NCBI RefSeq assembly: GCF_001027545.1
Contig: NZ_CP009498.1
Coordinates: 1-64,000 of the forward strand
Source of the DNA: Endomicrobium proavitum
GTDB taxonomy: Bacteria > Elusimicrobiota > Endomicrobiia > Endomicrobiales > Endomicrobiaceae
Length of the DNA: 64,000 nt
Direction: 5' to 3'
In this document: in pieces, positions 1-64,000 of the stretch
Layout: each line of letters begins with the position of its first letter
Position numbering within the stretch: position 1 is the first letter of the stretch
Notes under the pieces: generated by a model
Databases searched by the model: none
Told to the model about the DNA's origin: nothing
What the model saw: the letters and a program-made list of their open reading frames with translations, nothing else
Translations under genes and position numbers: made by a program

Positions 1-3000
1 ATGAAAACAATTTTGCGTGCAGTCATTACATTTTTTGTATGCGTCTGTCATACCGTGCTTGACACGGTATCCATGTTAAATAAAAAATGGATTCCGATTT
101 TCATCGGAAGCAGGAAAGCCGTTACTTTCTCCTTACTCCTTGCTACTTTTTCCTTGTTTTTGGCAGCGCCAAAAACCAATGCCCAAACATCTGTAAATAA
201 CTTCGCAGATTTTATAGCCATAACAACCACAACAAACAATTACGACATATCTTTAACCGGCGATATCTTCTTTTCCGGCGGTAATTTTAATGTTTTAAGC
301 GGAACAATTACCGGAAACGGATACGTGTTAGACGGGCAAAATGTAAATGCCGGAGTTCTGCTTACTTCCGGAAATAATTTATTTTTTTATGGCCCCATAA
401 CATTTCAAAACTTTTCAAAAATAGTAGGTAGCAGCGGAACAGCAGCTCAAGGAGGGGCGTTATTTGTAGCGGGAGCATATAATGCATATTCAGATAGCAC
501 AACCATCTTAAATTTTACAAATGCAATAATAAGCTTTACAAGCAATACGGTAAGAAGTGGGGTCAACGGAGCAGCAGCACAAGGCGGAGGATTATTTGTA
601 GGCGGAGTAGTCTCTGCCAGCGCAGGTATTGGAGCAAACCATTCCAGCAGCAGCGGCACAGCGATAGTAAATTTTACATCATCAACAATAAACTTCACAA
701 GCAATACAGTAGCAAGTGGAAACAATGGAACAGTCGCGCAAGGCGGAGGCTTATTTGTAGGAGGAGCGGTGTCAGCCGGAACATATAGTAATGGAGTAAA
801 CAATTCCAGCGGCGGCACAGCAATAGTAAACTTTACATCGTCAACAATAAACTTCACAAGCAATACGTTGGTAGTGAGTGGAAACACTGATGGAACGGCG
901 GCGCAAGGCGGAGGACTCTTTGTAGGAGGAGCGGTGTCTGCCGGAACATATGGTACCGGAGTAAGCAATTCCAGTAACAGCACAGCAATAGTAAACTTTA
1001 TATTGTCAACAATAAACTTTACAAGCAATACGGTAACGAATACAAATCAGGGAACCGTTGCGCAAGGCGGAGGGCTCTTTGTAGGCGGAGCGGTCGCAGC
1101 CGGAGTACGTGCTGGAACAAACAATGCCAGTAGCGCCACAGCGATAGTAAACTTTACATCGTCAACAATAAATTTTGCAGGCAATATAGCAAAGAGCGGA
1201 TCTGCTGCAACAGCCGCGCAAGGCGGAGGACTGTTTGTAGGAGGAGCGGTTGCAGCCGGAGCAAATGATACTACTGGAACAAACAATGCCAGCAGCGGTA
1301 CAGCGATAGTAAACTTTGTATTGTCAACAATAAACTTCACAAGCAATACGGTAAGGGGTGGAGATGCCGGAACAGCAGCGCAAGGCGGAGGGTTATTTGT
1401 AGGAGGAGCAGTCGCAGCCGGAGGAATGGGTGCTAGTAAAAATTTCAGCAGCAGCGGTGCAGCGATAGTAAGCTTTACATCATCAACAATAAACTTTGCA
1501 GGCAATATGTTAATTGTTGACGGATCTAATGGAAGCTCCACACAAGGCGGAGGGTTATTTGTAGGAGGAGCGGTCGCAGCTAGCTCATATGGTAATGGAG
1601 TAAATAATTCCAGTAACAGTACAGCAATAGTAACTTTCACAGATTCAAAAGTTAATATAGACGGTAACGCCGCGCAAGACGGCGGAGGAATGTTTATAAG
1701 CGGTTCAGTATCAACAGGTAGCTTTTATGGTATCGGCGTGGCCACCAACGGCGTAGCGCAAGTAAATTTTACCGGTTCAACAATAGCAATAACAGGCAAC
1801 GTAGCAAGCGTGCAAGGCGGAGGAATATATATAGCGGGAAATTATGGAGCAGGTTCCAGCGGAGGGCAAGCAAGCCTAATATTTGAGAATGCACAAGTTT
1901 CATTTACAAGCAACACGGCAACAAGCGGAAGCGCAATATACGCAAATAACGGTTCAACGGTAGTGTTTAAAAACTCGGATGTAAAATTTATAGAAAACGT
2001 TACGATAGGGGCAACAACGGAAAACGGAGGAGCGGTTAGCGTAGAGCGACGTTCTAAAGTTATTTTTTCATCCGGAACAACGGAATTCAAAGATAATACG
2101 GCATCAAGAGGATCGGGAGTATATGTTAGAAGCAGCAGCACAGTAGAGTTCATCTACGGGGATGTAAAATTTGATAATTCATATATATATGTAGTTATGG
2201 ATTCAACAATAAGTTTTAGCAGCAGCAATGTGTTGTTGAGTAATAATAATACGGGCGCCCGCGCAACGTCAGTAGGAAGTAGAGCGTGGTTTTTAGTTAA
2301 CAGCAGTACGGTTGAATATGTAAATAATAATAGTGATAACGGCGCTGCAATATTTTTAGATAGTAAAGGAAGTGCAGTATTTTATAGAAGTAATGTTAAT
2401 TTTAGCAGCAATACGGCTGACGATAGCGGAGGAGCGATAGGGTCAAGATATTTTTCAACCGGTTCCGGTAATATGGCATTTGAAGGCGGAGTAGTAAATT
2501 TCAATTATAACACAGCGGGAAGCGCCGGCGGAGCAATATATATAGCAGCTAGTTCAACAATGAGCTTTACAGGAACAACGGTAACATTCCAAGGAAACAG
2601 CGCGCGGCAAGGAGGAGCAGTAAATGCAGTTAGCAATTCAAGCTTTATTTTTACGGGCGGAGCAGTAGAATTCTTGTGGAACAATACAACAAACGGAAAC
2701 GGTGTAGTGTATTGGGACACAAGTTCATACGTTGGGTTAGAAAATGCAAAAATAACAAAAGCAATAGGGAACCAAGCCAACAACGGCGGATTTTTATATT
2801 TGGTAAACCAAGGAACGTGGAGCTTTGCAAATATAGATATGTCGTCAAACACAGCGCGAAGCGGATACGGAGGAGCGTTGTATTTGAATAGCGCAACAGT
2901 AGTATTTAGCGGAACAAATACAATTAGTTATAACACAGCAAACAGCTACGGCGGAGCAATACAAGCGTTTGATACAAAGAATATAGATTTCAGTTTGGCA

Positions 3001-6000
3001 ACGCTCAAAGCGGAAGGAAACATGTCGGCGGCAGGCGGATTTCTGTATGCGGTAAATACGGGAACAATAACATTTGGAGCGGCAGAATTTTACGCAAACA
3101 CAACAACGGCAAGCGGAAGCGGAGGAGCGCTCTACGCAGGGCCGAACGCGCAATTTAATTTTATAGCAACAACAACAACGTTTGAAAACAACATGGCAGG
3201 AAACGTAGGAGGAGCGCTGTATATATTAAACAGCACAAACGGATATATAAAATCGGCGAACACGCTGGTATTTAAAAACAACAAACAAACCGCCGCCGGA
3301 GGAGCAGGAGGAGGAGCAATATATATATTGTCGTCGCTGTCAACAATATTTGAAGCGCCTGTAATGAATTTTGACGGAAACACAGCGGTAGGAAACGGCG
3401 GAGCGGCAATGATAAATTTAAGCGCGGCGCAGTTTTTAGGAAGCGGGGAAATAAAGTTTAGCAATAATATAGCCAAAGGAAACGGAGCAAGCGCGGGAGG
3501 AGGGGCGTTATTTCTAAACGGAGCGCAAGCGTATTTTGATAATAGGGAAGTTACATTTTACAATAACCAGTCGTCGCCGTTAAATGCAGGAGGACAAAGC
3601 GGAGGCGGAGGAGCGTTGTACCTATATTCAATAGCAACGGGCACGTCGGCATACGTGGAGTTTAACGGAAAAACAAATTTTACGTCAAACACGGCGGTAG
3701 AACGAGGCGGAGCAATAGCAATGCACGGGCAGGTAAAAGTATCAAGCGCAGTATTTAACGAGGACGTATATTTCGGATATAACAGCGCAGCCAACGGGGT
3801 AGGCGGAGCAATAAGCATGATAGGGCCTATAGGAAACAAATTGGTATTTAACGGAAATACAACGGAATTTAAAGGAAACGAAGCCAAAAACGCAGGATGG
3901 GACGGAGCGGTAGGAGGAGCAATAAGCGCAGGGGACGCGTCGGATTCTGCGGTAGAATTTAATTCGCAAATAACGTCGTTTACGGCAAACAAAGCGTATG
4001 GAGCAGGGGCGTTGAACTTAACGCAAAGCAGCGTGGCGTTTAGTAAGGAAGTATATTTTACAAGCAACGCGGCAAAGTTTGCAGGCGGAGGGGTAGCAGT
4101 AGTAAAAACAGGGCAAAGTTACATATTCGGGTCAACGGCAGTATTTAGCGAAAACACGGCGGCAACCGACGGAGGGGCGCTGTATAATTATCAAGGAATA
4201 ATAGAAACGAAAGGCAATACAATATTTAAGGGAAATAAAGCGCAAGCAAGCGCAGGAGCAATATATAATTATGAGGGATTGGTAAATTTAGGGGGAAACG
4301 TTGTATTTGAAGCAAACCAAGCGGAAGTATCGGGAGGAGCGCTGTATGCGGACGCAGCGGCGAGCGAAATACAATTTGCAGATGGCAGCACAATAACGTT
4401 TAAAGGAAATAAAGCAACGCAAAACGGCGGAGCGATATATGCAACAGCGGGAGCAAAAATAGTATTTTCTTCAGGCATAGCGCAGTTGGTAGTTGCCGGC
4501 AACACAGCGGCCAAAGGCGGGTTTATAGCGGTAGAAAACGCAACGGCAACGTTTGACGGCGGGAATTTCAGTTTTAGCAATTCAACGGCGTCAATATCCG
4601 GAGGATTCTTGTATGCGGCAAATAATGCAATAGCCAATTTTGAAAATATATATGCATCATCAAACAGCGCAGCATTAGGCGGATTTATAGCAGCGGAAAG
4701 CGGAGCAATAATAAATATTACAGGCTCAACAATATCGGCAAACGTAGCAACCAGCAGCGGAGGGGCGATATATTTATCAAACAACAGCGTTGCAAATTTT
4801 AACGGCGATGTATTATTTGCAACAAATACGGCATCGTTTGGCGGCGGCGCAATATATATGGAAAACAGCAGCGCAAGTTTTACCGCAAATGCAATTTTTG
4901 ATTACAACGGTTCCGTCAGCGGAGCGGTTATGCAAGCGGTAAATTCGCAAATATATTTTACGGGCGTTTCATCTTTTACAAATAATTATAATGCAGGAAG
5001 CGAATATAACAATACAGATCGTGGAGCGGTATATTTGTTAAACAGCACAGCAACGTTCAATGATACTTATTTTATAGGAAATACCGGCGCGTATTACGAC
5101 ATTGCCGGAGGAGCGTTGAATTCGGATAATGCAATAATTCAGTTTTTAGGAAATATAACGGTGTTTGCCGGTAATAGGGCAAGACAAGCAAATTCGGCGG
5201 CATATATGCTTGGCGCGAAAGTTTCAAATTCAACGGTATTGTTTAAGAGCACAACTACAATTTTCAATGGAAATTCTTTTTGGGCGGACAATTCAACGGT
5301 AACGTTCTCCGGAAATTATGTAGAGTTTTCAAGCAACAATATTAACAACACAAGCGGCGGAGCAATAAGATCGGTTAATGCGGATATATTATTTGAAAAC
5401 GTGCAGGTAGTTTTCAATGATAATCAGGCTAGACCAGGCTATATGACGCCAAGCGAATATTCTGCTTACGGAGGGGCAATAGCAAACATCGGCGGAAGAA
5501 TAAGTTTTGTTAACGCGCCGGTTTTATTTGAAGGCAACGTTGCGGATATATATTCAAATGCATATTCACGCAACATATTCGGAGGAGCAATATATAATGC
5601 TAACGGGGGAATAATAACAATAGGTTCTGCAACGTTTGTAGGTAACGTTGCGTATAGCTCCGGAGGAGCAGTATATAACGCGAGCATATACAATATGGAA
5701 ACCGGCATAGGCGACATAATATATGAAGGCAACACTGCAGGTTTTGCAGGCAACGACATATATAATATAGGAACAATAAATATAAACGGCGGAGCAAAAG
5801 GCGTGTACATATACGACGGAATGTATTCGTCAAACATAGTAAATAAATACAATGCAGGCGTATTGTATTTAAGCAGCGGAAATTATTTCAGCACAATATT
5901 TAACCAAAGCTCCGGAACAACGTTGATAGACAAAGCGGAAGTAACAATAGAAAACGCTGTGTGGAACGTAGCCACATCATCAGGCGTCCGTGTAACGACG

Positions 6001-8838
6001 TCGGCGGTAACAACTACAAACACGGCGGTGAAGTTTGACAAAAACATAAATACCGATGGAGGCGCATTGTATGCTTATGCGTCAACAATAACATTTAACG
6101 GCAACACAGTAATATTTGAAAGCAACACAGCAAGTAATTACGGAGGAGCGCTATACGCAGAAAATTCAAGCGTAACGTTTAATAATGCGCAGATAAATTT
6201 CACAAGCAACGCCGCAGTGGATGGAGGAGCAATCTACAGCAACTTGGCGAACATAACATTTAACAACGGCAACGCAACGTTTACAAACAACAAAGCGCTA
6301 ACGGGAAGCGGAGGAGCAATCTACGCAGTGGACGATTTGGTCTTTGACGGAGCAAACGTAGATTTCACCGGAAACGAAGCGTTGAGCGGAAACGGAGGAG
6401 CAATATTTGCCGACGACACAATACTAACAATAAAGAACGCAGTGATGACGTTTATGAACAACAAAGCATTGCTTGGCGGAGCAGTGTACGCAAGCAACAA
6501 TTCAAATATAACGTTGTCGGGAAGAGGAAACTTCACAGGAAATGAAGCAGCAACAAATGGAGCGGCAGTCTATGTAACAGGCGGCAGCACAGTAACAATA
6601 GAAGCCGCAAACGGCGATATAATATTTAGCGGCAACAAAGCCGCCGGCACACCAAACGATATATACGCGGACAACAATAGCCGACTAAACTTAATAACCT
6701 CCGGAACCAACACAATAAGTATAGCAGGAGGAATATTAAGCAACACAGCGGGCACGGCAATAGAAGTAAACAAAACCGGAACAGGAACGCTCTTGCTTGG
6801 AAGCGATAACGAAGTCTGGGGCGACTTTACGGCGACAGCGGGAAAAGTGGTGCTGTTAGAAAGCGCAACGTTTAAAGCAAACAACATAATATTTAACGGA
6901 GCCGAGTTAGACATGACCGACGCCGACCTGTATGATAACTTGCACGTAAACGTAGCAACGGCAACAACGATGTTTGCAAGCAATACAAGCTTGTTAATGG
7001 ACATATTTAAAAACGGAAACAACGACCAAATATTTGCAAGCTCGGCGCAAATAGGAGGGAATTTGCAAATAAAAGCGCACTTTGGGGTGTACAATAATCA
7101 GGAATACCATTTGATAATGTCGAGTGAAAACGCGATAAACGGAACGTTTGCAAACGCAACGTTTGTATATGTAGGAACAGGAGCATTTAGCTATCAAGTG
7201 AAGTATAACGATATAACGGATTGGACAGGCGTAGTGAGAATAATAGTAAACGGAATAAACAAAGGGGACTTCCAAAACTTGCCGAAGTTAACGTTCAACC
7301 AAAGCGAAGTGGCAAAAACGTGGGACGAATTATCAATAATTCTGCCGACAAACGACTTGGAAAAAATAATGGAAGCAACGGCAAACTTAAGCGACCAAGA
7401 AGAACAAAAGAAAGTGCTGGCAATAGCGTCAGGCTACTTCCACAGCAACGTAATAAAGTCTGCAGCGTTGGACAGCGACAATAACGAGTTGTATGACAGA
7501 ATAAAAAACCACAGCACAAGGGAACACACAAACAGCGCAATATGGGCGCAAGTAACCGGAGGAAACACAAAGTTAGGCGGCGACGAAAACAGCCTTGGCG
7601 AATACAAAGATAATAGATATGGAGTAATGGCAGGGTTTGACATATACTTTGGAAGCATGAGCAGCATAAACAAAACGATGTTGGGAATATATGTAAACTA
7701 TAAAGACCAAAGCATGAACCAAGAAGCAAGCAAAGCAACGCTAAATAAAATAGGCGGCGGATTATACGGCGGCTACATAGAAGAAAGCTACGAAATAAAA
7801 GCAATGATAGGCGGAAGTAAGGATAGTTACGAAACAACAAGAAATATAGCAATAAGTCAGTACCTGCCGGTACCGCCATACGCCGACAGAAACGCAAAAG
7901 CCAACTACGAAGGCTTCACGTTAGGAGCAGACGTGGAAGGCGCATTGAAATACAAAATAGGAAACAACACAAACTTCAGACCATACGCAGGAGCAGAATT
8001 AAAGAACGTGAGCTACGACGGCTTCACAGAAACCGGAGCAAACGGATTAAACCTAAAAGTAGAAGCAGGCAACTATTTAAGAACAACCGCGCGAGTAGGA
8101 GCGGGAGTAAACTACGACGATAAGACATGGGCAGGATATGTAAACTTGGAAGGAAAATACTTATTAACAGGAAAGAAATACGAAATAGAAAGCGTATTTG
8201 AAGGAACGGAAGTGAAGTTCTTAAGCCGAGGCTACGAAGAAAACGGGTTGATATTAGGAGCAACATTAGGCGGAAGCGTGAGAATAACCGAAGGTCTAAA
8301 ATTCTTCATAAACGCCAACGCCCACACAGCCGAAAAGTTCACAAACCTCTACGCCAACGCGGGTTTGAGATACAATTTCTGCGGAATAACGCATAAAGAA
8401 AAAGAAGAACCCGTCCCCGCGCCGGTGGTGGTGGTAGAACAGGCGAAGCCTGAAATAATAGAACAACCAAAGCCTGCTGTGGAAGCAGGCAAGAAGCAGA
8501 TACAGCCATACAGATCAAGGGCAGTAAACTTTGACACAAACAAATATTTGTTGAAGAGCAATCATATAATGAGCATAAAAGAGCATGCGGAATATATAAA
8601 GCAGCATGAGTATAAGAAGATAACAATAGAAGGACACACAGACAGCACGGGAAATGAGAAAGTAAATCAGCCGCTGTCGGAAAGAAGAGCGCAGAGCGTG
8701 TATAATGAGTTGGCAAACAACGGAATACCAAAAGAGAAAATGGAAATAGTAGGACATTCGTCAAAGAACCCGGTTGATACCAACAAAACAAAAGAAGGAA
8801 GAGCCAACAACAGAAGAGTAGAAATATTTGTAGAATAA
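1..8838 (+). CDS. Giant Pmp-like autotransporter adhesin with C-terminal OmpA domain
   Basis: A 2945-residue surface protein beginning at the first base of the window. An N-terminal signal region (about residues 1-62, hydrophobic stretch near 40-56, possible cleavage after TNAQ) is followed by roughly 2400 residues of short beta-helix repeats. These are rich in GGAI/GGAL and FxxN motifs, the signature pair of chlamydial polymorphic membrane protein repeats. Residues about 145-600 hold near-identical GGGLFVGGAV units. A beta-barrel-like domain runs about 2511-2791 and ends in LRYNF. A Pro/Glu/Val-rich linker then leads to an OmpA-type peptidoglycan-binding domain (about 2838-2945, with EGHTDSTG and NRRVEIFV). 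Classical autotransporters end at the barrel, so the periplasmic OmpA extension is unusual and would anchor the protein to the cell wall. A palindromic repeat lies in the signal region, so the start (ATG at 1 or at 73) is uncertain. Adhesion is inferred from architecture. Confidence 0.85.
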   Translation: MKTILRAVITFFVCVCHTVLDTVSMLNKKWIPIFIGSRKAVTFSLLLATFSLFLAAPKTNAQTSVNNFADFIAITTTTNNYDISLTGDIFFSGGNFNVLSGTITGNGYVLDGQNVNAGVLLTSGNNLFFYGPITFQNFSKIVGSSGTAAQGGALFVAGAYNAYSDSTTILNFTNAIISFTSNTVRSGVNGAAAQGGGLFVGGVVSASAGIGANHSSSSGTAIVNFTSSTINFTSNTVASGNNGTVAQGGGLFVGGAVSAGTYSNGVNNSSGGTAIVNFTSSTINFTSNTLVVSGNTDGTAAQGGGLFVGGAVSAGTYGTGVSNSSNSTAIVNFILSTINFTSNTVTNTNQGTVAQGGGLFVGGAVAAGVRAGTNNASSATAIVNFTSSTINFAGNIAKSGSAATAAQGGGLFVGGAVAAGANDTTGTNNASSGTAIVNFVLSTINFTSNTVRGGDAGTAAQGGGLFVGGAVAAGGMGASKNFSSSGAAIVSFTSSTINFAGNMLIVDGSNGSSTQGGGLFVGGAVAASSYGNGVNNSSNSTAIVTFTDSKVNIDGNAAQDGGGMFISGSVSTGSFYGIGVATNGVAQVNFTGSTIAITGNVASVQGGGIYIAGNYGAGSSGGQASLIFENAQVSFTSNTATSGSAIYANNGSTVVFKNSDVKFIENVTIGATTENGGAVSVERRSKVIFSSGTTEFKDNTASRGSGVYVRSSSTVEFIYGDVKFDNSYIYVVMDSTISFSSSNVLLSNNNTGARATSVGSRAWFLVNSSTVEYVNNNSDNGAAIFLDSKGSAVFYRSNVNFSSNTADDSGGAIGSRYFSTGSGNMAFEGGVVNFNYNTAGSAGGAIYIAASSTMSFTGTTVTFQGNSARQGGAVNAVSNSSFIFTGGAVEFLWNNTTNGNGVVYWDTSSYVGLENAKITKAIGNQANNGGFLYLVNQGTWSFANIDMSSNTARSGYGGALYLNSATVVFSGTNTISYNTANSYGGAIQAFDTKNIDFSLATLKAEGNMSAAGGFLYAVNTGTITFGAAEFYANTTTASGSGGALYAGPNAQFNFIATTTTFENNMAGNVGGALYILNSTNGYIKSANTLVFKNNKQTAAGGAGGGAIYILSSLSTIFEAPVMNFDGNTAVGNGGAAMINLSAAQFLGSGEIKFSNNIAKGNGASAGGGALFLNGAQAYFDNREVTFYNNQSSPLNAGGQSGGGGALYLYSIATGTSAYVEFNGKTNFTSNTAVERGGAIAMHGQVKVSSAVFNEDVYFGYNSAANGVGGAISMIGPIGNKLVFNGNTTEFKGNEAKNAGWDGAVGGAISAGDASDSAVEFNSQITSFTANKAYGAGALNLTQSSVAFSKEVYFTSNAAKFAGGGVAVVKTGQSYIFGSTAVFSENTAATDGGALYNYQGIIETKGNTIFKGNKAQASAGAIYNYEGLVNLGGNVVFEANQAEVSGGALYADAAASEIQFADGSTITFKGNKATQNGGAIYATAGAKIVFSSGIAQLVVAGNTAAKGGFIAVENATATFDGGNFSFSNSTASISGGFLYAANNAIANFENIYASSNSAALGGFIAAESGAIINITGSTISANVATSSGGAIYLSNNSVANFNGDVLFATNTASFGGGAIYMENSSASFTANAIFDYNGSVSGAVMQAVNSQIYFTGVSSFTNNYNAGSEYNNTDRGAVYLLNSTATFNDTYFIGNTGAYYDIAGGALNSDNAIIQFLGNITVFAGNRARQANSAAYMLGAKVSNSTVLFKSTTTIFNGNSFWADNSTVTFSGNYVEFSSNNINNTSGGAIRSVNADILFENVQVVFNDNQARPGYMTPSEYSAYGGAIANIGGRISFVNAPVLFEGNVADIYSNAYSRNIFGGAIYNANGGIITIGSATFVGNVAYSSGGAVYNASIYNMETGIGDIIYEGNTAGFAGNDIYNIGTININGGAKGVYIYDGMYSSNIVNKYNAGVLYLSSGNYFSTIFNQSSGTTLIDKAEVTIENAVWNVATSSGVRVTTSAVTTTNTAVKFDKNINTDGGALYAYASTITFNGNTVIFESNTASNYGGALYAENSSVTFNNAQINFTSNAAVDGGAIYSNLANITFNNGNATFTNNKALTGSGGAIYAVDDLVFDGANVDFTGNEALSGNGGAIFADDTILTIKNAVMTFMNNKALLGGAVYASNNSNITLSGRGNFTGNEAATNGAAVYVTGGSTVTIEAANGDIIFSGNKAAGTPNDIYADNNSRLNLITSGTNTISIAGGILSNTAGTAIEVNKTGTGTLLLGSDNEVWGDFTATAGKVVLLESATFKANNIIFNGAELDMTDADLYDNLHVNVATATTMFASNTSLLMDIFKNGNNDQIFASSAQIGGNLQIKAHFGVYNNQEYHLIMSSENAINGTFANATFVYVGTGAFSYQVKYNDITDWTGVVRIIVNGINKGDFQNLPKLTFNQSEVAKTWDELSIILPTNDLEKIMEATANLSDQEEQKKVLAIASGYFHSNVIKSAALDSDNNELYDRIKNHSTREHTNSAIWAQVTGGNTKLGGDENSLGEYKDNRYGVMAGFDIYFGSMSSINKTMLGIYVNYKDQSMNQEASKATLNKIGGGLYGGYIEESYEIKAMIGGSKDSYETTRNIAISQYLPVPPYADRNAKANYEGFTLGADVEGALKYKIGNNTNFRPYAGAELKNVSYDGFTETGANGLNLKVEAGNYLRTTARVGAGVNYDDKTWAGYVNLEGKYLLTGKKYEIESVFEGTEVKFLSRGYEENGLILGATLGGSVRITEGLKFFINANAHTAEKFTNLYANAGLRYNFCGITHKEKEEPVPAPVVVVEQAKPEIIEQPKPAVEAGKKQIQPYRSRAVNFDTNKYLLKSNHIMSIKEHAEYIKQHEYKKITIEGHTDSTGNEKVNQPLSERRAQSVYNELANNGIPKEKMEIVGHSSKNPVDTNKTKEGRANNRRVEIFVE
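46..109 (+). repeat. Palindromic repeat pair inside autotransporter signal region
   Basis: Two small hairpins lie within the coding sequence. TGTCAT at 46-51 is followed by a stem (ATACCGTG at 50-57 pairing with CACGGTAT at 63-70) and ATCCA at 69-73. An opposite-facing unit starts with TGGAT at 88-92 and has the stem TTCCGAT/ATCGGAA (92-98 and 103-109). The framework matches the intergenic copies elsewhere in this window. It encodes about 20 residues in the middle of the signal region. Confidence 0.65.
440..1700 (+). repeat. Tandem repeats of about 160 bp inside the autotransporter gene
   Basis: About seven to eight head-to-tail units recur at roughly 155-165 bp spacing. Their GGCGGAGG-containing cores lie near 585, 742, 907, 1065, 1224, 1385 and 1545. 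Each unit encodes AQGGGLFVGGAV, a variable Ala/Gly/Asn/Ser-rich loop, then TAIVNF..STINF and SNT or GN. DNA identity between units is high, which favours recombination and copy-number change. Unit borders are approximate. Confidence 0.8.
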
Positions 8839-8842
8839 CTAA

Positions 8843-8955
8843 AACGGCAAAGTGAAAAGTGACACACTTGTGTGTCATTGCCGAAATCCGTAATCGGCAA
8901 TCCACGTTTGCTAAATATTAGATGTATGCATTATATCTTTAAAAGTGAGAAGTGG
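8843..8955 (+). repeat. Dispersed composite repeat, type A
   Basis: About 113 bp right behind the autotransporter stop codon. It begins AACGGCAAAGTGAAAAGTGAC and contains a small palindrome (ACACACTTGTGTGT) and the core TGTCAT-TGCCGA-loop-TCGGCA-ATCCA (8873-8904). An almost identical copy lies inverted at 32551-32664, and a related type with a different but still complementary stem lies at 32313-32425 and 12409-12516. Confidence 0.85.
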
Positions 8956-8970
8956 AAATAATAACAAATA

Positions 8971-9008
8971 AAAAAACCGGAAGGGTTAAAACTTTTCCGG
9001 TTTTTTTT
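8971..9008 (+). terminator. Rho-independent terminator after the autotransporter
   Basis: AACCGGAA and TTCCGGTT form a stem around a loop of about 10 nt, followed by a run of eight T. It lies 130 bp past the autotransporter stop, and the dispersed repeat sits between gene and terminator. The same order of OmpA-domain gene, repeat and CCGGAA-type terminator recurs at 32313-32477. Confidence 0.85.
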
Positions 9009-9278
9009 GTTTGTTGCTTGTAGTTGTTAGCAGTTGCCGCTTCAGTGCGGTTTATGAGTGGAAAAATTTAATCGACGAGTCTAATTTTTATGTGTTTGAG
9101 TGCAGGAAGTGCGCTAGTTTATAAAAATTGCCGATTAAATTTTGTAACGAATGCGCTGCGGCGGCGGGCGTTTTGCTTACTTTTTTGCTCGTGAAAAAGT
9201 GAAGCAGGGTTTGGTGCGCAGCGCCCAAGGCGTTGCCTTGAATCTCAACTCAAAATAAAAAATGACAATAATTACAGA
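9009..9278. other. Non-coding gap without a recognisable gene
   Basis: No supported reading frame. The stretch is locally more GC-rich than its surroundings (9150-9240) and contains a hairpin near 9180-9203 in which ACTTTTT pairs with AAAAAGT around a GCTCG-containing loop, plus a GGCGCTGCGC-like palindromic area. It may be decayed repeat DNA. Nothing here identifies a function. Confidence 0.4.
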
Positions 9279-9307
9279 TTGAAAAAGCAATAATATTGTG
9301 TTATAAA
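9279..9307 (+). promoter_or_regulatory. Sigma70-type promoter for the CCA enzyme, predicted leaderless
   Basis: TTGAAA (9279-9284), 17-bp spacer, TATAAA (9302-9307). Only 8 nt separate the -10 box from the ATG at 9316, and there is no Shine-Dalgarno sequence between them, so transcription would start at or next to the start codon. Confidence 0.6.
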
Positions 9308-9315
9308 TAAAATGT

Positions 9316-10695
9316 ATGAAAACAAAAATTCCAAATAAATTTATGTCAATAATAGAAAAAATTGCAGTTACTGCAAAAGAGTCCGGTTTTGAGGCGTATG
9401 CGGTTGGCGGTTTTGTGCGGGATATTTTTATTTCCAGGGAGCCTAAAGATTTGGATATTATGGCTCAAAGCGCCAATGTTTCGGATAACAGCCGTCTTGA
9501 CGGCGTTAATTTTTCTAAAATTATTGCAAAAAAATATAACTTGCACGAACCCGTAATTTTTGAAAGATTCGGCACGTCTAAACTTTTAATTGATAATGAA
9601 GAAGTTGAATTTGTTATGCCGAGAAAAGAATATTACGACGATAACTCCAGAAATCCGGATACTGAAATCGGCTCGCTTCAACAAGACGCGTTAAGACGCG
9701 ATTTTACAATCAACGCTTTGTTTTTACGTTTAAACGATATGGAAGTTTTAGACTTAACCGGCAAAGGGCTTGAAGATTTAAAAAATAAAATTATAAGAGT
9801 TACCGACCCTGAAAGCGCCGAGTTAATTTTTGCGCAAGACCCTTTAAGAACGCTGCGCGCCGTGCGTCAAAGTTTACAGCTTAATTTTGAAATTGAGCCC
9901 GATACTTACAAGGCAATGAAAACCACAGCCGGCAGAATTTCCATAGTTGCCCCCGAACGTATTCGCGATGAAATAAATAAAATTTTAATTGAAAAAAATC
10001 CTTCTGTTGCTTTTGAAATGGCAGACGATATAAATTTGCTTAAAAATATTTTTCCGGAAATTGAAAGGTTGAAAAATTTGCAGCAACCTGAAAAATACCA
10101 CAGCGACGATGTTTTTACGCATACAATGAAAGTTTTAAACAGAGTGCCGCCGGAGCTTGTTTTAAGAACCGCCGCTCTTTTGCATGATATCGGAAAGTTC
10201 GCAGCATGTAAAAATGAAAACGGAAAAATTACTTTTTACGGGCACGAATTAGAAAGCGTAAAGTTAGCGGAAAATATTTTGAAAAGATTAAAGTATTCCA
10301 AAGATTTCACAACGCAGGTTTTGCTTGTAATAAAAAATCATATGTATCCTAAAATGTACACAGCGCAATGGTCTGACGCTGCAATAAGACGTTTTGCCCG
10401 CGCCTGCGGAGAAAATTTAAATTTAGTTTTAGAACTTTCAAAAGCAGATTACGGGAAAGATAAGTCGGACGATAAACTTGAAGAGCTTATAAAACGCATA
10501 GACGATTTAAAAAATAAAAATATTCTTTACGTTACAAAAGAATTGTTAAGCGGCGACGAATTAAAAAAATATTTTAATCTCCCAGACGGCAAATGGATAT
10601 CCCAAGCCAAAGAAAAAATAACCGAACTACAACTTGAAACCCCAACCCTAACAAAAGAAGAAGCTTTTGAAGCCATAAAAAAGATATTACAGTAA
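9316..10695 (+). CDS. cca: CCA tRNA nucleotidyltransferase / poly(A) polymerase family, with HD domain
   Basis: Class II nucleotidyltransferase of 459 residues that adds or repairs the 3' CCA of tRNAs. The N-terminal head has GGFVRD (31-36), the metal-binding DLD (45-47) and RRDFTINAL (126-134). A C-terminal HD phosphohydrolase-type domain follows, with LLHDIGK near residue 290. The length fits the HD-containing subgroup. CCA-adding, A-adding and poly(A) enzymes of this family cannot be told apart by eye. The gene stands alone between two repeat-rich gaps and appears to be read from a promoter that leaves no 5' leader. The tmRNA in this window seems not to encode its own CCA, so an enzyme of this kind would be needed to mature it. 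Confidence 0.9.
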   Translation: MKTKIPNKFMSIIEKIAVTAKESGFEAYAVGGFVRDIFISREPKDLDIMAQSANVSDNSRLDGVNFSKIIAKKYNLHEPVIFERFGTSKLLIDNEEVEFVMPRKEYYDDNSRNPDTEIGSLQQDALRRDFTINALFLRLNDMEVLDLTGKGLEDLKNKIIRVTDPESAELIFAQDPLRTLRAVRQSLQLNFEIEPDTYKAMKTTAGRISIVAPERIRDEINKILIEKNPSVAFEMADDINLLKNIFPEIERLKNLQQPEKYHSDDVFTHTMKVLNRVPPELVLRTAALLHDIGKFAACKNENGKITFYGHELESVKLAENILKRLKYSKDFTTQVLLVIKNHMYPKMYTAQWSDAAIRRFARACGENLNLVLELSKADYGKDKSDDKLEELIKRIDDLKNKNILYVTKELLSGDELKKYFNLPDGKWISQAKEKITELQLETPTLTKEEAFEAIKKILQ

Positions 10696-10733
10696 GCAGC
10701 ATGGTTCATTATATGTCTGATAAACTCGTGAAA

Positions 10734-10858
10734 TGTCATTCCTGCGAAAGCAGGAATCCACAGTTACTAAAAATAATAAAAATCCCTACACGCCGAAGGC
10801 GTGAATTGTCGAAGATGATAATTAGTAAAAATGGATTCCTGCTTTCGCAGGAATGACA
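10734..10858. repeat. Facing pair of palindromic repeats between cca and queE
   Basis: TGTCAT-TCCTGC-GAAA-GCAGGA-ATCCA at 10734-10760 and its exact inverse TGGAT-TCCTGC-TTTC-GCAGGA-ATGACA at 10832-10858 face each other about 70 bp apart. Each unit is a hairpin, and the two together form a larger inverted repeat, a layout like a miniature element with structured ends. The gap lies between the convergent ends of cca and queE. Confidence 0.85.
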
Positions 10859-10941
10859 AACCAATTGTTTTGTGGTTAATTCCGCTTTTTACCCGTCTTC
10901 GGGACTTCGTTCCTACGACGCGGCACGCTTTACCGTTATGG

Positions 10942-11703
10942 TTATCTAATCCTTAAAATCTTATGCAGTTGCGGCATTATCAATACGTTCGGGAGTGTTT
11001 TTTTTAGTTCCGTGTAAAATGCGGATAGGTTTTTTGCAAGAGGAATGTCTTTGCCGGTTGAAGGTTGTAAAATAAGACATATTTTTTTAGAGGCGCTGCG
11101 GATAATTTGTCCGCTGCGCTTTATTTCATTTAATGATGTATTTTTCGTAACAACGCATTTTACAAATACTTTATCTTTTGCGATTTTTAAAAATTCTTTA
11201 TGTTCTTTCCAAAAACTTTTTTTGCATTCGGATTGAAATTTAAAATCCATTGAAACTATATCGCAGAAAGAAATAATCTTTTTTAAATTTTTCGGAAGAG
11301 TTCCGTTTGTTTCCAAGTAAACTTGAAAGCCGTATTTTTTTAATGCCGGTAAAAAAACTTTTAAAAAATCGGCATGTATCAACGGTTCCCCGCCGGTTAT
11401 TGCTATTGACGGTTTAGATGTACCTGTCATTGCGAAGCGCGAAGCGCCGCGGCAATCCATTTTTTTTAAAATTTTTTCAATTTCAGCAAGCAGTTCTTGA
11501 GAAGAGTAATATTTAGCATTGTCGGATATTTTTATAGAATAAGCCGTATCGCAGTAATTACACTTTATATTGCACCCGGCAAAACGCACAAAAATTTGAG
11601 GAGTTCCCGTATAAGGACCTTCCCCTTGGTAAGAAAAAAACACTTCATAAACCGGAGCATAGATGTTTGTTATTGGTTTTTGTTTTTTAACTTTGCTTTT
11701 CAC
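10942..11703 (-). CDS. queE: 7-carboxy-7-deazaguanine synthase (radical SAM), with in-frame repeat insertion
   Basis: Radical-SAM enzyme that converts 6-carboxytetrahydropterin to 7-carboxy-7-deazaguanine in queuosine/preQ0 synthesis. QGEG at 26-29 and the CxxxCxxC cluster motif (Cys44, 48, 51) are family hallmarks, and ITGGEP lies at 102-107. GTG at 11703 is the start. Residues about 82-94 are encoded by a palindromic repeat (11425-11459) inserted between the helix before ITGGEP and the strand itself. Other family members have only a short turn there, and the reading frame is kept. The gene is last in the order queD-queC-queE on this strand, so its product works right after QueD. Confidence 0.92.
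   Translation of the reverse strand: MKSKVKKQKPITNIYAPVYEVFFSYQGEGPYTGTPQIFVRFAGCNIKCNYCDTAYSIKISDNAKYYSSQELLAEIEKILKKMDCRGASRFAMTGTSKPSIAITGGEPLIHADFLKVFLPALKKYGFQVYLETNGTLPKNLKKIISFCDIVSMDFKFQSECKKSFWKEHKEFLKIAKDKVFVKCVVTKNTSLNEIKRSGQIIRSASKKICLILQPSTGKDIPLAKNLSAFYTELKKTLPNVLIMPQLHKILRIR
11425..11459. repeat. Palindromic repeat in frame inside queE
   Basis: TGTCAT at 11425-11430 and ATCCA at 11455-11459 flank a GC-rich, imperfectly self-complementary core. The framework is that of the intergenic copies. On the coding strand it reads through without a stop and adds about 13 residues (MDCRGASRF and following) to QueE. Confidence 0.8.
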
Positions 11704-11759
11704 TTTTCACCCGTTTTCGGCGATTTGCTTCTACGCTGCGGCAAGTTTTTCTTTTTGTT

Positions 11760-12413
11760 TTAAATTGCCGGATCGTTAAGTTCTGCTTCTTTAAAACCTT
11801 TTGCTCTCAATTTGCATGAGTCGCATGTGCCGCAAGGTTTTTTCAAACCGTTATAACAAGACCATGTGTATTGATACGGAACTTTTAATTTTCCGCCGAG
11901 TTTTATAATTTGGGCTTTTGTCATGTTTACGAGAGGAGCCTGAACCGTAATTTTTAATCCGAGAGATTTCAGCAGTCCGTTGTATGCTTTTATAAACTCA
12001 GGTCTGCAGTCGGGGTAGCCGGAATAATCCAGCGCGTTTGCGCCGATAAAAATACTTCGCGCGTTTATTGATTCCGCATAAGAAAGTCCGTAAGATAAAA
12101 AAAGCGTGTTGCGTCCGGGAACGTAAGTTGCGGGGATAATGTCTTTTATAACTTTATGCGTAGGAACTTTTTTATTTTTGTTTGTAAGAACGTCTTTAGA
12201 CCACGGCAGAGAAAGTTTAATAACGGTAAAATCCGCCTTTACAAGTTTTGCAATTTTCTGCGCGGATTTTATTTCTCTTTTATGACGCTGCCCATAATCA
12301 AAAATTAAACAATAGCACTTATAACCTTTTGACAAAGCGTAATAAAGCGCCGTCGTAGAATCTAACCCGCTGGAAAACAAAATAACAGCATTTTGCTTTT
12401 GCCGTATTTTCAC
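11760..12413 (-). CDS. queC: 7-cyano-7-deazaguanine (preQ0) synthase
   Basis: ATP-dependent enzyme that turns 7-carboxy-7-deazaguanine into preQ0. The 217-residue protein has the PP-loop motif SSGLDS at 14-19 and the C-terminal zinc-binding cysteines 186, 194, 197 and 200 (CGTCDSC). Translation most likely starts at GTG 12413. The GGAGAG ribosome-binding site and the GTG both lie in the end of a dispersed repeat that fills the gap to queD. Length and motifs are normal for the family. It is the middle gene of the queD-queC-queE set. Confidence 0.93.
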   Translation of the reverse strand: MKIRQKQNAVILFSSGLDSTTALYYALSKGYKCYCLIFDYGQRHKREIKSAQKIAKLVKADFTVIKLSLPWSKDVLTNKNKKVPTHKVIKDIIPATYVPGRNTLFLSYGLSYAESINARSIFIGANALDYSGYPDCRPEFIKAYNGLLKSLGLKITVQAPLVNMTKAQIIKLGGKLKVPYQYTWSCYNGLKKPCGTCDSCKLRAKGFKEAELNDPAI

Positions 12414-12516
12414 TTTTCACTCTCCACTTTACCGTTAAATAATGAACACGTATAATATTTAGCAAACGTGGATCCCGGATTAAGACATTCCGGGATGACA
12501 CTTCGTGTCGCTCTTC
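12409..12516 (-). repeat. Dispersed composite repeat, type B, filling the queD-queC gap
   Basis: The reverse complement closely matches 32313-32425. The core is TGGAT-CCCGGA-loop-TCCGGG-ATGACA (12469-12500 on the plus strand). At one end the repeat sequence provides the TGA of queD; at the other it provides the GGAGAG and GTG that start queC. The gap holds nothing else. Confidence 0.85.
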
Positions 12517-12886
12517 ACTCTGCTGTTATTGTTGCCGAAGAAGTGTCGCTTTCCCAAACTTCTACTTCCGCCACTTTTGCGGTAAGCGTTTCGGCTTTTT
12601 TTAATTCTTCAAAAATATACAAGGCTATGTTTTCTGCCGTGGGGTTTATTTTGTCAAAAGGCGCGGTTTCGTTTAAAAATTTATGGTCTAAATAAGTCAT
12701 AATTTTATCAAGATGCGCTTTCAAATCCGTAAAATCTATAAGCATTCCCGTTTTGTCTAATTGCGTTCCGCCAAATGCCGCGCGGATTTTCCAATTGTGC
12801 CCGTGGACGTTTTCGCACTTGCCTTTATATTCTCTTAGACAATGCGCCGAGGCAAAACCTTTTGTAACCGATAATTTATATTTCAT
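12515..12886 (-). CDS. queD: 6-carboxy-5,6,7,8-tetrahydropterin synthase
   Basis: Converts dihydroneopterin triphosphate to 6-carboxytetrahydropterin, the first dedicated step toward queuosine. The 123-residue protein has zinc ligands His15, His28 and His30 (VHGHNW) and the catalytic Cys24. The LDHKFLNE segment with His68 and a C-terminal VWES complete the pattern. The start codon overlaps the murI stop by 4 nt, implying coupled translation with murI. The last residues and the stop codon sit in the edge of a dispersed repeat. Confidence 0.93.
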   Translation of the reverse strand: MKYKLSVTKGFASAHCLREYKGKCENVHGHNWKIRAAFGGTQLDKTGMLIDFTDLKAHLDKIMTYLDHKFLNETAPFDKINPTAENIALYIFEELKKAETLTAKVAEVEVWESDTSSATITAE

Positions 12887-13713
12887 GCGCGCTCCGGATT
12901 TATTTTTGTTACTTTAGATATTTTATTTGAGAAAAATTTGCCGCCTATTTGCGCAAATTTTTCAGGGTTGTCGCTTACATAAAAAGCCAGCGTCCCTTTT
13001 TTTGAATTTTTTGAGGATATTTTATTTTTTTCTAAAATATTTTTAACTTCATTTGCCGTTGCTTTTGCGGAATCAACAAGAGTTATTTTTTTACCTGCAT
13101 TTTTTTGCAAAGAGTTTTTTAGAATAGGATAGTGCGTGCAGCCTAAAACAAGCGTGTCTATATTTTTTTTAAGCAAAGGTTTAAGGTAATGGCGCACTAT
13201 ATCGTCGGTAACTTTGTTGTTAACCCAGCCTTCTTCCACAAGCGGAACAAAAAGCGGGCACGCCTGCTGGCTTACGGAATATCCCGATATTTTTTTTATA
13301 GCTTTTAAATAAGAACCGCTTTGAACCGTGCCTTCGGTTCCTATAACGCCGATATTTTTGTTTTTTGTAACTGCCGCCGCGGCTTTTGCGCCCGGGTCAA
13401 TTACGCCTATAACGGGAACTTTTAAATTTTTCTTTAAATTATCCAAAGCAAAGGCGGACGCAGTATTGCACGCAACAACTATAAGTTTCACGTCTTTTTT
13501 TATTAAAAAACCCGCAATATCTTTTGAAAAATTAATAACCGCATTTTTTGATTTTGACCCGTAAGGCACGTGCGCCGTGTCGCCGAAATAAATAAGATTT
13601 TCTTTCGGCAGACATTTGCGTATTTCGGACATAACGGTAAGCCCGCCGAACCCCGAGTCAAATATTCCTATAGGTTTATTTTCCGTTGTTTTGTTTTTTT
13701 TCTTTGTGGGCAT
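12883..13713 (-). CDS. murI: Glutamate racemase
   Basis: Interconverts L- and D-glutamate for peptidoglycan. GIFDSGFGG lies at residues 16-24, and the two catalytic cysteines are in VACNTAS and LGCTHYP. A longer frame opens at 13776, but the residues before MPTKKK have no family counterpart, and the ATG at 13713 gives a normal protein of about 276 residues. The gene overlaps the 3' end of the amidase gene by 38 bp and the start of queD by 4 bp. The pairing with a cell-wall amidase upstream fits an envelope role; the queuosine genes downstream appear to share the transcript. Confidence 0.92.
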   Translation of the reverse strand: MPTKKKNKTTENKPIGIFDSGFGGLTVMSEIRKCLPKENLIYFGDTAHVPYGSKSKNAVINFSKDIAGFLIKKDVKLIVVACNTASAFALDNLKKNLKVPVIGVIDPGAKAAAAVTKNKNIGVIGTEGTVQSGSYLKAIKKISGYSVSQQACPLFVPLVEEGWVNNKVTDDIVRHYLKPLLKKNIDTLVLGCTHYPILKNSLQKNAGKKITLVDSAKATANEVKNILEKNKISSKNSKKGTLAFYVSDNPEKFAQIGGKFFSNKISKVTKINPERA

Positions 13714-15370
13714 AGAAGTTTTTAATTCCCTCGTATATTGAATCTGCAATTGCGGTTTGAAAAGTTTTTGTGCCAAGCTTTGATTCTTCGGAATAGTTGC
13801 TTATAAAAGCGCTTTCAACAAGCACCGCCGGCATTTGCGAACCTCTTAAAACATAGAAGCTTGCCTGCTTTACGCCCCTGTTGGATATTTTAAGCCTTTC
13901 CGGAGTTTGGGCGGCTATAAACCCTCCGAGTTCCGACGAGTCGTTTATGTATTCGTTTAACATCATAGACCATAACATGTCCTGCAAAAGAGCGCGTTTT
14001 TTTGTGGGTTTTCCTTCAAGCTCTATAACGGAGTTTTCAAGAGTTGCCGTAGCCTGCGCTTCGGAATCGGTGGCTTTTTCCGACAAGAAATAAACTTCAA
14101 AACCGTTTACGGCTCTGTCAAAATTGGCGTTGCAGTGAATGGAAATAAACAAGTCCGCGTTATTTTCATTTGCAATATTTGTTCTTTCAACAAGCGGAAT
14201 GAACGTGTCGTCTTTTCTTGTAAGAATTACTTCAAACTCGTCGTCGTCGTTTAAAATATTTTTAAGCTCTAACGCAATTGCGAGATTTATAATTTTTTCT
14301 TTTGTGGCGTTAGGGCCTACGGCTCCCGGATCTTCGCCGCCGTGTCCGGCGTCAACAACGATAATTTTTTTGCGTCCCGTGTAAGGTTTTTTCGGCGTCT
14401 TCTGAGGGACAACGTCCGGAAGCGTAGTTGTGTCGTCTATTATTACGTAACTGTCGTCGGCTATGTTTGCTTCTTCAAACGTTACAACGGGCACAGCCGC
14501 CAAATCGGAGTTGTCTCCGGTTTCGGCTCCGTCAACAATTTCCGATATTTCTTCCGTTCTTTCTTTTGCCGGTTCGGAATTATCTAAAACCGTTGTTGCT
14601 GCGCTTTCTGAAATATCCACTTCTTTGGAGTGGGCAATTTCAACCGATATTCTGTCGGGATTTTTTAACGCGTGGCTGTAAACAACTTTCGGCGTCTGCA
14701 TTAAATTTATTTGAATATAGGCTGCCTTGCCTTCCGTTTCGCTGAAAATATCGCGCACCGCTCCGTTGTCTAAATTTATAAGATTTCTTTGAATTTTGCC
14801 GCGGTGAACCGTAAGCAAAATGGCGCCGGTAGCTTTGGATATTGTGTATGGAAGAGGTTCCGTAAGACCTATTATAAGCTCTGTTTTTTCCGGAGTCGTA
14901 AAGTATCGTATTGAAGAAATATTTTCGCGGCGTTTAACATTTAGTATAAGAGAGTCCGCGTTCCACAACGCGTCGGCTTCAACAATGTCGGAAAATTCTT
15001 TAGACGTAATAATTTCAGGCGGTATATAAATTTCATTTTTTATAAGTCTTGAAGGCAGGGACATTTTTTTTCTTTTTTTGCCGAAAACTACGGAAGTTGA
15101 GTTTGCTTTTATATCTATTTTGCGATTGCCGGCGCGCAAGATAACTTCCGCGCTTAACTGTTTCCAGTCAATTGTAAGCCCGTAAATTGCGGCAATTTCT
15201 TTCACCGAAAAATATTTTGTATTTTCGGAAACCGGGTAGGCGTTAATTCCGTTGTAAGGTTGTCCGTCAATTACCGCGTTAACTTTTTTTGACGCAGGAG
15301 CATCCTCCTGCGCAAAAACATTCGCGCAAATAACCATAACAGCCAATAATAAAAATAAAATCTTTTTCAT
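13676..15370 (-). CDS. N-acetylmuramoyl-L-alanine amidase (amidase_3) with AMIN-like domain
   Basis: A secreted 564-residue peptidoglycan amidase. The signal peptide (residues 1-20, ending ANVFAQ) is followed by a copper-amine-oxidase-N-like stalk domain (about 25-145) and an AMIN-type beta domain (about 150-235). Then come an acidic, low-complexity linker and a zinc amidase domain (about 335-555). The catalytic domain shows DAGHGGEDPG, the metal-binding Glu in TKEKIIN, ISIHCNA and the catalytic Glu in VLVESAF. The AMIN domain suggests targeting to the divisome or to the outer-membrane/wall interface, as in AmiC. The start codon overlaps the stop of the four-helix-bundle gene by 4 nt (ATGA). 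Confidence 0.9.
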   Translation of the reverse strand: MKKILFLLLAVMVICANVFAQEDAPASKKVNAVIDGQPYNGINAYPVSENTKYFSVKEIAAIYGLTIDWKQLSAEVILRAGNRKIDIKANSTSVVFGKKRKKMSLPSRLIKNEIYIPPEIITSKEFSDIVEADALWNADSLILNVKRRENISSIRYFTTPEKTELIIGLTEPLPYTISKATGAILLTVHRGKIQRNLINLDNGAVRDIFSETEGKAAYIQINLMQTPKVVYSHALKNPDRISVEIAHSKEVDISESAATTVLDNSEPAKERTEEISEIVDGAETGDNSDLAAVPVVTFEEANIADDSYVIIDDTTTLPDVVPQKTPKKPYTGRKKIIVVDAGHGGEDPGAVGPNATKEKIINLAIALELKNILNDDDEFEVILTRKDDTFIPLVERTNIANENNADLFISIHCNANFDRAVNGFEVYFLSEKATDSEAQATATLENSVIELEGKPTKKRALLQDMLWSMMLNEYINDSSELGGFIAAQTPERLKISNRGVKQASFYVLRGSQMPAVLVESAFISNYSEESKLGTKTFQTAIADSIYEGIKNFYAHKEKKQNNGK

Positions 15371-15732
15371 TGTAGTTTATTAATGTTTTTTGCAGTTTTT
15401 AAGCTTGCAGTTAATAAATTCTTAATATCTAAACAGTCTTTTAATAAACCTTCATATTCTTTTTCATTTATGTATTTAGATAAGTGCAACAGTCTAATCC
15501 AGTATTCTGTTTCAGCTGTTTCTTTTTGAGCAATTTGCATTTTGGCAATGAAATCCGCTCTGCTGCTTCCATAGTTGCCTTCGTTAATGTTTGCTCCAAT
15601 AGAGGTGCCGCTTCTAATTATTTGTTTTGAAATAATATTTTCTTTGTGTGTTGTAATTAGATACTTATATAGTTTTACAATTCGTCCTGCAAATTGTAAT
15701 GATTTATCTAATAAAATGTTTTCTTTTGGCAT
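15367..15732 (-). CDS. Four-helix-bundle protein (S23/bAvd-like family)
   Basis: 121 residues, all helical by inspection, with the family motif RSGTSIGANINEG at about 41-53. Members are found inside 23S rRNA intervening sequences, as accessory proteins of diversity-generating retroelements, and as stand-alone genes of unknown function. No rRNA, reverse transcriptase or variable-region repeat is visible here, so it belongs to the stand-alone group. AAAGGA lies upstream of the ATG. Its stop overlaps the amidase start (ATGA), so the two are probably translated together. Confidence 0.8.
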   Translation of the reverse strand: MPKENILLDKSLQFAGRIVKLYKYLITTHKENIISKQIIRSGTSIGANINEGNYGSSRADFIAKMQIAQKETAETEYWIRLLHLSKYINEKEYEGLLKDCLDIKNLLTASLKTAKNINKLQ

Positions 15733-15753
15733 TATATTATTCCTTTTAATGGC

Positions 15754-15860
15754 AAATGAAAAATGATGAATGATAAATTATGAGTACAAAAAGCGCTTTG
15801 TTGTGTTAGATTTAAAAATATTTATCATTAATCATTCATCATTTTTCATTCTTCATTGTA
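15754..15860. repeat. Inverted repeat between four-helix gene and tmRNA
   Basis: Arms of about 24-30 bp (AATGAAAAATGATGAATGAT and its near-inverse ending ATCATTTTTCATT) flank a centre of about 45 bp. It lies just past the 3' end of tmRNA. It could work as a tmRNA terminator-like hairpin or be a miniature repeat; no T run follows. Confidence 0.65.
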
Positions 15861-15883
15861 TGTATGTCGTGCGCTTTTTGGGG

Positions 15884-16264
15884 TGGAGGTGGGGGGAATT
15901 GAACCCCCGTCCGAAAATGCGTCCGTAAGACCGCTACAGGCTTAGTTTGGAATTTTTTCTCGTTTGCGGCGCCCTCTCCAAACGGGATTACGCCGTAAAC
16001 CAGCTCCGTTTTGTTTTCGCATCAAGCTGACGGAACATGCCGCTTGAAACTAACCTGCTTTTGACGTTTTATCCAATTAGCAGATATCCTTGGTAAAACG
16101 AGGCTGACTTAAGCAGCCATTGCGGCAAATCCGAAACCGGAATTGCCAACATTAACGAAATTATCGTTGTTGTTTATTTTTTGGTCGATTTTTACGGAGC
16201 CATCGACCAACTCCGGCCTGCTGTCTTTACGTTCAAACATCCCCGTCGAACCCTGTTCACCCCC
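15884..16264 (-). ncRNA. ssrA: tmRNA (ssrA)
   Basis: Transfer-messenger RNA for ribosome rescue. The 5' end GGGGGTGAACAGGGTTCGAC and the 3' end with the T-arm GGGTTCAATTCCCC pair through the acceptor stem GGGGGTG/CACCTCC. The tag reading frame ends at 16109-16111. It reads NNNDNFVNVGNSGFGFAAMAA before TAA; the resume codon lies a few bases upstream, near 16170-16178, and is not certain. The encoded 3' end after the acceptor stem is ACCC rather than ACCA, so CCA would be added by the CCA enzyme. Pseudoknot stems follow the tag. It lies downstream of tadA on the same strand. Confidence 0.93.
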
Positions 16265-16312
16265 GTGAAAAGGCAATTGCAAATTATTAATTACTAATGA
16301 GTAATTGATGCT

Positions 16313-16822
16313 TCAGTTTCTTTTGTTTTTAAAGAACTGCTGTATTATTTTTGCGCATTCTTCTTTCAAAACTCCGCCTTTAAATGCAACTCGGTGGTTT
16401 AGTTTTTTATTGCCGGCAACTTTTAATACGCTTTTGCACGCTCCGGCTTTTTTGTCGGCGGCGCCGAAATAAATTTTACTTATGCGGGCGTTAACCAGCG
16501 CTCCGGCGCACATTGGGCAAGGCTCAATTGTAACATATATGTTGCAGCCGTTCAAACGATAGTTGGAAAGTTTTTTAGCGGCTTTTCTTAAAGCTATAAT
16601 TTCAGCGTGCGCCGTGGGGTCGCTGTCTGTAATGCATCTGTTAAAGCCTTTGGCGATAATTTTGCCGTCCTTAACAATAACCGCGCCTACGGGAACTTCT
16701 CCGATTTTTTCGGCTTTTGCCGCTTCTTTTAACGCCATGGTCATAAATTGAATGTCGTTATCGCCGTGAACGCAGGCAACGCGGCAATCTATTTTTTTAG
16801 TCAATCCGGATTGTTTTGCCAT
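16313..16822 (-). CDS. tadA: tRNA-specific adenosine deaminase
   Basis: Deaminates adenosine-34 to inosine in tRNA-Arg(ACG). Counted from the ATG at 16822, the zinc ligands are His72 (HAE, with catalytic Glu74) and the PCPMC cysteines at 102 and 105. The upstream gene ends at 16824, so this start follows it directly; a longer frame to 16861 is unlikely. Residues about 11-23 are encoded by a degenerate copy of the TGTCAT/ATCCA palindromic repeat, just before the first conserved helix (FMTMALKEA), giving a longer N-terminus than usual. Assignment as the tRNA enzyme rather than guanine deaminase rests on the motif pattern. Confidence 0.88.
   Translation of the reverse strand: MAKQSGLTKKIDCRVACVHGDNDIQFMTMALKEAAKAEKIGEVPVGAVIVKDGKIIAKGFNRCITDSDPTAHAEIIALRKAAKKLSNYRLNGCNIYVTIEPCPMCAGALVNARISKIYFGAADKKAGACKSVLKVAGNKKLNHRVAFKGGVLKEECAKIIQQFFKNKRN
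16753..16791. repeat. Degenerate palindromic repeat at the 5' end of tadA
   Basis: TGTCGT at 16753-16758 and ATCTA at 16787-16791 are one mismatch each from the family ends. The core (GCCGTGAACGCAGGCAACGCGGC) is only partly self-complementary. It sits in frame within tadA. It is weaker than the queE copy and may be an old insertion or coincidence. Confidence 0.45.
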
Positions 16823-16823
16823 T

Positions 16824-17237
16824 TTATTTCCCGCAATGACCGGCTTCAATATTTTTCTCAAAAATTTCGCGGATATCTTTGGGAAAGCGAACCACTTTTA
16901 AATCTTTATTTACAAACGGATGGACTGTTTTTCCGACCGCTAAAAGCTTATCATCGCACTTTACTTCATATTCGCAGGTTATGCTTGCGGCGCCAATATC
17001 GGTAAGTCTTGTTTCCACGGTTATTAAATCGTCGTATTTTGCCGGAGATTTATATTTGCATTCGGCGTAAGTTACGGGAAAACAAAATCCGCGTTTTTCA
17101 ATTTCTTTGTATTCAAGACCTATTTCCCGCAGCCATTCCGTTCTGCCTCTTTCAAAAAAAGTCAGATAATTTCCGTAATAAACCACGCCCATGGTGTCGG
17201 TGTCGGCGTAAGCTATTCTTAACTGCAGTTTATTCAT
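16824..17237 (-). CDS. YbgC/FadM-type acyl-CoA thioesterase (hotdog fold)
   Basis: A 4-hydroxybenzoyl-CoA-thioesterase-like protein of about 137 residues that hydrolyses acyl-CoA. The motif YADTDTMGVVYYGNYLTFFE (10-29), with the catalytic Asp in DTDTMGVV, defines the family. The frame extends to 17309, but ATG at 17237 has a good TTGGAGAAAT ribosome-binding site and gives the normal length. YbgC is linked to the Tol-Pal envelope system in other bacteria; no tol genes are seen here. Its stop is 1 nt from the tadA start, so the two form an operon. Confidence 0.85.
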   Translation of the reverse strand: MNKLQLRIAYADTDTMGVVYYGNYLTFFERGRTEWLREIGLEYKEIEKRGFCFPVTYAECKYKSPAKYDDLITVETRLTDIGAASITCEYEVKCDDKLLAVGKTVHPFVNKDLKVVRFPKDIREIFEKNIEAGHCGK

Positions 17238-17274
17238 TTTATTTCTCCAAAAGTTTGTTTTTGTAATTAGATTG

Positions 17275-17283
17275 ATTATATCA
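17275..17283 (-). promoter_or_regulatory. Extended -10 promoter for the thioesterase-tadA unit
   Basis: On the minus strand TGATATAAT forms an extended -10 element about 38 nt before the ATG at 17237. No good -35 is seen. It is divergent from the rpsF promoter next to it. Confidence 0.5.
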
Positions 17284-17291
17284 TTTTTATG

Positions 17292-17320
17292 TTGACTTTT
17301 GCCCGACAACTTTGTATTAT
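17292..17320 (+). promoter_or_regulatory. Sigma70-type promoter for rpsF-ssb-rpsR-rplI
   Basis: TTGACT (17292-17297), 17-bp spacer, TATTAT (17315-17320). The predicted start near 17327 leaves a leader of about 78 nt. Confidence 0.75.
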
Positions 17321-17332
17321 TACGGTCTGTCT

Positions 17333-17355
17333 TTTGCTTTACCCAAAGAGGTAAG
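17333..17355 (+). promoter_or_regulatory. Leader hairpin upstream of rpsF
   Basis: GCTTTACC pairs with GGTAAGGC around the loop CAAAGA in the rpsF leader, followed by GCTAACCC and a second weak AT-rich stem. Leaders of rpsF operons in many bacteria bind the S6:S18 dimer, but I cannot match the known motif here. Confidence 0.35.
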
Positions 17356-17404
17356 GCTAACCCTTAAGACGTTTTTTAAGGAAATCCAAAAAGGAGGTTA
17401 AACC

Positions 17405-17785
17405 ATGAATTACGAAAGCACATTTATCACTTCTCCGGAACTACAGCCTGACAAAGTTGAAGAACTTACCGCAAAAGTAACAAAACTCATTGAGTCTTCA
17501 AAAGGAACCGTAAAATCCGTTCAGCAGCTCGGTAAAAAAAGACTTGCATATCCTATCGCTAAATTTCGCGAAGGAAGCTACGTCTATATTGAGTGGTCAG
17601 GCGAAGGTTCTGCAATTGCTCCGTTAGAAAATTTCTTGAAACTCAACGACAGCGTTATAAGATATTTAACGATAAAAGTTGAGAAGAAAAAAGTTGTTGC
17701 AAAGAAAGCTGCTCCTAAAGCTGCCGAAGCGGCGTCGGAGGTAAAAAAAGATGACACAGCAAACCAACAGTCTGCGCTTGCCTGA
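17405..17785 (+). CDS. rpsF: 30S ribosomal protein S6
   Basis: Small-subunit protein that dimerises with S18 on the platform. The S6 fold is recognisable from YESTFITSPEL at the N-terminus, QLGKKRLAYPIAKF and a VIRYLTIKV strand near residue 90. A Lys/Ala-rich tail follows (about 95-126), longer than in many S6 proteins. A strong AAGGAGG ribosome-binding site precedes the ATG. It overlaps ssb by 35 bp, and the order S6-SSB-S18-L9 is a classic conserved operon. Confidence 0.96.
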   Translation: MNYESTFITSPELQPDKVEELTAKVTKLIESSKGTVKSVQQLGKKRLAYPIAKFREGSYVYIEWSGEGSAIAPLENFLKLNDSVIRYLTIKVEKKKVVAKKAAPKAAEAASEVKKDDTANQQSALA

Positions 17786-18224
17786 GCAAAACAGCGTTAT
17801 AATGGTAGGAAGACTTACAAGAGACCCTGAGCTTAGACGCACCGGCACGGGAAAAGCGGTTTGTTCTTTTGATATAGCCATTAGCAGAAGATTTAAAGAT
17901 CAGGCTACCGGCGAATGGAAAGACGCGGATCCTACGTTTGTTCCGATAGTTGTTTGGGGAGATATGGCCGAAAGATGCGGAGAGCGTCTTAAAAAAGGCG
18001 CTCCTGTTCACGTTGAAGGCAGACTTCAAACCAACAAATGGGAATCAACGGACGGAACAAAAAAAAGCCGTCTTGAAGTAATAGCTTCAAGAGTGCAGTT
18101 TTTGTCAATAGTTCGCCATGAATCTCAAACGCAGGCGGCGGCAATAGGCGCAAAGCCCGTTGACGACGACTCGCAGCCGAATACGTCATTTAGCGGCGAT
18201 GAAGACGAAGATATTCCGTTTTAA
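17751..18224 (+). CDS. ssb: Single-stranded DNA-binding protein
   Basis: Binds and protects single-stranded DNA in replication and repair. The OB-fold spans about residues 14-115 ([46 protein letters not shown]). The acidic C-terminal tip DEDEDIPF is the usual docking peptide for repair enzymes. Length (157) is typical. The gene starts inside the end of rpsF, which suggests coupled expression. Confidence 0.96.
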
Positions 18225-18265
18225 CGGAAAATAAGATTTTTATTGAAGTTTCGGAGGAAAATATT

Positions 18266-18556
18266 ATGGCATTTGCAAAAAAACCCCAGGGCGGCAAACC
18301 TTCAGGCGACGGCCACGCTCGTCCCGGAGGAAAGTTCAGAAAAGGCGGTCCGATAAGAAGAAAAGTCTGCCGTTTCTGCGCTGATAAAATTGAAATAGAT
18401 TACAAGAACTTAAGCTTGCTTCGCGCGTTTATAACTGAAAGCGGAAAAATTCTTTCAGGTCGCGCAACGGGCACGTGCGCAAAGCACCAGAGAGAACTTG
18501 ACACCGCGGTAAAAAGAGCGAGAATGCTTGCGCTTTTGCCGTTTACTGTTAATTAA
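18266..18556 (+). CDS. rpsR: 30S ribosomal protein S18
   Basis: Platform protein and partner of S6. The core from KVCRFCADK to the C-terminus, with [17 protein letters not shown] and [18 protein letters not shown], is diagnostic. The N-terminal 30 residues are Gly/Lys-rich and basic. A GGAGG ribosome-binding site precedes the ATG. Two Cys in the N-terminal motif (CRFC) and one further on (TCAKH) suggest a zinc-binding type of S18. Confidence 0.96.
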
Positions 18557-18571
18557 TATCGGAGGAATAAA

Positions 18572-19021
18572 ATGAAAGTTATTTTAAGGTCCGATATTAC
18601 AAACGTCGGACGACAGGGCGAGATAAAAGACGTTTCGGCCGGTTTTGTAAGAAACTATCTTGTTCCGCAAAATCTTGCAATGGAAGCAACTCCTCAGAAT
18701 TTAAAAATCTGGGAGAGAGAAAAAGTAAAACTTGAAAAGCAGAGAGAAGAAGTAATAGCCGCGGCTAATACCCTTGGCGAAAAACTTACCGCTGAAGAAT
18801 TTTCGGCAAAAGTTAAAGTAGGCGAAAACGGAAAAGTTTTCGGCTCTATAACTACGGCAACCGTAGCGAAAATTTTGGAAGAAAAAGGTTTTAACGTAAA
18901 TAAACGCGATATTCTTCTTTCCGACAACATAAAAGAACTCGGAAATTACGAAATAAGCGTTAGACTTCACCCTGAAGTAGCGGTGAAAATAAAACTTGCC
19001 GTAACAGGCGAAAAAGAATAA
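18572..19021 (+). CDS. rplI: 50S ribosomal protein L9
   Basis: Large-subunit protein at the base of the L1 stalk. The N-terminal domain reads MKVILRSDITNVGRQGEIKDV with GFVRNYLVPQNLA. A long connecting helix (about 41-75) leads to the C-terminal domain with GKVFGSITT and HPEVAVKIKLAV. Full length at 149 residues. A GGAGGA site precedes the ATG; it ends the rpsF operon, followed by a hairpin. Confidence 0.96.
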   Translation: MKVILRSDITNVGRQGEIKDVSAGFVRNYLVPQNLAMEATPQNLKIWEREKVKLEKQREEVIAAANTLGEKLTAEEFSAKVKVGENGKVFGSITTATVAKILEEKGFNVNKRDILLSDNIKELGNYEISVRLHPEVAVKIKLAVTGEKE

Positions 19022-19030
19022 TATAAATTA

Positions 19031-19068
19031 GAAACCCGTCTGAAAGAGAAATCTTGCAGACGGGTTCT
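19031..19068 (+). terminator. Hairpin after rplI
   Basis: AACCCGTCTG pairs with CAGACGGGTT around a loop of about 14 nt. The T run is missing, so it may be an attenuator or mRNA-end stabiliser ahead of dnaB rather than a full terminator. Confidence 0.5.
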
Positions 19069-19082
19069 AATCACTAACGCTT

Positions 19083-20459
19083 ATGGCTACAAATTTACCT
19101 ATCATAGAGAAAGTTCCACCTCAGGCTTTAGACGCCGAAATGGCAGTCTTGGGCGCAATGCTCATAGAAAAAGAAGCCATTACAAAAGCCATAGACATAA
19201 TCAAAGAAGACGATTTTTATAAAGAAGTTCACAGACAAATTTTTACCGTTGCGCGCGATTTGTATCTTGAAAATCAGCCTGCGGATATTATTACCATTGC
19301 CGACAAATTGAAAAAAGTTTCAATGTTTTCGGAGGTCGGCGGAGTTTCGTATCTTACCTCTTTAATAGATTCCGTTCAAACCGCGGCAAACGTTGAGCAT
19401 TACGCGTCCATAATCCGCGATAAATCCATTTTAAGAAATCTTATAAACGCAGGCTCTCAAATAGTTACGGACGCATTTAACGAAAAATATTCTCCCGAAG
19501 AAATACTTGACCAGTCTCAAAGCAGACTTTTCAATATTTCGCAGGTTAAAAATAATAACGGTTTTGTAAAAGTAGGCGAGCTTGTACGCCCTACTTTAAA
19601 AATATTAGAAAAACTCCATTCCGATAAAAAAGATATTCCCGGTCTTCGCACCGGTTTTTCGGAACTTGACGTTATGACCGCGGGTCTTCAGCCGTCGGAA
19701 TTAATAATTATAGCGGCGCGTCCGTCTATGGGTAAAACTTCTTTTGCGTTAAACATTGCCGAGCACGTGGCGCTTGAAGAGAAAAAACCGGTCGCTATTT
19801 TTTCGCTTGAAATGTCTAAAGAATCTTTAATGATGAGGTTTTTAGCGTCGGTGTCAAGAGTTAACGCTCACAATTTAAGAAAAGGAAGATTTCAGCCGGC
19901 GGACTGGTCAAGACTTACAACAAACGCGCAAAATATTTCAGAATCTCCCATATATATAGACGACAGCTCCGACATAAGCGTTATAGAGCTGCGCGCCAGA
20001 GCAAGAAGACTTGCAACCGAGCTTGAAGCCAAAAAAACTCCGTTGTCTTTAGTTGTTATAGACTACATACAAATTATGCGCGGCTCTTCAAGAAATTCGG
20101 AATCCCGCCAGCTTGAAGTTGCGGAAATTTCGCGTTCGCTTAAAGGGCTTGCGAGAGATTTAAAAGTTCCCGTAATTGCGCTTTCGCAGCTTTCAAGAAA
20201 AACAGAAGACAAGGGAAGAAAAGACAATAAACCGCAGCTTTCAGATTTAAGAGATTCCGGCGCTATTGAGCAAGACGCCGACGTTGTGGCTTTCATACAC
20301 AGAGAAGGATATTACAACAGGCAGGATCCCGATTTGAAAAACTCCGCAAGCGTAATAATAGGTAAGCAGAGAAACGGTCCTACCGGCGAAATAAGCCTTA
20401 CGTTTGAGTCGGAATACACGAAATTTTCAGATTTAAGCCAAAGAAGAGAGCAAGAGTAA
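19083..20459 (+). CDS. dnaB: Replicative DNA helicase
   Basis: Hexameric fork helicase of 458 residues. The N-terminal domain (VPPQALDAEMAVLGAML at about 12-28) and the RecA-like ATPase domain with Walker A ARPSMGKTS (about 210-218), Walker B VVIDYIQIM and the DLRDSGAIEQDADVV motif are all present. No intein is seen. The gene follows rplI, as in many bacteria, after a short hairpin. Confidence 0.96.
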   Translation: MATNLPIIEKVPPQALDAEMAVLGAMLIEKEAITKAIDIIKEDDFYKEVHRQIFTVARDLYLENQPADIITIADKLKKVSMFSEVGGVSYLTSLIDSVQTAANVEHYASIIRDKSILRNLINAGSQIVTDAFNEKYSPEEILDQSQSRLFNISQVKNNNGFVKVGELVRPTLKILEKLHSDKKDIPGLRTGFSELDVMTAGLQPSELIIIAARPSMGKTSFALNIAEHVALEEKKPVAIFSLEMSKESLMMRFLASVSRVNAHNLRKGRFQPADWSRLTTNAQNISESPIYIDDSSDISVIELRARARRLATELEAKKTPLSLVVIDYIQIMRGSSRNSESRQLEVAEISRSLKGLARDLKVPVIALSQLSRKTEDKGRKDNKPQLSDLRDSGAIEQDADVVAFIHREGYYNRQDPDLKNSASVIIGKQRNGPTGEISLTFESEYTKFSDLSQRREQE

Positions 20460-20527
20460 TTTTAACGCATAAAATTAAGTGTGAGTTAATTTCCAATTGT
20501 CAGTTATCTTTTTAAAAGAGGATATAA

Positions 20528-21703
20528 ATGAAAAAAGAACCGCCTCCCGCCTTAACAAACTTATTTTTCCCTAAAAAAAGAACCCCTGTTTTTTTCAGAC
20601 AAAACTGGGTGGAAGTAGATAAAAGCGATTTTCACTTCAACTTAAAAAAAATCAAAGAGCATCTTGCAAAAGATACAAAAATAATGACGGTAATTAAAGC
20701 CAACGCATACGGACACGGCGGAGTGGCGCTTGCCAAAGAAGCGCAGAAAGCCGGCATTTCTTGGATTGCCGTTTCTTCTCTTGAGGAAGGAATAACTTTC
20801 CGCGAAGCCGGCATTAAAACTAATATTTTAGTTTTGGGCGGGCTTTATCCGTTTGAAAATTTGCAAGTTGCAATAGTTCATAACCTTACGCCCACTATTT
20901 CAACAATGGCGGCGTTGTCCGCGCTTGAAGATATGGCTGTGCGCCACAATAAAATTGCCAATTTTCATTTGGCGGTTGATACCGGCATGGGCAGAATCGG
21001 CTCGCTTTCGGAAAGCGTGTATCCTATGCTTCAAAAAATTGCGCAGACTCCGGAACTTAATATGACCGGCATGTACACGCATTTTACGGTTGCCGACACC
21101 GACCCCGTTTTTACGCAAATGCAGCTGGAAAGTTTTACAAAAATCGTAAAGTATGCCCGCCAGACTCTCGGTTTAAAATTTATAGCGCACTCGGCAAATT
21201 CCGCGGCGCTTTTTAGAAATAAAAGAACGCATCTTGATATGGTGCGCCCGGGAATAAGTCTTTTCGGGCTAAGTCCTTTTAAACACGCCGAAAGATTTAT
21301 AAAATTAAAACCGGTTTTAACGTGGAAAACTAAAATTTCTTTTCTTAAAAGAGTTCCGTCCGGTTTTTGCGTAAGTTACGGAAGAACTTTTGTTACCACA
21401 AAAGAATCCGTAATAGCTACTATCCCCGTGGGGTATGCCGACGGATATAACAGACTTTTGTCAAATAAAGGCGACGTTTTGGTAAGAGGCAAAAGATGCC
21501 CTATAGCCGGACGCATAACAATGGATATGACCATGATAGACGTTACCGGAGTTAAAGGCGTAGCTTTGGGCGACGAGGTGGTTCTTATAGGCGCGCAGGG
21601 CAAAGAGCAGATTAAAGTTGACGAACTCGCAAAAATTCAGGATACAATAAATTACGAAGTAACCTGCGCAATATCTCCAAGAGTGCCGCGAATTGTTGTA
21701 TAA
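20528..21703 (+). CDS. alr: Alanine racemase
   Basis: PLP enzyme that makes D-alanine for peptidoglycan. The PLP lysine is Lys57 in VIKANAYGHG, and the catalytic Tyr is in CVSYGRTF near residue 285. The C-terminal domain has IPVGYADGYNR and GRITMDMTMIDVT. The 391-residue length is normal, with about 25 extra residues before the core. A GAGGAT ribosome-binding site precedes the ATG. The stop codon overlaps a TATAAT sequence just ahead of the next gene. Confidence 0.95.
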   Translation: MKKEPPPALTNLFFPKKRTPVFFRQNWVEVDKSDFHFNLKKIKEHLAKDTKIMTVIKANAYGHGGVALAKEAQKAGISWIAVSSLEEGITFREAGIKTNILVLGGLYPFENLQVAIVHNLTPTISTMAALSALEDMAVRHNKIANFHLAVDTGMGRIGSLSESVYPMLQKIAQTPELNMTGMYTHFTVADTDPVFTQMQLESFTKIVKYARQTLGLKFIAHSANSAALFRNKRTHLDMVRPGISLFGLSPFKHAERFIKLKPVLTWKTKISFLKRVPSGFCVSYGRTFVTTKESVIATIPVGYADGYNRLLSNKGDVLVRGKRCPIAGRITMDMTMIDVTGVKGVALGDEVVLIGAQGKEQIKVDELAKIQDTINYEVTCAISPRVPRIVV

Positions 21704-21711
21704 TATGCACT

Positions 21712-22545
21712 ATGAGAGACAGCGCGACGGCAACCGTAATAAAAGCAAGAAAGTTGGCAAGAACTACCGCCAGACTTCCAAAAAAAATATTCTTATCTTT
21801 TTTTGAAAGCGTCGGCAGCGCGGCGGCTATGACTTTTCAAACTTTTCTGTGGATATTAAAAGGCGACGTGTCCGCAACAAATACCGTCGCACAGATGGTA
21901 GAAACCGGATACAGATCTTTCCCCATTATACTTCTTACCTCATTTTTTACCGGAATGGTTTTAGCTCTTCAGGTGGGTTCCGCAACTACAAATCTTTTTA
22001 ACGAACCCGTTTTTGTGGGGACGGCTACGGGCATGTCTTTGGTTATAGAGCTTGGGCCTGTGCTTACCGCGGTTGTAATTACAGGGCGGGTAGGCGCGGC
22101 GATAACGGCGGAACTGGGCACAATGAAAGTTACCGAGCAGCTGGACGCGCTTTATACGCTTGGAACCAACCCCGTAAAATATCTTGCGGTTCCGAGATTT
22201 TTGGGTCTTATTTTTATGCTTCCTCTTCTTACCGCGGCAGCAAATATTATAGGCGTTTACGGCGGGCTTGTAGTAACTTCAAGCACTTGGGACGTTCCGT
22301 CGGCGGTATATTGGAACAACGCTTTGGATTTTATGACGGTAAAAACTTTCCTTCACGGGTTTATAAAATCATTTTTCTTTGCGTTAATTATAGCTGTAGT
22401 CGCATGTTACAAAGGTTTTAACACTTCAGGCGGCGCCGAAGGCGTGGGAAAAGCCACGACAAGTTCCGTTATGATGTCGCTTGTTTTAATTTTGGTATCG
22501 GATTATTTTTTAACTTCCGTGCTTGTAGCTGTCAGAATAAAGTGA
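21712..22545 (+). CDS. mlaE: MlaE/YrbE-type ABC transporter permease
   Basis: Inner-membrane permease of the MCE (Mla) phospholipid transport system, 277 residues with about five membrane segments. The family motif ELGPVLTAVVITGRVGAAITAELGTMKV (about 112-139) and EQLDALYTLG identify it. It is followed directly by an MlaF-type ATPase and an MCE-domain protein. The ATG is 7 nt after a TATAAT and has no Shine-Dalgarno, so a separate leaderless transcript is possible; the -35 is poor. Confidence 0.92.
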   Translation: MRDSATATVIKARKLARTTARLPKKIFLSFFESVGSAAAMTFQTFLWILKGDVSATNTVAQMVETGYRSFPIILLTSFFTGMVLALQVGSATTNLFNEPVFVGTATGMSLVIELGPVLTAVVITGRVGAAITAELGTMKVTEQLDALYTLGTNPVKYLAVPRFLGLIFMLPLLTAAANIIGVYGGLVVTSSTWDVPSAVYWNNALDFMTVKTFLHGFIKSFFFALIIAVVACYKGFNTSGGAEGVGKATTSSVMMSLVLILVSDYFLTSVLVAVRIK

Positions 22546-22569
22546 TAAAATATTGGAGAACGCGGGCTG

Positions 22570-23340
22570 ATGATTAAGGTTAAAGACCTTCATAAACAAT
22601 TCGGCTTTAAGCACGTGCTTTGCGGCATAAATTTTGAAGTGCGCGACGGCGAAACGCTTGCCATTATAGGCTCTTCGGGAACCGGCAAAAGCATACTGCT
22701 TAAAAATATAGTAGGGCTTATTAAGCCTACAAGCGGCGCCGTTTATATAGACGGAGTAAACGTAACAAACTGTTCCGCCGAAGAATTAATGAACACGCAT
22801 AAAAAAACGGGATACGTTTTTCAGGAATCGGCGTTGTTTGATTCTATGACCATTTTTGAAAACGTGGCGTTCGGTTTAAAAATGCTTACTAAATATAATG
22901 AAGAAGAAATAAGCCAAAGAGTTTCGCAGTGTCTTAAAATGGTCGGTCTTAAAAATGTAGAACGCTTAAAACCGTCGGAGCTTTCGGGCGGAATGAAAAA
23001 AAGAGCAGCCCTTGCAAGAGCAATAGCGTATCAGCCGAAATACATTTTTTACGACGAGCCCACAACGGGTCTTGACCCGATAATGTCGGACGCTATAAGC
23101 GATTTAATAATAAATCTTAGAGAAAATCTTAAAGTTACTTCAATAGTCGTTACGCACGATATGAAATCTGCGTATAAAATAGCCGACAGAATAATAATGC
23201 TTTACAAAGGGGAAGTTGTTTTTGAGGGAACTCCCCAAGAAACGAAAAAAACCAAAAACCCCGTTGTCAGACAGTTTGTGGAAGGTTCAAGCCACGGCCC
23301 GATACAAACCGAAAGAAATTTTGAAATGGACGGATTATGA
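22570..23340 (+). CDS. mlaF: MlaF-type ABC transporter ATPase
   Basis: Cytoplasmic ATPase that powers the MCE lipid transporter, 256 residues. Walker A GSSGTGKS at 34-41, the signature LSGGMKKR at about 138-145, Walker B with YDEPTTGLDP and the switch His in VVTHDMKSA are intact. The ATGA overlap with the next gene shows tight coupling with mlaD. Confidence 0.94.
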   Translation: MIKVKDLHKQFGFKHVLCGINFEVRDGETLAIIGSSGTGKSILLKNIVGLIKPTSGAVYIDGVNVTNCSAEELMNTHKKTGYVFQESALFDSMTIFENVAFGLKMLTKYNEEEISQRVSQCLKMVGLKNVERLKPSELSGGMKKRAALARAIAYQPKYIFYDEPTTGLDPIMSDAISDLIINLRENLKVTSIVVTHDMKSAYKIADRIIMLYKGEVVFEGTPQETKKTKNPVVRQFVEGSSHGPIQTERNFEMDGL

Positions 23341-24617
23341 ACAACAGCGTTAAACTCGGACTTTTTATAGTTGTGGGAATTGCGGCAATAGCAATTTCCG
23401 TGCTTATGCTTGGCAGCTGGACTTTGGGCAGAACTTATAACGTTTACGCGGAATTTTCAAACGTTGCCGGACTTACAAAAAAAGCCAAAGTAAAAATTTC
23501 CGGCGTAGATGTAGGCGTTATGAGAAGCATAGAGCTTAAAAATTCAAAAGCCAGACTTAAACTTGCAGTAAATAAAAATGTAACTCTGTATCAAAACGCA
23601 AAAGTCAGAATAGTTTCCATGGGCGTAATAGGAACAAAATACATAGAAATTTCTCCCGGAGATTCAAACTATCCGCAGCTTTTGGCGGGTGATACCATAG
23701 AGTCGGACGCGTCGGGCGGAGGAGATCTTTTCAGTCAGCTGTCTTCAGGTTCCATGACGAGAGATTTGGCGGACGCCGTGAAAGATTTAAAAATCATAAT
23801 GAGAAGTATAGCGCAGCACAACGAAAAAATAGCTTCCTCAATAGGCAACATTAACGATTTTTCACGCGATCTTGCGCAGATAACAAGCCAAAATAAAGAC
23901 GGCATAACCCAAGCCGTGGCATCAATGAAAGAAGTTGCCGATAAATTAAATATTGTTCTTACAAAACTTACGGAGGGCGACGGAACGATGAGCGCTCTTT
24001 TGAACGATTCTCAAATGAGCAGCGATTTGAAAGAAACGGTAGCTTCCGCAAAGGATACCGTCAACGGACTTAAAGAAACTCTCGGCAGAGCAAGCACTTT
24101 GCAGCTTGAGTGGAACTATATGGGCAGATACAACGCAAGCGCCGCCGTGTTTGTAAATGACGCCGGAATAAAAATAATGCCAAACAACAGTAAATTTTAC
24201 TACGTGGGCGTGGCAAATATCGCCGACGCGGGGAAAGTAAGCGACCCCGATAAAGCTTCCAAAAACAAACTTGAAGCTCTTTTGGGTTTCAGATTTAATA
24301 AAGCTGAAGTTTACGCCGGCGCATTGCGCGGCAAAGCCGGAGTCGGCGCGTCGTATTCGTTTTTTGAACCCGTTTACGCGCCTTACAGAACGCTTCAGGT
24401 TTTTGTTAACGCGCACGATTTCACAAGAGAAGAGCACGGCGTCCGAGTTGACGCGGATGCAAGAGTGGGCATAATGAAATGGCTTTACGCCGGCATAGTT
24501 GCGGAAGACGTTTCGCACAAGGCTGATTTTACTTCTTACATAAAACTTGAAATAAAAGATAAAGATTTAGCGTCGTTGTTTGGCATAGCCGGAGTAGCGG
24601 CGGTAGCTTCTAAATAA
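23337..24617 (+). CDS. mlaD: MlaD-type MCE protein with C-terminal barrel-like domain
   Basis: Inner-membrane-anchored substrate-binding component of the lipid transporter, 426 residues. An N-terminal membrane helix (about 7-27) and one MCE domain (about 35-115) are followed by a helical stretch (about 135-255) with many polar residues. The C-terminus (about 260-426) alternates polar and hydrophobic residues in short strands, from LQLEWNYMGRY to FTSYIKLEIKD. This resembles the outer-membrane-porin-like tail found on some MCE proteins of other diderms. If right, one protein could span from inner to outer membrane. That part is inference from pattern, not a domain search. Confidence 0.85.
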   Translation: MNNSVKLGLFIVVGIAAIAISVLMLGSWTLGRTYNVYAEFSNVAGLTKKAKVKISGVDVGVMRSIELKNSKARLKLAVNKNVTLYQNAKVRIVSMGVIGTKYIEISPGDSNYPQLLAGDTIESDASGGGDLFSQLSSGSMTRDLADAVKDLKIIMRSIAQHNEKIASSIGNINDFSRDLAQITSQNKDGITQAVASMKEVADKLNIVLTKLTEGDGTMSALLNDSQMSSDLKETVASAKDTVNGLKETLGRASTLQLEWNYMGRYNASAAVFVNDAGIKIMPNNSKFYYVGVANIADAGKVSDPDKASKNKLEALLGFRFNKAEVYAGALRGKAGVGASYSFFEPVYAPYRTLQVFVNAHDFTREEHGVRVDADARVGIMKWLYAGIVAEDVSHKADFTSYIKLEIKDKDLASLFGIAGVAAVASK

Positions 24618-24686
24618 TGCCGAAGTCATTACCGCGGCATAGGCAACGGCGTGACGCAAGACAGGCGGCTTTAAGACGGATTATAA

Positions 24687-26066
24687 ATGAAAAATAAAAA
24701 AACAAAAGTTACATATTTATGCCAGCAGTGCGGTTACGAGGCTGCGCAGTGGCTTGGAAAATGTCCGTCGTGCGGCGCATGGAACAGTTTTACCGAAGAA
24801 AAGTTTTCTGCGCCGGCAAAAGGTCAGGCGGTTGCCTCAAGACAGCTTACGGGATTTTCGTCGGAAGTTGTAAAGCTTAAAGATATTGCGTCCGGAGATT
24901 TTAAAAGATACGCCACAAATATAAAAGAGTTTGACAACATGATAGGCGGCGGAGTTGTGCCGGGCTCTCTTATTTTGCTTGGCGGCGCGCCGGGAATAGG
25001 CAAATCAACGTTAATGCTTCATGTTGCAAACGCTTTAAGCTCGTCGGGAACCGTTCTTTATATTTCAGGCGAAGAGTCTCTTGCGCAGGTAAAAGCTCGC
25101 GCTGAACGTCTTAACGTAAAAAAAGATAATATTTTTTTAGCGTCGGAAACTAATCTGCAAAATATAGTTGACGCTATAAATAAAATTGAGCCGAAGTTTT
25201 TGGTTGTAGATTCAATTCAAACAACTTACCATCCGGAACTTTCAAGCGCGCCGGGCACCGTGGGGCAGGTAAGAGAAACCGCGGCGGAATTTTTAAGAAT
25301 TGCAAAATCAAAAAATATAACGGTTTTTCTTTTAGGGCACGTAACAAAAGAAGGGGATTTAGCAGGCCCCAGAGTTTTAGAACATATTGTGGATACGGTT
25401 TTATATTTTGAAAACGAGCGCCAGCACACGTACAGAATTTTGAGATCTTATAAAAATCGTTTCGGTCCCACTTCGGAAATAGGAATCTTTGAAATGGGGC
25501 AAACCGGACTTAGCGAAGTTTCAAACCCGTCGCTTATTTTTTTGGGAGAGCGCGCGTCGGGAGTGCCGGGAAATATAGTTACCGTTTCCGTTGAAGGAAC
25601 GCGCCCTATTTTGCTTGAAGTTCAGGCGCTTTCGGCAAGAACGAACTTTCAAATTCCAAGAAGAATGGTTGCGGGTTACGATACCAACAGAATTACTATT
25701 TTGATAGCGGTTTTGGAAAACAGGCTTAACTTGCCGCTTGAAATGCAGGATATTTTTGTAAACGTTGCGGGCGGAGTAAAAATTAAAGAAACCTCTTTGG
25801 ATTTGGCTGCTGCCGGCGCCATAGTTTCGGCGCACGCAGGGTTTATTTGCCCTAAAGATTTAGTCGCTTTCGGCGAAGTAGGTCTTGCCGGCGAAGTCCG
25901 CTCGGTGGCTTTTTGCGCCGAAAGGCTTGCTGAAGCTGAAAAGTTAGGATTTAAAAAAGCCATAGTGCCCAAAGGGAATTTAAAAAACTTATCATATAAA
26001 GGCAAAATTGAAATATTCGGCGCAGACAGCGCAGACGCGGCTATAAAATTTTTGAGAAATCAATAA
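24687..26066 (+). CDS. radA: DNA repair protein RadA (Sms)
   Basis: RecA-like helicase that extends recombination intermediates, 459 residues. It has the N-terminal zinc finger CxxC-CxxC (residues 12-29), Walker A GGAPGIGKST (99-108) and the RadA-specific KNRFG motif (in SYKNRFGPTSEIG). The Lon-like C-terminal domain (about 290-459) includes GGVKIKETSLDLAAAGAI. Full length. The start has no clear ribosome-binding site. A possible degenerate repeat lies in the gap upstream (24618-24686). Confidence 0.95.
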   Translation: MKNKKTKVTYLCQQCGYEAAQWLGKCPSCGAWNSFTEEKFSAPAKGQAVASRQLTGFSSEVVKLKDIASGDFKRYATNIKEFDNMIGGGVVPGSLILLGGAPGIGKSTLMLHVANALSSSGTVLYISGEESLAQVKARAERLNVKKDNIFLASETNLQNIVDAINKIEPKFLVVDSIQTTYHPELSSAPGTVGQVRETAAEFLRIAKSKNITVFLLGHVTKEGDLAGPRVLEHIVDTVLYFENERQHTYRILRSYKNRFGPTSEIGIFEMGQTGLSEVSNPSLIFLGERASGVPGNIVTVSVEGTRPILLEVQALSARTNFQIPRRMVAGYDTNRITILIAVLENRLNLPLEMQDIFVNVAGGVKIKETSLDLAAAGAIVSAHAGFICPKDLVAFGEVGLAGEVRSVAFCAERLAEAEKLGFKKAIVPKGNLKNLSYKGKIEIFGADSADAAIKFLRNQ

Positions 26067-26093
26067 TCAATAAAAATATATCGGGAGAAAAAG

Positions 26094-27251
26094 ATGATTA
26101 GATTTACCACGGCAGGCGAATCCCACGGAAGAGGGATTATTGCAATTCTTGAGGGAATTCCCGCAGGGCTTAACGTTAACTCGGAAGATATAGACGTAGA
26201 GCTTGCAAGAAGACAGAAAGGTTACGGCAGAGGCGCAAGAATGAGAATAGAGACCGACGTCGTAAAAGTTCTTTCGGGAATGCGTTACGCAAGAACAATC
26301 GGTTCGCCGATAGCGCTTTACGTTACAAACAGAGACTGGGAAAACTGGGAAAATATTATGTCTCCGATAGCCGTTGATTTAGACGGAGAAATTCTTTTAA
26401 AGCCGCGTCCGGGGCATGCAGACCTTGCGGGGCTTATGAAATACGGCTCTACAGATTTCAGAGATATTTTGGAAAGAGCGTCCGCCAGAGAAACCGCCGC
26501 AAGAGTTGCGGTCGGCGCGGTATGCAAAGAACTTTTAAAAGAGTTTGACATAAGAATTACTTCTTACACTTTGCAGATAGGAAATGTTACGGCGGATATT
26601 AATTCCGTTCCGGCTGAAAAAATATGGCACAATACGGAAATGTCTTATGTGCGCTGTCCCGACGCTGCGGCAAGCAAAAAAATGATACAGCTTATAAAAA
26701 AGACCGGCTCGCAGGGCGATACTTTGGGCGGCAAACTTGCGGTTAAAATAGAAAACGTTCCCGCGGGTCTTGGAAGCCACACCCAGTGGGATTTAAAATT
26801 AGACGGAAGACTTGCGCAGAGTTTTCTTTCAATACAGGCAATTAAAGCCGTAGAGTTTGGCAGCGGATCAAAACTTGCGGCTATCCCCGGATCTTTATCT
26901 CACGACGAAATTTTTTATAACGATAAAAAAGGTTTTTACAGAAATACAAACAGGGCGGGCGGCATTGAAGGCGGAATGTCTAACGGCGAAACTATAGAAA
27001 TTTCGTGCACAATGAAAGCTATACCGTCTCTTGCAAAACCGCTGCGTTCGGTAAATTTAAGCACAAAGAAAGCGGCCAAAGCGGAAGCTGTGCGCAGCGA
27101 CGTTTGCGCGGTGCCTGCCGCCGGAATTGTTGCGGAAGCTGTCGCGGCGTTTGAAATTGCAAAAGCTCTTAAAGAAAAATTCGGCGGCGACAATATTGAA
27201 GATATGAAAAAAAGCGTAGCCGCTTATAAAGCAAGACTTAAAAACATATAA
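26094..27251 (+). CDS. aroC: Chorismate synthase
   Basis: Last step of the shikimate pathway: converts EPSP to chorismate using reduced FMN. Family signatures GESHGRGIIAILEGIPAGL at the N-terminus, RPGHADLAG, RASARETAARVAVGA and the C-terminal RAGGIEGGMSNGE are all visible. 385 residues, normal length. A GGGAG ribosome-binding site precedes the ATG. The shikimate kinase gene begins 2 nt after its stop. Confidence 0.96.
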   Translation: MIRFTTAGESHGRGIIAILEGIPAGLNVNSEDIDVELARRQKGYGRGARMRIETDVVKVLSGMRYARTIGSPIALYVTNRDWENWENIMSPIAVDLDGEILLKPRPGHADLAGLMKYGSTDFRDILERASARETAARVAVGAVCKELLKEFDIRITSYTLQIGNVTADINSVPAEKIWHNTEMSYVRCPDAAASKKMIQLIKKTGSQGDTLGGKLAVKIENVPAGLGSHTQWDLKLDGRLAQSFLSIQAIKAVEFGSGSKLAAIPGSLSHDEIFYNDKKGFYRNTNRAGGIEGGMSNGETIEISCTMKAIPSLAKPLRSVNLSTKKAAKAEAVRSDVCAVPAAGIVAEAVAAFEIAKALKEKFGGDNIEDMKKSVAAYKARLKNI

Positions 27252-27252
27252 T

Positions 27253-27777
27253 ATGAACATAGTTTTAACCGGATTTATGGGAAGCGGAAAATCGGCGGTA
27301 GGCGCGGAGCTTGCAAAAAAGCTCGGGTTTGAGTTTGTTGATACCGACGAAACCGTTGAAAAAGCATCCGGCGTTAAAATAAGCGAAATTTTTGCGCTCT
27401 ACGGCGAAGAAACTTTCAGAAATATGGAATTTGAAGCGGTTGCGGCTGCCGCTGAAAAAGATAACGCGGTAATAGCCACAGGCGGCGGAGCGGTTTTAAA
27501 CGCGCAGAATATAATTAATCTTAAAAGAAACGGAATTATTATTTATTTAAAAGCGTCGCCTGAAATAATATACGCAAGAATAAAAAACGAAACTCACAGA
27601 CCTTTGTTGAAGCTTGCAGACCCATTAAGCGAGATAAAAAAGTTATTGTCGGCGCGCAAAGACGCGTATGAAAAATACGATTTTTCTTTTGACGCAGGCG
27701 AAGGCAGCCCGCGGGAAATTGCCCAAAAAATAGCTTTGGACTCAGGCGTCAAAAAAATGCTGGAGGAAAAGATATGA
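27253..27777 (+). CDS. aroK: Shikimate kinase
   Basis: Phosphorylates shikimate, two steps before AroC. The P-loop GFMGSGKS lies at 7-14, the substrate-binding FVDTDE at about 31-36, EETFRNMEFEAV holds the shikimate-binding Arg, and ATGGGAVL lies at about 76-83. The lid-type sequence NETHRPLL follows. 174 residues. It forms an operon with aroC and overlaps the next gene by 4 nt. Confidence 0.94.
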   Translation: MNIVLTGFMGSGKSAVGAELAKKLGFEFVDTDETVEKASGVKISEIFALYGEETFRNMEFEAVAAAAEKDNAVIATGGGAVLNAQNIINLKRNGIIIYLKASPEIIYARIKNETHRPLLKLADPLSEIKKLLSARKDAYEKYDFSFDAGEGSPREIAQKIALDSGVKKMLEEKI

Positions 27778-28400
27778 AAAAATTTGCGGTAATATTATGT
27801 TTATTTTTTGTCGGAGTTTTTTTTGCAGCTTGCAACAACGTTGAGCTGGACACGTCTTTGTTTAAAGACGGCGATGTTATTTTTCAAAATAAAAAATCTA
27901 AGTCCGGCGATCTTTTGGCGTTTCTGTCAAACACAAAATATAATAACGCCGGAATTTTATTTTCAAGAGGCGGAAAATGGTATGTTTTGGAAGCCGTTCA
28001 GCCCGTGCAGCTTACGCCTTTAAAAAGCTGGATTAAAGAGGGCGAAGACAACCGCTACGTAGTTAAAAGGCTTAAAGAAGAGAGCACTCTTATTACGCCG
28101 CAAACGCTTGAAAGTATGAAAAAGTTTAACAGCGAATTCCTCGGAAAACCTTACGACCAGTATTACGAATGGTCGGACAGAGCGTTTTATTCTTCGGAGC
28201 TTATCTGGAAAATTTACAACAGGGCGCTGGGCATAGAAATTTCTCAGCTGCGCGTTTTTGCGGATTTTAATCTTGCCGATGAAAATGTTAAAACCCGTCT
28301 GCAGGAAGTTTTTGGAAATAATATTCCCATTTACGAACAAATTACCACCCCTGCTGATATTTTTAATTCTAACATGCTTATAACTATTGTTGAAAAATAA
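27774..28400 (+). CDS. YiiX/YebB-family lipoprotein lacking the catalytic Cys and His
   Basis: A 208-residue lipoprotein (lipobox FFAAC, Cys20) of the permuted NlpC/P60 (papain-like) YiiX family. The family pattern is clear along the whole protein: GDVIFQ, LEAVQPVQLTPLKSWI, GKPYD..YEWSDRAFY, SELIWKIYNRALG and NIPI. The two catalytic residues are replaced: the His of the YSHxG motif is Asn58 (YNNAG), and the Cys of YCSE is Ser140 (YSSE). It is therefore probably not a hydrolase and may bind lipid or peptidoglycan instead. The gene overlaps the aroK stop by 4 nt, so it is read with the aromatic genes. Confidence 0.85.
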   Translation: MKKFAVILCLFFVGVFFAACNNVELDTSLFKDGDVIFQNKKSKSGDLLAFLSNTKYNNAGILFSRGGKWYVLEAVQPVQLTPLKSWIKEGEDNRYVVKRLKEESTLITPQTLESMKKFNSEFLGKPYDQYYEWSDRAFYSSELIWKIYNRALGIEISQLRVFADFNLADENVKTRLQEVFGNNIPIYEQITTPADIFNSNMLITIVEK

Positions 28401-28430
28401 TTGAAAAATGAGCAAGTTTTCTTTAATAAA

Positions 28431-28459
28431 TTGACTAAAAAATACATAAATTATATAAT
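28431..28459 (+). promoter_or_regulatory. Strong sigma70-type promoter ahead of the barrel-protein gene
   Basis: TTGACT (28431-28436), 17-bp spacer, TATAAT (28454-28459). The match to consensus is near perfect. It rules out the upstream ATG at 28459, which lies in the -10 box, and fixes the TTG start at 28492. Confidence 0.8.
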
Positions 28460-28491
28460 TGATACATTATTATCTTTTGCGGGAGAATAAA

Positions 28492-29196
28492 TTGAAAAAA
28501 ATTGTTTTCGGACTTTTTATGGTTCTTGCGGCTGCTGCAAGCGCTCATGCCGGAAGGCTTTGGGTTATGGATTCTCCTACATCAAACATTTTAAATTACG
28601 GAGCATATGACGTTGATATAAGGTTTTTCAGCGCCGGCGGAGTGCAAACCCGTCTTGATTTCGGCGTGTTCAAAATTTTTAACATAGGCATAGCGTGGGA
28701 GTTTGATAAGTTTATCGGAAACGATAAAGTGCAAGTTGCAATTCCGGCGCTTTCGGCAAAGTTAGACGTTTACAGCGGCGATATGGATCTTCCGTCTATA
28801 GCGTTGGGCTACGACGGACAGGGATATTTTTTCAGCACGGATTATACCGACGATTACTTCCAGCTTGGCAAAGGCGTTTATTTTGTTTTGGGCAGGGAGG
28901 TTTTTTTTGAAGGGCTAACAATTAACGGCGGATTAAATATGAACAATTTCAGAAACGCTAAAGTTTACGCGTTTTTAAACGCCGAAGTCCCCTTGCTGAA
29001 AGATTACATAGCTTTTATGGCCGAATACGATAACTTTCATTACTTTGCCGACGCAAGATTAAATTTCGGTTTAAGATTTTCTTTAAGCGAATACATAGAT
29101 TTTGATTTTATAATGAGAGACTGCTGGGCGCCTAACGGCTTTGACAGAGTCCCTAACGAAAGAGTGTTTAAAATTAATTACTCGGGCAAGTTTTAA
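28492..29196 (+). CDS. Outer-membrane beta-barrel protein (YjbH-like)
   Basis: A secreted 234-residue protein. The signal peptide is KKIVFGLFMVLAAAASAHA, followed by aromatic-rich strands. Features such as ILNYGAYDVDIRFF, GVQTRLDFGVFK, IGIAWEF, LPSIALGYDGQGYF and a C-terminal strand ending in Phe resemble the small barrel/YjbH-like proteins with a PSIAIGYD motif. Function is unknown. The start is TTG at 28492, with GGAGA 5 nt upstream; an in-frame ATG further upstream lies in the promoter. It has its own strong promoter and is followed closely by accA. Confidence 0.7.
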   Translation: MKKIVFGLFMVLAAAASAHAGRLWVMDSPTSNILNYGAYDVDIRFFSAGGVQTRLDFGVFKIFNIGIAWEFDKFIGNDKVQVAIPALSAKLDVYSGDMDLPSIALGYDGQGYFFSTDYTDDYFQLGKGVYFVLGREVFFEGLTINGGLNMNNFRNAKVYAFLNAEVPLLKDYIAFMAEYDNFHYFADARLNFGLRFSLSEYIDFDFIMRDCWAPNGFDRVPNERVFKINYSGKF

Positions 29197-29205
29197 GGAG
29201 AATCA

Positions 29206-30264
29206 ATGGAAACGTCTTTTGACTTTGAGCAACCTTTAGTTGAGCTTGAAGAGAAAATAGAAGAGTTAAAAACGTCTTCGCTTAACAATCATGCCGATTT
29301 CTCTAAACAAATCGCTGAACTTGAAGCGAAAAAAGAAAATCTCAAACAAAAAATTTACGGTTCTCTTACGCCTTGGCAGAGAATACAAATTGCGCGCCAC
29401 CCAAAAAGACCTTACTCCGCCGATTATATAAAATTAATTTTTGAAGATTTTGTAGAACTTCACGGCGACAGAGTGTTTGGCGACGACCGCGCTCTTTTGT
29501 GCGGCATGGCGCTCTTGGACGGAAAGCCGGTAATAGTTATAGGTCATCAGAAGGGAAGAACGCTTCAGGAAAACATGGACAGAAATTTCGGCATGGCGCA
29601 CCCCGAAGGTTACCGCAAAGCCATGCGCATAATGAAACTTGCGGAAAAATTTAACAGACCCGTTATAACTTTTATAGATACATCCGGCGCTTATCCGGGA
29701 ATAGCCGCCGAAGAAAGAGGGCAAGCCGAAGCCATAGCCAGAAATTTAAGAGATATGGCAAAGCTTTCGGTTCCTGTTTTAAGCGTTGTTATCGGCGAGG
29801 GCGGTTCCGGCGGGGCGCTTGGCATAGGCGTGTCAAACAAAGTTTTGATGCTTGAAAATTCGTATTATTCCGTTATTTCTCCGGAAGGCTGCGCAGCCAT
29901 ACTTTTTAGAGACGGTTCTAAAGCGAAAGATGCGGCCGAAGCCATGAAAATTACCGCAAAGGATTTGTTAAATCTTAAAGTTATAGACGAAATAATAAAA
30001 GAACCTCTCGGCGGCGCGCATAACGACGCTGAAAAAACCGCGGTAAACATAAAAGCTTCTTTAAATAAATATATTAAACTTTACGAAGATATGTCCGCGC
30101 AAAAAATAGAAGACGACAGATATTCAAAGTTTCGCAACATGGGCGTTTTTGAAGAACCGGCTTCTTTCGTGAAAATTGTAAAAGAAAAAAAGCCTGCGGC
30201 AAAAGCGAAGGTAAAAGCAAAAACCGCGGCAAAATCCAAACCTAAAAAAACGGCAAAGAAGTAA
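29206..30264 (+). CDS. accA: Acetyl-CoA carboxylase carboxyltransferase subunit alpha
   Basis: Transfers the carboxyl group from biotin to acetyl-CoA to make malonyl-CoA for fatty acids. [16 protein letters not shown] at the N-terminus, [50 protein letters not shown] and [12 protein letters not shown] are family signatures. At 352 residues it is longer than usual because of a Lys/Ala-rich tail (about 325-352). The partner accD is not in the window. A strong GGAG site lies just after the barrel gene. Confidence 0.94.
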
Positions 30265-30288
30265 ACATATAATACAGGAGGAATCACA

Positions 30289-31284
30289 ATGGCATTAGTT
30301 CCGGCAAAACAGATTTTGGACGAAGCGAAAAAAGGCGGCTACGGCGTAGGCGCTTACAATGTAAACAACATGGAGCAGATTCAGGCAATTATGGACGCTG
30401 CGAAAGAAACGCAGTCTCCCGTAATAATTCAGGCAAGCCGCGGCGCGCTGAAATATGCAAGCTTTACTTACCTTGGGTATTTAATGAAAGCGGCGGTTAT
30501 TGAAAATCCGGATATTCCCGTTGCAATGCATTTAGATCACGGCAACTCTTTGGAATCCGCAATAAAAGCTATTGACCTCGGATTTTCTTCGGTTATGATA
30601 GACGGTTCGCTTTTGGAAGACGGAAAAACCGCTTCCGATTACGCTTACAATGTTAAAGTTACAAAATCAGTTGTGGAATACGCTCACGCAAGAGGCGTTT
30701 CGGTTGAAGCTGAAATAGGAACTCTCGGCGGAATTGAAGACGGCGTAGGTTCCGGCACAATTCATTTGACAGATCCGCAGGAAGCTAAAAAATTCGTAGA
30801 AGCCACCGGAGTTGATTCTTTGGCTATTGCCATAGGCACTTCGCACGGCGCGTATAAATTTAAAGAAACCCCTAAACTTGCTTTTGACGTTTTGAAAGAA
30901 ATCAGAGGGCTTATAAATATTCCTATCGTTCTTCACGGAGCGTCTTCGGTTCCGAAAGCTTTGATAGACGAAGTAAACAAATACGGCGGCAAAATGCCTG
31001 GCGCGCAGGGCGTTCCTATTGAGCAGCTTCAGGAATCGGTAAAACTCGGCGTTCAGAAAATTAACGTAGATACCGACGGCAGACTTGCAATTACCGCCGC
31101 TATCAGAAAAGTATTTACCGAAACTCCGGAAAAGTTTGACCCCAGAGATTATTTAGGACCTGCCAGAACGGCTCTTAAAAATCTTATAGTTACAAAAATG
31201 AAAGATTTCGGCACCGCGGGACACGCTAAAGATTACGCGCCGAAATCTCTTGAAGATTACAAGAAGCTTTACGCCTCTAAGTAA
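30289..31284 (+). CDS. fba: Fructose-bisphosphate aldolase, class II
   Basis: Zinc-dependent glycolytic and gluconeogenic aldolase, 331 residues. AYNVNN, the catalytic HLDHG (81-85), a SVMIDGS segment, EAEIG(T)LGG, TSHGAYKF and LHGASS give the metal and phosphate sites. The long insert after LHGASS (KYGGKMPGAQGVPIEQL) fits the class IIB type. An AGGAGGAAT site precedes the ATG. It is followed by a hairpin that probably ends the unit. Confidence 0.94.
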   Translation: MALVPAKQILDEAKKGGYGVGAYNVNNMEQIQAIMDAAKETQSPVIIQASRGALKYASFTYLGYLMKAAVIENPDIPVAMHLDHGNSLESAIKAIDLGFSSVMIDGSLLEDGKTASDYAYNVKVTKSVVEYAHARGVSVEAEIGTLGGIEDGVGSGTIHLTDPQEAKKFVEATGVDSLAIAIGTSHGAYKFKETPKLAFDVLKEIRGLINIPIVLHGASSVPKALIDEVNKYGGKMPGAQGVPIEQLQESVKLGVQKINVDTDGRLAITAAIRKVFTETPEKFDPRDYLGPARTALKNLIVTKMKDFGTAGHAKDYAPKSLEDYKKLYASK

Positions 31285-31327
31285 AAATTCGCGGTTGTTT
31301 GATTTTTAGGATTTTGAAAACTATTCG

Positions 31328-31361
31328 GCGCACGCTTTACATAAAATGTTAAAGCGTGCGC
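31328..31361 (+). terminator. Hairpin after fba
   Basis: GCGCACGCTTTA pairs perfectly with TAAAGCGTGCGC around a 10-nt loop. There is no long T run, so it may be a weak terminator or a 3'-end stabiliser. Confidence 0.5.
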
Positions 31362-31381
31362 CCATAATATAGGAGGCGTTT

Positions 31382-31660
31382 ATGTCGTTTTACCATATAA
31401 AGAGAATTGACGTTTCTTCGGTTTTTAAAACAGTGCCTTTGGTTTCTGCCTCGGTAAACGCTGTTTTGGCTGTGGGATATTTCTTTCTTGTCCAAGCTCA
31501 AAATGTAACGCTTTCGCAGAAACTGCAGTTTGTGTTTGTGCTGTTTGCAATTTTAACGATGTTTGTAACTTTGGTTTCAATTCTTTTCGTATTTTTTTAC
31601 AATATATTTTCAAAAAAATTGGGTGCAAACGTAGTTGTTGCGCTTGAACCTAAAGAATAA
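31382..31660 (+). CDS. Small two-helix membrane protein (DUF3566-like)
   Basis: 92 residues with two membrane helices (about 18-37 and 48-73). IKRIDVSSVFK at the start and YNIFSKKLGANVVVALEPKE at the end resemble the layout of DUF3566 proteins, whose function is not known. AGGAGG precedes the ATG. It lies between fba and an OmpA lipoprotein gene, 15 nt before the latter, so the two may share a transcript. Confidence 0.65.
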   Translation: MSFYHIKRIDVSSVFKTVPLVSASVNAVLAVGYFFLVQAQNVTLSQKLQFVFVLFAILTMFVTLVSILFVFFYNIFSKKLGANVVVALEPKE

Positions 31661-31675
31661 CAGGGAGAATCTCAC

Positions 31676-32314
31676 ATGAATAAAGTTTTGTTGACGGCGC
31701 TTGGTTTTTGTCTTTTGGCGGCGGCTTGCACAACGCCTGGTAAAAATACGGCAATCGGCGCAGGGGCGGGCGCGGCGGTAGGCGCAGTTACCGGAGCGGT
31801 TATTGCAAATAATACAAAAGGCGGAGAAGCGTGGAAAGGCGCAGTTATCGGCGGAGCGGCAGGAGCGGTTGCCGGCGGAGCAATAGGCAATTATTTTGAC
31901 AAACAGGCCAAAGAACTTGCGGCAATTGCAGACGTTGCAAAAACAAACGACGGTTTAAGAATAACTCTTAAAAACGATATTCTTTTTTCAGTAAACAGCG
32001 CGGAGTTATCTTCCGCTGCGCAAAAAACTCTTACGGATTTGAATACGGTTTTGAAAAAATACCCTCAAAACATTATAGTTGTGGAAGGCAATACCGACAA
32101 TACCGGTTCTGCCGCAACCAACAAAACGCTGTCCGAAAAAAGAGCAAAAGCTGTTTATGACTTTTTGCTTGGCACCGGACTTAAAACCTACAAAATTTCT
32201 TACATAGGCTACGGTTTAACAAACCCTATTGCCGATAACTCAACTGAAGAAGGTCGCGCAAAAAACAGAAGAGTAAACTTGGACATAACAGCTAACACGG
32301 CAGCAATTAAATAA
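31676..32314 (+). CDS. OmpA-family lipoprotein with glycine-zipper segment
   Basis: 212 residues. The lipobox LLAAAC (Cys18) is followed by a Gly/Ala-rich zipper (about 26-72, GAGAGAAVGAVTG and GAVIGGAAGAVAGG). An OmpA-like peptidoglycan-binding domain (about 90-208) has VEGNTDNTGS, LSEKRAKAVYDFL, GYGLTNPIADN and KNRRVNL. It likely links the outer membrane to the wall, as Pal or YiaD do. HTD of the usual motif is NTD. The stop codon runs into a dispersed repeat, like the OmpA-domain autotransporter at the start of the window. Confidence 0.9.
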   Translation: MNKVLLTALGFCLLAAACTTPGKNTAIGAGAGAAVGAVTGAVIANNTKGGEAWKGAVIGGAAGAVAGGAIGNYFDKQAKELAAIADVAKTNDGLRITLKNDILFSVNSAELSSAAQKTLTDLNTVLKKYPQNIIVVEGNTDNTGSAATNKTLSEKRAKAVYDFLLGTGLKTYKISYIGYGLTNPIADNSTEEGRAKNRRVNLDITANTAAIK

Positions 32315-32425
32315 CGGCAAAGTGAAAAGTGACACGAAGTGTCATCCCGGAATGTCTTAATCCGGGATCCACGTTTGCTAAATATTATACGTGTTCATTA
32401 TTTAACGGCAAAGTGGAAAGTGAAA
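32313..32425 (+). repeat. Dispersed composite repeat, type B
   Basis: It begins and ends with the near-identical words AACGGCAAAGTGAAAAGTGA and AACGGCAAAGTGGAAAGTGA, giving direct repeats of about 20 bp around roughly 70 bp. The core is TGTCAT-CCCGGA-loop-TCCGGG-ATCCA (32340-32371). The inverted sister copy is at 12409-12516. The first bases overlap the stop codon of the OmpA lipoprotein. Confidence 0.85.
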
Positions 32426-32436
32426 TTTACGACAAA

Positions 32437-32477
32437 TAAAAAAAACCGGAAGAGTTATAACTCTTCCGGTTTTTTTA
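32437..32477 (+). terminator. Rho-independent terminator after the OmpA lipoprotein
   Basis: AACCGGAAGAGTT and AACTCTTCCGGTT form a perfect stem followed by seven T, with A residues upstream so that it can act in both directions. It uses the same CCGGAA stem as the terminator at 8971-9008. Confidence 0.88.
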
Positions 32478-32550
32478 TATTTATAGATTCTGTTATTTTG
32501 CCCATCTTGAGATGAGATTTCGTATTATTTTGTAGTTTTTTGCCGTGAAT

Positions 32551-32664
32551 TTCACTTTTCGCTTTAAAAGATGTAATGCATACATCTAATATTTAGCAAC
32601 CGTGGATTGCCGATTACGGATTTCGGCAATGACACACAAGTGTGTCACTTTTCACTTTGCCGTT
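32551..32664 (-). repeat. Dispersed composite repeat, type A, inverted copy
   Basis: The reverse complement is almost identical to 8843-8955, with a few differences in the last 40 bases. The core TGGAT-TGCCGA-loop-TCGGCA-ATGACA is at 32603-32634. With the type B copy at 32313 it brackets the terminator in the 445-bp gap before the hydrogenase operon; no gene lies in this gap. Confidence 0.85.
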
Positions 32665-32672
32665 AAACGCGT

Positions 32673-32702
32673 TTGACATCTTCAAAGTAAAATTTATATA
32701 AT
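32673..32702 (+). promoter_or_regulatory. Strong sigma70-type promoter for the hydrogenase operon
   Basis: TTGACA (32673-32678), 18-bp spacer, TATAAT (32697-32702). The predicted start near 32709 gives a 5' leader of about 66 nt, which contains a 10-bp stem with one mismatch (32726-32735 with 32743-32752). Confidence 0.75.
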
Positions 32703-32774
32703 GGTCGCTGTAAGGCAAAATATGGCCGCTCATATTGTAAAAATATGCGCGGTTTATAATTGTCCGAAACTTTT

Positions 32775-34232
32775 ATGACAAATAAAATTATATTGGCGCT
32801 TATCATTGCTCTTCCAATATTCGGTTCTTGTCTTCTGCCTGTAGCAGGCAGAATTTCGGCAACATTTAGAAATATACTCGCATTGTCCCTTGCAATATTT
32901 GTTTTTGCACTGGGACTTTTTATTGCCCCGTCGGTTTTTTCCGGCAATATTATAGAAATAGGATATAACCTTCCTTTCGGTTTTAATTTCCTTTTGAAAG
33001 CCGACGCTTTTGCGCTGTTTTGCGCTTTGGCATCTTCTTTTGTCAGCGCAATTATAGTTTTCTACTCGTTTGAATACATTAAACCATACAAAAATCAAAA
33101 TGAATACTACTTTATAGTTCTTCTTTTCCTCGGCTCTATGATGGGTATAATTTTTTCCGCAAATCTTATACTATTATATATGTTCTGGGAAATGACGGCT
33201 CTTGCCTCGTGGAGGCTTATCGGGTTTTTTAGAAAAGATGATTTTGTTCGCCGCGCAAACAAAGCTTTTTTGGTTACCGCCGGCGGAGCTTTCTTAATGC
33301 TTATAGGATTTTTTGTAGTTTATTCGCAGGCAGGAAGTTTTGATTATAAAGCTATTCATGCCGCAATACCTGCCGGAAACGTTAAAAATCTTGCGGTTAT
33401 TTTAATTTTGTGCGGTATATTTGCAAAGTCCGCAACGTTTCCTTTTCATACGTGGCTTGCGGATGCAGGCGTTGCGCCGTCTCCGGTAACAGCTCTTCTT
33501 CACGCCGCTGTTTTGGTGAAAATAGGCGTTTACGTTTATGCCAGACTTTTTACAAATATAATTGCGCCGTCCGAAGAAATCAGGACGGTTATTTTTATAA
33601 TTATAGCTTTAAGCGCTTTGCTTTCGGGCGGCGCCGCTTTAATTGAAAAAGATATAAAAAGAATTATCGCTTTTTCAACGGTAAGCCAGCTTGCGTTTAT
33701 ATTTTTAGGTTTTGTCGTGGGAACGCCCTTGGCGTTTGGCGCGTCAATGCTTTATATTTTAATGCATTCAAGCGCAAAAGCCGGACTGTTTTTAAGCGCG
33801 GGAATTATAGAACACGAAACCCACACAAAAGACACGTCTCAAATGGGCGGACTTTTTAAAGTTATTCCTATAACCGCGGTTGGTTTTCTTTTGTGCATGG
33901 CATCTATTATAGGTATTCCTCCCATGGGCGGTTTTTTCAGCAAATTTTTTGTAATAACGGGCGCGGCGGCGGCTGGCTACTACGCAGTGGCTCTGGTTTT
34001 TGTTTTAGCGGCTACGCTTACAATATTGTATATGGTCAGAGTTTATTATAAAGTATTTTTGGCAGCCCCTGTAAATGCAATCGTCGCAAGCGGGCATAAA
34101 TCAAGTTTTTGGTCTCCTATGAATTTAAGCATTTCAATACTTGCTTTTATTTCTCTTGTGTGCGGTTTAGGCTTTGGCTGGTTTACGCGCATTGCGGAAC
34201 TTGCCTCAAAACAAATGTTTGGAATAATTTAA
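32775..34232 (+). CDS. Group 4 hydrogenase antiporter-like membrane subunit (NuoL/M/HyfB type), first copy
   Basis: A proton- or sodium-translocating antiporter-like subunit of about 485 residues and 14 membrane helices. The TM5 glutamate lies in LYMFWEMTALASW. HTWLADAGVAPSPVTALLHAAVLVKIGVYVYAR holds the conserved TM7-8 lysine, and a later HSSAKAGLF gives the third half-channel. The start is ATG 32775; a TTG at 32760 overlaps a TATAAT and is less likely. No clear ribosome-binding site. It is first of twelve genes in the operon and is followed 1 nt later by the second antiporter gene. Confidence 0.88.
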   Translation: MTNKIILALIIALPIFGSCLLPVAGRISATFRNILALSLAIFVFALGLFIAPSVFSGNIIEIGYNLPFGFNFLLKADAFALFCALASSFVSAIIVFYSFEYIKPYKNQNEYYFIVLLFLGSMMGIIFSANLILLYMFWEMTALASWRLIGFFRKDDFVRRANKAFLVTAGGAFLMLIGFFVVYSQAGSFDYKAIHAAIPAGNVKNLAVILILCGIFAKSATFPFHTWLADAGVAPSPVTALLHAAVLVKIGVYVYARLFTNIIAPSEEIRTVIFIIIALSALLSGGAALIEKDIKRIIAFSTVSQLAFIFLGFVVGTPLAFGASMLYILMHSSAKAGLFLSAGIIEHETHTKDTSQMGGLFKVIPITAVGFLLCMASIIGIPPMGGFFSKFFVITGAAAAGYYAVALVFVLAATLTILYMVRVYYKVFLAAPVNAIVASGHKSSFWSPMNLSISILAFISLVCGLGFGWFTRIAELASKQMFGII

Positions 34233-34233
34233 A

Positions 34234-35994
34234 ATGGATGCGTCCTCTATATACTTCATCTTAATACCTGTTTTAGCTTCGCTTGTTTTGTTTTGCATTC
34301 CTAAGAAATTTGAGGGTGTAAACAAAGCGTTGTTTGTTGCCGCGGCAATTTTCAACATTGCGGCAGTCTTGGTTTTCTTCGGAAAAGATATTGCGGCAAA
34401 CTTTCCGTGGGCGGCGTTTGGCTTTTCTTTTTCAATTTTAACTTCTTCTTTGAAAGAAATACTGCTTATAATATCGGCGGTTTTTGCGCTGCTTACGGCA
34501 ATTTTTACAATTTGCAACCCGCAGGGAACTTCCAAAGTAAAGCTTTTTAACGCTTCCGTTCTTTTGGCGCTGGGCTTTGCAAACGGCGCTGTGCTTACAA
34601 ATAGTTTGGTATTTCTTTTAATATTTATAGAAGCTCTTGCCATACCTTTTATTTTGATGATATTGTCGTCGGACAACGACAATAAAAAACTTGCGGTTAA
34701 AGCTTTTGTTATAACTGCCGTTGCCGATTTGTTTTTAATGCTTGGCATAGGCATAGTTTACGCTCTTTCAAAAACCGTCCAAATTTCCGATATTTCTCTT
34801 GCGCTTTCCGGCGGACAGGCAAAAGCCGCTTTTATTTTTATGGTTATAGGCGCCGCTGGAAAACTTGGCGCTATGCCGTTTCACAGCTGGATGCCCGAAG
34901 CCGCCGAAAAAACTTCTGTAGGCTTTTTAGTGTTTATGGCTACGGCGGTTGAAAAAGTTTTGGGCATATACATATTATATGTAGCAATTAAAATTTTTAA
35001 CGTTGCTCCCGGAGCGGTTGCGTGGCAGCTTCTTGCGGCAGTTGCGCTTGGCGCGTTGGTTGCGGCGCTTTTGTCAAACTCTCAAAACTCTTTCAAAAAA
35101 ATGTTGATATACACAAGCATAAGCCAGGGCGGGTTTATGATGCTTGCTATGCTTACGGCTGTTCCTGTTGCAATTGCCGGAGCCGTGTTTCATCTTTTGG
35201 CTCATACGGTTTATAAATCAGCGTTATTTTTCGGCGCGGGAATTCTTGAAGAAAGCAAATCGGAAACCGTTTCTTATAAAAACAACGTTTATATTTTTAT
35301 TTGTTTTACTCTTGCGGTTGCGTCTTTTATAGGCGTTCCTCTTTTTGCGGCGTTTTATTCAAAAGAACTTGTTTACGAAGGCGCGTTTGCCGCGGGAATA
35401 GTTTGGTATGCGGCTCTTGTTTTGGTAACTTTTTTCTGTTCAAGCGCGGTGTTGAACTGGTTTGGAAAAATATTCTTTAACAATAATTCCGAAACAAAAC
35501 AATACTCCGTAACTTCAATGATTGCGGCTTTAACTGCGTCGTTTTTGTGTCTTTTGCTTGGAGTGTTTTCAAATATTCCCGAGCATGTTATAGGGAAAGC
35601 CGTTCCTTTTACCCAAGAACATTCGGGAGTTTTAATTTTTGCGGTTTCAATAAGCGCTCTTTTAATTGTTGTTGTAAACTTTATTATAGGCAGCGTTAAA
35701 AATAACGGGCTCGGCTTTGTTTCGCCTATAGTAAAATATCTCGGGATAAATAAATTAGACGAAACGCAAAAGGCAGACCCTTACGAATTGGCAATTAGCT
35801 TTTACAAAAAATTTGCCGCGGCGTCTTTTAATTTTGACAAACTGCTTAACAAAGTTTACGATGTGGTTATACCTTCCGCGGCGCTAAAAACCGCGGCGGC
35901 GTTAAAAAATATTCACAACGGCGATACGACGCGTTATATTTTGTGGGTTCTTGCGGCTATTGTTGTTGCCGTTATATTTTTTGTGTTTTCTTGA
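34234..35994 (+). CDS. Group 4 hydrogenase antiporter-like membrane subunit, second copy, long form
   Basis: 586 residues. The antiporter core has FIFIEALAIPF-type glutamate (near residue 135) and HSWMPEAAEKTSVGFLVFMATAVEKVLG with its lysine. A C-terminal extension (about 490-586) follows, with an amphipathic stretch and a final membrane helix (YILWVLAAIVVAVIFFVFS). Such tails occur on NuoL/HyfB-like subunits, where a lateral helix braces the membrane arm. It is the middle of three antiporter-like genes. Confidence 0.85.
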   Translation: MDASSIYFILIPVLASLVLFCIPKKFEGVNKALFVAAAIFNIAAVLVFFGKDIAANFPWAAFGFSFSILTSSLKEILLIISAVFALLTAIFTICNPQGTSKVKLFNASVLLALGFANGAVLTNSLVFLLIFIEALAIPFILMILSSDNDNKKLAVKAFVITAVADLFLMLGIGIVYALSKTVQISDISLALSGGQAKAAFIFMVIGAAGKLGAMPFHSWMPEAAEKTSVGFLVFMATAVEKVLGIYILYVAIKIFNVAPGAVAWQLLAAVALGALVAALLSNSQNSFKKMLIYTSISQGGFMMLAMLTAVPVAIAGAVFHLLAHTVYKSALFFGAGILEESKSETVSYKNNVYIFICFTLAVASFIGVPLFAAFYSKELVYEGAFAAGIVWYAALVLVTFFCSSAVLNWFGKIFFNNNSETKQYSVTSMIAALTASFLCLLLGVFSNIPEHVIGKAVPFTQEHSGVLIFAVSISALLIVVVNFIIGSVKNNGLGFVSPIVKYLGINKLDETQKADPYELAISFYKKFAAASFNFDKLLNKVYDVVIPSAALKTAAALKNIHNGDTTRYILWVLAAIVVAVIFFVFS

Positions 35995-36000
35995 GGATAA

Positions 36001-37416
36001 ATGACGATATCTCTTATTTTAATTCCAATCTTGCTTGTATTTGCGCTTAATATTCCGCGCGTTAGCGGAAAAACCGCCTATTATGCGGCGCTTGCGTTTT
36101 TTGCGTGGCAGCTTGCGTCGGTATTTTTTCCGTGCTTGGGTTCGCAGCAGTTTGCCGGTTTGGCGGGTAAATTTTTCTCATTTAATATTGCGGCCGACGG
36201 CATATCTGAAATAATGATAGTGTCGGCGTCAGTTGTAGCTTTTGTTTCTCTTATGACGTCTAAAGTTTTTTCAACTTCAGACGGCAAATTGTTTTCTCTG
36301 TCAAATTTAATGCTTCTTTGCATTGCCGGTATTAACGGGCTTGTTTTTGCAAAAGACGCGTTTACAATGTATGTTTTTATAGAAGTTATCGCCGTGGCGT
36401 CTTACATAATGATTTCGCTTGATAAAAAAGTCGGCGCGCTTGAAGGCGGTTTTAAATATCTTATTATTTCTTCAATAGCTACGGTTATGATGCTTTTTTC
36501 CGTGGCTTTGTTTTTTCTTGCGGCGGGCGGAACCGGCTTTGCGGAAATTTCCGCGGCTGTAAAAGATTACGGTTCAAACGGAATAGTTTTAATTGCAATA
36601 ATACTTTTTATGTGCGGGCTTTTAATAAAAGGCGGGCTTGTTCCTTTCCACTCGTGGCTTTCAGGCGCGTATTCGCAGGCGCCCGCGGGAGTTTCGGTAT
36701 TCTTGGGCGGAATAATTACAAAAACAACGGGCGTGTTTACGCTTATAAGATTTTTAGATTCCGTAACCGGTTTTAACGGCGAAATAAAAACCGTTCTTCT
36801 TATAACGGGAGCTTTATCTGTTGTGGGCGGCGCGCTTATAGCTATAGTTCAAAAAGATTTCAAAAGAGTTCTTGCGTATTCAAGTATCAGTCAGGTAGGT
36901 TATATAGTTTTGGCGCTCGGCGCGGGCACTGCGCTTGGCGTTGCCGCCGCATTGTTTCATATTTTTAATCACGCTATTTTTAAATCGTTATTGTTTGTTA
37001 ACTCCGCCTCGGTTGAAAAACAAACCGGCAGGCTTGACGTTGACTCTTTCGGCGGGCTTGGATACAAAATGCCGATAACTTCTACGACAACCGCTATTGC
37101 ATTTTTATCTGCTTCCGGAATTCCTCCGTTTTCGGGTTTTTGGAGCAAACTGTTAATTGTGCTTGCTTTGTGGAGCGCGGGTTATCAGGGTTTTGCGGTT
37201 CTTGCGGTTTTGGCAAGTCTTCTTACAATGGCGTATTTTGTAACTTTACAGAAAAAAGTTTTTTTCGGCGAACTTTCGCCGTCGCTTGAAAACGTTTCGG
37301 AAGCTCCGAAATCTTTAACTGTGCCGGCAATAATTTTAGGCGGCATTACAATAGCCGTAGGTTTGTTGTTTCCGTTAGTTTTAAAATATTTTATACTGCC
37401 CGCCGCCGGACTTTAA
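36001..37416 (+). CDS. Group 4 hydrogenase antiporter-like membrane subunit, third copy (NuoN/MrpD type)
   Basis: 471 residues with about 13-14 membrane helices. It has the TM5 glutamate in MYVFIEVIAVASYIM, the segment HSWLSGAYSQAPAGVSVFLGGIITKTTG with the channel lysine, and a C-terminal YFVTLQKKVFFGE. Three such subunits, as in complex I, predict three ion channels. The gap of 123 bp to the next gene is the longest inside the operon and holds a hairpin. Confidence 0.87.
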   Translation: MTISLILIPILLVFALNIPRVSGKTAYYAALAFFAWQLASVFFPCLGSQQFAGLAGKFFSFNIAADGISEIMIVSASVVAFVSLMTSKVFSTSDGKLFSLSNLMLLCIAGINGLVFAKDAFTMYVFIEVIAVASYIMISLDKKVGALEGGFKYLIISSIATVMMLFSVALFFLAAGGTGFAEISAAVKDYGSNGIVLIAIILFMCGLLIKGGLVPFHSWLSGAYSQAPAGVSVFLGGIITKTTGVFTLIRFLDSVTGFNGEIKTVLLITGALSVVGGALIAIVQKDFKRVLAYSSISQVGYIVLALGAGTALGVAAALFHIFNHAIFKSLLFVNSASVEKQTGRLDVDSFGGLGYKMPITSTTTAIAFLSASGIPPFSGFWSKLLIVLALWSAGYQGFAVLAVLASLLTMAYFVTLQKKVFFGELSPSLENVSEAPKSLTVPAIILGGITIAVGLLFPLVLKYFILPAAGL

Positions 37417-37492
37417 AGCGGTCGCGCAGCTCAATATCCGAAAAAGTTTTTGCCGTTAATTTTAATTTTGTTGTTACCGTTTGCGGCTGTCA

Positions 37493-37522
37493 AGTTTTTA
37501 AGCTGCTAAACTTCTAAGCCGC
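37493..37522 (+). promoter_or_regulatory. Hairpin inside the hydrogenase operon
   Basis: GCGGCT/AGCCGC and AAGTTT/AAACTT form two stacked 6-bp helices separated by a 3x3 internal loop, with a 10-nt apical loop. It sits 18 nt before the next start codon. It could set a transcript end or tune expression of the downstream genes relative to the three antiporter genes. Confidence 0.45.
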
Positions 37523-37539
37523 ATTAAAAAGGATTTTTT

Positions 37540-38049
37540 ATGGATACGCCTTTAATACACATTATTCTTTTAGCGCTTACCGTAATATTTGCGGTTCTTG
37601 CGGTTGTGCGCACAAGAGTTGTTCGCGCGGCGATAATGCTTGCGTCAATAAGCATTGTTGTAACGCTTATACTTTTTTTGCTTAAAAGTCCGCTTGCGGC
37701 AATTTTTGAACTTTCCGTTTGCGCCGGACTTATAACCGTTATTTTCATAAGCGTTATCAGCCTTACAAATCCTTTAACGCAAAAAGAGCGCGGCGACGCA
37801 AGGGTGGGAATGTATAAAAAATTCGTTTTCCTACCTATACTTGTGGCGGTTTGCGCGGCTGCTTTTGTTTTGCTTGCAAAAGAAATAAATTACGTTCCGC
37901 TTCCTTCGGAAGCAATTGCCGACGCGTCCGCAAGAAAAGTTTTATGGGAAACAAGACAATTTGATTTGCTTGGTCAAATAATAATAATTCTTACAGGCGT
38001 TTTCGGAGTGGTTGTTCTTTTTAAAGATAATAAAGGAGATGACAAGTGA
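37540..38049 (+). CDS. NuoJ-like membrane subunit of the hydrogenase
   Basis: 169 residues with about five membrane helices; the pattern of NuoJ is seen in RAAIMLASISIVVTLILFLLKSPLAAIFELSVCAGLITVIFISVISL. The family contributes to the E-channel and coupling to the membrane arm. A GGATT site precedes the ATG. It overlaps the NuoK-like gene by 4 nt. Confidence 0.8.
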   Translation: MDTPLIHIILLALTVIFAVLAVVRTRVVRAAIMLASISIVVTLILFLLKSPLAAIFELSVCAGLITVIFISVISLTNPLTQKERGDARVGMYKKFVFLPILVAVCAAAFVLLAKEINYVPLPSEAIADASARKVLWETRQFDLLGQIIIILTGVFGVVVLFKDNKGDDK

Positions 38050-38366
38050 ACACGGAATCTCTTCTTCTTTTTAAACTTTATATTATAAGCGCGCCCGTGC
38101 TTTTTGTAATAGGCATATACGCAATTATGGTTACAAGAAATATTATTTCAATTATAATAGGTCTTGAAATCATGACAAAAGGCGTAACTATTTTGCTTGC
38201 CGCCGCGGGTTATTTTAACGGCAGACCCCAGCTTGCGGAACCTTTAATTATAACCATGATAGTAGTTGAAGTTGTTGTGCTTACAATTTCTGCGGGATAC
38301 ATAATAAATATTTCAAAAAAACATAATTCTTTAGACGTTGAAAATATTAAAAAACTGAAAGGTTAA
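38046..38366 (+). CDS. NuoK-like membrane subunit of the hydrogenase
   Basis: 106 residues and three membrane helices. The NuoK/MnhC pattern includes FVIGIYAIMVTRNIISIIIGLEIMTKGVTILL, with the conserved membrane glutamate in GLEIM, and AEPLIITMIVVEVVVLTISAGY with a second one. The start codon overlaps the NuoJ-like gene (GTG in TAAAGGAGATGACAAGTG context). Confidence 0.85.
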   Translation: MNTESLLLFKLYIISAPVLFVIGIYAIMVTRNIISIIIGLEIMTKGVTILLAAAGYFNGRPQLAEPLIITMIVVEVVVLTISAGYIINISKKHNSLDVENIKKLKG

Positions 38367-38368
38367 AA

Positions 38369-38719
38369 ATGAATTTTTACGCTTTAATTATTTTGCCTCC
38401 TATAGTGTTCGCCGTTGTGTTTGCGTTTATGTTTTTGCTTGCGCGCGCGACAAATAAAATAGCTTTTAAAAATCCGTTAAACCCAAACGGCAAGCTTAAA
38501 GCTTACGCGTGCGGCGAAGATGTTAAAGAGCACAGATTAAAACCGGAATATTCCGAGTTTTTCCCCGTGGCGTTTTTCTTTACGATAATGCACGTTATAA
38601 CTCTTTTGCTTGCCTCTACGCCTGCAGACATGAAAACTTCTATCGGCATAACGGCTTTGTTTGTAGCTGTTGCTTATATAAGTATTTTGATAATTTTCAG
38701 GAGAGAAAGAAATGATTAA
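38369..38719 (+). CDS. NuoA-like membrane subunit of the hydrogenase
   Basis: 116 residues and three membrane helices. The loop after TM1 has AYACGEDVKEHRLKPEYSEFFPVAFFFTIMHVITLL, equivalent to the YECG...FY(L)..FL.FDVE region of NuoA. NuoA homologues are absent from the small Ech and Hyc types, so this complex is built more like respiratory complex I. It overlaps the small-subunit gene by 8 nt. Confidence 0.7.
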   Translation: MNFYALIILPPIVFAVVFAFMFLLARATNKIAFKNPLNPNGKLKAYACGEDVKEHRLKPEYSEFFPVAFFFTIMHVITLLLASTPADMKTSIGITALFVAVAYISILIIFRRERND

Positions 38720-39194
38720 AGCTGTTAAAAAGCTTATCACTTGGGCGCGTTTAAAATCTCCCTGGGTTATACATTTTAATACCGGCGCATGCAACGCTTG
38801 CGACATAGAAATAGTTGCGGCTCTTACGCCCACTTACGATTTGGAAAGGTTTGGAGTTTTGCAGAAAGGAACTCCAAGACACGCAGACGTTTTGTTGTGT
38901 TCCGGCCCCGTTACAATGCAGCTTCAGGACAGGCTTGTAAGAATTTACGAGCAGCTTCCCGAACCTAAATTTGTTGTGGCTGTAGGTACGTGCGCGTGCA
39001 GCGGCGGAGTTTTTGAAGGCTGTTACAGCATGCTTGGCGGAATAGACGAAGCAATTCCCGTTAACGCGTATATCCCCGGATGTCCGGCAAGCCCCGATGC
39101 AATTATAGACGGAGTTACAAAACTTTTAAAAAGTTACGAAGACGCCGAAAAGGAAAAATTAAAAAATAAAAAAGGGGGAACCGGTGGAAAATAA
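38712..39194 (+). CDS. [NiFe]-hydrogenase small subunit, NuoB/EchC type
   Basis: 160 residues. It binds the proximal 4Fe-4S cluster through Cys27 and Cys30 (GACNACDIE), a Cys in GTCACSGG and one in GCPASPD, the pattern of EchC/HycG and NuoB. It passes electrons between the ferredoxin-like subunit and the NiFe site. It overlaps the next gene by 11 nt. Confidence 0.92.
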   Translation: MIKAVKKLITWARLKSPWVIHFNTGACNACDIEIVAALTPTYDLERFGVLQKGTPRHADVLLCSGPVTMQLQDRLVRIYEQLPEPKFVVAVGTCACSGGVFEGCYSMLGGIDEAIPVNAYIPGCPASPDAIIDGVTKLLKSYEDAEKEKLKNKKGGTGGK

Positions 39195-39684
39195 TCTCCC
39201 GATTGTTGAAAAAATAGCCGCAAAATATCCGGATTTAAAAGACGCAATACGCGTGCAAAGAGAGCAGAGAATTTGGATAAAAGTTCCGTATGTAAACTTT
39301 AGAAAATTTTTAGAGTTTGCCGCAAGCCAATTAAAACAGGATATTTTCTGCATGCTTACCGGTCTTGACGATAAAGAGAATTTTTCTTTTATTTATCACA
39401 TGGCGGACGTTGCAGGAGTTATGCTTAATATAGAAACATCCGTTCCTAAAACAAACGCTGTTATAGACACAATTACCGATATATATCCTGCGGCAGAGCT
39501 GCAGGAAAGAGAAGTTGTTGATTTATTCGGAGTTAAAGTTAACGGTCTTGGCGCAGGTCCAAGATATCCTTTATCGGATAACTGGCCTGACGGGCAGTAT
39601 CCTATGAGAAAAGATTGGACGGCGGACAAAATAGAGAAAAAAATTTATAAAGCAACTCCTCTTAAGGAGGATTGCAATGGCTAA
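39184..39684 (+). CDS. NuoC-like (30 kDa) hydrogenase subunit
   Basis: 166 residues; the C-terminal half carries the 30-kDa signature around LQEREVVDLFGVKVNG..RYPLSDNWPDGQYPMRKDW. The start is GTG at 39184, overlapping the small-subunit gene. It probably holds the small and large subunits together. It overlaps the large-subunit gene by 8 nt and shares its AAGGAGG ribosome-binding site region. Confidence 0.88.
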   Translation: MENNLPIVEKIAAKYPDLKDAIRVQREQRIWIKVPYVNFRKFLEFAASQLKQDIFCMLTGLDDKENFSFIYHMADVAGVMLNIETSVPKTNAVIDTITDIYPAAELQEREVVDLFGVKVNGLGAGPRYPLSDNWPDGQYPMRKDWTADKIEKKIYKATPLKEDCNG

Positions 39685-40894
39685 AAAATTAATTATTCCC
39701 GTAGGGCCGCAGCATCCCGCGTTAAAAGAGCCGGCGAGTTTTGACGTAACTCTTGCGGGCGAGCAGGTTGAAAGCATTTTGGTAAAAGTAGGATACAATC
39801 ACAGAGGCATAGAAAAAGCCTGCGAGCAGAAAACTTATCTCAACGATATGTATCTTTTGGAAAGAGTCTGCGGAATATGTTCGCATTCTCATTCAACGTG
39901 TTATTTGCAGGCGGTGGAAGAAATCGCGGGGCTTCAAGTGCCTTTGCGCGCAAAATATATACGTTCAATTATCGGCGAGATGGAAAGAATTCACAGCCAT
40001 CTTTTGTGGGTTGGCGTAGCCGCTCACGAAATAGGTTTTGACACTCTTCTTATGTACACGTGGAGAGACAGAGAAGTCGTAATGGATTTGCTTGCGCTTC
40101 TTACGGGCAACAGAGTAAATTACGGAGTTAACGTTTTAGGCGGCGTGCGCAAAGATATTTCCGACGAAGAAAAAGATCAAATTTTAAAAGCAATGGACGT
40201 TTTGGAAGAAAGAACAAAATATTACGCTCAGGTTGTTACGCAGGAAATTACAATAAAAAAGAGACTTTCAAAAGTAGGATATTTATCTCCTGAAGATGCG
40301 GTGAAAATGGGCGCGGTAGGGCCTACCGGCAGAGCTTCGGGAATTGCAAGAGACGTGCGCGCGGAAGAAAAATACGCGGCATACGGCGAGGCTGATTTTA
40401 AAGTTATTACGGATAATAATTGCGACGTTTACGCAAGAGCGCTTGTGCGCGTAGGCGAGCTTATGGAAGCTTACTCAATAATAAGACAGCTTGTTAAAAA
40501 ACTTCCGGCAACGCCTTTGAAAGTTCCTGCTCCGTTAAGAATTCCCGCGGGAGAAGCTATTTCAAGATATGAAGCGCCTCGCGGCGAAGATTTGCATTAT
40601 GTTCGCGCAAACGGAACCGATAAACCCGAAAGAGTAAAACTTAGAGCCCCCACTCTTGCAAACGTTCAGGCAGTTTCAACAATGTTGGAAAAAGGATATC
40701 TTGCCGACGTTACTATAGTTATAGCGGCAATAGATCCGTGTTTTTCGTGCACGGACAGAATGATACTTTCGTTAAACGATAAAAACAGCAAAAATTCTCA
40801 AGTGTCATGGAAACAATTAAGAGAAGAAAGCATACTGTGGTATAAGAAAAACCGCGGCGTAGATTTTTCAAAAGTTAAGCTGGAAATAAAATAG
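39677..40894 (+). CDS. [NiFe]-hydrogenase large subunit, group 4 (NuoD/EchE type)
   Basis: The catalytic subunit, 405 residues. Both nickel-iron cysteine pairs are present: Cys65 and Cys68 (RVCGICSHSH) and Cys355 and Cys358 (DPCFSCTDR). True NuoD proteins have lost these, so this is a hydrogenase and not complex I. A tail of 44 residues follows the DPCxxCTDR motif and would be cut off after Arg361 by the protease encoded at the end of the operon. The reaction is proton reduction to H2 or the reverse, linked to ion pumping. The subgroup within group 4 needs a phylogeny. Confidence 0.94.
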   Translation: MAKKLIIPVGPQHPALKEPASFDVTLAGEQVESILVKVGYNHRGIEKACEQKTYLNDMYLLERVCGICSHSHSTCYLQAVEEIAGLQVPLRAKYIRSIIGEMERIHSHLLWVGVAAHEIGFDTLLMYTWRDREVVMDLLALLTGNRVNYGVNVLGGVRKDISDEEKDQILKAMDVLEERTKYYAQVVTQEITIKKRLSKVGYLSPEDAVKMGAVGPTGRASGIARDVRAEEKYAAYGEADFKVITDNNCDVYARALVRVGELMEAYSIIRQLVKKLPATPLKVPAPLRIPAGEAISRYEAPRGEDLHYVRANGTDKPERVKLRAPTLANVQAVSTMLEKGYLADVTIVIAAIDPCFSCTDRMILSLNDKNSKNSQVSWKQLREESILWYKKNRGVDFSKVKLEIK

Positions 40895-40921
40895 TTTTAA
40901 AGACAACCGAAAGGAAAAAAG

Positions 40922-41872
40922 ATGACTTTGTATTTACTGCACACATTATTCTATATTTTCATTTTCCCGGGACTTTTATTTTTGCTGGTATTGTCTCTGG
41001 CGGCGGAATATGTTGACAGAAAACTCTATGCAAGAATGCAGACAAGAGTAGGTCCTCCGTGGTTTCAGCCTTTCGCGGATTTAATAAAACTTTTATCCAA
41101 AGAACTTATAATTCCCGAGAACGCCGACAAATTTATTTTTAAAACGCTTCCTCTTGCGGCGTGTACGGCGGCGGCAACGGCATTTTTATTTATTCCGGCG
41201 TGGACTCCAAAATCTTTATTTTCTTTTAACGGCGATATAGTTGCGGTGTTTTACATATTAACTATTCCTACGCTCACTTACGCTTTGGGCGGCTGGTATT
41301 CTCGCTCGCTGTATTCGCTTATCGGCGCAACGCGCGTTTTAACTCAATTGTTTTCTTACGAAGTTCCTCTTATGATGGCGGTTTTAGCTCCGGGAATTTT
41401 AGCGGGCTCGTGGACGTTTTCAGAAGTAATAAGTTTTTACTCGGCGCACGGCTGGCTGTTTTTGGTAAATATTATAGGGCTTGCGGTGGCAATTGTTGCG
41501 GTTCAAGGAAAGCTTGAAAAAGTTCCTTTTGATATTCCTGAAGCTGAAACGGAAATTGTCGGCGGCGCGTTTACGGAATATACAGGACCGTTATACGCTT
41601 ATTTCAGACTTGCAATGAACATTCAAACCATATCTGCCGCCGCGCTTATATCTGCGGTGTTTTTGCCGTTCGGGTATAATCTTGTTTTGTGGCAGGGGTT
41701 GCTTGTGTTCTTGGCAAAAGTTTTGGCTATTATTATAATTCTTGCAATAGGCAGAACAATTTTTGCAAGAATAAGAATGGATCAAATGGTAAAATTCTGC
41801 TGGAAATATCTTACTCCTTTTGCGCTTTTGCAGATTTTAATAAATATAATTCTTAAAACGGCGGTCAAATGA
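40922..41872 (+). CDS. NuoH/EchB-like membrane subunit
   Basis: 316 residues with about eight membrane helices. It has YARMQTRVGPPWFQPFADLIKLLSKE near the N-terminus and DIPEAETEIVGGAFTEYTGPLYAYFRLA, the charged loop of NuoH. It anchors the peripheral arm to the membrane arm. GAAAGGAAA precedes the ATG; it overlaps the ferredoxin-subunit gene by 4 nt. Confidence 0.93.
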   Translation: MTLYLLHTLFYIFIFPGLLFLLVLSLAAEYVDRKLYARMQTRVGPPWFQPFADLIKLLSKELIIPENADKFIFKTLPLAACTAAATAFLFIPAWTPKSLFSFNGDIVAVFYILTIPTLTYALGGWYSRSLYSLIGATRVLTQLFSYEVPLMMAVLAPGILAGSWTFSEVISFYSAHGWLFLVNIIGLAVAIVAVQGKLEKVPFDIPEAETEIVGGAFTEYTGPLYAYFRLAMNIQTISAAALISAVFLPFGYNLVLWQGLLVFLAKVLAIIIILAIGRTIFARIRMDQMVKFCWKYLTPFALLQILINIILKTAVK

Positions 41873-42300
41873 ACAGCATAGGTTCCGTACTTCTTGAAGT
41901 CATAAAGTCTCTTTTTAAAAAACCGGCTACGTCAAATTATCCCAAAACAAAAAGAGAAATACATAACAGCTATGCCGGAATGATTTCTTTTGAACAGGAC
42001 AAATGCATAGGCTGCTCGCTGTGCGTGCGCAATTGTCCGGCAAACGCCATAAAAATTACAAAACTTGCCGATAAAATTTTTAGCTGCGAATTGTCTCTTG
42101 CAAACTGCATATTTTGTTCGCAGTGCGTTTTTTCATGCCCCAAAAAAGCTCTTTGCACTACGGACAATTTTGAGCTTGCCCAAATTGACAAATCAAAACT
42201 TACCGTAAAACTTGAAGAACTTGCTTTCGTAAAACAAAGCGAAGCAAATATTTTTGCCGATACCGCTAACAATCCCGCTGAAAACGCGCAGCTTAAATAA
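41869..42300 (+). CDS. NuoI/EchF-like ferredoxin subunit
   Basis: 143 residues with two 4Fe-4S motifs, Cys46-49-52-56 (CIGCSLCVRNCP) and Cys80-83-86-90 (CIFCSQCVFSCP). It likely receives electrons from reduced ferredoxin, as in Ech and Mbh. No NuoE, F or G homologues lie in the operon, so NADH is not the expected donor. The C-terminal 40 residues are acidic and have no known motif. Its stop overlaps the protease start. Confidence 0.92.
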   Translation: MNSIGSVLLEVIKSLFKKPATSNYPKTKREIHNSYAGMISFEQDKCIGCSLCVRNCPANAIKITKLADKIFSCELSLANCIFCSQCVFSCPKKALCTTDNFELAQIDKSKLTVKLEELAFVKQSEANIFADTANNPAENAQLK

Positions 42301-42782
42301 TGGAAGATATAAAAAAAGTTCTTAAAGAGTTTTTACGCGGCGCCGGCAGCGTTGTGTTTCTTGCTATAGGCTCGGAGCTTCGCGCCGACGACGCCGCTGG
42401 TATTGAATGCGCGAAAGAACTTTTAAAAAATAAGCTTCCCGAAAACTTTAAAGTGTTGTTAGGTTTTACCGCTCCCGAAAATTTAACGGGCGAAATTAGA
42501 AAAGCAAAACCCACGCATTTAATAATTTGCGATGCCGCAAATTCAGGCTTATCCGCCGGCAAAACAAGCGTTATAGAAACAGAATCTATTGACGGCGCGG
42601 CATTTTCAACCCATATGATGCCCATGAACGTTTTCATAAATTACATATCGCAAAGCTCTCCGTTAAAAACCCTCATTTTAGGCATTCAGCCCAAAACCTT
42701 AGATTTCGGCGCGGAAATCTCAAAAGAAGTAAAAAAATCCGCGCAAAATCTTGCTGTTGTAATACTTGAAACATTATCTTAA
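42300..42782 (+). CDS. hycI: Hydrogenase maturation endopeptidase (HycI type)
   Basis: 160 residues. The family has a nickel-sensing protease fold: GSELRADDAAG (Asp30 or 31) and CDAANSG give two acidic ligands, THMMPM gives the His, and LGIQPKTLDFG is the HycI-specific motif. It should trim the large-subunit tail once nickel is in place. Its place as the last gene of the operon supports that partner. The HypA-F cofactor genes are not in the window. Confidence 0.92.
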   Translation: MEDIKKVLKEFLRGAGSVVFLAIGSELRADDAAGIECAKELLKNKLPENFKVLLGFTAPENLTGEIRKAKPTHLIICDAANSGLSAGKTSVIETESIDGAAFSTHMMPMNVFINYISQSSPLKTLILGIQPKTLDFGAEISKEVKKSAQNLAVVILETLS

Positions 42783-42837
42783 AACTACTCTGCTTTAACG
42801 CCTGCAAATTTCCGCATGCTTGTTGTAGTAAAAACCA

Positions 42838-42865
42838 TTGAAAATTCAAGTATTTAGGCTATACT
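42838..42865 (+). promoter_or_regulatory. Promoter for the GH81 gene
   Basis: TTGAAA (42838-42843), 16-bp spacer, TATACT (42860-42865). The ATG at 42912 has AAGAGGAATAT just before it. Confidence 0.6.
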
Positions 42866-42911
42866 CTACAAAAGACTGATTAGGTTTCAATAAACGTTTC
42901 AAGAGGAATAT

Positions 42912-45900
42912 ATGAAATCTTTTTTAAAAACTTTTTCACTTTCATTCTCCGTCGCAATAATACTTTGCGCAACGGCTTTTTCGGCACCGGTAAAACCAAC
43001 AGCCGGGGGGCTTGGAGTGTTGGGAGACTGGACAAACCAAAATATGCCAAACCCTACTTTAAGAATGGCTACGCAGGTAGATAGAGCTTACCCTACAAAC
43101 AGATGGTGGGGGTCAATGGCGGTGGGAAATACCGCAACTTACAATTTGCTTGCATTGCAAATGTCTTTGGGGCCGCTGTTAATAAATTTCAATAGCGGCG
43201 CAAGCGGGTGGCAGGGCGTTAACGGTTCGGGATATTTATTAGGAGCAGCAAACGTAGGTTTGCGCAATAGCAATGAAATTGAATCTGTTATGACGACTCC
43301 TAATTTTATTCATGTTCTTGGCGCGTTAGGTTCAAACAGTGAAACTTATATACGCGAGTCTGCGACAAAAGTGCAAAGCTATTCCGACTGGGGCGTTACT
43401 GCTGTAATACAAGATCAAAATGATAGCAGTAAAAAAATGACGGTTACATTTGCTAAAGGATCTCCTTTTGTTTTTAATACTTTTGCATCGGGCGTAATGC
43501 CCCAGCTCCGTTTCGGAGCGCAAAACCCCAATTATTGGACATATGGCAACGACGGTATTATATTATCTGACGGGAAAAATTATTACGGAATATACTGCCC
43601 GCCGGGAACAACTTTCAGCAGAATATTATCGGGTTTTGCTATGGACATAAATTTGCCTGCTTCCGCAACGGTCGAATCAGATAGATATGTGGTAATAGCT
43701 CTTTTACAGGTCGGAGGAACAGAGGCGCAGGCAAAAAAGGTATATGATGAGTACCGTCAATATGCTTATAATTTTATAACAGATACAAAAGTTTCATGGA
43801 CACAAAATAGCGACTCTTCCGTTTCAACAACATTTAATTATTCTTTAACGTCTAAAAGAACCGGGACAGGATTTATTTCAGGACAAACGGTTTTTGCGCT
43901 ATATCCTCATCAGTGGAGAAATCTCTCTCTCGGGTCTGCGGCAACCGCGTTAACTCAAGCTGCCGAATTTACCACTATTCGCGGGAAATTAAAAATATAT
44001 AAAGGCTCTTCTTTTACTACAAAATATAAATTTAACGGAATCCTTCCTAATTTAACTTATGAAATTCCTCAAGCAAATTTATCTAAAATGAATACGTATA
44101 TAAATAACGATAAAGTTTATAATCCCGCAAACCCCGGAGGCACGTCTGAAGATCAATCGTTAAATACATACCGAAGAGGGAAAGCGTTGGCAAAAGCGGC
44201 TAACTTAATTCCAATATTACATCAGCACGGAGATACTGCCGGGCGTAATGCTGTAATAAACACATTAAAAGCAGAACTTGAATTGTGGTACAAAGGTCAA
44301 TCTAATAGAGCATTCAGGTATGATGCCGTATGGGGCGGAATAATAGGATATCCTAATGCATTCGGCTCGGAGATATATAACGATCACCACTTTCATTACG
44401 GATATTTTATTTATGCGTCGGCAATACTTGCAATGTTTGACCCGGATTTTGCTTCTGCAGCACAGTATAAAGCAATTGTAGATTTGCTTGTCCGTGATAT
44501 TTATAATAATGATAGAAACAATAAAAGTTTTCCGTTCTTAAGAAATTTTGATATTTACGAAGGTCACTCTTGGGCAACCGGAAAAGGATTTACCGATGCC
44601 GGAAACGACGGCATAGATCAAGAATCAATTTCGGAAGCTATGAATGCGTGGGCTGCAATATATTTGTGGGGAGTTGCCACAAATAATCAAGATTGGATAA
44701 ATCTTGGAATGTACGGATATACAACTGAAAGCGAAGCGTCAAATGAATATTATTTTGATATCCATAATGAAACATACCCGTCAAATTTTACCCATCGCGG
44801 CGGGATACTTTATGACAGCGCGTTAAAATATTTTACTCATTGGAATCAAAATCCAACGGCGCAGGAAGTTTCCGGAATATGGCTATTGCCGCTGACGCCG
44901 TCAATGTTATATTTAGGTTATGACACATCTTATGCCCGGTTTTATTACAATAAAATGCTCAGCGAAAGCAATCAGAATACAAATATGTGGAAAGACGTTT
45001 GGCTTAGATATAAATCTTTATTTAATGCTTCGGAAGCTTTACAGGATTGGAATACATGGTCGCCTGCGGCAAGCGCGGCGGAGCCGGGAAGCAGCTTGTC
45101 TTTCTCGTATCACTTTATAAATTTCTTTAATCAGCTTGGAAATGTAAGCACAGGTTACTATGCAAAAGATGCGTCCGGAAACAATGTTCCGTTTACGGTT
45201 ATGAGTAATTCTTCAAGCACAACTTTTATAACTTACAATAATTCAAACGCTTATAAAACCGTAGATTTTTATTCTAATGCCGGCGTAAAACAGGGCAGCG
45301 TTTTGGTTCCGCCTTACACAACGGTTTCGGCAAAAAATAATTTTGAAAATTTGAAATACGATTCTTTGAGAACGTTTATCTCAAGCGGAAGCAATTATGT
45401 TTTGGTAGATAATAAATATTCTGAAAACGTTACGCTAAACAACGCGGCATTGCCCTCTGTTGACGCAAATAAATATTACGTTTTACCTTTAGCGTTTAAT
45501 GTAGCCGCTACGACAGCGCCTGTTACTGTAAAGTTTTCAGGAAATATTCCGGCTACGTTCTTGGCTAATCAAATAAATTTATATAAATATAATTCATCAG
45601 CAAATTTAACCGCGGTTAATCAAACCGTGGCGATAGAAAAAGACGATAACGGCGCGGTAAGCGTTGTTATACAGGCAACGCTTGGACAAGCGGGGACTTA
45701 TGTTGTTGCTATAGAAAGAGCTGTCAAGCAGCTTTCGGGAGTAATAAAAACCACCGACAACGTAAACGTTAACGTTACAATGAAAATTTACGACGATATA
45801 GATAAAAACGTTAAAACAAGAAATTATACCGCCGGAGTATATTCTACTTCAACGATTCAGGGCGCGCAGTATGTTCTTACGCCGGAAGCCTCCGGTTACG

Positions 45901-48900
45901 CGTTTAGACCTGAAAACTATTCTGTTACAGGTTCAAGCGTTGAAACGGTTCAAAATTTTACGGCGTATCGCACAACGCAAATTTCCGGAACAATAAAAAA
46001 TAATATCAATAATTCTAATGTGTCTGCGTCGTTTGATATCTATAACAGCGTTGACGGTTCAACGGTAACTGCCGCTTATAGCGGTAGTTATATAAGCACA
46101 TTAATTGTCGGCGCGCAATATGTAATTACGCCGAAAGCAAACGGATTTCTTTTTGAACCGGAAAGCTTGGAGATTACAGCCGGCAATTATTTAAATCAAA
46201 ACTTTAAAGCTTTTGCGGTAAGTAAGGCAAGCGGAAATGTCGGAGTTATGAGTTCTCAGTATGATACTTTATTATCTCTTTATGACACTGTTGCGCAGAC
46301 AACAAACACAATAAATGTGGCAGCTTCCATAGGCGTAAACGGCAACTACATTTACGACAATCTTAAAGAAGGAATATCTTACATATTAACCCCAAATTCC
46401 GAGAAAGTTTTATATGAGCCGGAAAGCTATATTTTTACGGCAAAAGCATCGTCTGATACGGTTTTAAATTTCAATACTTATTTGGCAGCCTATGCAAGCG
46501 GAACTGTTATGTTCGGCAATTATAATACGCCGTTTTCAGGCGGAGAACTGCACATTTACGATACTGTTAATCGCACTACATATACACAAGGGTTTAACGC
46601 AACATACACAAGTAAAAAATTGGCAGCCGGCAGGCAATATGAAATATGGATTTCTTCCCCGGGATTTTTAACAATCCCTGAAAGATCAAGCTTTACGGCA
46701 AACAGCTCTACAATATTTATATACGATTTTAGAGCATATCCGATTATTGGAAATATTTCAGGAAGCGTGTTAACGCAAAACGGCGCACCTGTAAACGCAA
46801 CAATGTTTTTTTCCGGAGCGGCAATGTCCGGAAGGTTTTTGAGATATCCTATAAATGAGGGCGTGTATAGCGTAAATGCTGTTGAGACTTCAATGGTAAT
46901 AATGCCGTATGCGGAGCAGTATATATTTAAACCAACGCAATTTTATCCTTCTTCAACTGATACTTTTACAAACGGACAAACAAATGTAATTCAGAATTTT
47001 ACAGCATATTCCGGTTCGCATTTTAGAGGCTCAATAAAGTATGTGTCTGATTTTATGATGCCGAAATTAAATATGCTTGTTTGGGACAATGTTTCAAATT
47101 CAACTCAAACAATGGAGTTTTCACATAGAATGCCGGACGATAAAGACGGTGATGGAATAATGGATACTTTTGACATTGAATTTGAAGCAGGTGTAAATTA
47201 TGTAATTACTCCTAATAATCCGGACGGCATTTATTCTTACGAGCCCGCAAGCGTTTCTTTTACGGGCGGCACGCAATATGTAAGGCAAAATTTCACGGCG
47301 AGAAAATCCGTAAATGTAAACGTTGAAATGGAGCTGATTCCCATTTCAGGGCTTACTGTAACGCAAAATGAATATATGATAGCTTTATTTAATTTAACCG
47401 ATGCAACGGCGACTTACAAACATATAGCAATAGATCAAAGAAATAGCGTTAAAGGAACTGTGTCTTTCACGGTTAAAGAGGGAAAAGAATATGTTGTTGT
47501 TCCAATTCAGACTGCGGCAGCTGGAAGGTCGGAGACATCGTTTACGTTTAAACTAATTAATATTCCTGAAAACTATACATTTTACGCTTCAACAAACACT
47601 CAAAATGCCAAATTTTATATTACGCAGGATAACGGTTATGCTAACAGTAAGGTGTATTACGCCACGGGCACTGTAAAAAAGGCAGCAACTCAAGCAGATG
47701 TTCCCGTAAATTATGTTTTCACGGATAATACAAAAGCGCTATCTTCGCTTGTTTTGCCGGTAAAACCCGTTTACAATAGTTCAATAAGCGGATATGAATT
47801 GCAAGAGATAAGCGGCAGTTATAAAATACCATATATGTCCGACAGCGATAATATTATAGATTTTGTAAGCAAAGATTATGTATATAACCCTAAGGGTATT
47901 AAAGTTAACAAAAGAGCTATAAGCGTAGGTTTAAATATTACCGCATATAAACCCGGTTCAATTATCGGCTCCATATCTATAGACGGTTATGCGGCAAAAG
48001 ATATAAATTTAGATTTGCCGGTAAGGCTTCAATACGGGACTCAATATCAACAGGATAGATATATTTTTACAACTATGAAAGTTAGAGAAGGACAATATGT
48101 TCTTGAAGATTTTACGGGCGGAGTGATAAACGATAAAAACTATGCCACTGTGCAGCTTGTAAGTTCATTTACATATAATACTAATACCGCTAATTATAAA
48201 AGCGGCGGATATGGAACTAACAGCAACATTATAAGCGAGCCGCAAGCAATTAATTATATTGAAGGCGTTAATGCTGTAAACTATATGGATTTTAAAATAT
48301 CGCCTACGTACTTTGTAGAATTTTCAGCATGGTATTCATTGATGCATCCCGTTATTCCGACATATGCTCAGTATTACACAGGAAATTCTTATTTTTACGT
48401 GTATGATACGGTTGCAAAAACTACGTCAACTTTTGCCGGAATTCACTCGGCTACATATCAAGACTCTGCGTATTCACCGGGCATCGAACAAATTCCGCCG
48501 CACGATGTTGCTTCAATTGAAAATTATAATAGGCTTCCTCTTTTGCAGGGAAGACAATATATAATAACGCCTGCAAGCAATACGGTTTATTCTCCAGTGC
48601 CTCAAACGCACGGAGGAGTTGTTTATGAGCCCAATTCGGCGGTTGTGTATGTTCCGCTTGGAGCAACGCTGGCGGATAAATTCAAAGTTGAAACGAGCAC
48701 ATTTATTAAATTTACAGGATACATGGTTTCGCTTGCAAGCGGTTCGCTAAAAAATACAAGCGGCAACGCAATCTCCGGTTCCAATTTTATAACTTCATAT
48801 GACGAAGTGAAAAACTCATCGGCTAATCTTGTTAATATTTCCAACGGGAGATATTCTTACGATGTTGTTGAGGGCAGACAATATACAATAACTCCCACTG

Positions 48901-50366
48901 CAGCTAATTATATTTTTAATCCTGTAAAATATACATTTGTCGCGTCAACCGCAATAACTGTAAAAGATTTTCAGGCTTTAACTGTTTCTAAGATTTCCGG
49001 TAATATTTATCAGTTGCAAAACGCGTCTGCTCCGGCGCCGGTTGTAATTGATGTTTATGAAGATGTCGGAAATACAAATAGCTTACAGCCCGAACTGTCT
49101 CCGCTTCAGAAAACCCCTTCGGGAAGTAACTGGCAATTGTTAAAAACAATATTATCGCAAGACGGTTTCTATAGTTTTAGCGCAGTTGAGGGAAGAAAAT
49201 ATTTAGTAAATGCCGAGCAGATGAAATCGGGTCTTATTGCATTGCAGCCCGGCGAATCTTTGCCTGAGCCTGCTGTAATTGTGCCTGAATCTTTTGAGAT
49301 AACAATTGCAACGGTTTCTAAAACTCAAGATCTTGTTGCTTATCCTGCGGTAAAACTTATAGGCGACGCAAAAAATAATAAAGACGATTCAACGATTGGA
49401 GTAAGCTTAATAGTTTATGATGTTGTTGCAAAAACATCTTCAACAAAAGATTTTACCGGTGATATAAATAAAGACTTAGCGCAAGGCAGAAGTTACGTAA
49501 TTACGCCTGTTGCCGAAAACTTTGCGTTTGAACCGCAGGCAATTTATATTACTCCGTCTTCTTCAACGCATATAAATTTTAAGGCGTTTGCTTTGGGAAA
49601 AGTTAGCGGAGTAATAAAAAATAAACAGACCAATGAAGATGTTGCGGTAACAATGCATGTGTATGACCACTCTCTTGCAACTGCAACTGCAAAAGCATTT
49701 AACGGTTCTCACTCTCATGACGTTATAGAAGACAGGGTTTACACATTTACCCCTGTTGCGCAAGGATACGTGTTTGAGCCTGAAAGCTTCACAAGCACAG
49801 GGACAAATCAAACCGTTACAAGAGATTTTGTTGCTTTGTCAATTTACGATATCACCGGCAAACTTACAAGAAACGGCAAGCCGGTTGCAGGGGCGGATGT
49901 TTATGTTTATGATGAAACGGCTAACAGCACGGCAACCGTAACAACAAATGCGCAAGGAGTTTACGCAAGCTCAATAACTGCGGGAAATAATTATACGGTA
50001 ACGCCGTCAACGCAAACTTATATCTGGACGCCGGAAAATCTTGCGTTTACGTCGGTATCCGATAGCATAGATAACGCAGATTTTGAAGTGACCAATAAGT
50101 TTACAAAAGTAACGCCGTATCCTAATCCGTTTAAGCCGTCAAAAGGTTCTACGCACATAGCGTTTTCAAATATTAAAGCCGGGGATAAAATAAGAGTTTA
50201 CAATTTGTCCGGCGATAAAGTGTTTGAAGCCGATGCGGCTGCGGACGGAGATTATTTGTGGGACGTTAAAAATAATTCGGGAAAAAATATTGCTTCCGGA
50301 GTCTATATGTTCCACGTTGACTCAAACGGAAAAGCAACAACAGGCAAAGTAGCGATTGAAAGATAG
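42912..50366 (+). CDS. Secreted GH81 endo-beta-1,3-glucanase with repeat domains and C-terminal sorting domain
   Basis: A 2484-residue exported enzyme (signal peptide about 1-24, ending TAFSA). The catalytic domain covers about 25-740: NRWWGSMAVGN, NDHHFHYGYFIYA (about 489-501), IYEGHSWATGKG and DGIDQESISEAMNAW (about 566-580), whose two Glu are the expected catalytic pair of family GH81. A beta domain follows (740-935). About fifteen beta-sandwich-like repeats (about 938-2393) come next, each with a ..YVITPxAxxYxFEPxS..F.. core followed by xxNFxAY. Residues 2396-2484 form a FlgD-Ig / T9SS type A-like sorting domain (YPNPFKP, KIRVYNLSGDKVFE, GVYMFHV). It should cut laminarin or fungal cell-wall glucan. 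Surface attachment by the tail is inference. Confidence 0.87.
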   Translation: MKSFLKTFSLSFSVAIILCATAFSAPVKPTAGGLGVLGDWTNQNMPNPTLRMATQVDRAYPTNRWWGSMAVGNTATYNLLALQMSLGPLLINFNSGASGWQGVNGSGYLLGAANVGLRNSNEIESVMTTPNFIHVLGALGSNSETYIRESATKVQSYSDWGVTAVIQDQNDSSKKMTVTFAKGSPFVFNTFASGVMPQLRFGAQNPNYWTYGNDGIILSDGKNYYGIYCPPGTTFSRILSGFAMDINLPASATVESDRYVVIALLQVGGTEAQAKKVYDEYRQYAYNFITDTKVSWTQNSDSSVSTTFNYSLTSKRTGTGFISGQTVFALYPHQWRNLSLGSAATALTQAAEFTTIRGKLKIYKGSSFTTKYKFNGILPNLTYEIPQANLSKMNTYINNDKVYNPANPGGTSEDQSLNTYRRGKALAKAANLIPILHQHGDTAGRNAVINTLKAELELWYKGQSNRAFRYDAVWGGIIGYPNAFGSEIYNDHHFHYGYFIYASAILAMFDPDFASAAQYKAIVDLLVRDIYNNDRNNKSFPFLRNFDIYEGHSWATGKGFTDAGNDGIDQESISEAMNAWAAIYLWGVATNNQDWINLGMYGYTTESEASNEYYFDIHNETYPSNFTHRGGILYDSALKYFTHWNQNPTAQEVSGIWLLPLTPSMLYLGYDTSYARFYYNKMLSESNQNTNMWKDVWLRYKSLFNASEALQDWNTWSPAASAAEPGSSLSFSYHFINFFNQLGNVSTGYYAKDASGNNVPFTVMSNSSSTTFITYNNSNAYKTVDFYSNAGVKQGSVLVPPYTTVSAKNNFENLKYDSLRTFISSGSNYVLVDNKYSENVTLNNAALPSVDANKYYVLPLAFNVAATTAPVTVKFSGNIPATFLANQINLYKYNSSANLTAVNQTVAIEKDDNGAVSVVIQATLGQAGTYVVAIERAVKQLSGVIKTTDNVNVNVTMKIYDDIDKNVKTRNYTAGVYSTSTIQGAQYVLTPEASGYAFRPENYSVTGSSVETVQNFTAYRTTQISGTIKNNINNSNVSASFDIYNSVDGSTVTAAYSGSYISTLIVGAQYVITPKANGFLFEPESLEITAGNYLNQNFKAFAVSKASGNVGVMSSQYDTLLSLYDTVAQTTNTINVAASIGVNGNYIYDNLKEGISYILTPNSEKVLYEPESYIFTAKASSDTVLNFNTYLAAYASGTVMFGNYNTPFSGGELHIYDTVNRTTYTQGFNATYTSKKLAAGRQYEIWISSPGFLTIPERSSFTANSSTIFIYDFRAYPIIGNISGSVLTQNGAPVNATMFFSGAAMSGRFLRYPINEGVYSVNAVETSMVIMPYAEQYIFKPTQFYPSSTDTFTNGQTNVIQNFTAYSGSHFRGSIKYVSDFMMPKLNMLVWDNVSNSTQTMEFSHRMPDDKDGDGIMDTFDIEFEAGVNYVITPNNPDGIYSYEPASVSFTGGTQYVRQNFTARKSVNVNVEMELIPISGLTVTQNEYMIALFNLTDATATYKHIAIDQRNSVKGTVSFTVKEGKEYVVVPIQTAAAGRSETSFTFKLINIPENYTFYASTNTQNAKFYITQDNGYANSKVYYATGTVKKAATQADVPVNYVFTDNTKALSSLVLPVKPVYNSSISGYELQEISGSYKIPYMSDSDNIIDFVSKDYVYNPKGIKVNKRAISVGLNITAYKPGSIIGSISIDGYAAKDINLDLPVRLQYGTQYQQDRYIFTTMKVREGQYVLEDFTGGVINDKNYATVQLVSSFTYNTNTANYKSGGYGTNSNIISEPQAINYIEGVNAVNYMDFKISPTYFVEFSAWYSLMHPVIPTYAQYYTGNSYFYVYDTVAKTTSTFAGIHSATYQDSAYSPGIEQIPPHDVASIENYNRLPLLQGRQYIITPASNTVYSPVPQTHGGVVYEPNSAVVYVPLGATLADKFKVETSTFIKFTGYMVSLASGSLKNTSGNAISGSNFITSYDEVKNSSANLVNISNGRYSYDVVEGRQYTITPTAANYIFNPVKYTFVASTAITVKDFQALTVSKISGNIYQLQNASAPAPVVIDVYEDVGNTNSLQPELSPLQKTPSGSNWQLLKTILSQDGFYSFSAVEGRKYLVNAEQMKSGLIALQPGESLPEPAVIVPESFEITIATVSKTQDLVAYPAVKLIGDAKNNKDDSTIGVSLIVYDVVAKTSSTKDFTGDINKDLAQGRSYVITPVAENFAFEPQAIYITPSSSTHINFKAFALGKVSGVIKNKQTNEDVAVTMHVYDHSLATATAKAFNGSHSHDVIEDRVYTFTPVAQGYVFEPESFTSTGTNQTVTRDFVALSIYDITGKLTRNGKPVAGADVYVYDETANSTATVTTNAQGVYASSITAGNNYTVTPSTQTYIWTPENLAFTSVSDSIDNADFEVTNKFTKVTPYPNPFKPSKGSTHIAFSNIKAGDKIRVYNLSGDKVFEADAAADGDYLWDVKNNSGKNIASGVYMFHVDSNGKATTGKVAIER

Positions 50367-50418
50367 TTTTAACGGCAAAAGTTAAAAGCGGAAAGTTTAA
50401 ATAACAGATTGCAAATAA

Positions 50419-50463
50419 ATAAAAAAAGCCCGCGAAAGAAAAAATTTCGCGGGCTTTTTTTAT
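50419..50463. terminator. Bidirectional terminator between GH81 and pilin genes
   Basis: AAAAAGCCCGCGAAA and TTTCGCGGGCTTTTTTT form a long stem around a 6-nt loop, with A and T runs on both sides. It serves the plus-strand GH81 gene and the minus-strand pilin gene, which converge here. A short fragment of the dispersed-repeat end (AACGGCAAAAGTTAAAAGCGG) lies just before it. Confidence 0.88.
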
Positions 50464-50473
50464 TTATCAGCTA

Positions 50474-50845
50474 TTATTTGTCGCTTCTGTCGTAGCTGTT
50501 TTTTAGAACTCTGTCTTTTGCCCGACCGGAGCCTATTGCTTGCGCAGAGTAAGATTTCCCCGTGGAAGTAATTGTGAAAGTTTTAAAATTTTTATTTTCT
50601 CTGGCGTCTATGCCTAATGTTTCGTCATAATCTTTTGCTTCTTCGCCGCCGTCGTAATATACGCCGAATTTTGCATGATATTTTTTTTGAGCGTTATCAA
50701 TTTTTACAAGCAGGCTTTCGCCTTCGCTGTCTAACGCTCTGTTTGCAAAATTTTTATAAACGGGAAACGCTATAAAAAACAATGCGGCAATTATAGCGAT
50801 AACTATTATAAGTTCTACAAGTGTAAACCCTTTTGATTTACGCAT
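50474..50845 (-). CDS. Type IV pilin-like protein (prepilin)
   Basis: 123 residues. A short basic leader MRKSKG is followed by FTLVELIIVIAIIAALFFIAFPVY, the prepilin cleavage site after Gly6 with Glu at position 5 of the mature protein. The globular part is short. Likely a major or minor pilin or a pseudopilin for a type II-like system; no assembly genes lie beside it. A ComEC-like protein elsewhere in the window may connect it to DNA uptake, but that is inference. Last of a five-gene minus-strand cluster. Confidence 0.85.
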   Translation of the reverse strand: MRKSKGFTLVELIIVIAIIAALFFIAFPVYKNFANRALDSEGESLLVKIDNAQKKYHAKFGVYYDGGEEAKDYDETLGIDARENKNFKTFTITSTGKSYSAQAIGSGRAKDRVLKNSYDRSDK

Positions 50846-50862
50846 TTTTTGCCTCTTTAAAT

Positions 50863-51108
50863 TTAAATTTTTACAAGTTTAGCTTTTACGCCGCGGACGG
50901 ATTTAATGCTTGAAAACAGAGATTTTATTTCTTTTGCGCAAGCAACAACTTCAATAATAATTAAACCTTTGTCAGAGCATGTGTCGCCGGGCGAGTCGTG
51001 TATTCCAAGACGGGTTTTAATTATGCAGCCTGCCTGCGTAAGCAGTTTTTGAACCGGCACGGCTGAGGTTTTTCTTTTTTCAACGGAGATAATTATGATA
51101 TTTGCCAT
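50863..51108 (-). CDS. Small ACT/NikR-C-like domain protein (TM1266-like)
   Basis: 81 residues with a beta-alpha-beta pattern like the ferredoxin-like fold: IIIISVEKR, LLTQAGCIIKTRLGIHD, GLIIIEVVACAKEIKSLFSSIKSVRGVKAKLVKI. The layout resembles the TM1266 family, annotated as an iron-only hydrogenase system regulator, and the ACT group in general. The match is by pattern only. It starts 1 nt after the deacetylase stop on the minus strand, so it is read in the same unit. Confidence 0.5.
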   Translation of the reverse strand: MANIIIISVEKRKTSAVPVQKLLTQAGCIIKTRLGIHDSPGDTCSDKGLIIIEVVACAKEIKSLFSSIKSVRGVKAKLVKI

Positions 51109-51109
51109 T

Positions 51110-51880
51110 TTATTGCTCCTTTGGCTTTAGTTCCAAAAGCTCGCTTATCGTTACAATTTCGTAGCCCTGCTCTTTTATTTCGTCTATAAATTGGTCAAGA
51201 AAAGAAAGAATTCTTCTGTTTTTTGAGCCGTCGTGCATTAAAAATATTGCGCCGTTTCTAATTGCCTGTTTATAACCGTTGTGCATTTCTTCGGCAGTCA
51301 TGTTTTGATGCCAGTCGCAGCCGAAAGTCCAATTGATAACATAATAACCGTTTTTTCTTGCAACTTCAATTGCGTCCGGTTTTGCGTATCCGTGAGGATA
51401 GCGGACTAAAAACGGTTTTACGCCCGTAGCGGACTGTATTGCTTTTTGCGAGCTTAATAACTCTTCTTCTATCTTATATTTTTTATTTCCGCTTATTTCT
51501 TCTCTAATGCGTTGCGGATAAAAATCAAAATAATTTTTTTTGTTGAAATACGGCAAGTAATAAGTTTTTACATATGCGGACTTATACGCGTAAAAATTTA
51601 CATGCGCCCATGTGTGGTTTGCAATTTCGTGCCCTTGTTCTTTTATAAGTTTTGCCGTAGCCGGAAACTGCGCTGCATTTATTCCAAGCATAAAAAACGT
51701 TGCTTTAACATTTTTGTTTTTTAGAATTTCCAAAACGTCTTTTGTAATTGCGCCCGGACCGTCGTCAAAAGTCAAGGCAACTTTTTTTTTGCCGGAAGAG
51801 CCGGCGGCATAAAAAATTCTGTTTTGGGCAAAAGAAACCGAAGCTAAAAACAAAAGAACTAAAATTATAAATTTTTTCAT
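51110..51880 (-). CDS. Secreted polysaccharide deacetylase (NodB domain)
   Basis: 256 residues with a signal peptide (about 1-19, ending VSFAQ). The NodB domain has TFDDGPG (Asp39, Asp40), HEIANHTWAH (zinc His pair), RYPHGYAKPDA and the later MHDGS. It probably removes acetyl groups from peptidoglycan or another glycan. The frame extends to 51922, but the first 14 residues look non-native and lie over the end of the upstream gene; ATG 51880 starts a proper signal peptide. Between VNFYAYK and the RYPHGYA motif it carries an insert of about 45 aromatic- and Lys-rich residues. Confidence 0.88.
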   Translation of the reverse strand: MKKFIILVLLFLASVSFAQNRIFYAAGSSGKKKVALTFDDGPGAITKDVLEILKNKNVKATFFMLGINAAQFPATAKLIKEQGHEIANHTWAHVNFYAYKSAYVKTYYLPYFNKKNYFDFYPQRIREEISGNKKYKIEEELLSSQKAIQSATGVKPFLVRYPHGYAKPDAIEVARKNGYYVINWTFGCDWHQNMTAEEMHNGYKQAIRNGAIFLMHDGSKNRRILSFLDQFIDEIKEQGYEIVTISELLELKPKEQ

Positions 51881-51884
51881 GATG

Positions 51885-52502
51885 CTATAATACGGCGCAT
51901 GTCCAAGGCAGCGCATGCGCAAGCAAAATTAAAAGACCGGCGTTAACAATTTGCATCCAAAAGTTGTCGCTTATTTTCCACGGTATGGCTTCCACAACGG
52001 TAGCTATAACCGCTCCGGCTAAAGCAAATTTCCAGTTAAAAATAAAAAGTCCCGCAATAAAGCATGCTATTAAACAAGCAATGCTTCCTTCAACGCTTTT
52101 ACCAGCGAAACTTTTATGTTTGCCTATGGTTTTGCCGACTAATGCCGCCGCCGCATCTCCGAAAGAAAGATATAGGAAACTTGCAAAAACCATTGTGCGC
52201 GGCGCGCCAAGCCAAAGGTCAAAAATTAAAATTGTAAAAAGAGCTCCGCTTAAAGTGCCTATTAAGCCGCTTATTTTTTGAGCTTCCTCGGGTCTGTAAA
52301 AACCTTTATAATTGTTGCAAAAATATTCGTTAAAAGAAGGAATGTTAAATCTTAAAATTTCAAAAATCGCCACAACGGCAATTGCCGCGGCAAGCCCTAA
52401 AATTATATAGTTTTTGTCAAAATACCAATATCCGAAAACATAAATTAACGATAATAAATGAAACCCTTTTCTTTTTAATTCGTCTTTTGGAACGCTAACC
52501 AT
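51885..52502 (-). CDS. VTE5/DGK1/SEC59-like CTP-dependent kinase or phosphatidate cytidylyltransferase-like membrane protein
   Basis: 205 residues with about six membrane helices. ELKRKGFHLLSLIY at the N-terminus, RPEEAQKISGLIGTL, FLYLSFGDAAAALVGKTIGKHK with FAGKSVEGSIACL, and VEAIPWKISDNF are the family motifs. Members phosphorylate phytol, dolichol or diacylglycerol with CTP. The substrate here cannot be read from the sequence. It overlaps the upstream M50-like gene by 28 nt. Confidence 0.82.
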   Translation of the reverse strand: MVSVPKDELKRKGFHLLSLIYVFGYWYFDKNYIILGLAAAIAVVAIFEILRFNIPSFNEYFCNNYKGFYRPEEAQKISGLIGTLSGALFTILIFDLWLGAPRTMVFASFLYLSFGDAAAALVGKTIGKHKSFAGKSVEGSIACLIACFIAGLFIFNWKFALAGAVIATVVEAIPWKISDNFWMQIVNAGLLILLAHALPWTCAVL

Positions 52503-53164
52503 ATTTGGCTGACTCCTGAAAATAAAAATTTATAAGAATTTATAATGCTTGTAATAATAGAGCCAAAAAGCTGCGATGGGCTTATTGCTTCCGCAAAAGC
52601 GAAAGTCATAAGCAAAGCAAACGTTATAATGTTTACGGCGGCTATTACAACGTAAGAAAAGAAAACGCCGTAAACTTTTAAATCCGGCTGTTCAATGCCT
52701 AATATATATATTGTAAGAGCTATGTGAAACGCTATTGAAAACCCCGCAAAAAAAAGAAATATTGCGTAAAAAGGCTTAATGTCGCAAAACCATCCGAGTA
52801 AAACGTAAACTAAAATTATCGCAAAAGTGTATATTGGGAAAATATAAGGAGCAAGCGTAATCCACAAATTATCTTTTGTAAGAGTTACGCTGCCGGACTC
52901 TTTTCCTACTTTAAATTTTTTAATTCTTGCGCCGCTTAAAACGCCTGCGAGCGCGTGGGAAAGTTCGTGTCCGAAAACGTATGTGCGCAGGGGCTTATAA
53001 AACGCAATTTGAAAAACTATATAACAAAAAATTCCTATCCAAAAAGCCGTATATTTGCTTCCGCTTGTCGCCGCAAAATCTAAAAAACTCATCAAAAGAG
53101 CCCATGCGCCCGCAGCAACAGCCGGAATTGCCAAAAAAGCCGTAATCGTTCTGACAAGTTTCAT
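52475..53164 (-). CDS. M50B-like membrane metallopeptidase-type protein
   Basis: 229 residues with about six membrane helices. GHELSHALAGVLSGARIKKFKVG (HExxH at 66-70) is the M50B-like zinc motif. The second motif expected in full site-2 proteases (NxxPxxxLDG) is not seen, so activity is uncertain. ATG 53164 lies 7 nt after a -10 box (TACAAT) and has no ribosome-binding site, so the mRNA is predicted to be leaderless. First of five genes (52475, 51885, 51110, 50863, 50474) in one direction. Confidence 0.75.
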   Translation of the reverse strand: MKLVRTITAFLAIPAVAAGAWALLMSFLDFAATSGSKYTAFWIGIFCYIVFQIAFYKPLRTYVFGHELSHALAGVLSGARIKKFKVGKESGSVTLTKDNLWITLAPYIFPIYTFAIILVYVLLGWFCDIKPFYAIFLFFAGFSIAFHIALTIYILGIEQPDLKVYGVFFSYVVIAAVNIITFALLMTFAFAEAISPSQLFGSIITSIINSYKFLFSGVSQIWLAFQKTN

Positions 53165-53171
53165 GCATAAG

Positions 53172-53200
53172 ATTGTATATAATTTGCGCCGTGTTTACAA
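53172..53200 (-). promoter_or_regulatory. Leaderless-type promoter for the M50-like gene
   Basis: On the minus strand TTGTAA (53195-53200), 17-bp spacer, TACAAT (53172-53177). Seven nt lie between the -10 box and the ATG at 53164. Confidence 0.6.
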
Positions 53201-53201
53201 A

Positions 53202-53230
53202 TTGACGGACATTGCAGAAAATCGTATAAT
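53202..53230 (+). promoter_or_regulatory. Sigma70-type promoter for hppA
   Basis: TTGACG (53202-53207), 17-bp spacer, TATAAT (53225-53230). The predicted start near 53237 gives a leader of about 86 nt that contains a GC-rich hairpin region (53276-53299). Confidence 0.78.
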
Positions 53231-53275
53231 TTATGGAATTATTACAACCACGCTATTATGCGGGTAATAAATCAG

Positions 53276-53299
53276 GGGGCGCGCCCGCGCGGCGCGTTT
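53276..53299 (+). promoter_or_regulatory. GC-rich hairpin in the hppA leader
   Basis: CGCGCC pairs with GGCGCG around CGCGC, and GGGCGCGCCC is self-complementary; the whole stretch is G and C in an AT-rich genome. It ends about 24 nt before the ATG and just before the AAAGGAG site. A role in translation control is possible; no known riboswitch fits. Confidence 0.4.
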
Positions 53300-53322
53300 A
53301 GCCTTGAGAAAAAGGAGCGAGT

Positions 53323-55752
53323 ATGCTGAGCAAGATTCTTTCGTGCAGAAAGTTGTATGCGGCATTCGCATTAGTTGTTGCGGCGGTAAGCAGTTCTTTT
53401 GCAAGCGAAGCGGATTTGGTTATACCTGATTTGGCATCTGTAAGTTTTTTCGGAAATGTAATTGACGGTAAAACTCTTTTGGTGTTTGGTTTTGCAATTT
53501 GTCTTTTCGGACTGCTTTTCGGACTTTATCACTTCATCGGCATTAAAAAACTTCCCGTTCACAAATCTATGAAAGACATCTCGGAACTTATTTACGAAAC
53601 CTGCAAGACCTATCTTATAACGCAGGGAAAATTCATAATAATTCTTGAAATACTTCTTGCGGCAATTATAATTGTGTATTTCGGCGTTTTGCAGCACTTT
53701 GAAAACGTTAAAGTGGCGGTTATAGTTCTTTGCAGCGTTATAGGAATTTTAGGAAGCTACACTGTCGCGTGGTTTGGAATGAGAATTAATACTTTTGCAA
53801 ATTCCAGAACGTCTTTTGCAAGCTTGAAAGGAAAACCTTTTCCGCTTTTTGCAATTCCGCTTCGCGCGGGCATGAGCATAGGCATGCTTCTTATAAGCAT
53901 AGAACTTACCATAATGCTTGTAATACTTCTTTTTATCCCCAGAGATTTTGCCGGAGCCTGCTTTATAGGTTTTGCAATAGGAGAATCGCTGGGCGCCTCC
54001 GTTTTAAGAATTGCCGGCGGAATATTTACAAAAATAGCAGACATCGGTTCCGACTTAATGAAAATTGTTTTCAACATTAAAGAAGACGATGCAAGAAACC
54101 CCGGAGTTATTGCAGACTGCACCGGCGACAACGCGGGAGATTCCGTAGGTCCTACCGCCGACGGTTTTGAAACTTACGGCGTTACCGGAGTTGCTCTTAT
54201 TACTTTCGTAGTGCTTGCCGTAAAAGACCCTGTTTTACAGGTTAAACTTTTAGTTTGGATTTTTGTAATGCGTTTGATAATGCTTATAGCAAGCTCTGTT
54301 TCTTACGCTATTAACTCCGCAATTGCAAAAATAAAATACGCGAAAGCCGCAAAAATGAACTTTGAAGCTCCTCTTACTTCTCTTGTTTGGATAACTTCAA
54401 TAGTTTCGGTAGGTCTTACTTTCCTCGTATCGCACTTTGTTATCGGCGACCTTGGCGACGGAAGTTTGTGGTGGAAACTTTCGGCAATTATAAGCTGCGG
54501 AACAATCGCCGGAGCCGTAATACCTGAAATTGTAAAAATATTTACTTCAGTTAAAAGCGCGTTTGTGCAAAACGTTGTAACTTCTTCAAAGCACGGCGGC
54601 GCGTCGCTTAATATTCTTGCGGGTCTTACCGCGGGAAATTTCAGCGCGTACTGGATGGGGCTTGCAATTATTGCTTTAATGACGGGCGCTTATTTAATAA
54701 GCAATCTTGGGCTTGGCGCCATAATGATAGCGCCTGCGGTATTTTCGTTCGGTCTTGTTGCGTTCGGATTTTTAGGAATGGGGCCTGTTACCATTGCCGT
54801 TGATTCTTACGGACCTGTTACCGATAACGCGCAGTCCGTTTACGAACTTTCTCTTATTGAAGATATAAAAGGGATTAATAAAGAAATAGAAAAAGATTAC
54901 GGTTTTAAACCGGCGTTTAATAAATCTAAACTTTTGCTTGAAGAAAACGACGGAGCCGGCAATACGTTTAAAGCTACGGCAAAACCGGTTTTGATAGGAA
55001 CTGCCGTCGTAGGTTCTACTACCATGATATTTTCTATCATCGTTCTTCTAACGCAGGGTTTAACGCAGGGGCTTGAAAAACTTTCGCTGCTTCACGCGCC
55101 TTTCCTTTTGGGCTTAATAGCAGGCGGAGCCGTAATTTACTGGTTTACCGGCGCGTCTAACCACGCGGTTACAAGCGGAGCTTACAAGGCCGTAGAGTTT
55201 ATTAAGAAAAATATTAAACTCGGCGGGAAAGCTAAAAAAGCTTCCACGAAAGATTCTAAAGCGGTTGTGGAAATCTGCACGAAATATGCGCAAAAAGGAA
55301 TGATAAATTTGTTTCTTGTAATATTTTTTACAACTTTAGCTTTTGCGTTTATTGAGCCTTACTTCTTTATAGGTTATCTTATTTCAATAGCGCTGTTCGG
55401 ACTTTTTCAGGCGATATTTATGGCGAACGCCGGCGGAGCTTGGGATAACGCGAAGAAGTATGTTGAAGTAGATTTGCATCAGAAAGGAACGGAACTTCAC
55501 AAAGCAACGGTTGTAGGCGACACTGTCGGAGATCCGTTTAAAGACACGTCTTCGGTTGCCATGAACCCTATAATTAAATTCACAACGCTTTTCGGGCTTT
55601 TGGCGCTTGAACTTGCTTTGGTGCTTGCCGCTAAAGGAAACCTCATTTACATTTTGTCCGCAACGTCTTTTGTTATAGCCGTTGTGTTTGTAGTGAAATC
55701 TTTTACGGACTTACGCAACAGGGACGAAGAGAAAGTTGCTAAAAAGAAATAA
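53323..55752 (+). CDS. hppA: Membrane-bound ion-pumping pyrophosphatase
   Basis: An 809-residue pump with about 16 membrane helices that uses pyrophosphate to move H+ and/or Na+. DDARNPGVIADCTGDNAGDSVG..ADGFETYG (about 254-285), the second motif MGPVTIAVDSYGPVTDNAQSVYEL and the third ANAGGAWDNAKKYVE...GDTVGDPFKDTSS carry the pyrophosphate-Mg ligands. The GPTADGFETYG form resembles sequences seen in Bacteroidetes and related groups. The K+ dependence site and the ion cannot be assigned by eye. The N-terminus has a signal-like helix. An AAAGGAG site precedes the ATG; strong promoter and terminator frame the gene. Confidence 0.93.
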   Translation: MLSKILSCRKLYAAFALVVAAVSSSFASEADLVIPDLASVSFFGNVIDGKTLLVFGFAICLFGLLFGLYHFIGIKKLPVHKSMKDISELIYETCKTYLITQGKFIIILEILLAAIIIVYFGVLQHFENVKVAVIVLCSVIGILGSYTVAWFGMRINTFANSRTSFASLKGKPFPLFAIPLRAGMSIGMLLISIELTIMLVILLFIPRDFAGACFIGFAIGESLGASVLRIAGGIFTKIADIGSDLMKIVFNIKEDDARNPGVIADCTGDNAGDSVGPTADGFETYGVTGVALITFVVLAVKDPVLQVKLLVWIFVMRLIMLIASSVSYAINSAIAKIKYAKAAKMNFEAPLTSLVWITSIVSVGLTFLVSHFVIGDLGDGSLWWKLSAIISCGTIAGAVIPEIVKIFTSVKSAFVQNVVTSSKHGGASLNILAGLTAGNFSAYWMGLAIIALMTGAYLISNLGLGAIMIAPAVFSFGLVAFGFLGMGPVTIAVDSYGPVTDNAQSVYELSLIEDIKGINKEIEKDYGFKPAFNKSKLLLEENDGAGNTFKATAKPVLIGTAVVGSTTMIFSIIVLLTQGLTQGLEKLSLLHAPFLLGLIAGGAVIYWFTGASNHAVTSGAYKAVEFIKKNIKLGGKAKKASTKDSKAVVEICTKYAQKGMINLFLVIFFTTLAFAFIEPYFFIGYLISIALFGLFQAIFMANAGGAWDNAKKYVEVDLHQKGTELHKATVVGDTVGDPFKDTSSVAMNPIIKFTTLFGLLALELALVLAAKGNLIYILSATSFVIAVVFVVKSFTDLRNRDEEKVAKKK

Positions 55753-55763
55753 CATATAAAAAC

Positions 55764-55806
55764 AAAAAAGCCGAACTTGCTTTTTAGCAAGTTCGGCTTT
55801 TTTTAT
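55764..55806. terminator. Bidirectional terminator between hppA and recN
   Basis: AAAAAAGCCGAACTTGC pairs with GCAAGTTCGGCTTTTTTT. A runs on one side and T on the other let it serve both convergent genes. Confidence 0.88.
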
Positions 55807-55815
55807 TTTTAGCGG

Positions 55816-57471
55816 TTAGTTTTTGTTTATTAATTGTTTTGCGTGTTCAATAGCTGCAGGGGTAATTTTTTCTCCGGATATCATTCTGGCTATTTCTTCA
55901 ATATGCTCGTTTTCGGATAAAATTCTCGCTTTTGTGTATGTTCTTTCGTTTTCGGTTTCTTTATAAATTTTAATATGCGTTTTGGCAAAAGCGGCAACCT
56001 GCGCCAAATGCGTTATGGCAAAAAGCTGTTTATTTTTTGAAAGCTCTTTCAATTTCTCGCCTATTTTTTCTCCGGTTTTTCCGCCGGTGCCCGTGTCTAT
56101 TTCGTCAAAAATTGTAGTCTGGTCGCTTTGAAGACCGGACGAGGTTTCTATTGCAAGAAGAACTCTTGAAAGCTCTCCGCCGGACGCGCATGCTCTTAAA
56201 GGCAAAATTTTTTCGCCTTTATTTGCGCAGAACATAAATTCTATAGAATCGTATCCGTCGGCTGCCGGTTCTTTTTGCATAAAACTTATTTCAAAAAGAG
56301 CGTTTTTTATTTCAAGTTCAGTTAAATTTTTTTGAACGTTTGCGCAAAAAACAGTCGCTGATTTTTTTCTTGCCAAGCTTATTTTTTCGCAGATATCTGT
56401 AAGTTCTCCGGTTTTTGCCGCAAGCTCTTTTTCAAGTTTTTCCGTATTTTCTTTAAAGCCGCTGATGTTTTTTAACTCGGTTTCAATTGAATCTCTGTAA
56501 GATAAAATATCGGCTATCGCGGTTCCGTATTTTTTCTTAAGTTTTTTTATAAGTTCCGCTCTTTCAAGAGCTGCGTTTAGTTTTTCCGGGTTTAAATCTG
56601 TTTTAGAAAGAATATTTTCTATTTCTCTGTAGGCTTCTTCCGCTTGATAGTAAGACTGCTCTATAAGCGAGAGAGCTTCCGAAGCGTCCGCGCCTAAAGA
56701 GTTTATAGTTTCAATATTTTTTTTAGCTTTTAAAATTGCGTTTAACGCGTCCGAGTCTCCGGAGTGAAGAAGCGATATTGCTTCGTTGGATAAGTTAGCT
56801 ATTTTTTCGGCATTTTTAAGTTTTGGGAGTTCCGCCTCAAGCTTCTCTTCTTCGCCCTGTTCAAGATTTGCGTCGTTTATTTCCTGAAGTTGAAAAGAGT
56901 ATAAATCTAACTTTCTTTCTCTGTCCGCGTCGGATAAATTTATGGCTTCAAGTTTCGCTTTCAAATCTTTTACTTGCCCGTAAAGCGCGGCGGATTTTTC
57001 TAAAAGCGGCGCAGTTTCCGGAGTGCGCGCGTCAAGTATTAAAAGCTGGGTTTGGGAGTCAAGAAGCGAATGTTTCTCGTCTTGGGAATGAAAATCTATA
57101 AGCAGTCCGCCGAGTTTTGACAATGTGGAAACGTTGACGGGAAAATCGTTTATGTAAGCTTTGCTTTTGCCGGTATTTTCAATAACTCGTCTTATTAAAA
57201 CCGTACTGTCCGGCGCTTCTATGGAAAGATTGTTGAGGAAATCTGAAATTTTAGAATTTTTGAATTCAAAAGTTCCGCCGATTGTGCAAACCGAACATCC
57301 GGAACGTATGGAAGAAATATCCGCCCGCGACCCTGTAAGAAGTTCAATTGAATTAATAATAATAGATTTTCCCGCGCCGGTCTCGCCCGAAATTACGGTA
57401 AAGCCGTCCGAAAAATCCAAATTCAAATCTTCAATAAGCGCATAATTTTTAATAGAAAGGTTTAAAAGCAT
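55816..57471 (-). CDS. recN: DNA repair protein RecN
   Basis: SMC-like ATPase for double-strand break repair, 551 residues. Walker A GETGAGKS is at 29-36; long coiled coils (about 150-370) lead to the signature ASGGELSRVLLAIE and Walker B TTIFDEIDTGTGG. Length is normal. A possible -10 (TATAAA) and -35 (TTGTTA) lie 16 bp apart upstream. Its start is separated from nadK by about 80 bp, so nadK and recN may be co-transcribed. Confidence 0.95.
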   Translation of the reverse strand: MLLNLSIKNYALIEDLNLDFSDGFTVISGETGAGKSIIINSIELLTGSRADISSIRSGCSVCTIGGTFEFKNSKISDFLNNLSIEAPDSTVLIRRVIENTGKSKAYINDFPVNVSTLSKLGGLLIDFHSQDEKHSLLDSQTQLLILDARTPETAPLLEKSAALYGQVKDLKAKLEAINLSDADRERKLDLYSFQLQEINDANLEQGEEEKLEAELPKLKNAEKIANLSNEAISLLHSGDSDALNAILKAKKNIETINSLGADASEALSLIEQSYYQAEEAYREIENILSKTDLNPEKLNAALERAELIKKLKKKYGTAIADILSYRDSIETELKNISGFKENTEKLEKELAAKTGELTDICEKISLARKKSATVFCANVQKNLTELEIKNALFEISFMQKEPAADGYDSIEFMFCANKGEKILPLRACASGGELSRVLLAIETSSGLQSDQTTIFDEIDTGTGGKTGEKIGEKLKELSKNKQLFAITHLAQVAAFAKTHIKIYKETENERTYTKARILSENEHIEEIARMISGEKITPAAIEHAKQLINKN

Positions 57472-57549
57472 TATCTACCCGCCGTCTTTGTTTTATAGTT
57501 TGTTTTGATGTTTTAACAAGTTTCTATTTTTAATTCTAAATTGCCGTTG

Positions 57550-58371
57550 CTAAACTCCCCAGTGGAGTTTTTTCTTTAAAGTTTCAAAATAAGATTTGCT
57601 GCAGTTTTTTATGAGTTTTAAATTCTTTTTATACATTGAAATTTTTACAACGGTTCCGTTTGGAAGAGAGTAGTTTTCCTGCCCGTCCACGGACAATAAA
57701 ATTTTACCGTTGTTATTTTTGTTTTTAGCCGCAAAAGAAAGAACGTCTCTGTCCGAAAGTATCATTGGGCGCTGCGTTAAAGTGTGCGGCGATATCGGCG
57801 TAAGAATAAACACCGGCAGATTAGGGTACACTATAGGCCCTGAAGCCGCAAGCGAGTATGCCGTTGAGCCCGTAGGAGTGGCAAGTATCATTCCGTCGCA
57901 TTTATATTCTGCGGTAAATTTTTTATCTATGTTTGCGTTAATGGTAATAAGTTTTCCGCCGGCAAGAGAACGGATAACGCAGTCGTTTGCGGCTATCGTT
58001 TTAATTTTTTTGCCGTTATGAAGAAATTCTACGGCAAGCAAAACTCTTTTTTCTACTTTTATTCCGTCGGCCAATATATTTTTTAGAAGCGAAAAAACTT
58101 CGTTTGCGTCGGTGTCCGTTAAAAATCCGAGAGAGCCTAAGTTTACGCCTTTTACGGGAACCGAAAGCGGGGAGAACGTGCGGATAACTTTAAGCATGGT
58201 TCCGTCGCCGCCTACGGAAATTACAAAATCGTATTTTTTGGCTTTTACCGAATGAGAGTCGCAAACGTAAGGTTTGCATTTATTGTTTTTTAGCCACGCG
58301 GAAATTTCAAACGCAAGTTTTTTTGCGTTCGGCTTTAATTTGTTGTAAATAATTCCGGCGTTGTATTTCAT
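57550..58371 (-). CDS. nadK: NAD kinase
   Basis: Phosphorylates NAD to NADP, 273 residues. GGDGTMLK (54-61) is the catalytic motif, LGSLGFLTD and LATPTGSTAYSLAASGPIV follow, and ISPHTLTQRPMIL is the C-terminal signature. ATG at 58371. It precedes recN in the same direction, a common pairing in bacteria. Confidence 0.95.
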   Translation of the reverse strand: MKYNAGIIYNKLKPNAKKLAFEISAWLKNNKCKPYVCDSHSVKAKKYDFVISVGGDGTMLKVIRTFSPLSVPVKGVNLGSLGFLTDTDANEVFSLLKNILADGIKVEKRVLLAVEFLHNGKKIKTIAANDCVIRSLAGGKLITINANIDKKFTAEYKCDGMILATPTGSTAYSLAASGPIVYPNLPVFILTPISPHTLTQRPMILSDRDVLSFAAKNKNNNGKILLSVDGQENYSLPNGTVVKISMYKKNLKLIKNCSKSYFETLKKKLHWGV

Positions 58372-58445
58372 AAAATAACCTGTTTTTGCTATAATTTTAA
58401 CACTAATATTATATATAAAATCTATAGAAAATGTAAGGCGGTTTT

Positions 58446-59732
58446 ATGTTTTGGCAAAAAGAAATTGAAACGGCTTCCCGCAAAGATCTTCAAAACTTCC
58501 AGCTTAAAAATCTTAACGAAACAATAGAAAGAGCAAAAAAATCAAAAATATATTCAAAGCAATTAAAAGACGTTCGGACTTTAACGGATGTAAAGCAGCT
58601 GCAAAATCTTCCGTTTACGCAAAAGCAGGATTTGCGCGACGGTTTCCCGTATGGTTTTTTAGCGGCAGATTTAAGCGACGTTATTCGCATGCACTCATCT
58701 TCCGGAACAACCGGCAACCCCACTGTCGTTTTTCATACTAAAAAAGATTTAGACGCGTGGTCTAATATTTCCGCCAGATGCATGTTTACCGCCGGAGCAA
58801 GAAAAACGGATATTTTTCAAAACACTATGGGTTACGGACTTTTTACGGGCGGTCTTGGTTTTCACTACGGCGCAGAAAAGCTTGGCATGATGGTTATTCC
58901 CATAGGTCCGGGAAATTCGCAAAGACAAATTTGGTTTATGAAAAATTTTCAGGTTTCGGCTGTTCATATTTTGCCAAGCTACGCTGTAAGACTTTACCAC
59001 GCAATGAAAGACGCGGGCGTTAACCCGAAAACGGATTTAAATCTTAAAATATTTTTTATAGGCGCCGAGCCGCACACCGAAGAGCTGCGGCGTGAAATTG
59101 AAGGTTTGTACGGTGTTAAAGCGTTTAACTCTTACGGTCTTTCCGAAGTAAGCGGGCCGGGAATAGCTTTTGAATGCCAGGAGCAAAACGGCATGCACAT
59201 TTGGGAAGATTACGTAATCCCTGAAATTATAGACCCTGAAACTTTGGAAGTTCTGCCCGACGGCAAAGAAGGAGAACTTGTTCTTACCACAATAAGCCGC
59301 GAGGCAATGCCGGTAATAAGATACAGAACTCGCGACCTCACTAAAATTATTTCCGAACCTTGCCCCTGCGGAAGAACGCACAGGCGTATTGCAAGAATAA
59401 AAGGAAGAACCGACGATATGATGATTATTAACGGTGTTAATATTTTCCCGGTGCAGATAGAAAAAACCATTATGGGCATTCCCGAAGCCAGCAAAAACTA
59501 TATAATTGAAATAACAAAGAAAAATTATATGGACAAGCTTAATATTAAAATTGAAATTAATCCCGAAACTTTCGGCGGAACGCTTGAAGGGCTTGAAAAT
59601 TTAAAATCAAAACTTAAAATAAAATTAAAAGAAGAAACCGGCGTTTCTCCGGATATAAGTTTTGTGGACAGAGGCGCTTTGCCCGTAAGCGAAGGAAAAG
59701 TTAAACGAGTTTACGATTTAAGAGATAAATAG
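58446..59732 (+). CDS. paaK: Phenylacetate-CoA ligase (PaaK family)
   Basis: 428 residues of the AMP-forming ligase superfamily. The P-loop SSSGTTGNPT (84-93), SYGLSEVSGPGIAFEC, and the C-terminal GRTDDMMIINGVNIFPVQIE are PaaK signatures. With the ACT-domain protein directly behind, the layout matches the PaaK-ACT pair seen in anaerobes that ferment aromatic amino acids through indolepyruvate:ferredoxin oxidoreductase. That oxidoreductase is not in the window, so the direction and substrate here are inference. AAGGCGG precedes the ATG. Confidence 0.92.
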   Translation: MFWQKEIETASRKDLQNFQLKNLNETIERAKKSKIYSKQLKDVRTLTDVKQLQNLPFTQKQDLRDGFPYGFLAADLSDVIRMHSSSGTTGNPTVVFHTKKDLDAWSNISARCMFTAGARKTDIFQNTMGYGLFTGGLGFHYGAEKLGMMVIPIGPGNSQRQIWFMKNFQVSAVHILPSYAVRLYHAMKDAGVNPKTDLNLKIFFIGAEPHTEELRREIEGLYGVKAFNSYGLSEVSGPGIAFECQEQNGMHIWEDYVIPEIIDPETLEVLPDGKEGELVLTTISREAMPVIRYRTRDLTKIISEPCPCGRTHRRIARIKGRTDDMMIINGVNIFPVQIEKTIMGIPEASKNYIIEITKKNYMDKLNIKIEINPETFGGTLEGLENLKSKLKIKLKEETGVSPDISFVDRGALPVSEGKVKRVYDLRDK

Positions 59733-59744
59733 AGAGGTGTTAAA

Positions 59745-60176
59745 ATGTCATATCATCTGTCGGTTCTTATGGTGGATAACCAGCCCGGTAAGCTTGAAAA
59801 AATTACAAGGGTGCTTGACGATAACAAAATAAATTTACGCGCCATGTCTTTGGCAAGTTCCGGCAATTTCGGCGTTGTAAAACTTCTTGTGGACAGCCCC
59901 GATAAAGCTTACGGCGAACTTAAAAAGCAAAATCTTACGGTTACAAAAAGAAAGATAACCGCGGTAGAAATAGACAACGTTCCGGGTGCGCTGCACAAAA
60001 TAATAAGCAAACTTTCGCACAATAAAATAAATATAGAAGACTGCTATGGTTTCCTGCTTAAAGACGGAAAAACCGCGGCTATAGTTTTGGAGATTGAAAA
60101 CTCTCCTGAAGTTGAAGAAATAATGAAAACTCTCGGGCTGAATATTTTGCAGGAAGATAAACTTTATAATTATTAG
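59745..60176 (+). CDS. Tandem ACT-domain protein
   Basis: 143 residues made of two ACT domains (about 4-70 and 72-140). Each starts LSVLMVDNQPGKLEKITRVL or VEIDNVPGALHKIISKL with the PG(A/K)L turn that often binds amino acids. It follows paaK by 12 nt and precedes the symporter by 9 nt, so the three form one unit. It may sense an aromatic amino acid for the ligase or transporter; no direct sign of DNA binding. Confidence 0.88.
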   Translation: MSYHLSVLMVDNQPGKLEKITRVLDDNKINLRAMSLASSGNFGVVKLLVDSPDKAYGELKKQNLTVTKRKITAVEIDNVPGALHKIISKLSHNKINIEDCYGFLLKDGKTAAIVLEIENSPEVEEIMKTLGLNILQEDKLYNY

Positions 60177-60185
60177 AGGGTAAAA

Positions 60186-61643
60186 ATGATTTCTTTAATT
60201 CTTGTTTCCGTGTTTATTATTGCCATGATTGCCGCCGGCGTTTGGGGTATGAAAAAAACTAAAACTTTAAACGATTTTTTTATCGGCTCAAGAAAAATAG
60301 GTCCTTGGATTTCGGCTTTATCTTACGGAACGGCATATTTCAGCGCGGTTATTTTTATAGGCTTTGCGGGCAAGCTCGGCTGGGGATACGGATTAAACGT
60401 TTTGTGGATTGCCATAGGCAATGCTGTTATAGGTTCGTTTTTGGCTTGGATTGTTTTAGGAAGAAGAACAAGAACGATGACGCAAAACTTAGATGTCGTC
60501 ACAATGCCGGAATTTTTGCAGGAGCGTTTCAGCGGAAAGTATTTTAAGATTATTGCGGCATCCGTAATATTTTTATTTTTGCTTCCTTACGCGGCTTCGG
60601 TGTTTAAAGGTCTCGGTTATCTTTTTGAGGTTAACTTTAATATTTCTTTTGATACGGCTCTTTTGATAATGGTTGCAATAACTGCCGTTTATCTGATACT
60701 TGGCGGATATTTCGCAGTAACAATTACCGATTTTATTCAGGGTTTTGTAATGCTTTTCGGCGCAATTCTTATGGTTGTAATTCTTGTAGGACAAGCCGGG
60801 GGGCTTACTTCGTCTATACATCAGATTTCCGAAAATTATTACAGAGACGTGTTTTCTCAAGGCGCGCCGGATTATATTATGCTTGCGGCATTGATTTTTA
60901 TGACGTCGTTTGGCGTATGGGGCATGCCTCAAATGGTGCAAAAATTTTATGCCGTTAAAAATGAAAAAGTTATTAAACTTGCCGCATACACTACGCTTAT
61001 ATTTGCTCTAACTATTTCCGTATGCGCTTATTTTACGGGAGCTCTCACCCACGTATTTTTTAACGCGCCTATTCTCGGCGCAAACGGCGCAGCAAATTTT
61101 GACGCTATGATTCCCGAACTTCTTATCAGGTTTTTACCTGAAGGCGTAATGGCTTTAATTCTGCTTCTTATTTTATCGGCGTCAATGTCAACGCTGTCGG
61201 CTTTGGTTTTGGTTTCCGCTTCAAGCATAGCTATAGATTTGTATAAAGGGCATGTAAACCCGAAAGTTTCAAAAGCAAGCTCTGTTTTTATGATGCGTTT
61301 TTTGACGGGTATATTTTTATTGATATCTTTCTTAATTGCAAAGTATGAATTTTCATTTATTATAACGCTGATGTCTTTGTCGTGGGGAGTAATCGCCGGC
61401 GGATTTTTGGCGCCTTACGTTTACGGCTTATATTGGAAAGGCGCTACGCGCGCGGGCGCAAAGAGCGCAATGATTTCCGGCATATTTTTGGCGATATCTC
61501 TGTTTTATATTTTGGGGGCAAATAATGCGCCTTTGGCTTCAAGCATAGCTATGATTGTTCCGTTTGCCGTTGTGCCGGCGGTAAGTATTTTTACAAAAAA
61601 ACCCGATGCAAAAAAAATTAAGAAAGCGTTTAAAGGGATTTAG
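60186..61643 (+). CDS. Sodium:solute symporter (SSF/PutP-like)
   Basis: 485 residues with about 13 membrane helices. The SSF pattern is seen in FFIGSRKIGPWISALSYGTAYFSAVIFIGFAGK and MPEFLQERFSGKYFKI at the N-terminal half and GVWGMPQMVQKFYAVKNEKVIK in the middle. The substrate cannot be assigned; an amino acid or organic acid would suit the operon. Its last 14 bases overlap the convergent comEC gene, and its terminator lies inside that gene. Confidence 0.88.
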   Translation: MISLILVSVFIIAMIAAGVWGMKKTKTLNDFFIGSRKIGPWISALSYGTAYFSAVIFIGFAGKLGWGYGLNVLWIAIGNAVIGSFLAWIVLGRRTRTMTQNLDVVTMPEFLQERFSGKYFKIIAASVIFLFLLPYAASVFKGLGYLFEVNFNISFDTALLIMVAITAVYLILGGYFAVTITDFIQGFVMLFGAILMVVILVGQAGGLTSSIHQISENYYRDVFSQGAPDYIMLAALIFMTSFGVWGMPQMVQKFYAVKNEKVIKLAAYTTLIFALTISVCAYFTGALTHVFFNAPILGANGAANFDAMIPELLIRFLPEGVMALILLLILSASMSTLSALVLVSASSIAIDLYKGHVNPKVSKASSVFMMRFLTGIFLLISFLIAKYEFSFIITLMSLSWGVIAGGFLAPYVYGLYWKGATRAGAKSAMISGIFLAISLFYILGANNAPLASSIAMIVPFAVVPAVSIFTKKPDAKKIKKAFKGI

Positions 61644-63258
61644 TCGCATTAACAATTTTTTCAGCGGTTTCTTTACTAAAGCCGACAGCTTTTATGTCGG
61701 CTTTTTTTATTGCGCTGTATCTTAAAAACTCTTCAAAAGATTTTGCGTAATATTTGTTGTCGTATCTCGCTTTGTTTTCAATTAGAAATGAATGATTGCC
61801 GTTTTTTATTGTGTGAGTTGTTGTTATGTAAGGGCTTTTATATACGTTAACAGCATCGCGCGGCTGCGCGGCCTTTGCGTATATAAATCCGGCGGATAAA
61901 ATTAATCCTGAAAATAAAAATCGTTTTTTATCTTTAAATGAAAATAATGAGAAAGCAAACAAAAAATATAAAGTCATTTTAATTATGTCCGGCTTTGCAA
62001 CGTTTATAGCTGCATATTTAAATTGCGCAAAAAATTCCGTTAAAAATATTACGGCTTGCGTTATAAGAGAAATTACATATGCCAGCCCTTCGGCGGGTAT
62101 GCGGGAAATAAAAGTAAGAAAGTAAAATATTATTCCAAGCGCAAGCATAATTCCTATGGCGGGCACTATAATTATGTTTGACACAAACGAGATAAGCGAA
62201 ATCTTGCCGAAATAATACATGCATATTGGAATAAGTAAAATTTGAGCTGAAAGCGTTACCGCAAAAGTTTCGCATAAGAATTTTAGAATAGGGTTGTTAA
62301 CGCTTTGAAACAATGTCATAATTTTAGAATAAAAATAAACTATGCCTATCGTTGCAATGTAAGACATTTGAAACGACGCGCCGAAAAGTTGTTGAGGTTG
62401 GGCAATAAGTATTAATAACGCAGATAACGCCAGCGAGTTATATATTAGCGGTTCTCTGTCTAAAGCAAGCGATATTAACATGCAGGAAAACATTATTACC
62501 GCGCGCATTACAGGCGGCTGCGCTCCCGTTATAAGCGCATACAAAAATAAAAACGGTATGCACAAAAGATAAGCTTTTTTAAGAGAAAATCCTAGAAGTT
62601 TAAACAGAAATAAAAATATAACGCTTACATAAGCTACGTTTAAACCGCTTACTACCAAAATATGCATTAATCCTGCGTCTATAAAATTGTCCCTTGTTTC
62701 TTTTTCCAAAGAGCTTTTGTCGCCCACAATTATAGGCTTTAAAATTTCAGCGCATTTTTTGGAAAAGTACGCGTCAAATTTATTTGATATGTCTTTTTGT
62801 ATAAGCAGAGCGTATTTTTTTATAAAACTTGGTTTTGACGTTATGAATTCAAAATATTTAACGTCAAAGGTAGTGTAGATGTTTTCTCTTGCAAGATACG
62901 TTCTGTAATTAAACAAAAGCGGCAAAGGAGCTTGCAGCGGTATTTTTAAACGCCCTTCTAACGCCAAAACGTCTCCGTAAGAAACGTTATATGCTGCAGG
63001 ACAGTTAACAAGAATTTTTTCGGATATTGTTTTACCGTTTACTTGTGAAGTTTGAAAAATAAATCTTTTTCCGTTTTTTACGGGTTCGGGGTCTGAAATA
63101 ATTTTTCCTTCTATGTTTACATCTGTTTTTGAATTTACCAGGTTTAGCAGCAAACTTTGTTTTTCCGGAGCGAAAAATCCGCAATAATCTAAAGTTATCA
63201 GCGTTAGCGCGTAAATAATGAAAACAGTTATTGCGGGTCTTTTTAGAAGAAGTTTCAT
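61630..63258 (-). CDS. comEC: ComEC/Rec2-like membrane protein without metallo-beta-lactamase domain
   Basis: About 542 residues from ATG 63258; a longer frame begins at a TTG at 63303. An N-terminal OB-like part (about 25-170) is followed by the competence domain (about 180-465) with LMHILVVSGLNVAYVSVIF, ALITGAQPPVMRAVIMF and FGASFQMSYIATIG. Full ComEC proteins of 700-800 residues continue with a metallo-beta-lactamase domain; here about 75 residues follow the last helix, without HxHxDH, so that domain is missing or lost. Such short forms occur in several lineages. A role in DNA uptake remains likely from the competence domain. Confidence 0.85.
   Translation of the reverse strand: MKLLLKRPAITVFIIYALTLITLDYCGFFAPEKQSLLLNLVNSKTDVNIEGKIISDPEPVKNGKRFIFQTSQVNGKTISEKILVNCPAAYNVSYGDVLALEGRLKIPLQAPLPLLFNYRTYLARENIYTTFDVKYFEFITSKPSFIKKYALLIQKDISNKFDAYFSKKCAEILKPIIVGDKSSLEKETRDNFIDAGLMHILVVSGLNVAYVSVIFLFLFKLLGFSLKKAYLLCIPFLFLYALITGAQPPVMRAVIMFSCMLISLALDREPLIYNSLALSALLILIAQPQQLFGASFQMSYIATIGIVYFYSKIMTLFQSVNNPILKFLCETFAVTLSAQILLIPICMYYFGKISLISFVSNIIIVPAIGIMLALGIIFYFLTFISRIPAEGLAYVISLITQAVIFLTEFFAQFKYAAINVAKPDIIKMTLYFLFAFSLFSFKDKKRFLFSGLILSAGFIYAKAAQPRDAVNVYKSPYITTTHTIKNGNHSFLIENKARYDNKYYAKSFEEFLRYSAIKKADIKAVGFSKETAEKIVNATKSL
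61680..61708 (+). terminator. Terminator for the symporter operon inside the comEC coding region
   Basis: AAGCCGACA pairs with TGTCGGCTT around GCTTTTA, followed by seven T. It is 37 bp past the symporter stop and lies within the antisense of the 3' end of comEC, whose codons there encode KKADIKAV. Confidence 0.7.
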
Positions 63259-63308
63259 TTTGGCAATATAAAATTTTGAAATGCTGTTTAGACAAAGATG
63301 CAAAAATC

Positions 63309-63337
63309 TTCAAAAATTATAGCATAAATTGTATAAT
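63309..63337 (+). promoter_or_regulatory. Leaderless-type promoter for thiL
   Basis: TTCAAA (63309-63314), 17-bp spacer, TATAAT (63332-63337). Seven nt separate the -10 box from the ATG at 63345, and no ribosome-binding site lies between. Confidence 0.65.
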
Positions 63338-63344
63338 CTTAAAT

Positions 63345-64000
63345 ATGAGCAATAAAACAATATCGTCCGTTGGCGAATTTGGATTTATAAACATAATAAA
63401 GAAAAAATTTGCTTTGCAGCGGCGCAATAAACAAGTTAGCGTTCCCATAGGCGACGACTGTTTTTGTTTTAAATCCGGCGGCATAAATTTATGCGTTACA
63501 AAAGATATGCTTGTTGAGGACGTTCATTTTAAAAAAGAGTGGACTTATCCTCAAGAACTTGGCGCTAAAGCCGTTGAGGTAAACGTAAGCGACGCGGCTT
63601 CTATGGGCGGCGCGCTGCCGAAATATATTTTTATAGGTTTAGGTTTGCCGCCTGAAACAGATTTTAAATATGTTGAAAAAATATATCAGGGAATTAAAAA
63701 CGCCTGCGCAAAGTATAAAATTTTACTTGCCGGCGGGGATAGCGTAAAATCTGATAAAATTATTATTTCCGTTACCGTTATAGCGGTAGGCGGTAAAAAT
63801 ATTGTTCAAAGAACCGGGGCTAAAGCCGGAGATTTGATAGGCGTTACAAATACTTTCGGCAATGCCGGCGCGGGCGTGGAACTTTTATATAAATACGCGG
63901 GTAAACGCAAATTTAATAAAGAAGAAAAATATCTGATAAAAAAACAAAACAGTCCGCAGGCGCGCTTAAAAGAAGCGGGTAAAATAGCTAAATATTTAAC
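63345..64000 (+). CDS. thiL: Thiamine-monophosphate kinase, 3' end outside window
   Basis: The reading frame starts at ATG 63345 (MSNKTISSVGEFGFI) and runs open to the window edge, about 218 residues. It phosphorylates thiamine monophosphate to thiamine pyrophosphate. Family marks are the metal-binding IGDDCF, VEDVHF, GAKAVEVNVSDAASMGGALP and GGDSVKSD. The gene lies divergent from comEC. Its mRNA is predicted to be leaderless. About one third of the usual length of about 320 residues is missing because of the window boundary, not because of a mutation. Confidence 0.9.
   Translation, partial: MSNKTISSVGEFGFINIIKKKFALQRRNKQVSVPIGDDCFCFKSGGINLCVTKDMLVEDVHFKKEWTYPQELGAKAVEVNVSDAASMGGALPKYIFIGLGLPPETDFKYVEKIYQGIKNACAKYKILLAGGDSVKSDKIIISVTVIAVGGKNIVQRTGAKAGDLIGVTNTFGNAGAGVELLYKYAGKRKFNKEEKYLIKKQNSPQARLKEAGKIAKYL

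Follow-up and report, generated by a model that had tools for sequence, protein, structure and literature searches.

The palindromic repeats found in the 64,000 nucleotides analysed here (hereafter the window; positions 1 to 64,000 of contig NZ_CP009498.1) belong to a genuine family of short DNA hairpins, which is dispersed through the genome of the termite-gut bacterium Endomicrobium proavitum. Its members share a structural code: a YGTC tag, AT as the first two pairs, a stem of 8 bp in which the other six pairs are variable yet paired, mostly three loop classes (GAAA, CTTGA and a variable 9-mer) that differ in their closing pair, and a tail that is mostly CCA. The element is the TGTC variant of the widespread CGTC-tagged REP superfamily and, as far as our literature searches show, the family is new to Elusimicrobiota. 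The best reading is that these repeats are non-autonomous elements, spread by an enzyme.

Copies in the window and their settings

An earlier note on this DNA had listed eight clear copies with the exact frame TGTCAT..ATCCA and two degenerate ones. All eight were found at the coordinates given there, and the four stems that it reported (ACCGTG/CACGGT, TGCCGA/TCGGCA, TCCTGC/GCAGGA and CCCGGA/TCCGGG) are all correct. As for the degenerate copies, 88-109 is a good inverted partner of 46-73, and 16753-16791 is doubtful. The copy at 46-73 (plus strand), recovered as a frame match, has a CTTGA loop and is the left half of a head-to-head dimer; its GAAA-loop partner at 88-109 (minus strand), 14 nt away, has lost its tag. 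This dimer was found again at 215680, 411205, 478137, 642812 and 1241187, and the six copies lie in frame at the same place, in the leaders of paralogous autotransporter-like ORFs. In the window, REP 46-73 falls at the N-terminus of a 2945-aa ORF (1-8838), which carries autotransporter and OmpA domains at its C-terminal end. A second head-to-head dimer, of 125 bp, is made of two GAAA-loop REPs, the left half at 10734-10760 (plus strand, z -6.65; all z values compare the fold with shuffles) and the right half at 10832-10858 (minus strand); the whole of 10734-10858 folded as a single long hairpin (z -14.65).

The remaining REPs have 9-nt loops. Those at 8873-8904 (plus strand, z -4.55) and 32603-32634 (minus strand) show the loop AATCCGTAA and the inner stem TGCCGA, while those at 12469-12500 (minus strand) and 32340-32371 (plus strand, z -3.19) show the loop ATGTCTTAA and the inner stem CCCGGA. 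REP 12469-12500 adjoins a heptamer repeat at 12410-12423, and the other three are contained in compound units: 8843-8960 (plus strand, ends approximate), formed by a heptamer repeat, the REP, a spacer and a heptamer remnant; 32313-32423 (plus strand), whose heptamer repeats occupy 32319-32332 and 32410-32423; and 32552-32664 (minus strand, outer end approximate), where the heptamer repeats occupy 32552-32565 and 32645-32658. Units of about 113 bp bounded by direct repeats, as the note described them, are real, but their direct repeat is a heptamer repeat in its own right, which also exists REP-free and in which the REPs are lodged. The reversed control of the heptamer pattern was uninformative, since the reverse is nearly identical to the pattern itself. 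Several 9-loop copies follow the ends of paralogous genes (with an OmpA domain in the window copy), and at one such gene end the heptamers are present and the REP is absent. Tandem copies 118 bp apart were also found, at 297164-297431.

Two further sequences stand apart. The repeat at 11425-11459 (plus strand), related to the family and of the form TGTCATTGCGA..GGCAATCCA with an interrupted stem, has a shape unlike the other copies and does not fold better than its shuffles do (z -0.10). It lies in frame inside queE (10942-11703, minus strand), where it encodes MDCRGASRFAMT. The sequence at 16753-16791 (plus strand) is a doubtful relic of the TGTCAT..ATCCA frame and folds no better than shuffles either (z +0.49); it is located at the N-terminus of a TadA-like deaminase ORF (16313-16861, minus strand; Pfam MafB19-deam and dCMP_cyt_deam_1).

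Genome-wide distribution and structural code

The frame matched 58 sites (30 + 28) in the E. proavitum Rsa215 genome (1,588,979 bp), as compared to 5 for the reversed pattern. A covariance model run over the whole genome, the check that the note had proposed, gave at least 50 matches at E ≤ 0.01, and the family is thus genome-wide; REP numbers per genome are lower bounds, being drawn from the best 150 or 63 candidates scored. The claimed stem covariation is well above chance, as judged from the inner pairs of shuffled sequences and from the full pairing of most frame matches. When pairing was not required, 15 of the 37 distinct frame matches had at least four inner pairs, all of them exactly six, whereas 2000 shuffles gave on average 0.62 such matches and never more than 4; the other 22 lacked such inner pairing. 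In the alignment of the 15 rows, which were preselected for pairing (the tests on 37 and 95 matches being the unselected ones), four of the seven pairs show variation in both partners, and pairing holds in 100% of the cells, as compared to 14-44% in slid versions. Among 95 frame matches, 73 were fully paired and 5 had one mismatch, and G-T accounted for 5 of 438 pairs. These figures point to a DNA-level rather than an RNA-level hairpin. The pair above the stem gave 0/57, a value that reflects conserved loops and is therefore no separate evidence. That covariation means selection or propagation acting on the structure is a reasonable conclusion, although not a forced one, as hairpin-templated repair could also pair the changes.

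The length of the stem was measured in 726.6 kb of two congeners (G002 and G003), with the loop as the sole anchor, tag and tail unconstrained, and hairpins of at least 6 bp accepted. A stem of exactly 8 bp was present in 37 of 39 CTTGA and 15 of 25 GAAA hairpins (52/64 altogether), whereas the shuffled control yielded five hairpins, each of 6 bp. The 52 hairpins with 8-bp stems all started with AT, 49 carried YGTC and 32 ended in CCA. In the larger collection of 90 hairpins from the same congeners, for which the tag was searched as [ACT]GTC, the tags were TGTC (67), CGTC (20) and AGTC (3), and 56 tails were CCA. The closing pair follows the loop in a genus sample of 118 hairpins, which are copies related by descent: it was pyrimidine-purine in 25/25 four-base loops (GAAA in 25/25), purine-pyrimidine in 47/47 five-base loops (CTTGA in 39/47) and A-T in 37/37 nine-base loops. 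The longer loops were 46 of the 118, namely these 37 and nine of 6, 7 or 12 bases.

Head-to-head pairs, flanks and empty sites

Close pairs are mostly head-to-head, with their tags outward, in the congeners (21 head-to-head, 3 head-to-tail and 1 tail-to-tail, n=25) as well as in E. proavitum (8, 2 and 1, respectively, n=11). Single copies are frequent: 42 of the 90 hairpins of the congeners lie within head-to-head pairs, and most E. proavitum copies are single. In the congeners, the 20 head-to-head pairs whose flanks were complete showed no direct repeat indicative of target duplication, and the sequence upstream of both tags was T-rich. The spacer motif GTTAAAAGACATAAGG (up to two mismatches) occurred 14, 14 and 21 times in genomes G001, G002 and G003 as compared to 4-6 in controls, while it was not enriched in E. 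proavitum (1 vs. 3 in the control). By eye, the spacers of the congeners have motifs in common and their flanks are mostly unlike, with 9-loop copies often placed after a AAATCCTCTCTTT-like stretch. On the basis of mechanical ORF calls, 9 of 43 extragenic sites of the congeners lie between convergent genes, versus 28 of 302 intergenic regions, and 14 of 57 sites lie within ORFs. An autonomous long element was sought between head-to-head REPs 250-3500 bp apart; in 11 of 11 such pairs the two hairpins were unlike each other.

Mobility, as proposed in the note, is borne out in part: some orthologous sites are empty, but several copies arrived with duplicated genes. The queE site is without the repeat in 20 of 21 aligned relatives, which are distant (40-65% identity). 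At a site on the Azospirillum Az39 plasmid the repeat is absent from two relatives; this insert of about 74 bp includes a truncated partner and has CCCCC on both sides, an ambiguous sign of target duplication, and a further insert of about 175 bp lies nearby. The insert in Azospirillum TSH58 is also about 175 bp long, with extra flanks. None of the three alignments of G002, G003 and E. proavitum spanning REPs gave a clean empty site. Two further candidate empty sites were too diverged. Phage records contained two weak partial matches to the repeat.

Possible movers, rival explanations and known relatives

The explanation that we hold to be probable is that of a TGTC variant of the CGTC-tagged REPs in which the mobile unit would be the head-to-head pair, tags outward. 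Recognition would act on its single-stranded DNA hairpins and depend on their tag, loop and stem length, not on the letters of the stem; the pair would spread in trans, REPIN-like, by an enzyme not encoded in this genome as a Y1 transposase. Copies have multiplied passively too, along with duplicated genes for surface proteins and, in our view, through recombination between heptamer repeats. That a Y1 (RAYT or IS200-like) transposase, now lost here or acting from visiting DNA, spread the copies seems unlikely to us. In the available text of PMC6006769, Y1 enzymes are proposed to move GTAG REPs, and Y1 genes occur widely in the phylum (55/119 genomes). A resident Y1 transposase gene, for which the note advised a check, was not encountered (no PF01797 match in the E. 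proavitum genome), and we examined the link through Y1 presence in 41 and 119 genomes, the regions flanking 31 Y1 loci in relatives and a profile of our own at 120 REP loci. Genomes with at least 10 REPs had Y1 more often (21/34 vs. 34/85, Fisher p 0.04; p 0.07 for at least 20 REPs and 0.20 for any REP, three thresholds, uncorrected), yet 13 of these 34 lack it, and the link between REPs and Y1 genes over the 119 genomes is weak at most. No YGTC hairpin lies closer than 400 bp to the Y1 match at the 31 loci, 4 of which hold any (13 hairpins in 94.8 kb), and in 5 of 8 Y1 loci the gene sits between its own inverted repeats, with arms at least 95% complementary and none a YGTC hairpin. Our profile, whose positive control used training sequences, found no Y1 gene at the 120 REP loci, which cover 0.80 Mb of DNA surrounding CGTC REPs from other phyla, in agreement with the available text of Di Nocera et al. 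(2013; PMC3733652), which reports no Y1 near CGTC REPs and left the mover open. A partner gene of any family was also sought, comparing all-against-all 3402 ORFs from the 120 REP loci; of 15 families present in at least three loci, none was transposase-like by eye, and the two largest (14 and 10 loci) resembled response regulators and ABC transporters on the same inspection. Neisseria dRS3 has reportedly been linked to RAYT, in a report that our literature search did not find.

Spread without any transposition, by duplication, repeat recombination and template switching, with hairpin-templated repair keeping the arms complementary, would account for the six CTTGA dimers at an equal place in paralogous genes, the 9-loop copies at paralogous gene ends (one with heptamers only) and the tandem copies. 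We consider it improbable, given that it leaves unexplained the sharp 8-bp stem, the rules of tag, loop and closing pair, and identical 27-mers in many phyla; the mostly unlike flanks also speak against it, though AAATCCTCTCTTT-like stretches and spacer motifs recur. Selection for RNA-level elements, such as terminators or mRNA stabilisers, agrees with the excess of sites between convergent genes and with the RNA roles proposed for REPs in the portion of PMC3733652 available. It seems very improbable in view of the sites inside ORFs, of the absence of any Rfam family matching the window copies and of the few G-T pairs, which RNA tolerates, although recent copying could also keep these rare. 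Equally small is the probability that the repeats serve mainly as targets of other mobile DNA, like the 20-bp dRS3 repeat that, according to the text available of PMC4471427, is the target of the Nf filamentous phage transposase in Neisseria: targeting does not multiply a repeat, and a REP-bounded element was not seen in the stretches inspected. Within the probable explanation, a mobile head-to-head pair moved by a non-Y1 enzyme, we regard as speculative and rather doubtful the extension that a single such enzyme family reads YGTC single-stranded hairpins by a ruler of 8 bp and by closing pairs specific to the loop, and has carried these elements into many bacterial phyla.

According to the accessible text of PMC3733652, CGTC REPs have an unpaired terminal tag (CGTC, in many TGTC, or else CCTC), stems of 8-9 bp starting from AT, loops of 4-5, CCA tails and a mostly head-to-head arrangement, occur within genes in several species, and include Neisseria dRS3 and Rickettsia RPE-4 and RPE-6. 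Our family agrees in its tag, its 8-bp stem that begins with AT, its loops of four and five bases and its CCA tail; it likewise forms head-to-head dimers, has copies within genes and lacks a dedicated transposase. It differs in that TGTC dominates, 9-nt loops are common (37/118) and compound units with heptamer repeats occur, and in that accessible text neither Elusimicrobiota nor 9-nt loops appear. The resemblance to REPs and to Rickettsia palindromic elements that the note saw was well founded, since R. conorii RPE-4 and RPE-6 are described there as CGTC-tagged REPs and also insert in frame in genes; they belong to another lineage, and the likeness is one of tag class and description, stems and loops aside. 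REPINs and GTAG REPs with RAYT similarly have head-to-head hairpins, a fixed outer tag and variable stems, but here the tag is YGTC instead of GTAG (GTRG) and no flanking RAYT gene was found. MITEs are likewise short and non-coding with inverted ends, whereas here the ends are themselves hairpins and the tested dimers show no target duplication. The stretches inspected contained no full-length transposon sharing these ends. The stem ruler and the loop/closing-pair code provide a testable recognition rule for the mover of CGTC REPs, and E. proavitum, an isolated bacterium in which about 50 copies are present and no Y1 gene was detected, offers a clean background for the enzyme search. REPs inside genes were already known; the queE case contributes an example in which, in two families, different repeat inserts (two in all) sit in the same loop of one protein.

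A family of CGTC-REP hairpins with a structural code

The Endomicrobium repeats belong to the CGTC-REP kind (hairpin repeats made of a YGTC tag, here mostly TGTC, a paired stem, a loop and a tail that is mostly CCA) and have a clear structural code. The earlier note had described from the window a family of TGTCAT..ATCCA palindromes with co-varying stems. We judged this family real and well described, and its eight clear copies were confirmed at 46-73, 8873-8904, 10734-10760, 10832-10858, 11425-11459, 12469-12500, 32340-32371 and 32603-32634. The whole genome (G000) is a single contig of 1,588,979 bp, the size published for E. proavitum Rsa215, phylum Elusimicrobiota (PMC4505116). The frame gave 58 matches in it as compared to 5 for the reversed pattern, and a covariance model retrieved at least 50 copies at E ≤ 0.01, so that the family is genome-wide. 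It is a new CGTC-REP member in a phylum where a search of the open-licence literature gave no earlier report: no paper there connects Elusimicrobiota with repetitive extragenic palindromes, and the available text of PMC3733652 does not mention the phylum. Endomicrobia genomes are the subject of PMC11257099.

The stem covariation goes beyond chance. Among 37 distinct G000 frame matches, chosen without regard to pairing, 15 had at least four inner pairs, and all of these had exactly six; in 2000 shuffles the count with at least four averaged 0.62 and never exceeded 4. In a set of 15 types preselected for pairing, both sides varied in 4 of 7 pairs. Two other genomes of the genus (G002 and G003, 726.6 kb together) gave 95 frame matches, of which 73 pair throughout, 5 have a single mismatch and 17 have several; the reversed sequence gave 8, each with at least three mismatches.

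When a script was seeded by the loops GAAA and CTTGA alone, with tag and tail unconstrained, the stem was exactly 8 bp long in 52 of the 64 perfect hairpins of at least 6 bp in G002 and G003; shuffled sequence yielded five hairpins, each of 6 bp. All 52 stems of 8 bp started with AT, and 49 carried the YGTC tag. In the 118 fully paired hairpins of the three genomes, four-base loops were always GAAA (25/25) and five-base loops mostly CTTGA (39/47), while 37 hairpins had nine-base loops of variable sequence (ATGTCTTAA and others) and 9 had loops of 6, 7 or 12 bases. The closing pair followed the loop without exception (pyrimidine-purine for four bases, purine-pyrimidine for five, A-T for nine), although these loop and closing-pair counts are not independent because the copies are related by descent. 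Unusually stable DNA mini-hairpins with GNNA loops on G-C pairs are described in PMC4686876. G-T pairs made up 5 of 438 in the G002 and G003 frame matches, which favours DNA rather than RNA; recent copying might also account for their rarity.

Head-to-head pairs and possible insertion in Azospirillum

Close neighbours lay mostly head to head, with tags outward, in G002 and G003 (21/25) and in G000 (8/11, most copies here being single), and REP loci of other phyla contained 54 such close pairs vs. 11 and 11 of the other arrangements. Such pairs hold 42 of the 90 hairpins of G002 and G003, and the stems of the two REPs in a pair usually differ. At 20 G002 and G003 pairs with full flanks, no direct repeat of 2 to 8 bases was found, and T predominated just outside both tags. 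The clearest pair of the window, 10734-10858, folds as one long hairpin (z -14.65). Where G003:C1 6543-8110 aligns to G002:C51 2-1568 (loci L129 and L164), an intergenic REP pair stands in G002, and an unrelated palindromic repeat, TAGATGCA..TGCATCTA, occupies the same spot in G003.

Filled and empty sites were compared outside Endomicrobium, in Azospirillum plasmids. Plasmid p3 of A. argentinense Az39 carries about 74 bp, comprising a CGTC REP and its truncated partner, that two related plasmids (97% and 96% identity) lack at the corresponding position, and the filled site is flanked by CCCCC on either side. A second Az39 insert, of about 175 bp, lies near this site. Five related plasmids lack a stretch of about 175 bp present in strain TSH58, which contains a full REP pair together with extra flanking sequence. 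Three other sites gave no empty-site case, two being too diverged and one having no relatives. In A. lipoferum AZO_p5 (L377), a REP pair appears by eye to be nested within the arms of another REP-like palindrome.

Search for a mover

A Y1 transposase gene, named in the earlier note as something to look for, did not turn up: PF01797 had no match in G000. Among 119 genomes of the phylum, 61 had REPs (E ≤ 0.001) and 55 had Y1 (both 32, REP alone 29, Y1 alone 23, neither 35; p 0.20). Y1 was present in 21 of 34 genomes with at least 10 REPs vs. 34 of the remaining 85 (p 0.04), and the association had p 0.07 at 20 or more REPs; REP numbers per genome are lower bounds, and p values are uncorrected across the three thresholds. 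A YGTC hairpin of any kind occurred in 4 of 31 Y1 loci, none within 400 bp of the Y1 match, and in 5 of 8 loci the Y1 gene was flanked by a near-perfect inverted repeat of its own.

Exact 27-mers of the GAAA class occur at no fewer than 120 loci; the 80 named ones, most of them in metagenome assemblies, span many phyla (among them Bacteroidota, Chloroflexi, Nitrospirae and candidate phyla) and one archaeal bin, with binning errors possible. The 0.80 Mb around these REP loci of other phyla contained neither a Y1 gene nor a recurrent transposase-like family. Di Nocera et al. 2013 (PMC3733652) likewise saw no such gene, and the consulted portions of the open-licence literature since 2014 on CGTC, REP and transposase name no mover of CGTC REPs (PMC6006769, PMC5896051).

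Heptamer repeats and copies inside genes

The direct repeats said to end the units of about 113 bp are present, in the form of (AAAGTGA)n heptamers with AACGGC and TTAACGGC as their borders. In the window they lie at 8849-8862, 12410-12423, 32319-32332, 32410-32423, 32552-32565 and 32645-32658, and elsewhere in G000 at 417224, 1544453 and other positions. The heptamer is a separate genome-wide repeat, found both with and without internal REPs. Among the 68 clusters built from 100 of the 101 listed G000 matches, 36 lacked an exact REP frame up to 140 bp away; a variant or partial REP lay in or next to at least 5 of the 36. Behind paralogous gene ends, heptamers occur with a REP at 8873 and 76036 and without one at 417238; three tandem compound units lie at 297164-297431.

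The 11425 copy lies in frame within queE. Of 21 aligned relatives, 20 lack the residues that it encodes; the loops of these 20 differ in length, and another two alignment rows came out blank. The exception, the queE of a relative (G026, L109), carries another insert at this loop, made of two in-frame GTCATTGCGA..GCAATCT repeats; the QueE loop is one permissive site with different inserts in the two genomes. Six paralogous G000 ORFs, open as far as read, carry the CTTGA dimer (in the window, 46-73 and its inverted partner 88-109) in frame in their leaders, and its copies arose together with these genes. The window member of this paralogous family, ORF 1-8838 (2945 aa), holds the REP dimer in its leader and ends in autotransporter and OmpA domains; it also contains tandem repeats of about 159-165 bp. 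Downstream at G000 215680, 478137 and 1241187, more in-frame TGTCA-framed repeats (e.g. CTGTCATCCTGAGGGCAATTGCCCTTCAGGATATGC) lie beside the REP dimer. The case for an in-gene repeat in a deaminase ORF is weak, because the N-termini are unalignable. The window also contains a tmRNA gene at 15881-16264 on the minus strand (Rfam RF00023).

Follow-up and report, generated by a model that had tools for sequence, protein, structure and literature searches.

Protein-coding palindromes are best known in Rickettsia and Wolbachia, bacteria whose reduced genomes and relaxed selection make such cases harder to interpret. Among short palindromes, the CGTC-tagged REPs (Di Nocera, De Gregorio and Rocco 2013, PMC3733652) include Neisseria dRS3 and the Rickettsia conorii elements RPE-4 and RPE-6. 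They carry an unpaired CGTC, TGTC or CCTC tag and an 8-9 bp stem with a 4-5 nt loop, occur mostly as inverted pairs with some intragenic copies, and have no dedicated transposase; Elusimicrobiota are not mentioned in that study. The RPE-1 type elements (Ogata 2000, reviewed by Delihas, PMC2229807) measure 105-146 bp, and a guanylate kinase that bears an RPE is translated and active, with an altered substrate affinity (PMC2229807). We found no Endomicrobium paper on such repeats, and a literature search with the raw motif returned unrelated papers only.

The window analysed here is the first 64 kb of an Endomicrobium genome that consists of a single contig of 1,588,979 bases. A sequence-only reading had placed a palindromic repeat in frame within queE, and the element was recovered there as an exact match, with the reading frame open across it (Table 1). 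Read on the coding strand as TGGATTGC...GCAATGACA, its 35 nt together with one flanking A make 36 nt, a stop-free multiple of three whose 12 codons encode QueE residues 82-93 (MDCRGASRFAMT); GTS and the strand KPSIAITGGEP come next. The residues are thus in frame as claimed, but 12 rather than about 13 (82-94) are encoded, and the net gain over the relatives is seven. As in RPE-like insertions, the repeat lies in frame in a conserved gene and is extra relative to the orthologues (net +7). The reading we favour, at a probability of roughly 0.88, is that a palindrome was inserted in frame into a linker of QueE, that part of the ancestral loop was lost, and that the protein tolerated the change.

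Table 1. Genes and palindromic elements in the window
Feature	Position	Strand	Basis or remark
Element TGTCATACCGTGCTTGACACGGTATCCA, in frame, N-terminal region of 2945-aa surface protein	46..73	+	8-bp perfect stem
Degenerate second element TGGATTCCGATTTTCATCGGAA, in frame, N-terminal region of 2945-aa surface protein	88..109	+	sequence
Intergenic copy TGTCATTCCTGCGAAAGCAGGAATCCA, left arm of inverted pair	10734..10760	+	8-bp stem, 4-nt loop; z = -5.1
Intergenic copy, right arm of inverted pair	10832..10858	-	pattern match
queE, 7-carboxy-7-deazaguanine synthase, 253 aa, GTG start	10942..11703	-	intact radical-SAM CX3CX2C and ITGGEP motifs
Palindromic element (TGTC...CCA) in queE	11425..11459	+	sequence TGTCATTGCGAAGCGCGAAGCGCCGCGGCAATCCA; exact match
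queC	11760..12413	-	TIGR00364 above cutoff; pathway and strand as queE
Intergenic copy TGTCATCCCGGAATGTCTTAATCCGGGATCCA, between queC and queD	12469..12500	-	8-bp stem; z = -3.1
queD	12515..12886	-	TIGR03367 above cutoff; pathway and strand as queE

Compared to the CGTC-tagged REPs, the queE copy shares the TGTC tag (11425-11428), A and T as the first two stem pairs, and an unpaired CCA tail at its ...ATCCA end. However, its stem (ATTGC...GCAAT) consists of 5 bp, an interruption and an inner 5 bp, instead of 8-9 bp with a 4-5 nt loop. The neighbouring copy at 10734-10760 has every sequence feature of these REPs, including the 8-bp stem and 4-nt loop. The Endomicrobium family also resembles them in being mostly intergenic, in forming inverted pairs, in having some copies in frame in genes, and in being accompanied by no RAYT transposase in this genome. 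The queE copy therefore resembles the CGTC-tagged REPs and clearly has the same ends, but strictly it falls outside the four published families. It is like the RPE-1 type in being a selfish palindrome in frame within a housekeeping gene, and differs in size, with 35 bp and 12 residues against the 105-146 bp of the Rickettsia elements. The earlier comparison with Rickettsia palindromic elements thus holds for the kind of event, whereas the nearest family is that of the CGTC-tagged REPs (RPE-4/RPE-6) and not the long RPE-1. GTAG REPs with RAYT transposases are likewise short and asymmetric, and often occur as inverted pairs; the Endomicrobium family lacks their GTAG tag and a Y1-transposase match. 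The Y1-transposase domain (PF01797) was present in 11 of 21 genomes searched and had no match in this one, on which ground a RAYT was rejected as the mobiliser of these palindromes.

Copies throughout the genome were sought with the pattern GTCATYSCN{0,30}GSRATCC, with the same pattern reversed as a control. The pattern had 46 matches against none for the control, so the family repeat said to be lodged in the protein does belong to a real family. One overlap (764260 and 764273 are one element) and two matches that are probably native coding sequence fitting the pattern by coincidence (729782 and 1276291) were dropped, leaving about 43 copies; the count derives from pattern searches and the stretches around matches, and degenerate copies are undercounted. 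These palindromes have GTCAT..ATCC ends, fall into several subtypes and are nearly all intergenic. About six of the 43 lie within genes made credible by Pfam or NCBIfam support, namely queE, pyrK, a gene for a filamentous-haemagglutinin-type protein and those of three paralogous surface proteins. Several other ORFs that run across elements, such as those at 8874, 76037 and 196929, look spurious. Most of the window is taken up by ORFs (94% by a greedy count that is crude and too high), and the copies are therefore strongly under-represented in coding DNA; with a coding share of just 75%, six or fewer intragenic copies among 43 would still have a binomial probability of ~6e-17, with copies taken as independent. 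The sequence-only reading had also reported the same repeat in non-coding gaps near queE. The three intergenic copies of Table 1 do share its ends, but not its subtype, of which the queE copy is the only one found in this genome. Two of these intergenic copies (10734 and 12469) fold much more stably than shuffled sequences, unlike the queE copy, whose hairpin is weak (z = -0.4, coding strand). Elsewhere in the genome, at 297165-297430, one subtype is present as three identical copies at an exact spacing of 118 bases, which suggests a larger tandem unit.

Such strong avoidance of coding DNA is what speaks for an inactivating queE copy in a decaying gene. We consider this very unlikely, because queE has no stop or frameshift and is the sole full-length QueE gene in the genome, and queC and queD, upstream on the same strand, are both intact. 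Moreover, an alignment of relatives showed every family-invariant QueE residue to be retained, in agreement with the claim that the radical-SAM and substrate motifs are undamaged. NCBIfam QueE models score at most 87.7 bits on the protein, under their curated cutoffs; it is identified as QueE by its radical-SAM fold, its CX3CX2C motif and a gene adjoining queC and queD.

The relatives compared are Endomicrobiaceae from termite guts. A QueE query had matches in 56 of 60 genomes, and the best 30 sequences, from this genome and 29 relatives, were aligned. The spacing from the CDT in the cluster motif to TGGEP is 42 residues in most of the 30 and 49 in this QueE. All 29 relatives have other sequence at the position of the element, usually seven residues shorter; three congeners read NKKNFNAG, NKKYFFD and NKNNFYK at the loop site, which here reads MDCRGASRFAMTGTS. 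The insertion is thus absent from these relatives. The alignment suggests that the event was not clean, with 12 residues gained and about five ancestral loop residues probably lost, for a net change of +7 rather than +12. The nearest QueE among relatives is just 62-65% identical, so the event can be placed no more precisely than after this lineage had separated from the congeners.

Three relatives (G004, G014 and G017) have loops of 47-49 residues over the same stretch, which are unrelated in sequence and contain no recognisable element; the loop therefore also lengthens by other means. No repeat copies were found in the genome of G004. The loops of G014 and G017 have small inverted repeats, and were rejected as other repeat elements since they belong to no repeated family in their own genomes: searches there returned the queE copy only, plus one match with three mismatches in G014. 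No repeat-free relative thus had a segment both similar and of the same length. These long loops would fit a linker that simply varies in length, with the resemblance to a palindrome arising by chance convergence. That account is extremely improbable, as the queE copy agrees with the repeat family at both of its ends, TGTCATTGCGA and GCAATCCA, and its pattern had no match in 100 shuffles of the 64-kb window, in addition to the empty reversed control in the genome.

The AlphaFold2 model of QueE has a mean pLDDT of 86.9, with values below 50 at residues 86-88 and 91-94, which sit between helix 68-83 and strand 99-104. Its Foldseek matches are 5TH5 (closest), 4NJG and 6NHL. In line with the suggestion that the segment would form a loop, it is modelled as a flexible, disordered helix-to-strand linker. 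In radical-SAM barrels the catalytic groups lie at the strand-to-helix end, and a helix-to-strand linker is therefore a tolerant place. The model would put the element on the barrel face away from the active site and catalytic loops. In the mechanism we propose, a short palindrome of an Endomicrobiaceae-wide family would have entered queE in frame in this Endomicrobium lineage, landing in the linker between helix 68-83 and the ITGGEP strand. About five ancestral loop codons would have been lost at or after insertion, with loss probably following insertion, and the insert would persist within the protein with little or no effect on fitness. With the linker away from the catalytic loops and the frame kept, the protein is predicted to fold and work, and QueE activity is presumably preserved.

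Alternatively, the insert might have been selected for a benefit, through QueE stability, partner binding, regulation or an RNA hairpin in the queE message. Its retention in an intact gene beside queC and queD agrees with such a role, as does the analogous PyrK insert kept by congeners. We regard a benefit as unlikely nonetheless, given that the hairpin is no stronger than in shuffles, that the loop has low confidence in the model and that no relative has this QueE insert.

In-frame insertion of palindromes is seen in other genes and species as well. The QueE of Endomicrobium sp. Hs463_bin78 (G018; L019, L121) carries an in-frame palindrome of another sequence, AGATTGCGGGTCAAGCCCGCAATGACG, ahead of YLETN (L019 1740-1785, residues about 98-114), for a net gain of 14 residues over all others. 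Its hairpin is strong (z = -4.35), and the insert again models as a disordered helix-to-strand linker, with pLDDT below 50 at residues 100-111. Two queE insertions in about 30 genomes are only suggestive of recurrence, since the first one prompted the search. The PyrK of the present genome (G000:C1:764051-764833; L156, L066) has an in-frame palindrome encoding VIARRIAKQSDAAIQ just before YVCGP. In one congener (G003) the corresponding segment is VIARSRCDAAIQ, with an identical right-hand junction; another (G002) has a remnant, SAAIQ, and other genera have sequences such as LLEKKLKSDD. Most simply, this is one old insertion retained in the genus; the sequences could also reflect repeated insertion at one site. 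A second PyrK loop, after LGPLGxGY, has other repeat-like insertions, e.g. LPSPLAGEGGTKSRVRG, in several relatives (L158, L164, L182 and L183).

With the queE insert, a known process gains a new example, from a phylum that the CGTC-tagged REP survey does not mention. Across relatives' genomes, the family numbers 0 to 493 copies, against 0 or 1 per genome for the control pattern. Small genomes of one genus (g8; G010, G020, G025, G028, G033 and G035) have 0-2 copies, and other genera of the family reach hundreds. Endomicrobiaceae may be a further lineage outside the Rickettsiales in which mobile palindromes repeatedly build new loops of core enzymes, either because helix-to-strand connections are preferred sites or because insertions there are tolerated, with some kept across species (PyrK), a generalisation to which we give somewhat less than even odds. 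If true, it would offer a cultivable free-living model for selfish repeats turning into protein. Here an apparently cultivated, free-living termite-gut host has palindrome inserts in two metabolic enzymes, the PyrK one being common to more than one species. Such a system would permit direct tests of insert neutrality and of what moves transposase-less CGTC repeats.

In addition, large beta-helix-like surface proteins have tandem in-frame palindromes (CHTVLDTVSMLNKKWIPIFI) N-terminal of a likely signal peptide. The tandem N-terminal elements are common to a paralogous surface-protein family of this genome, at 215671, 478128 and 1241146, and partly at 154354, 411205 and 642771.
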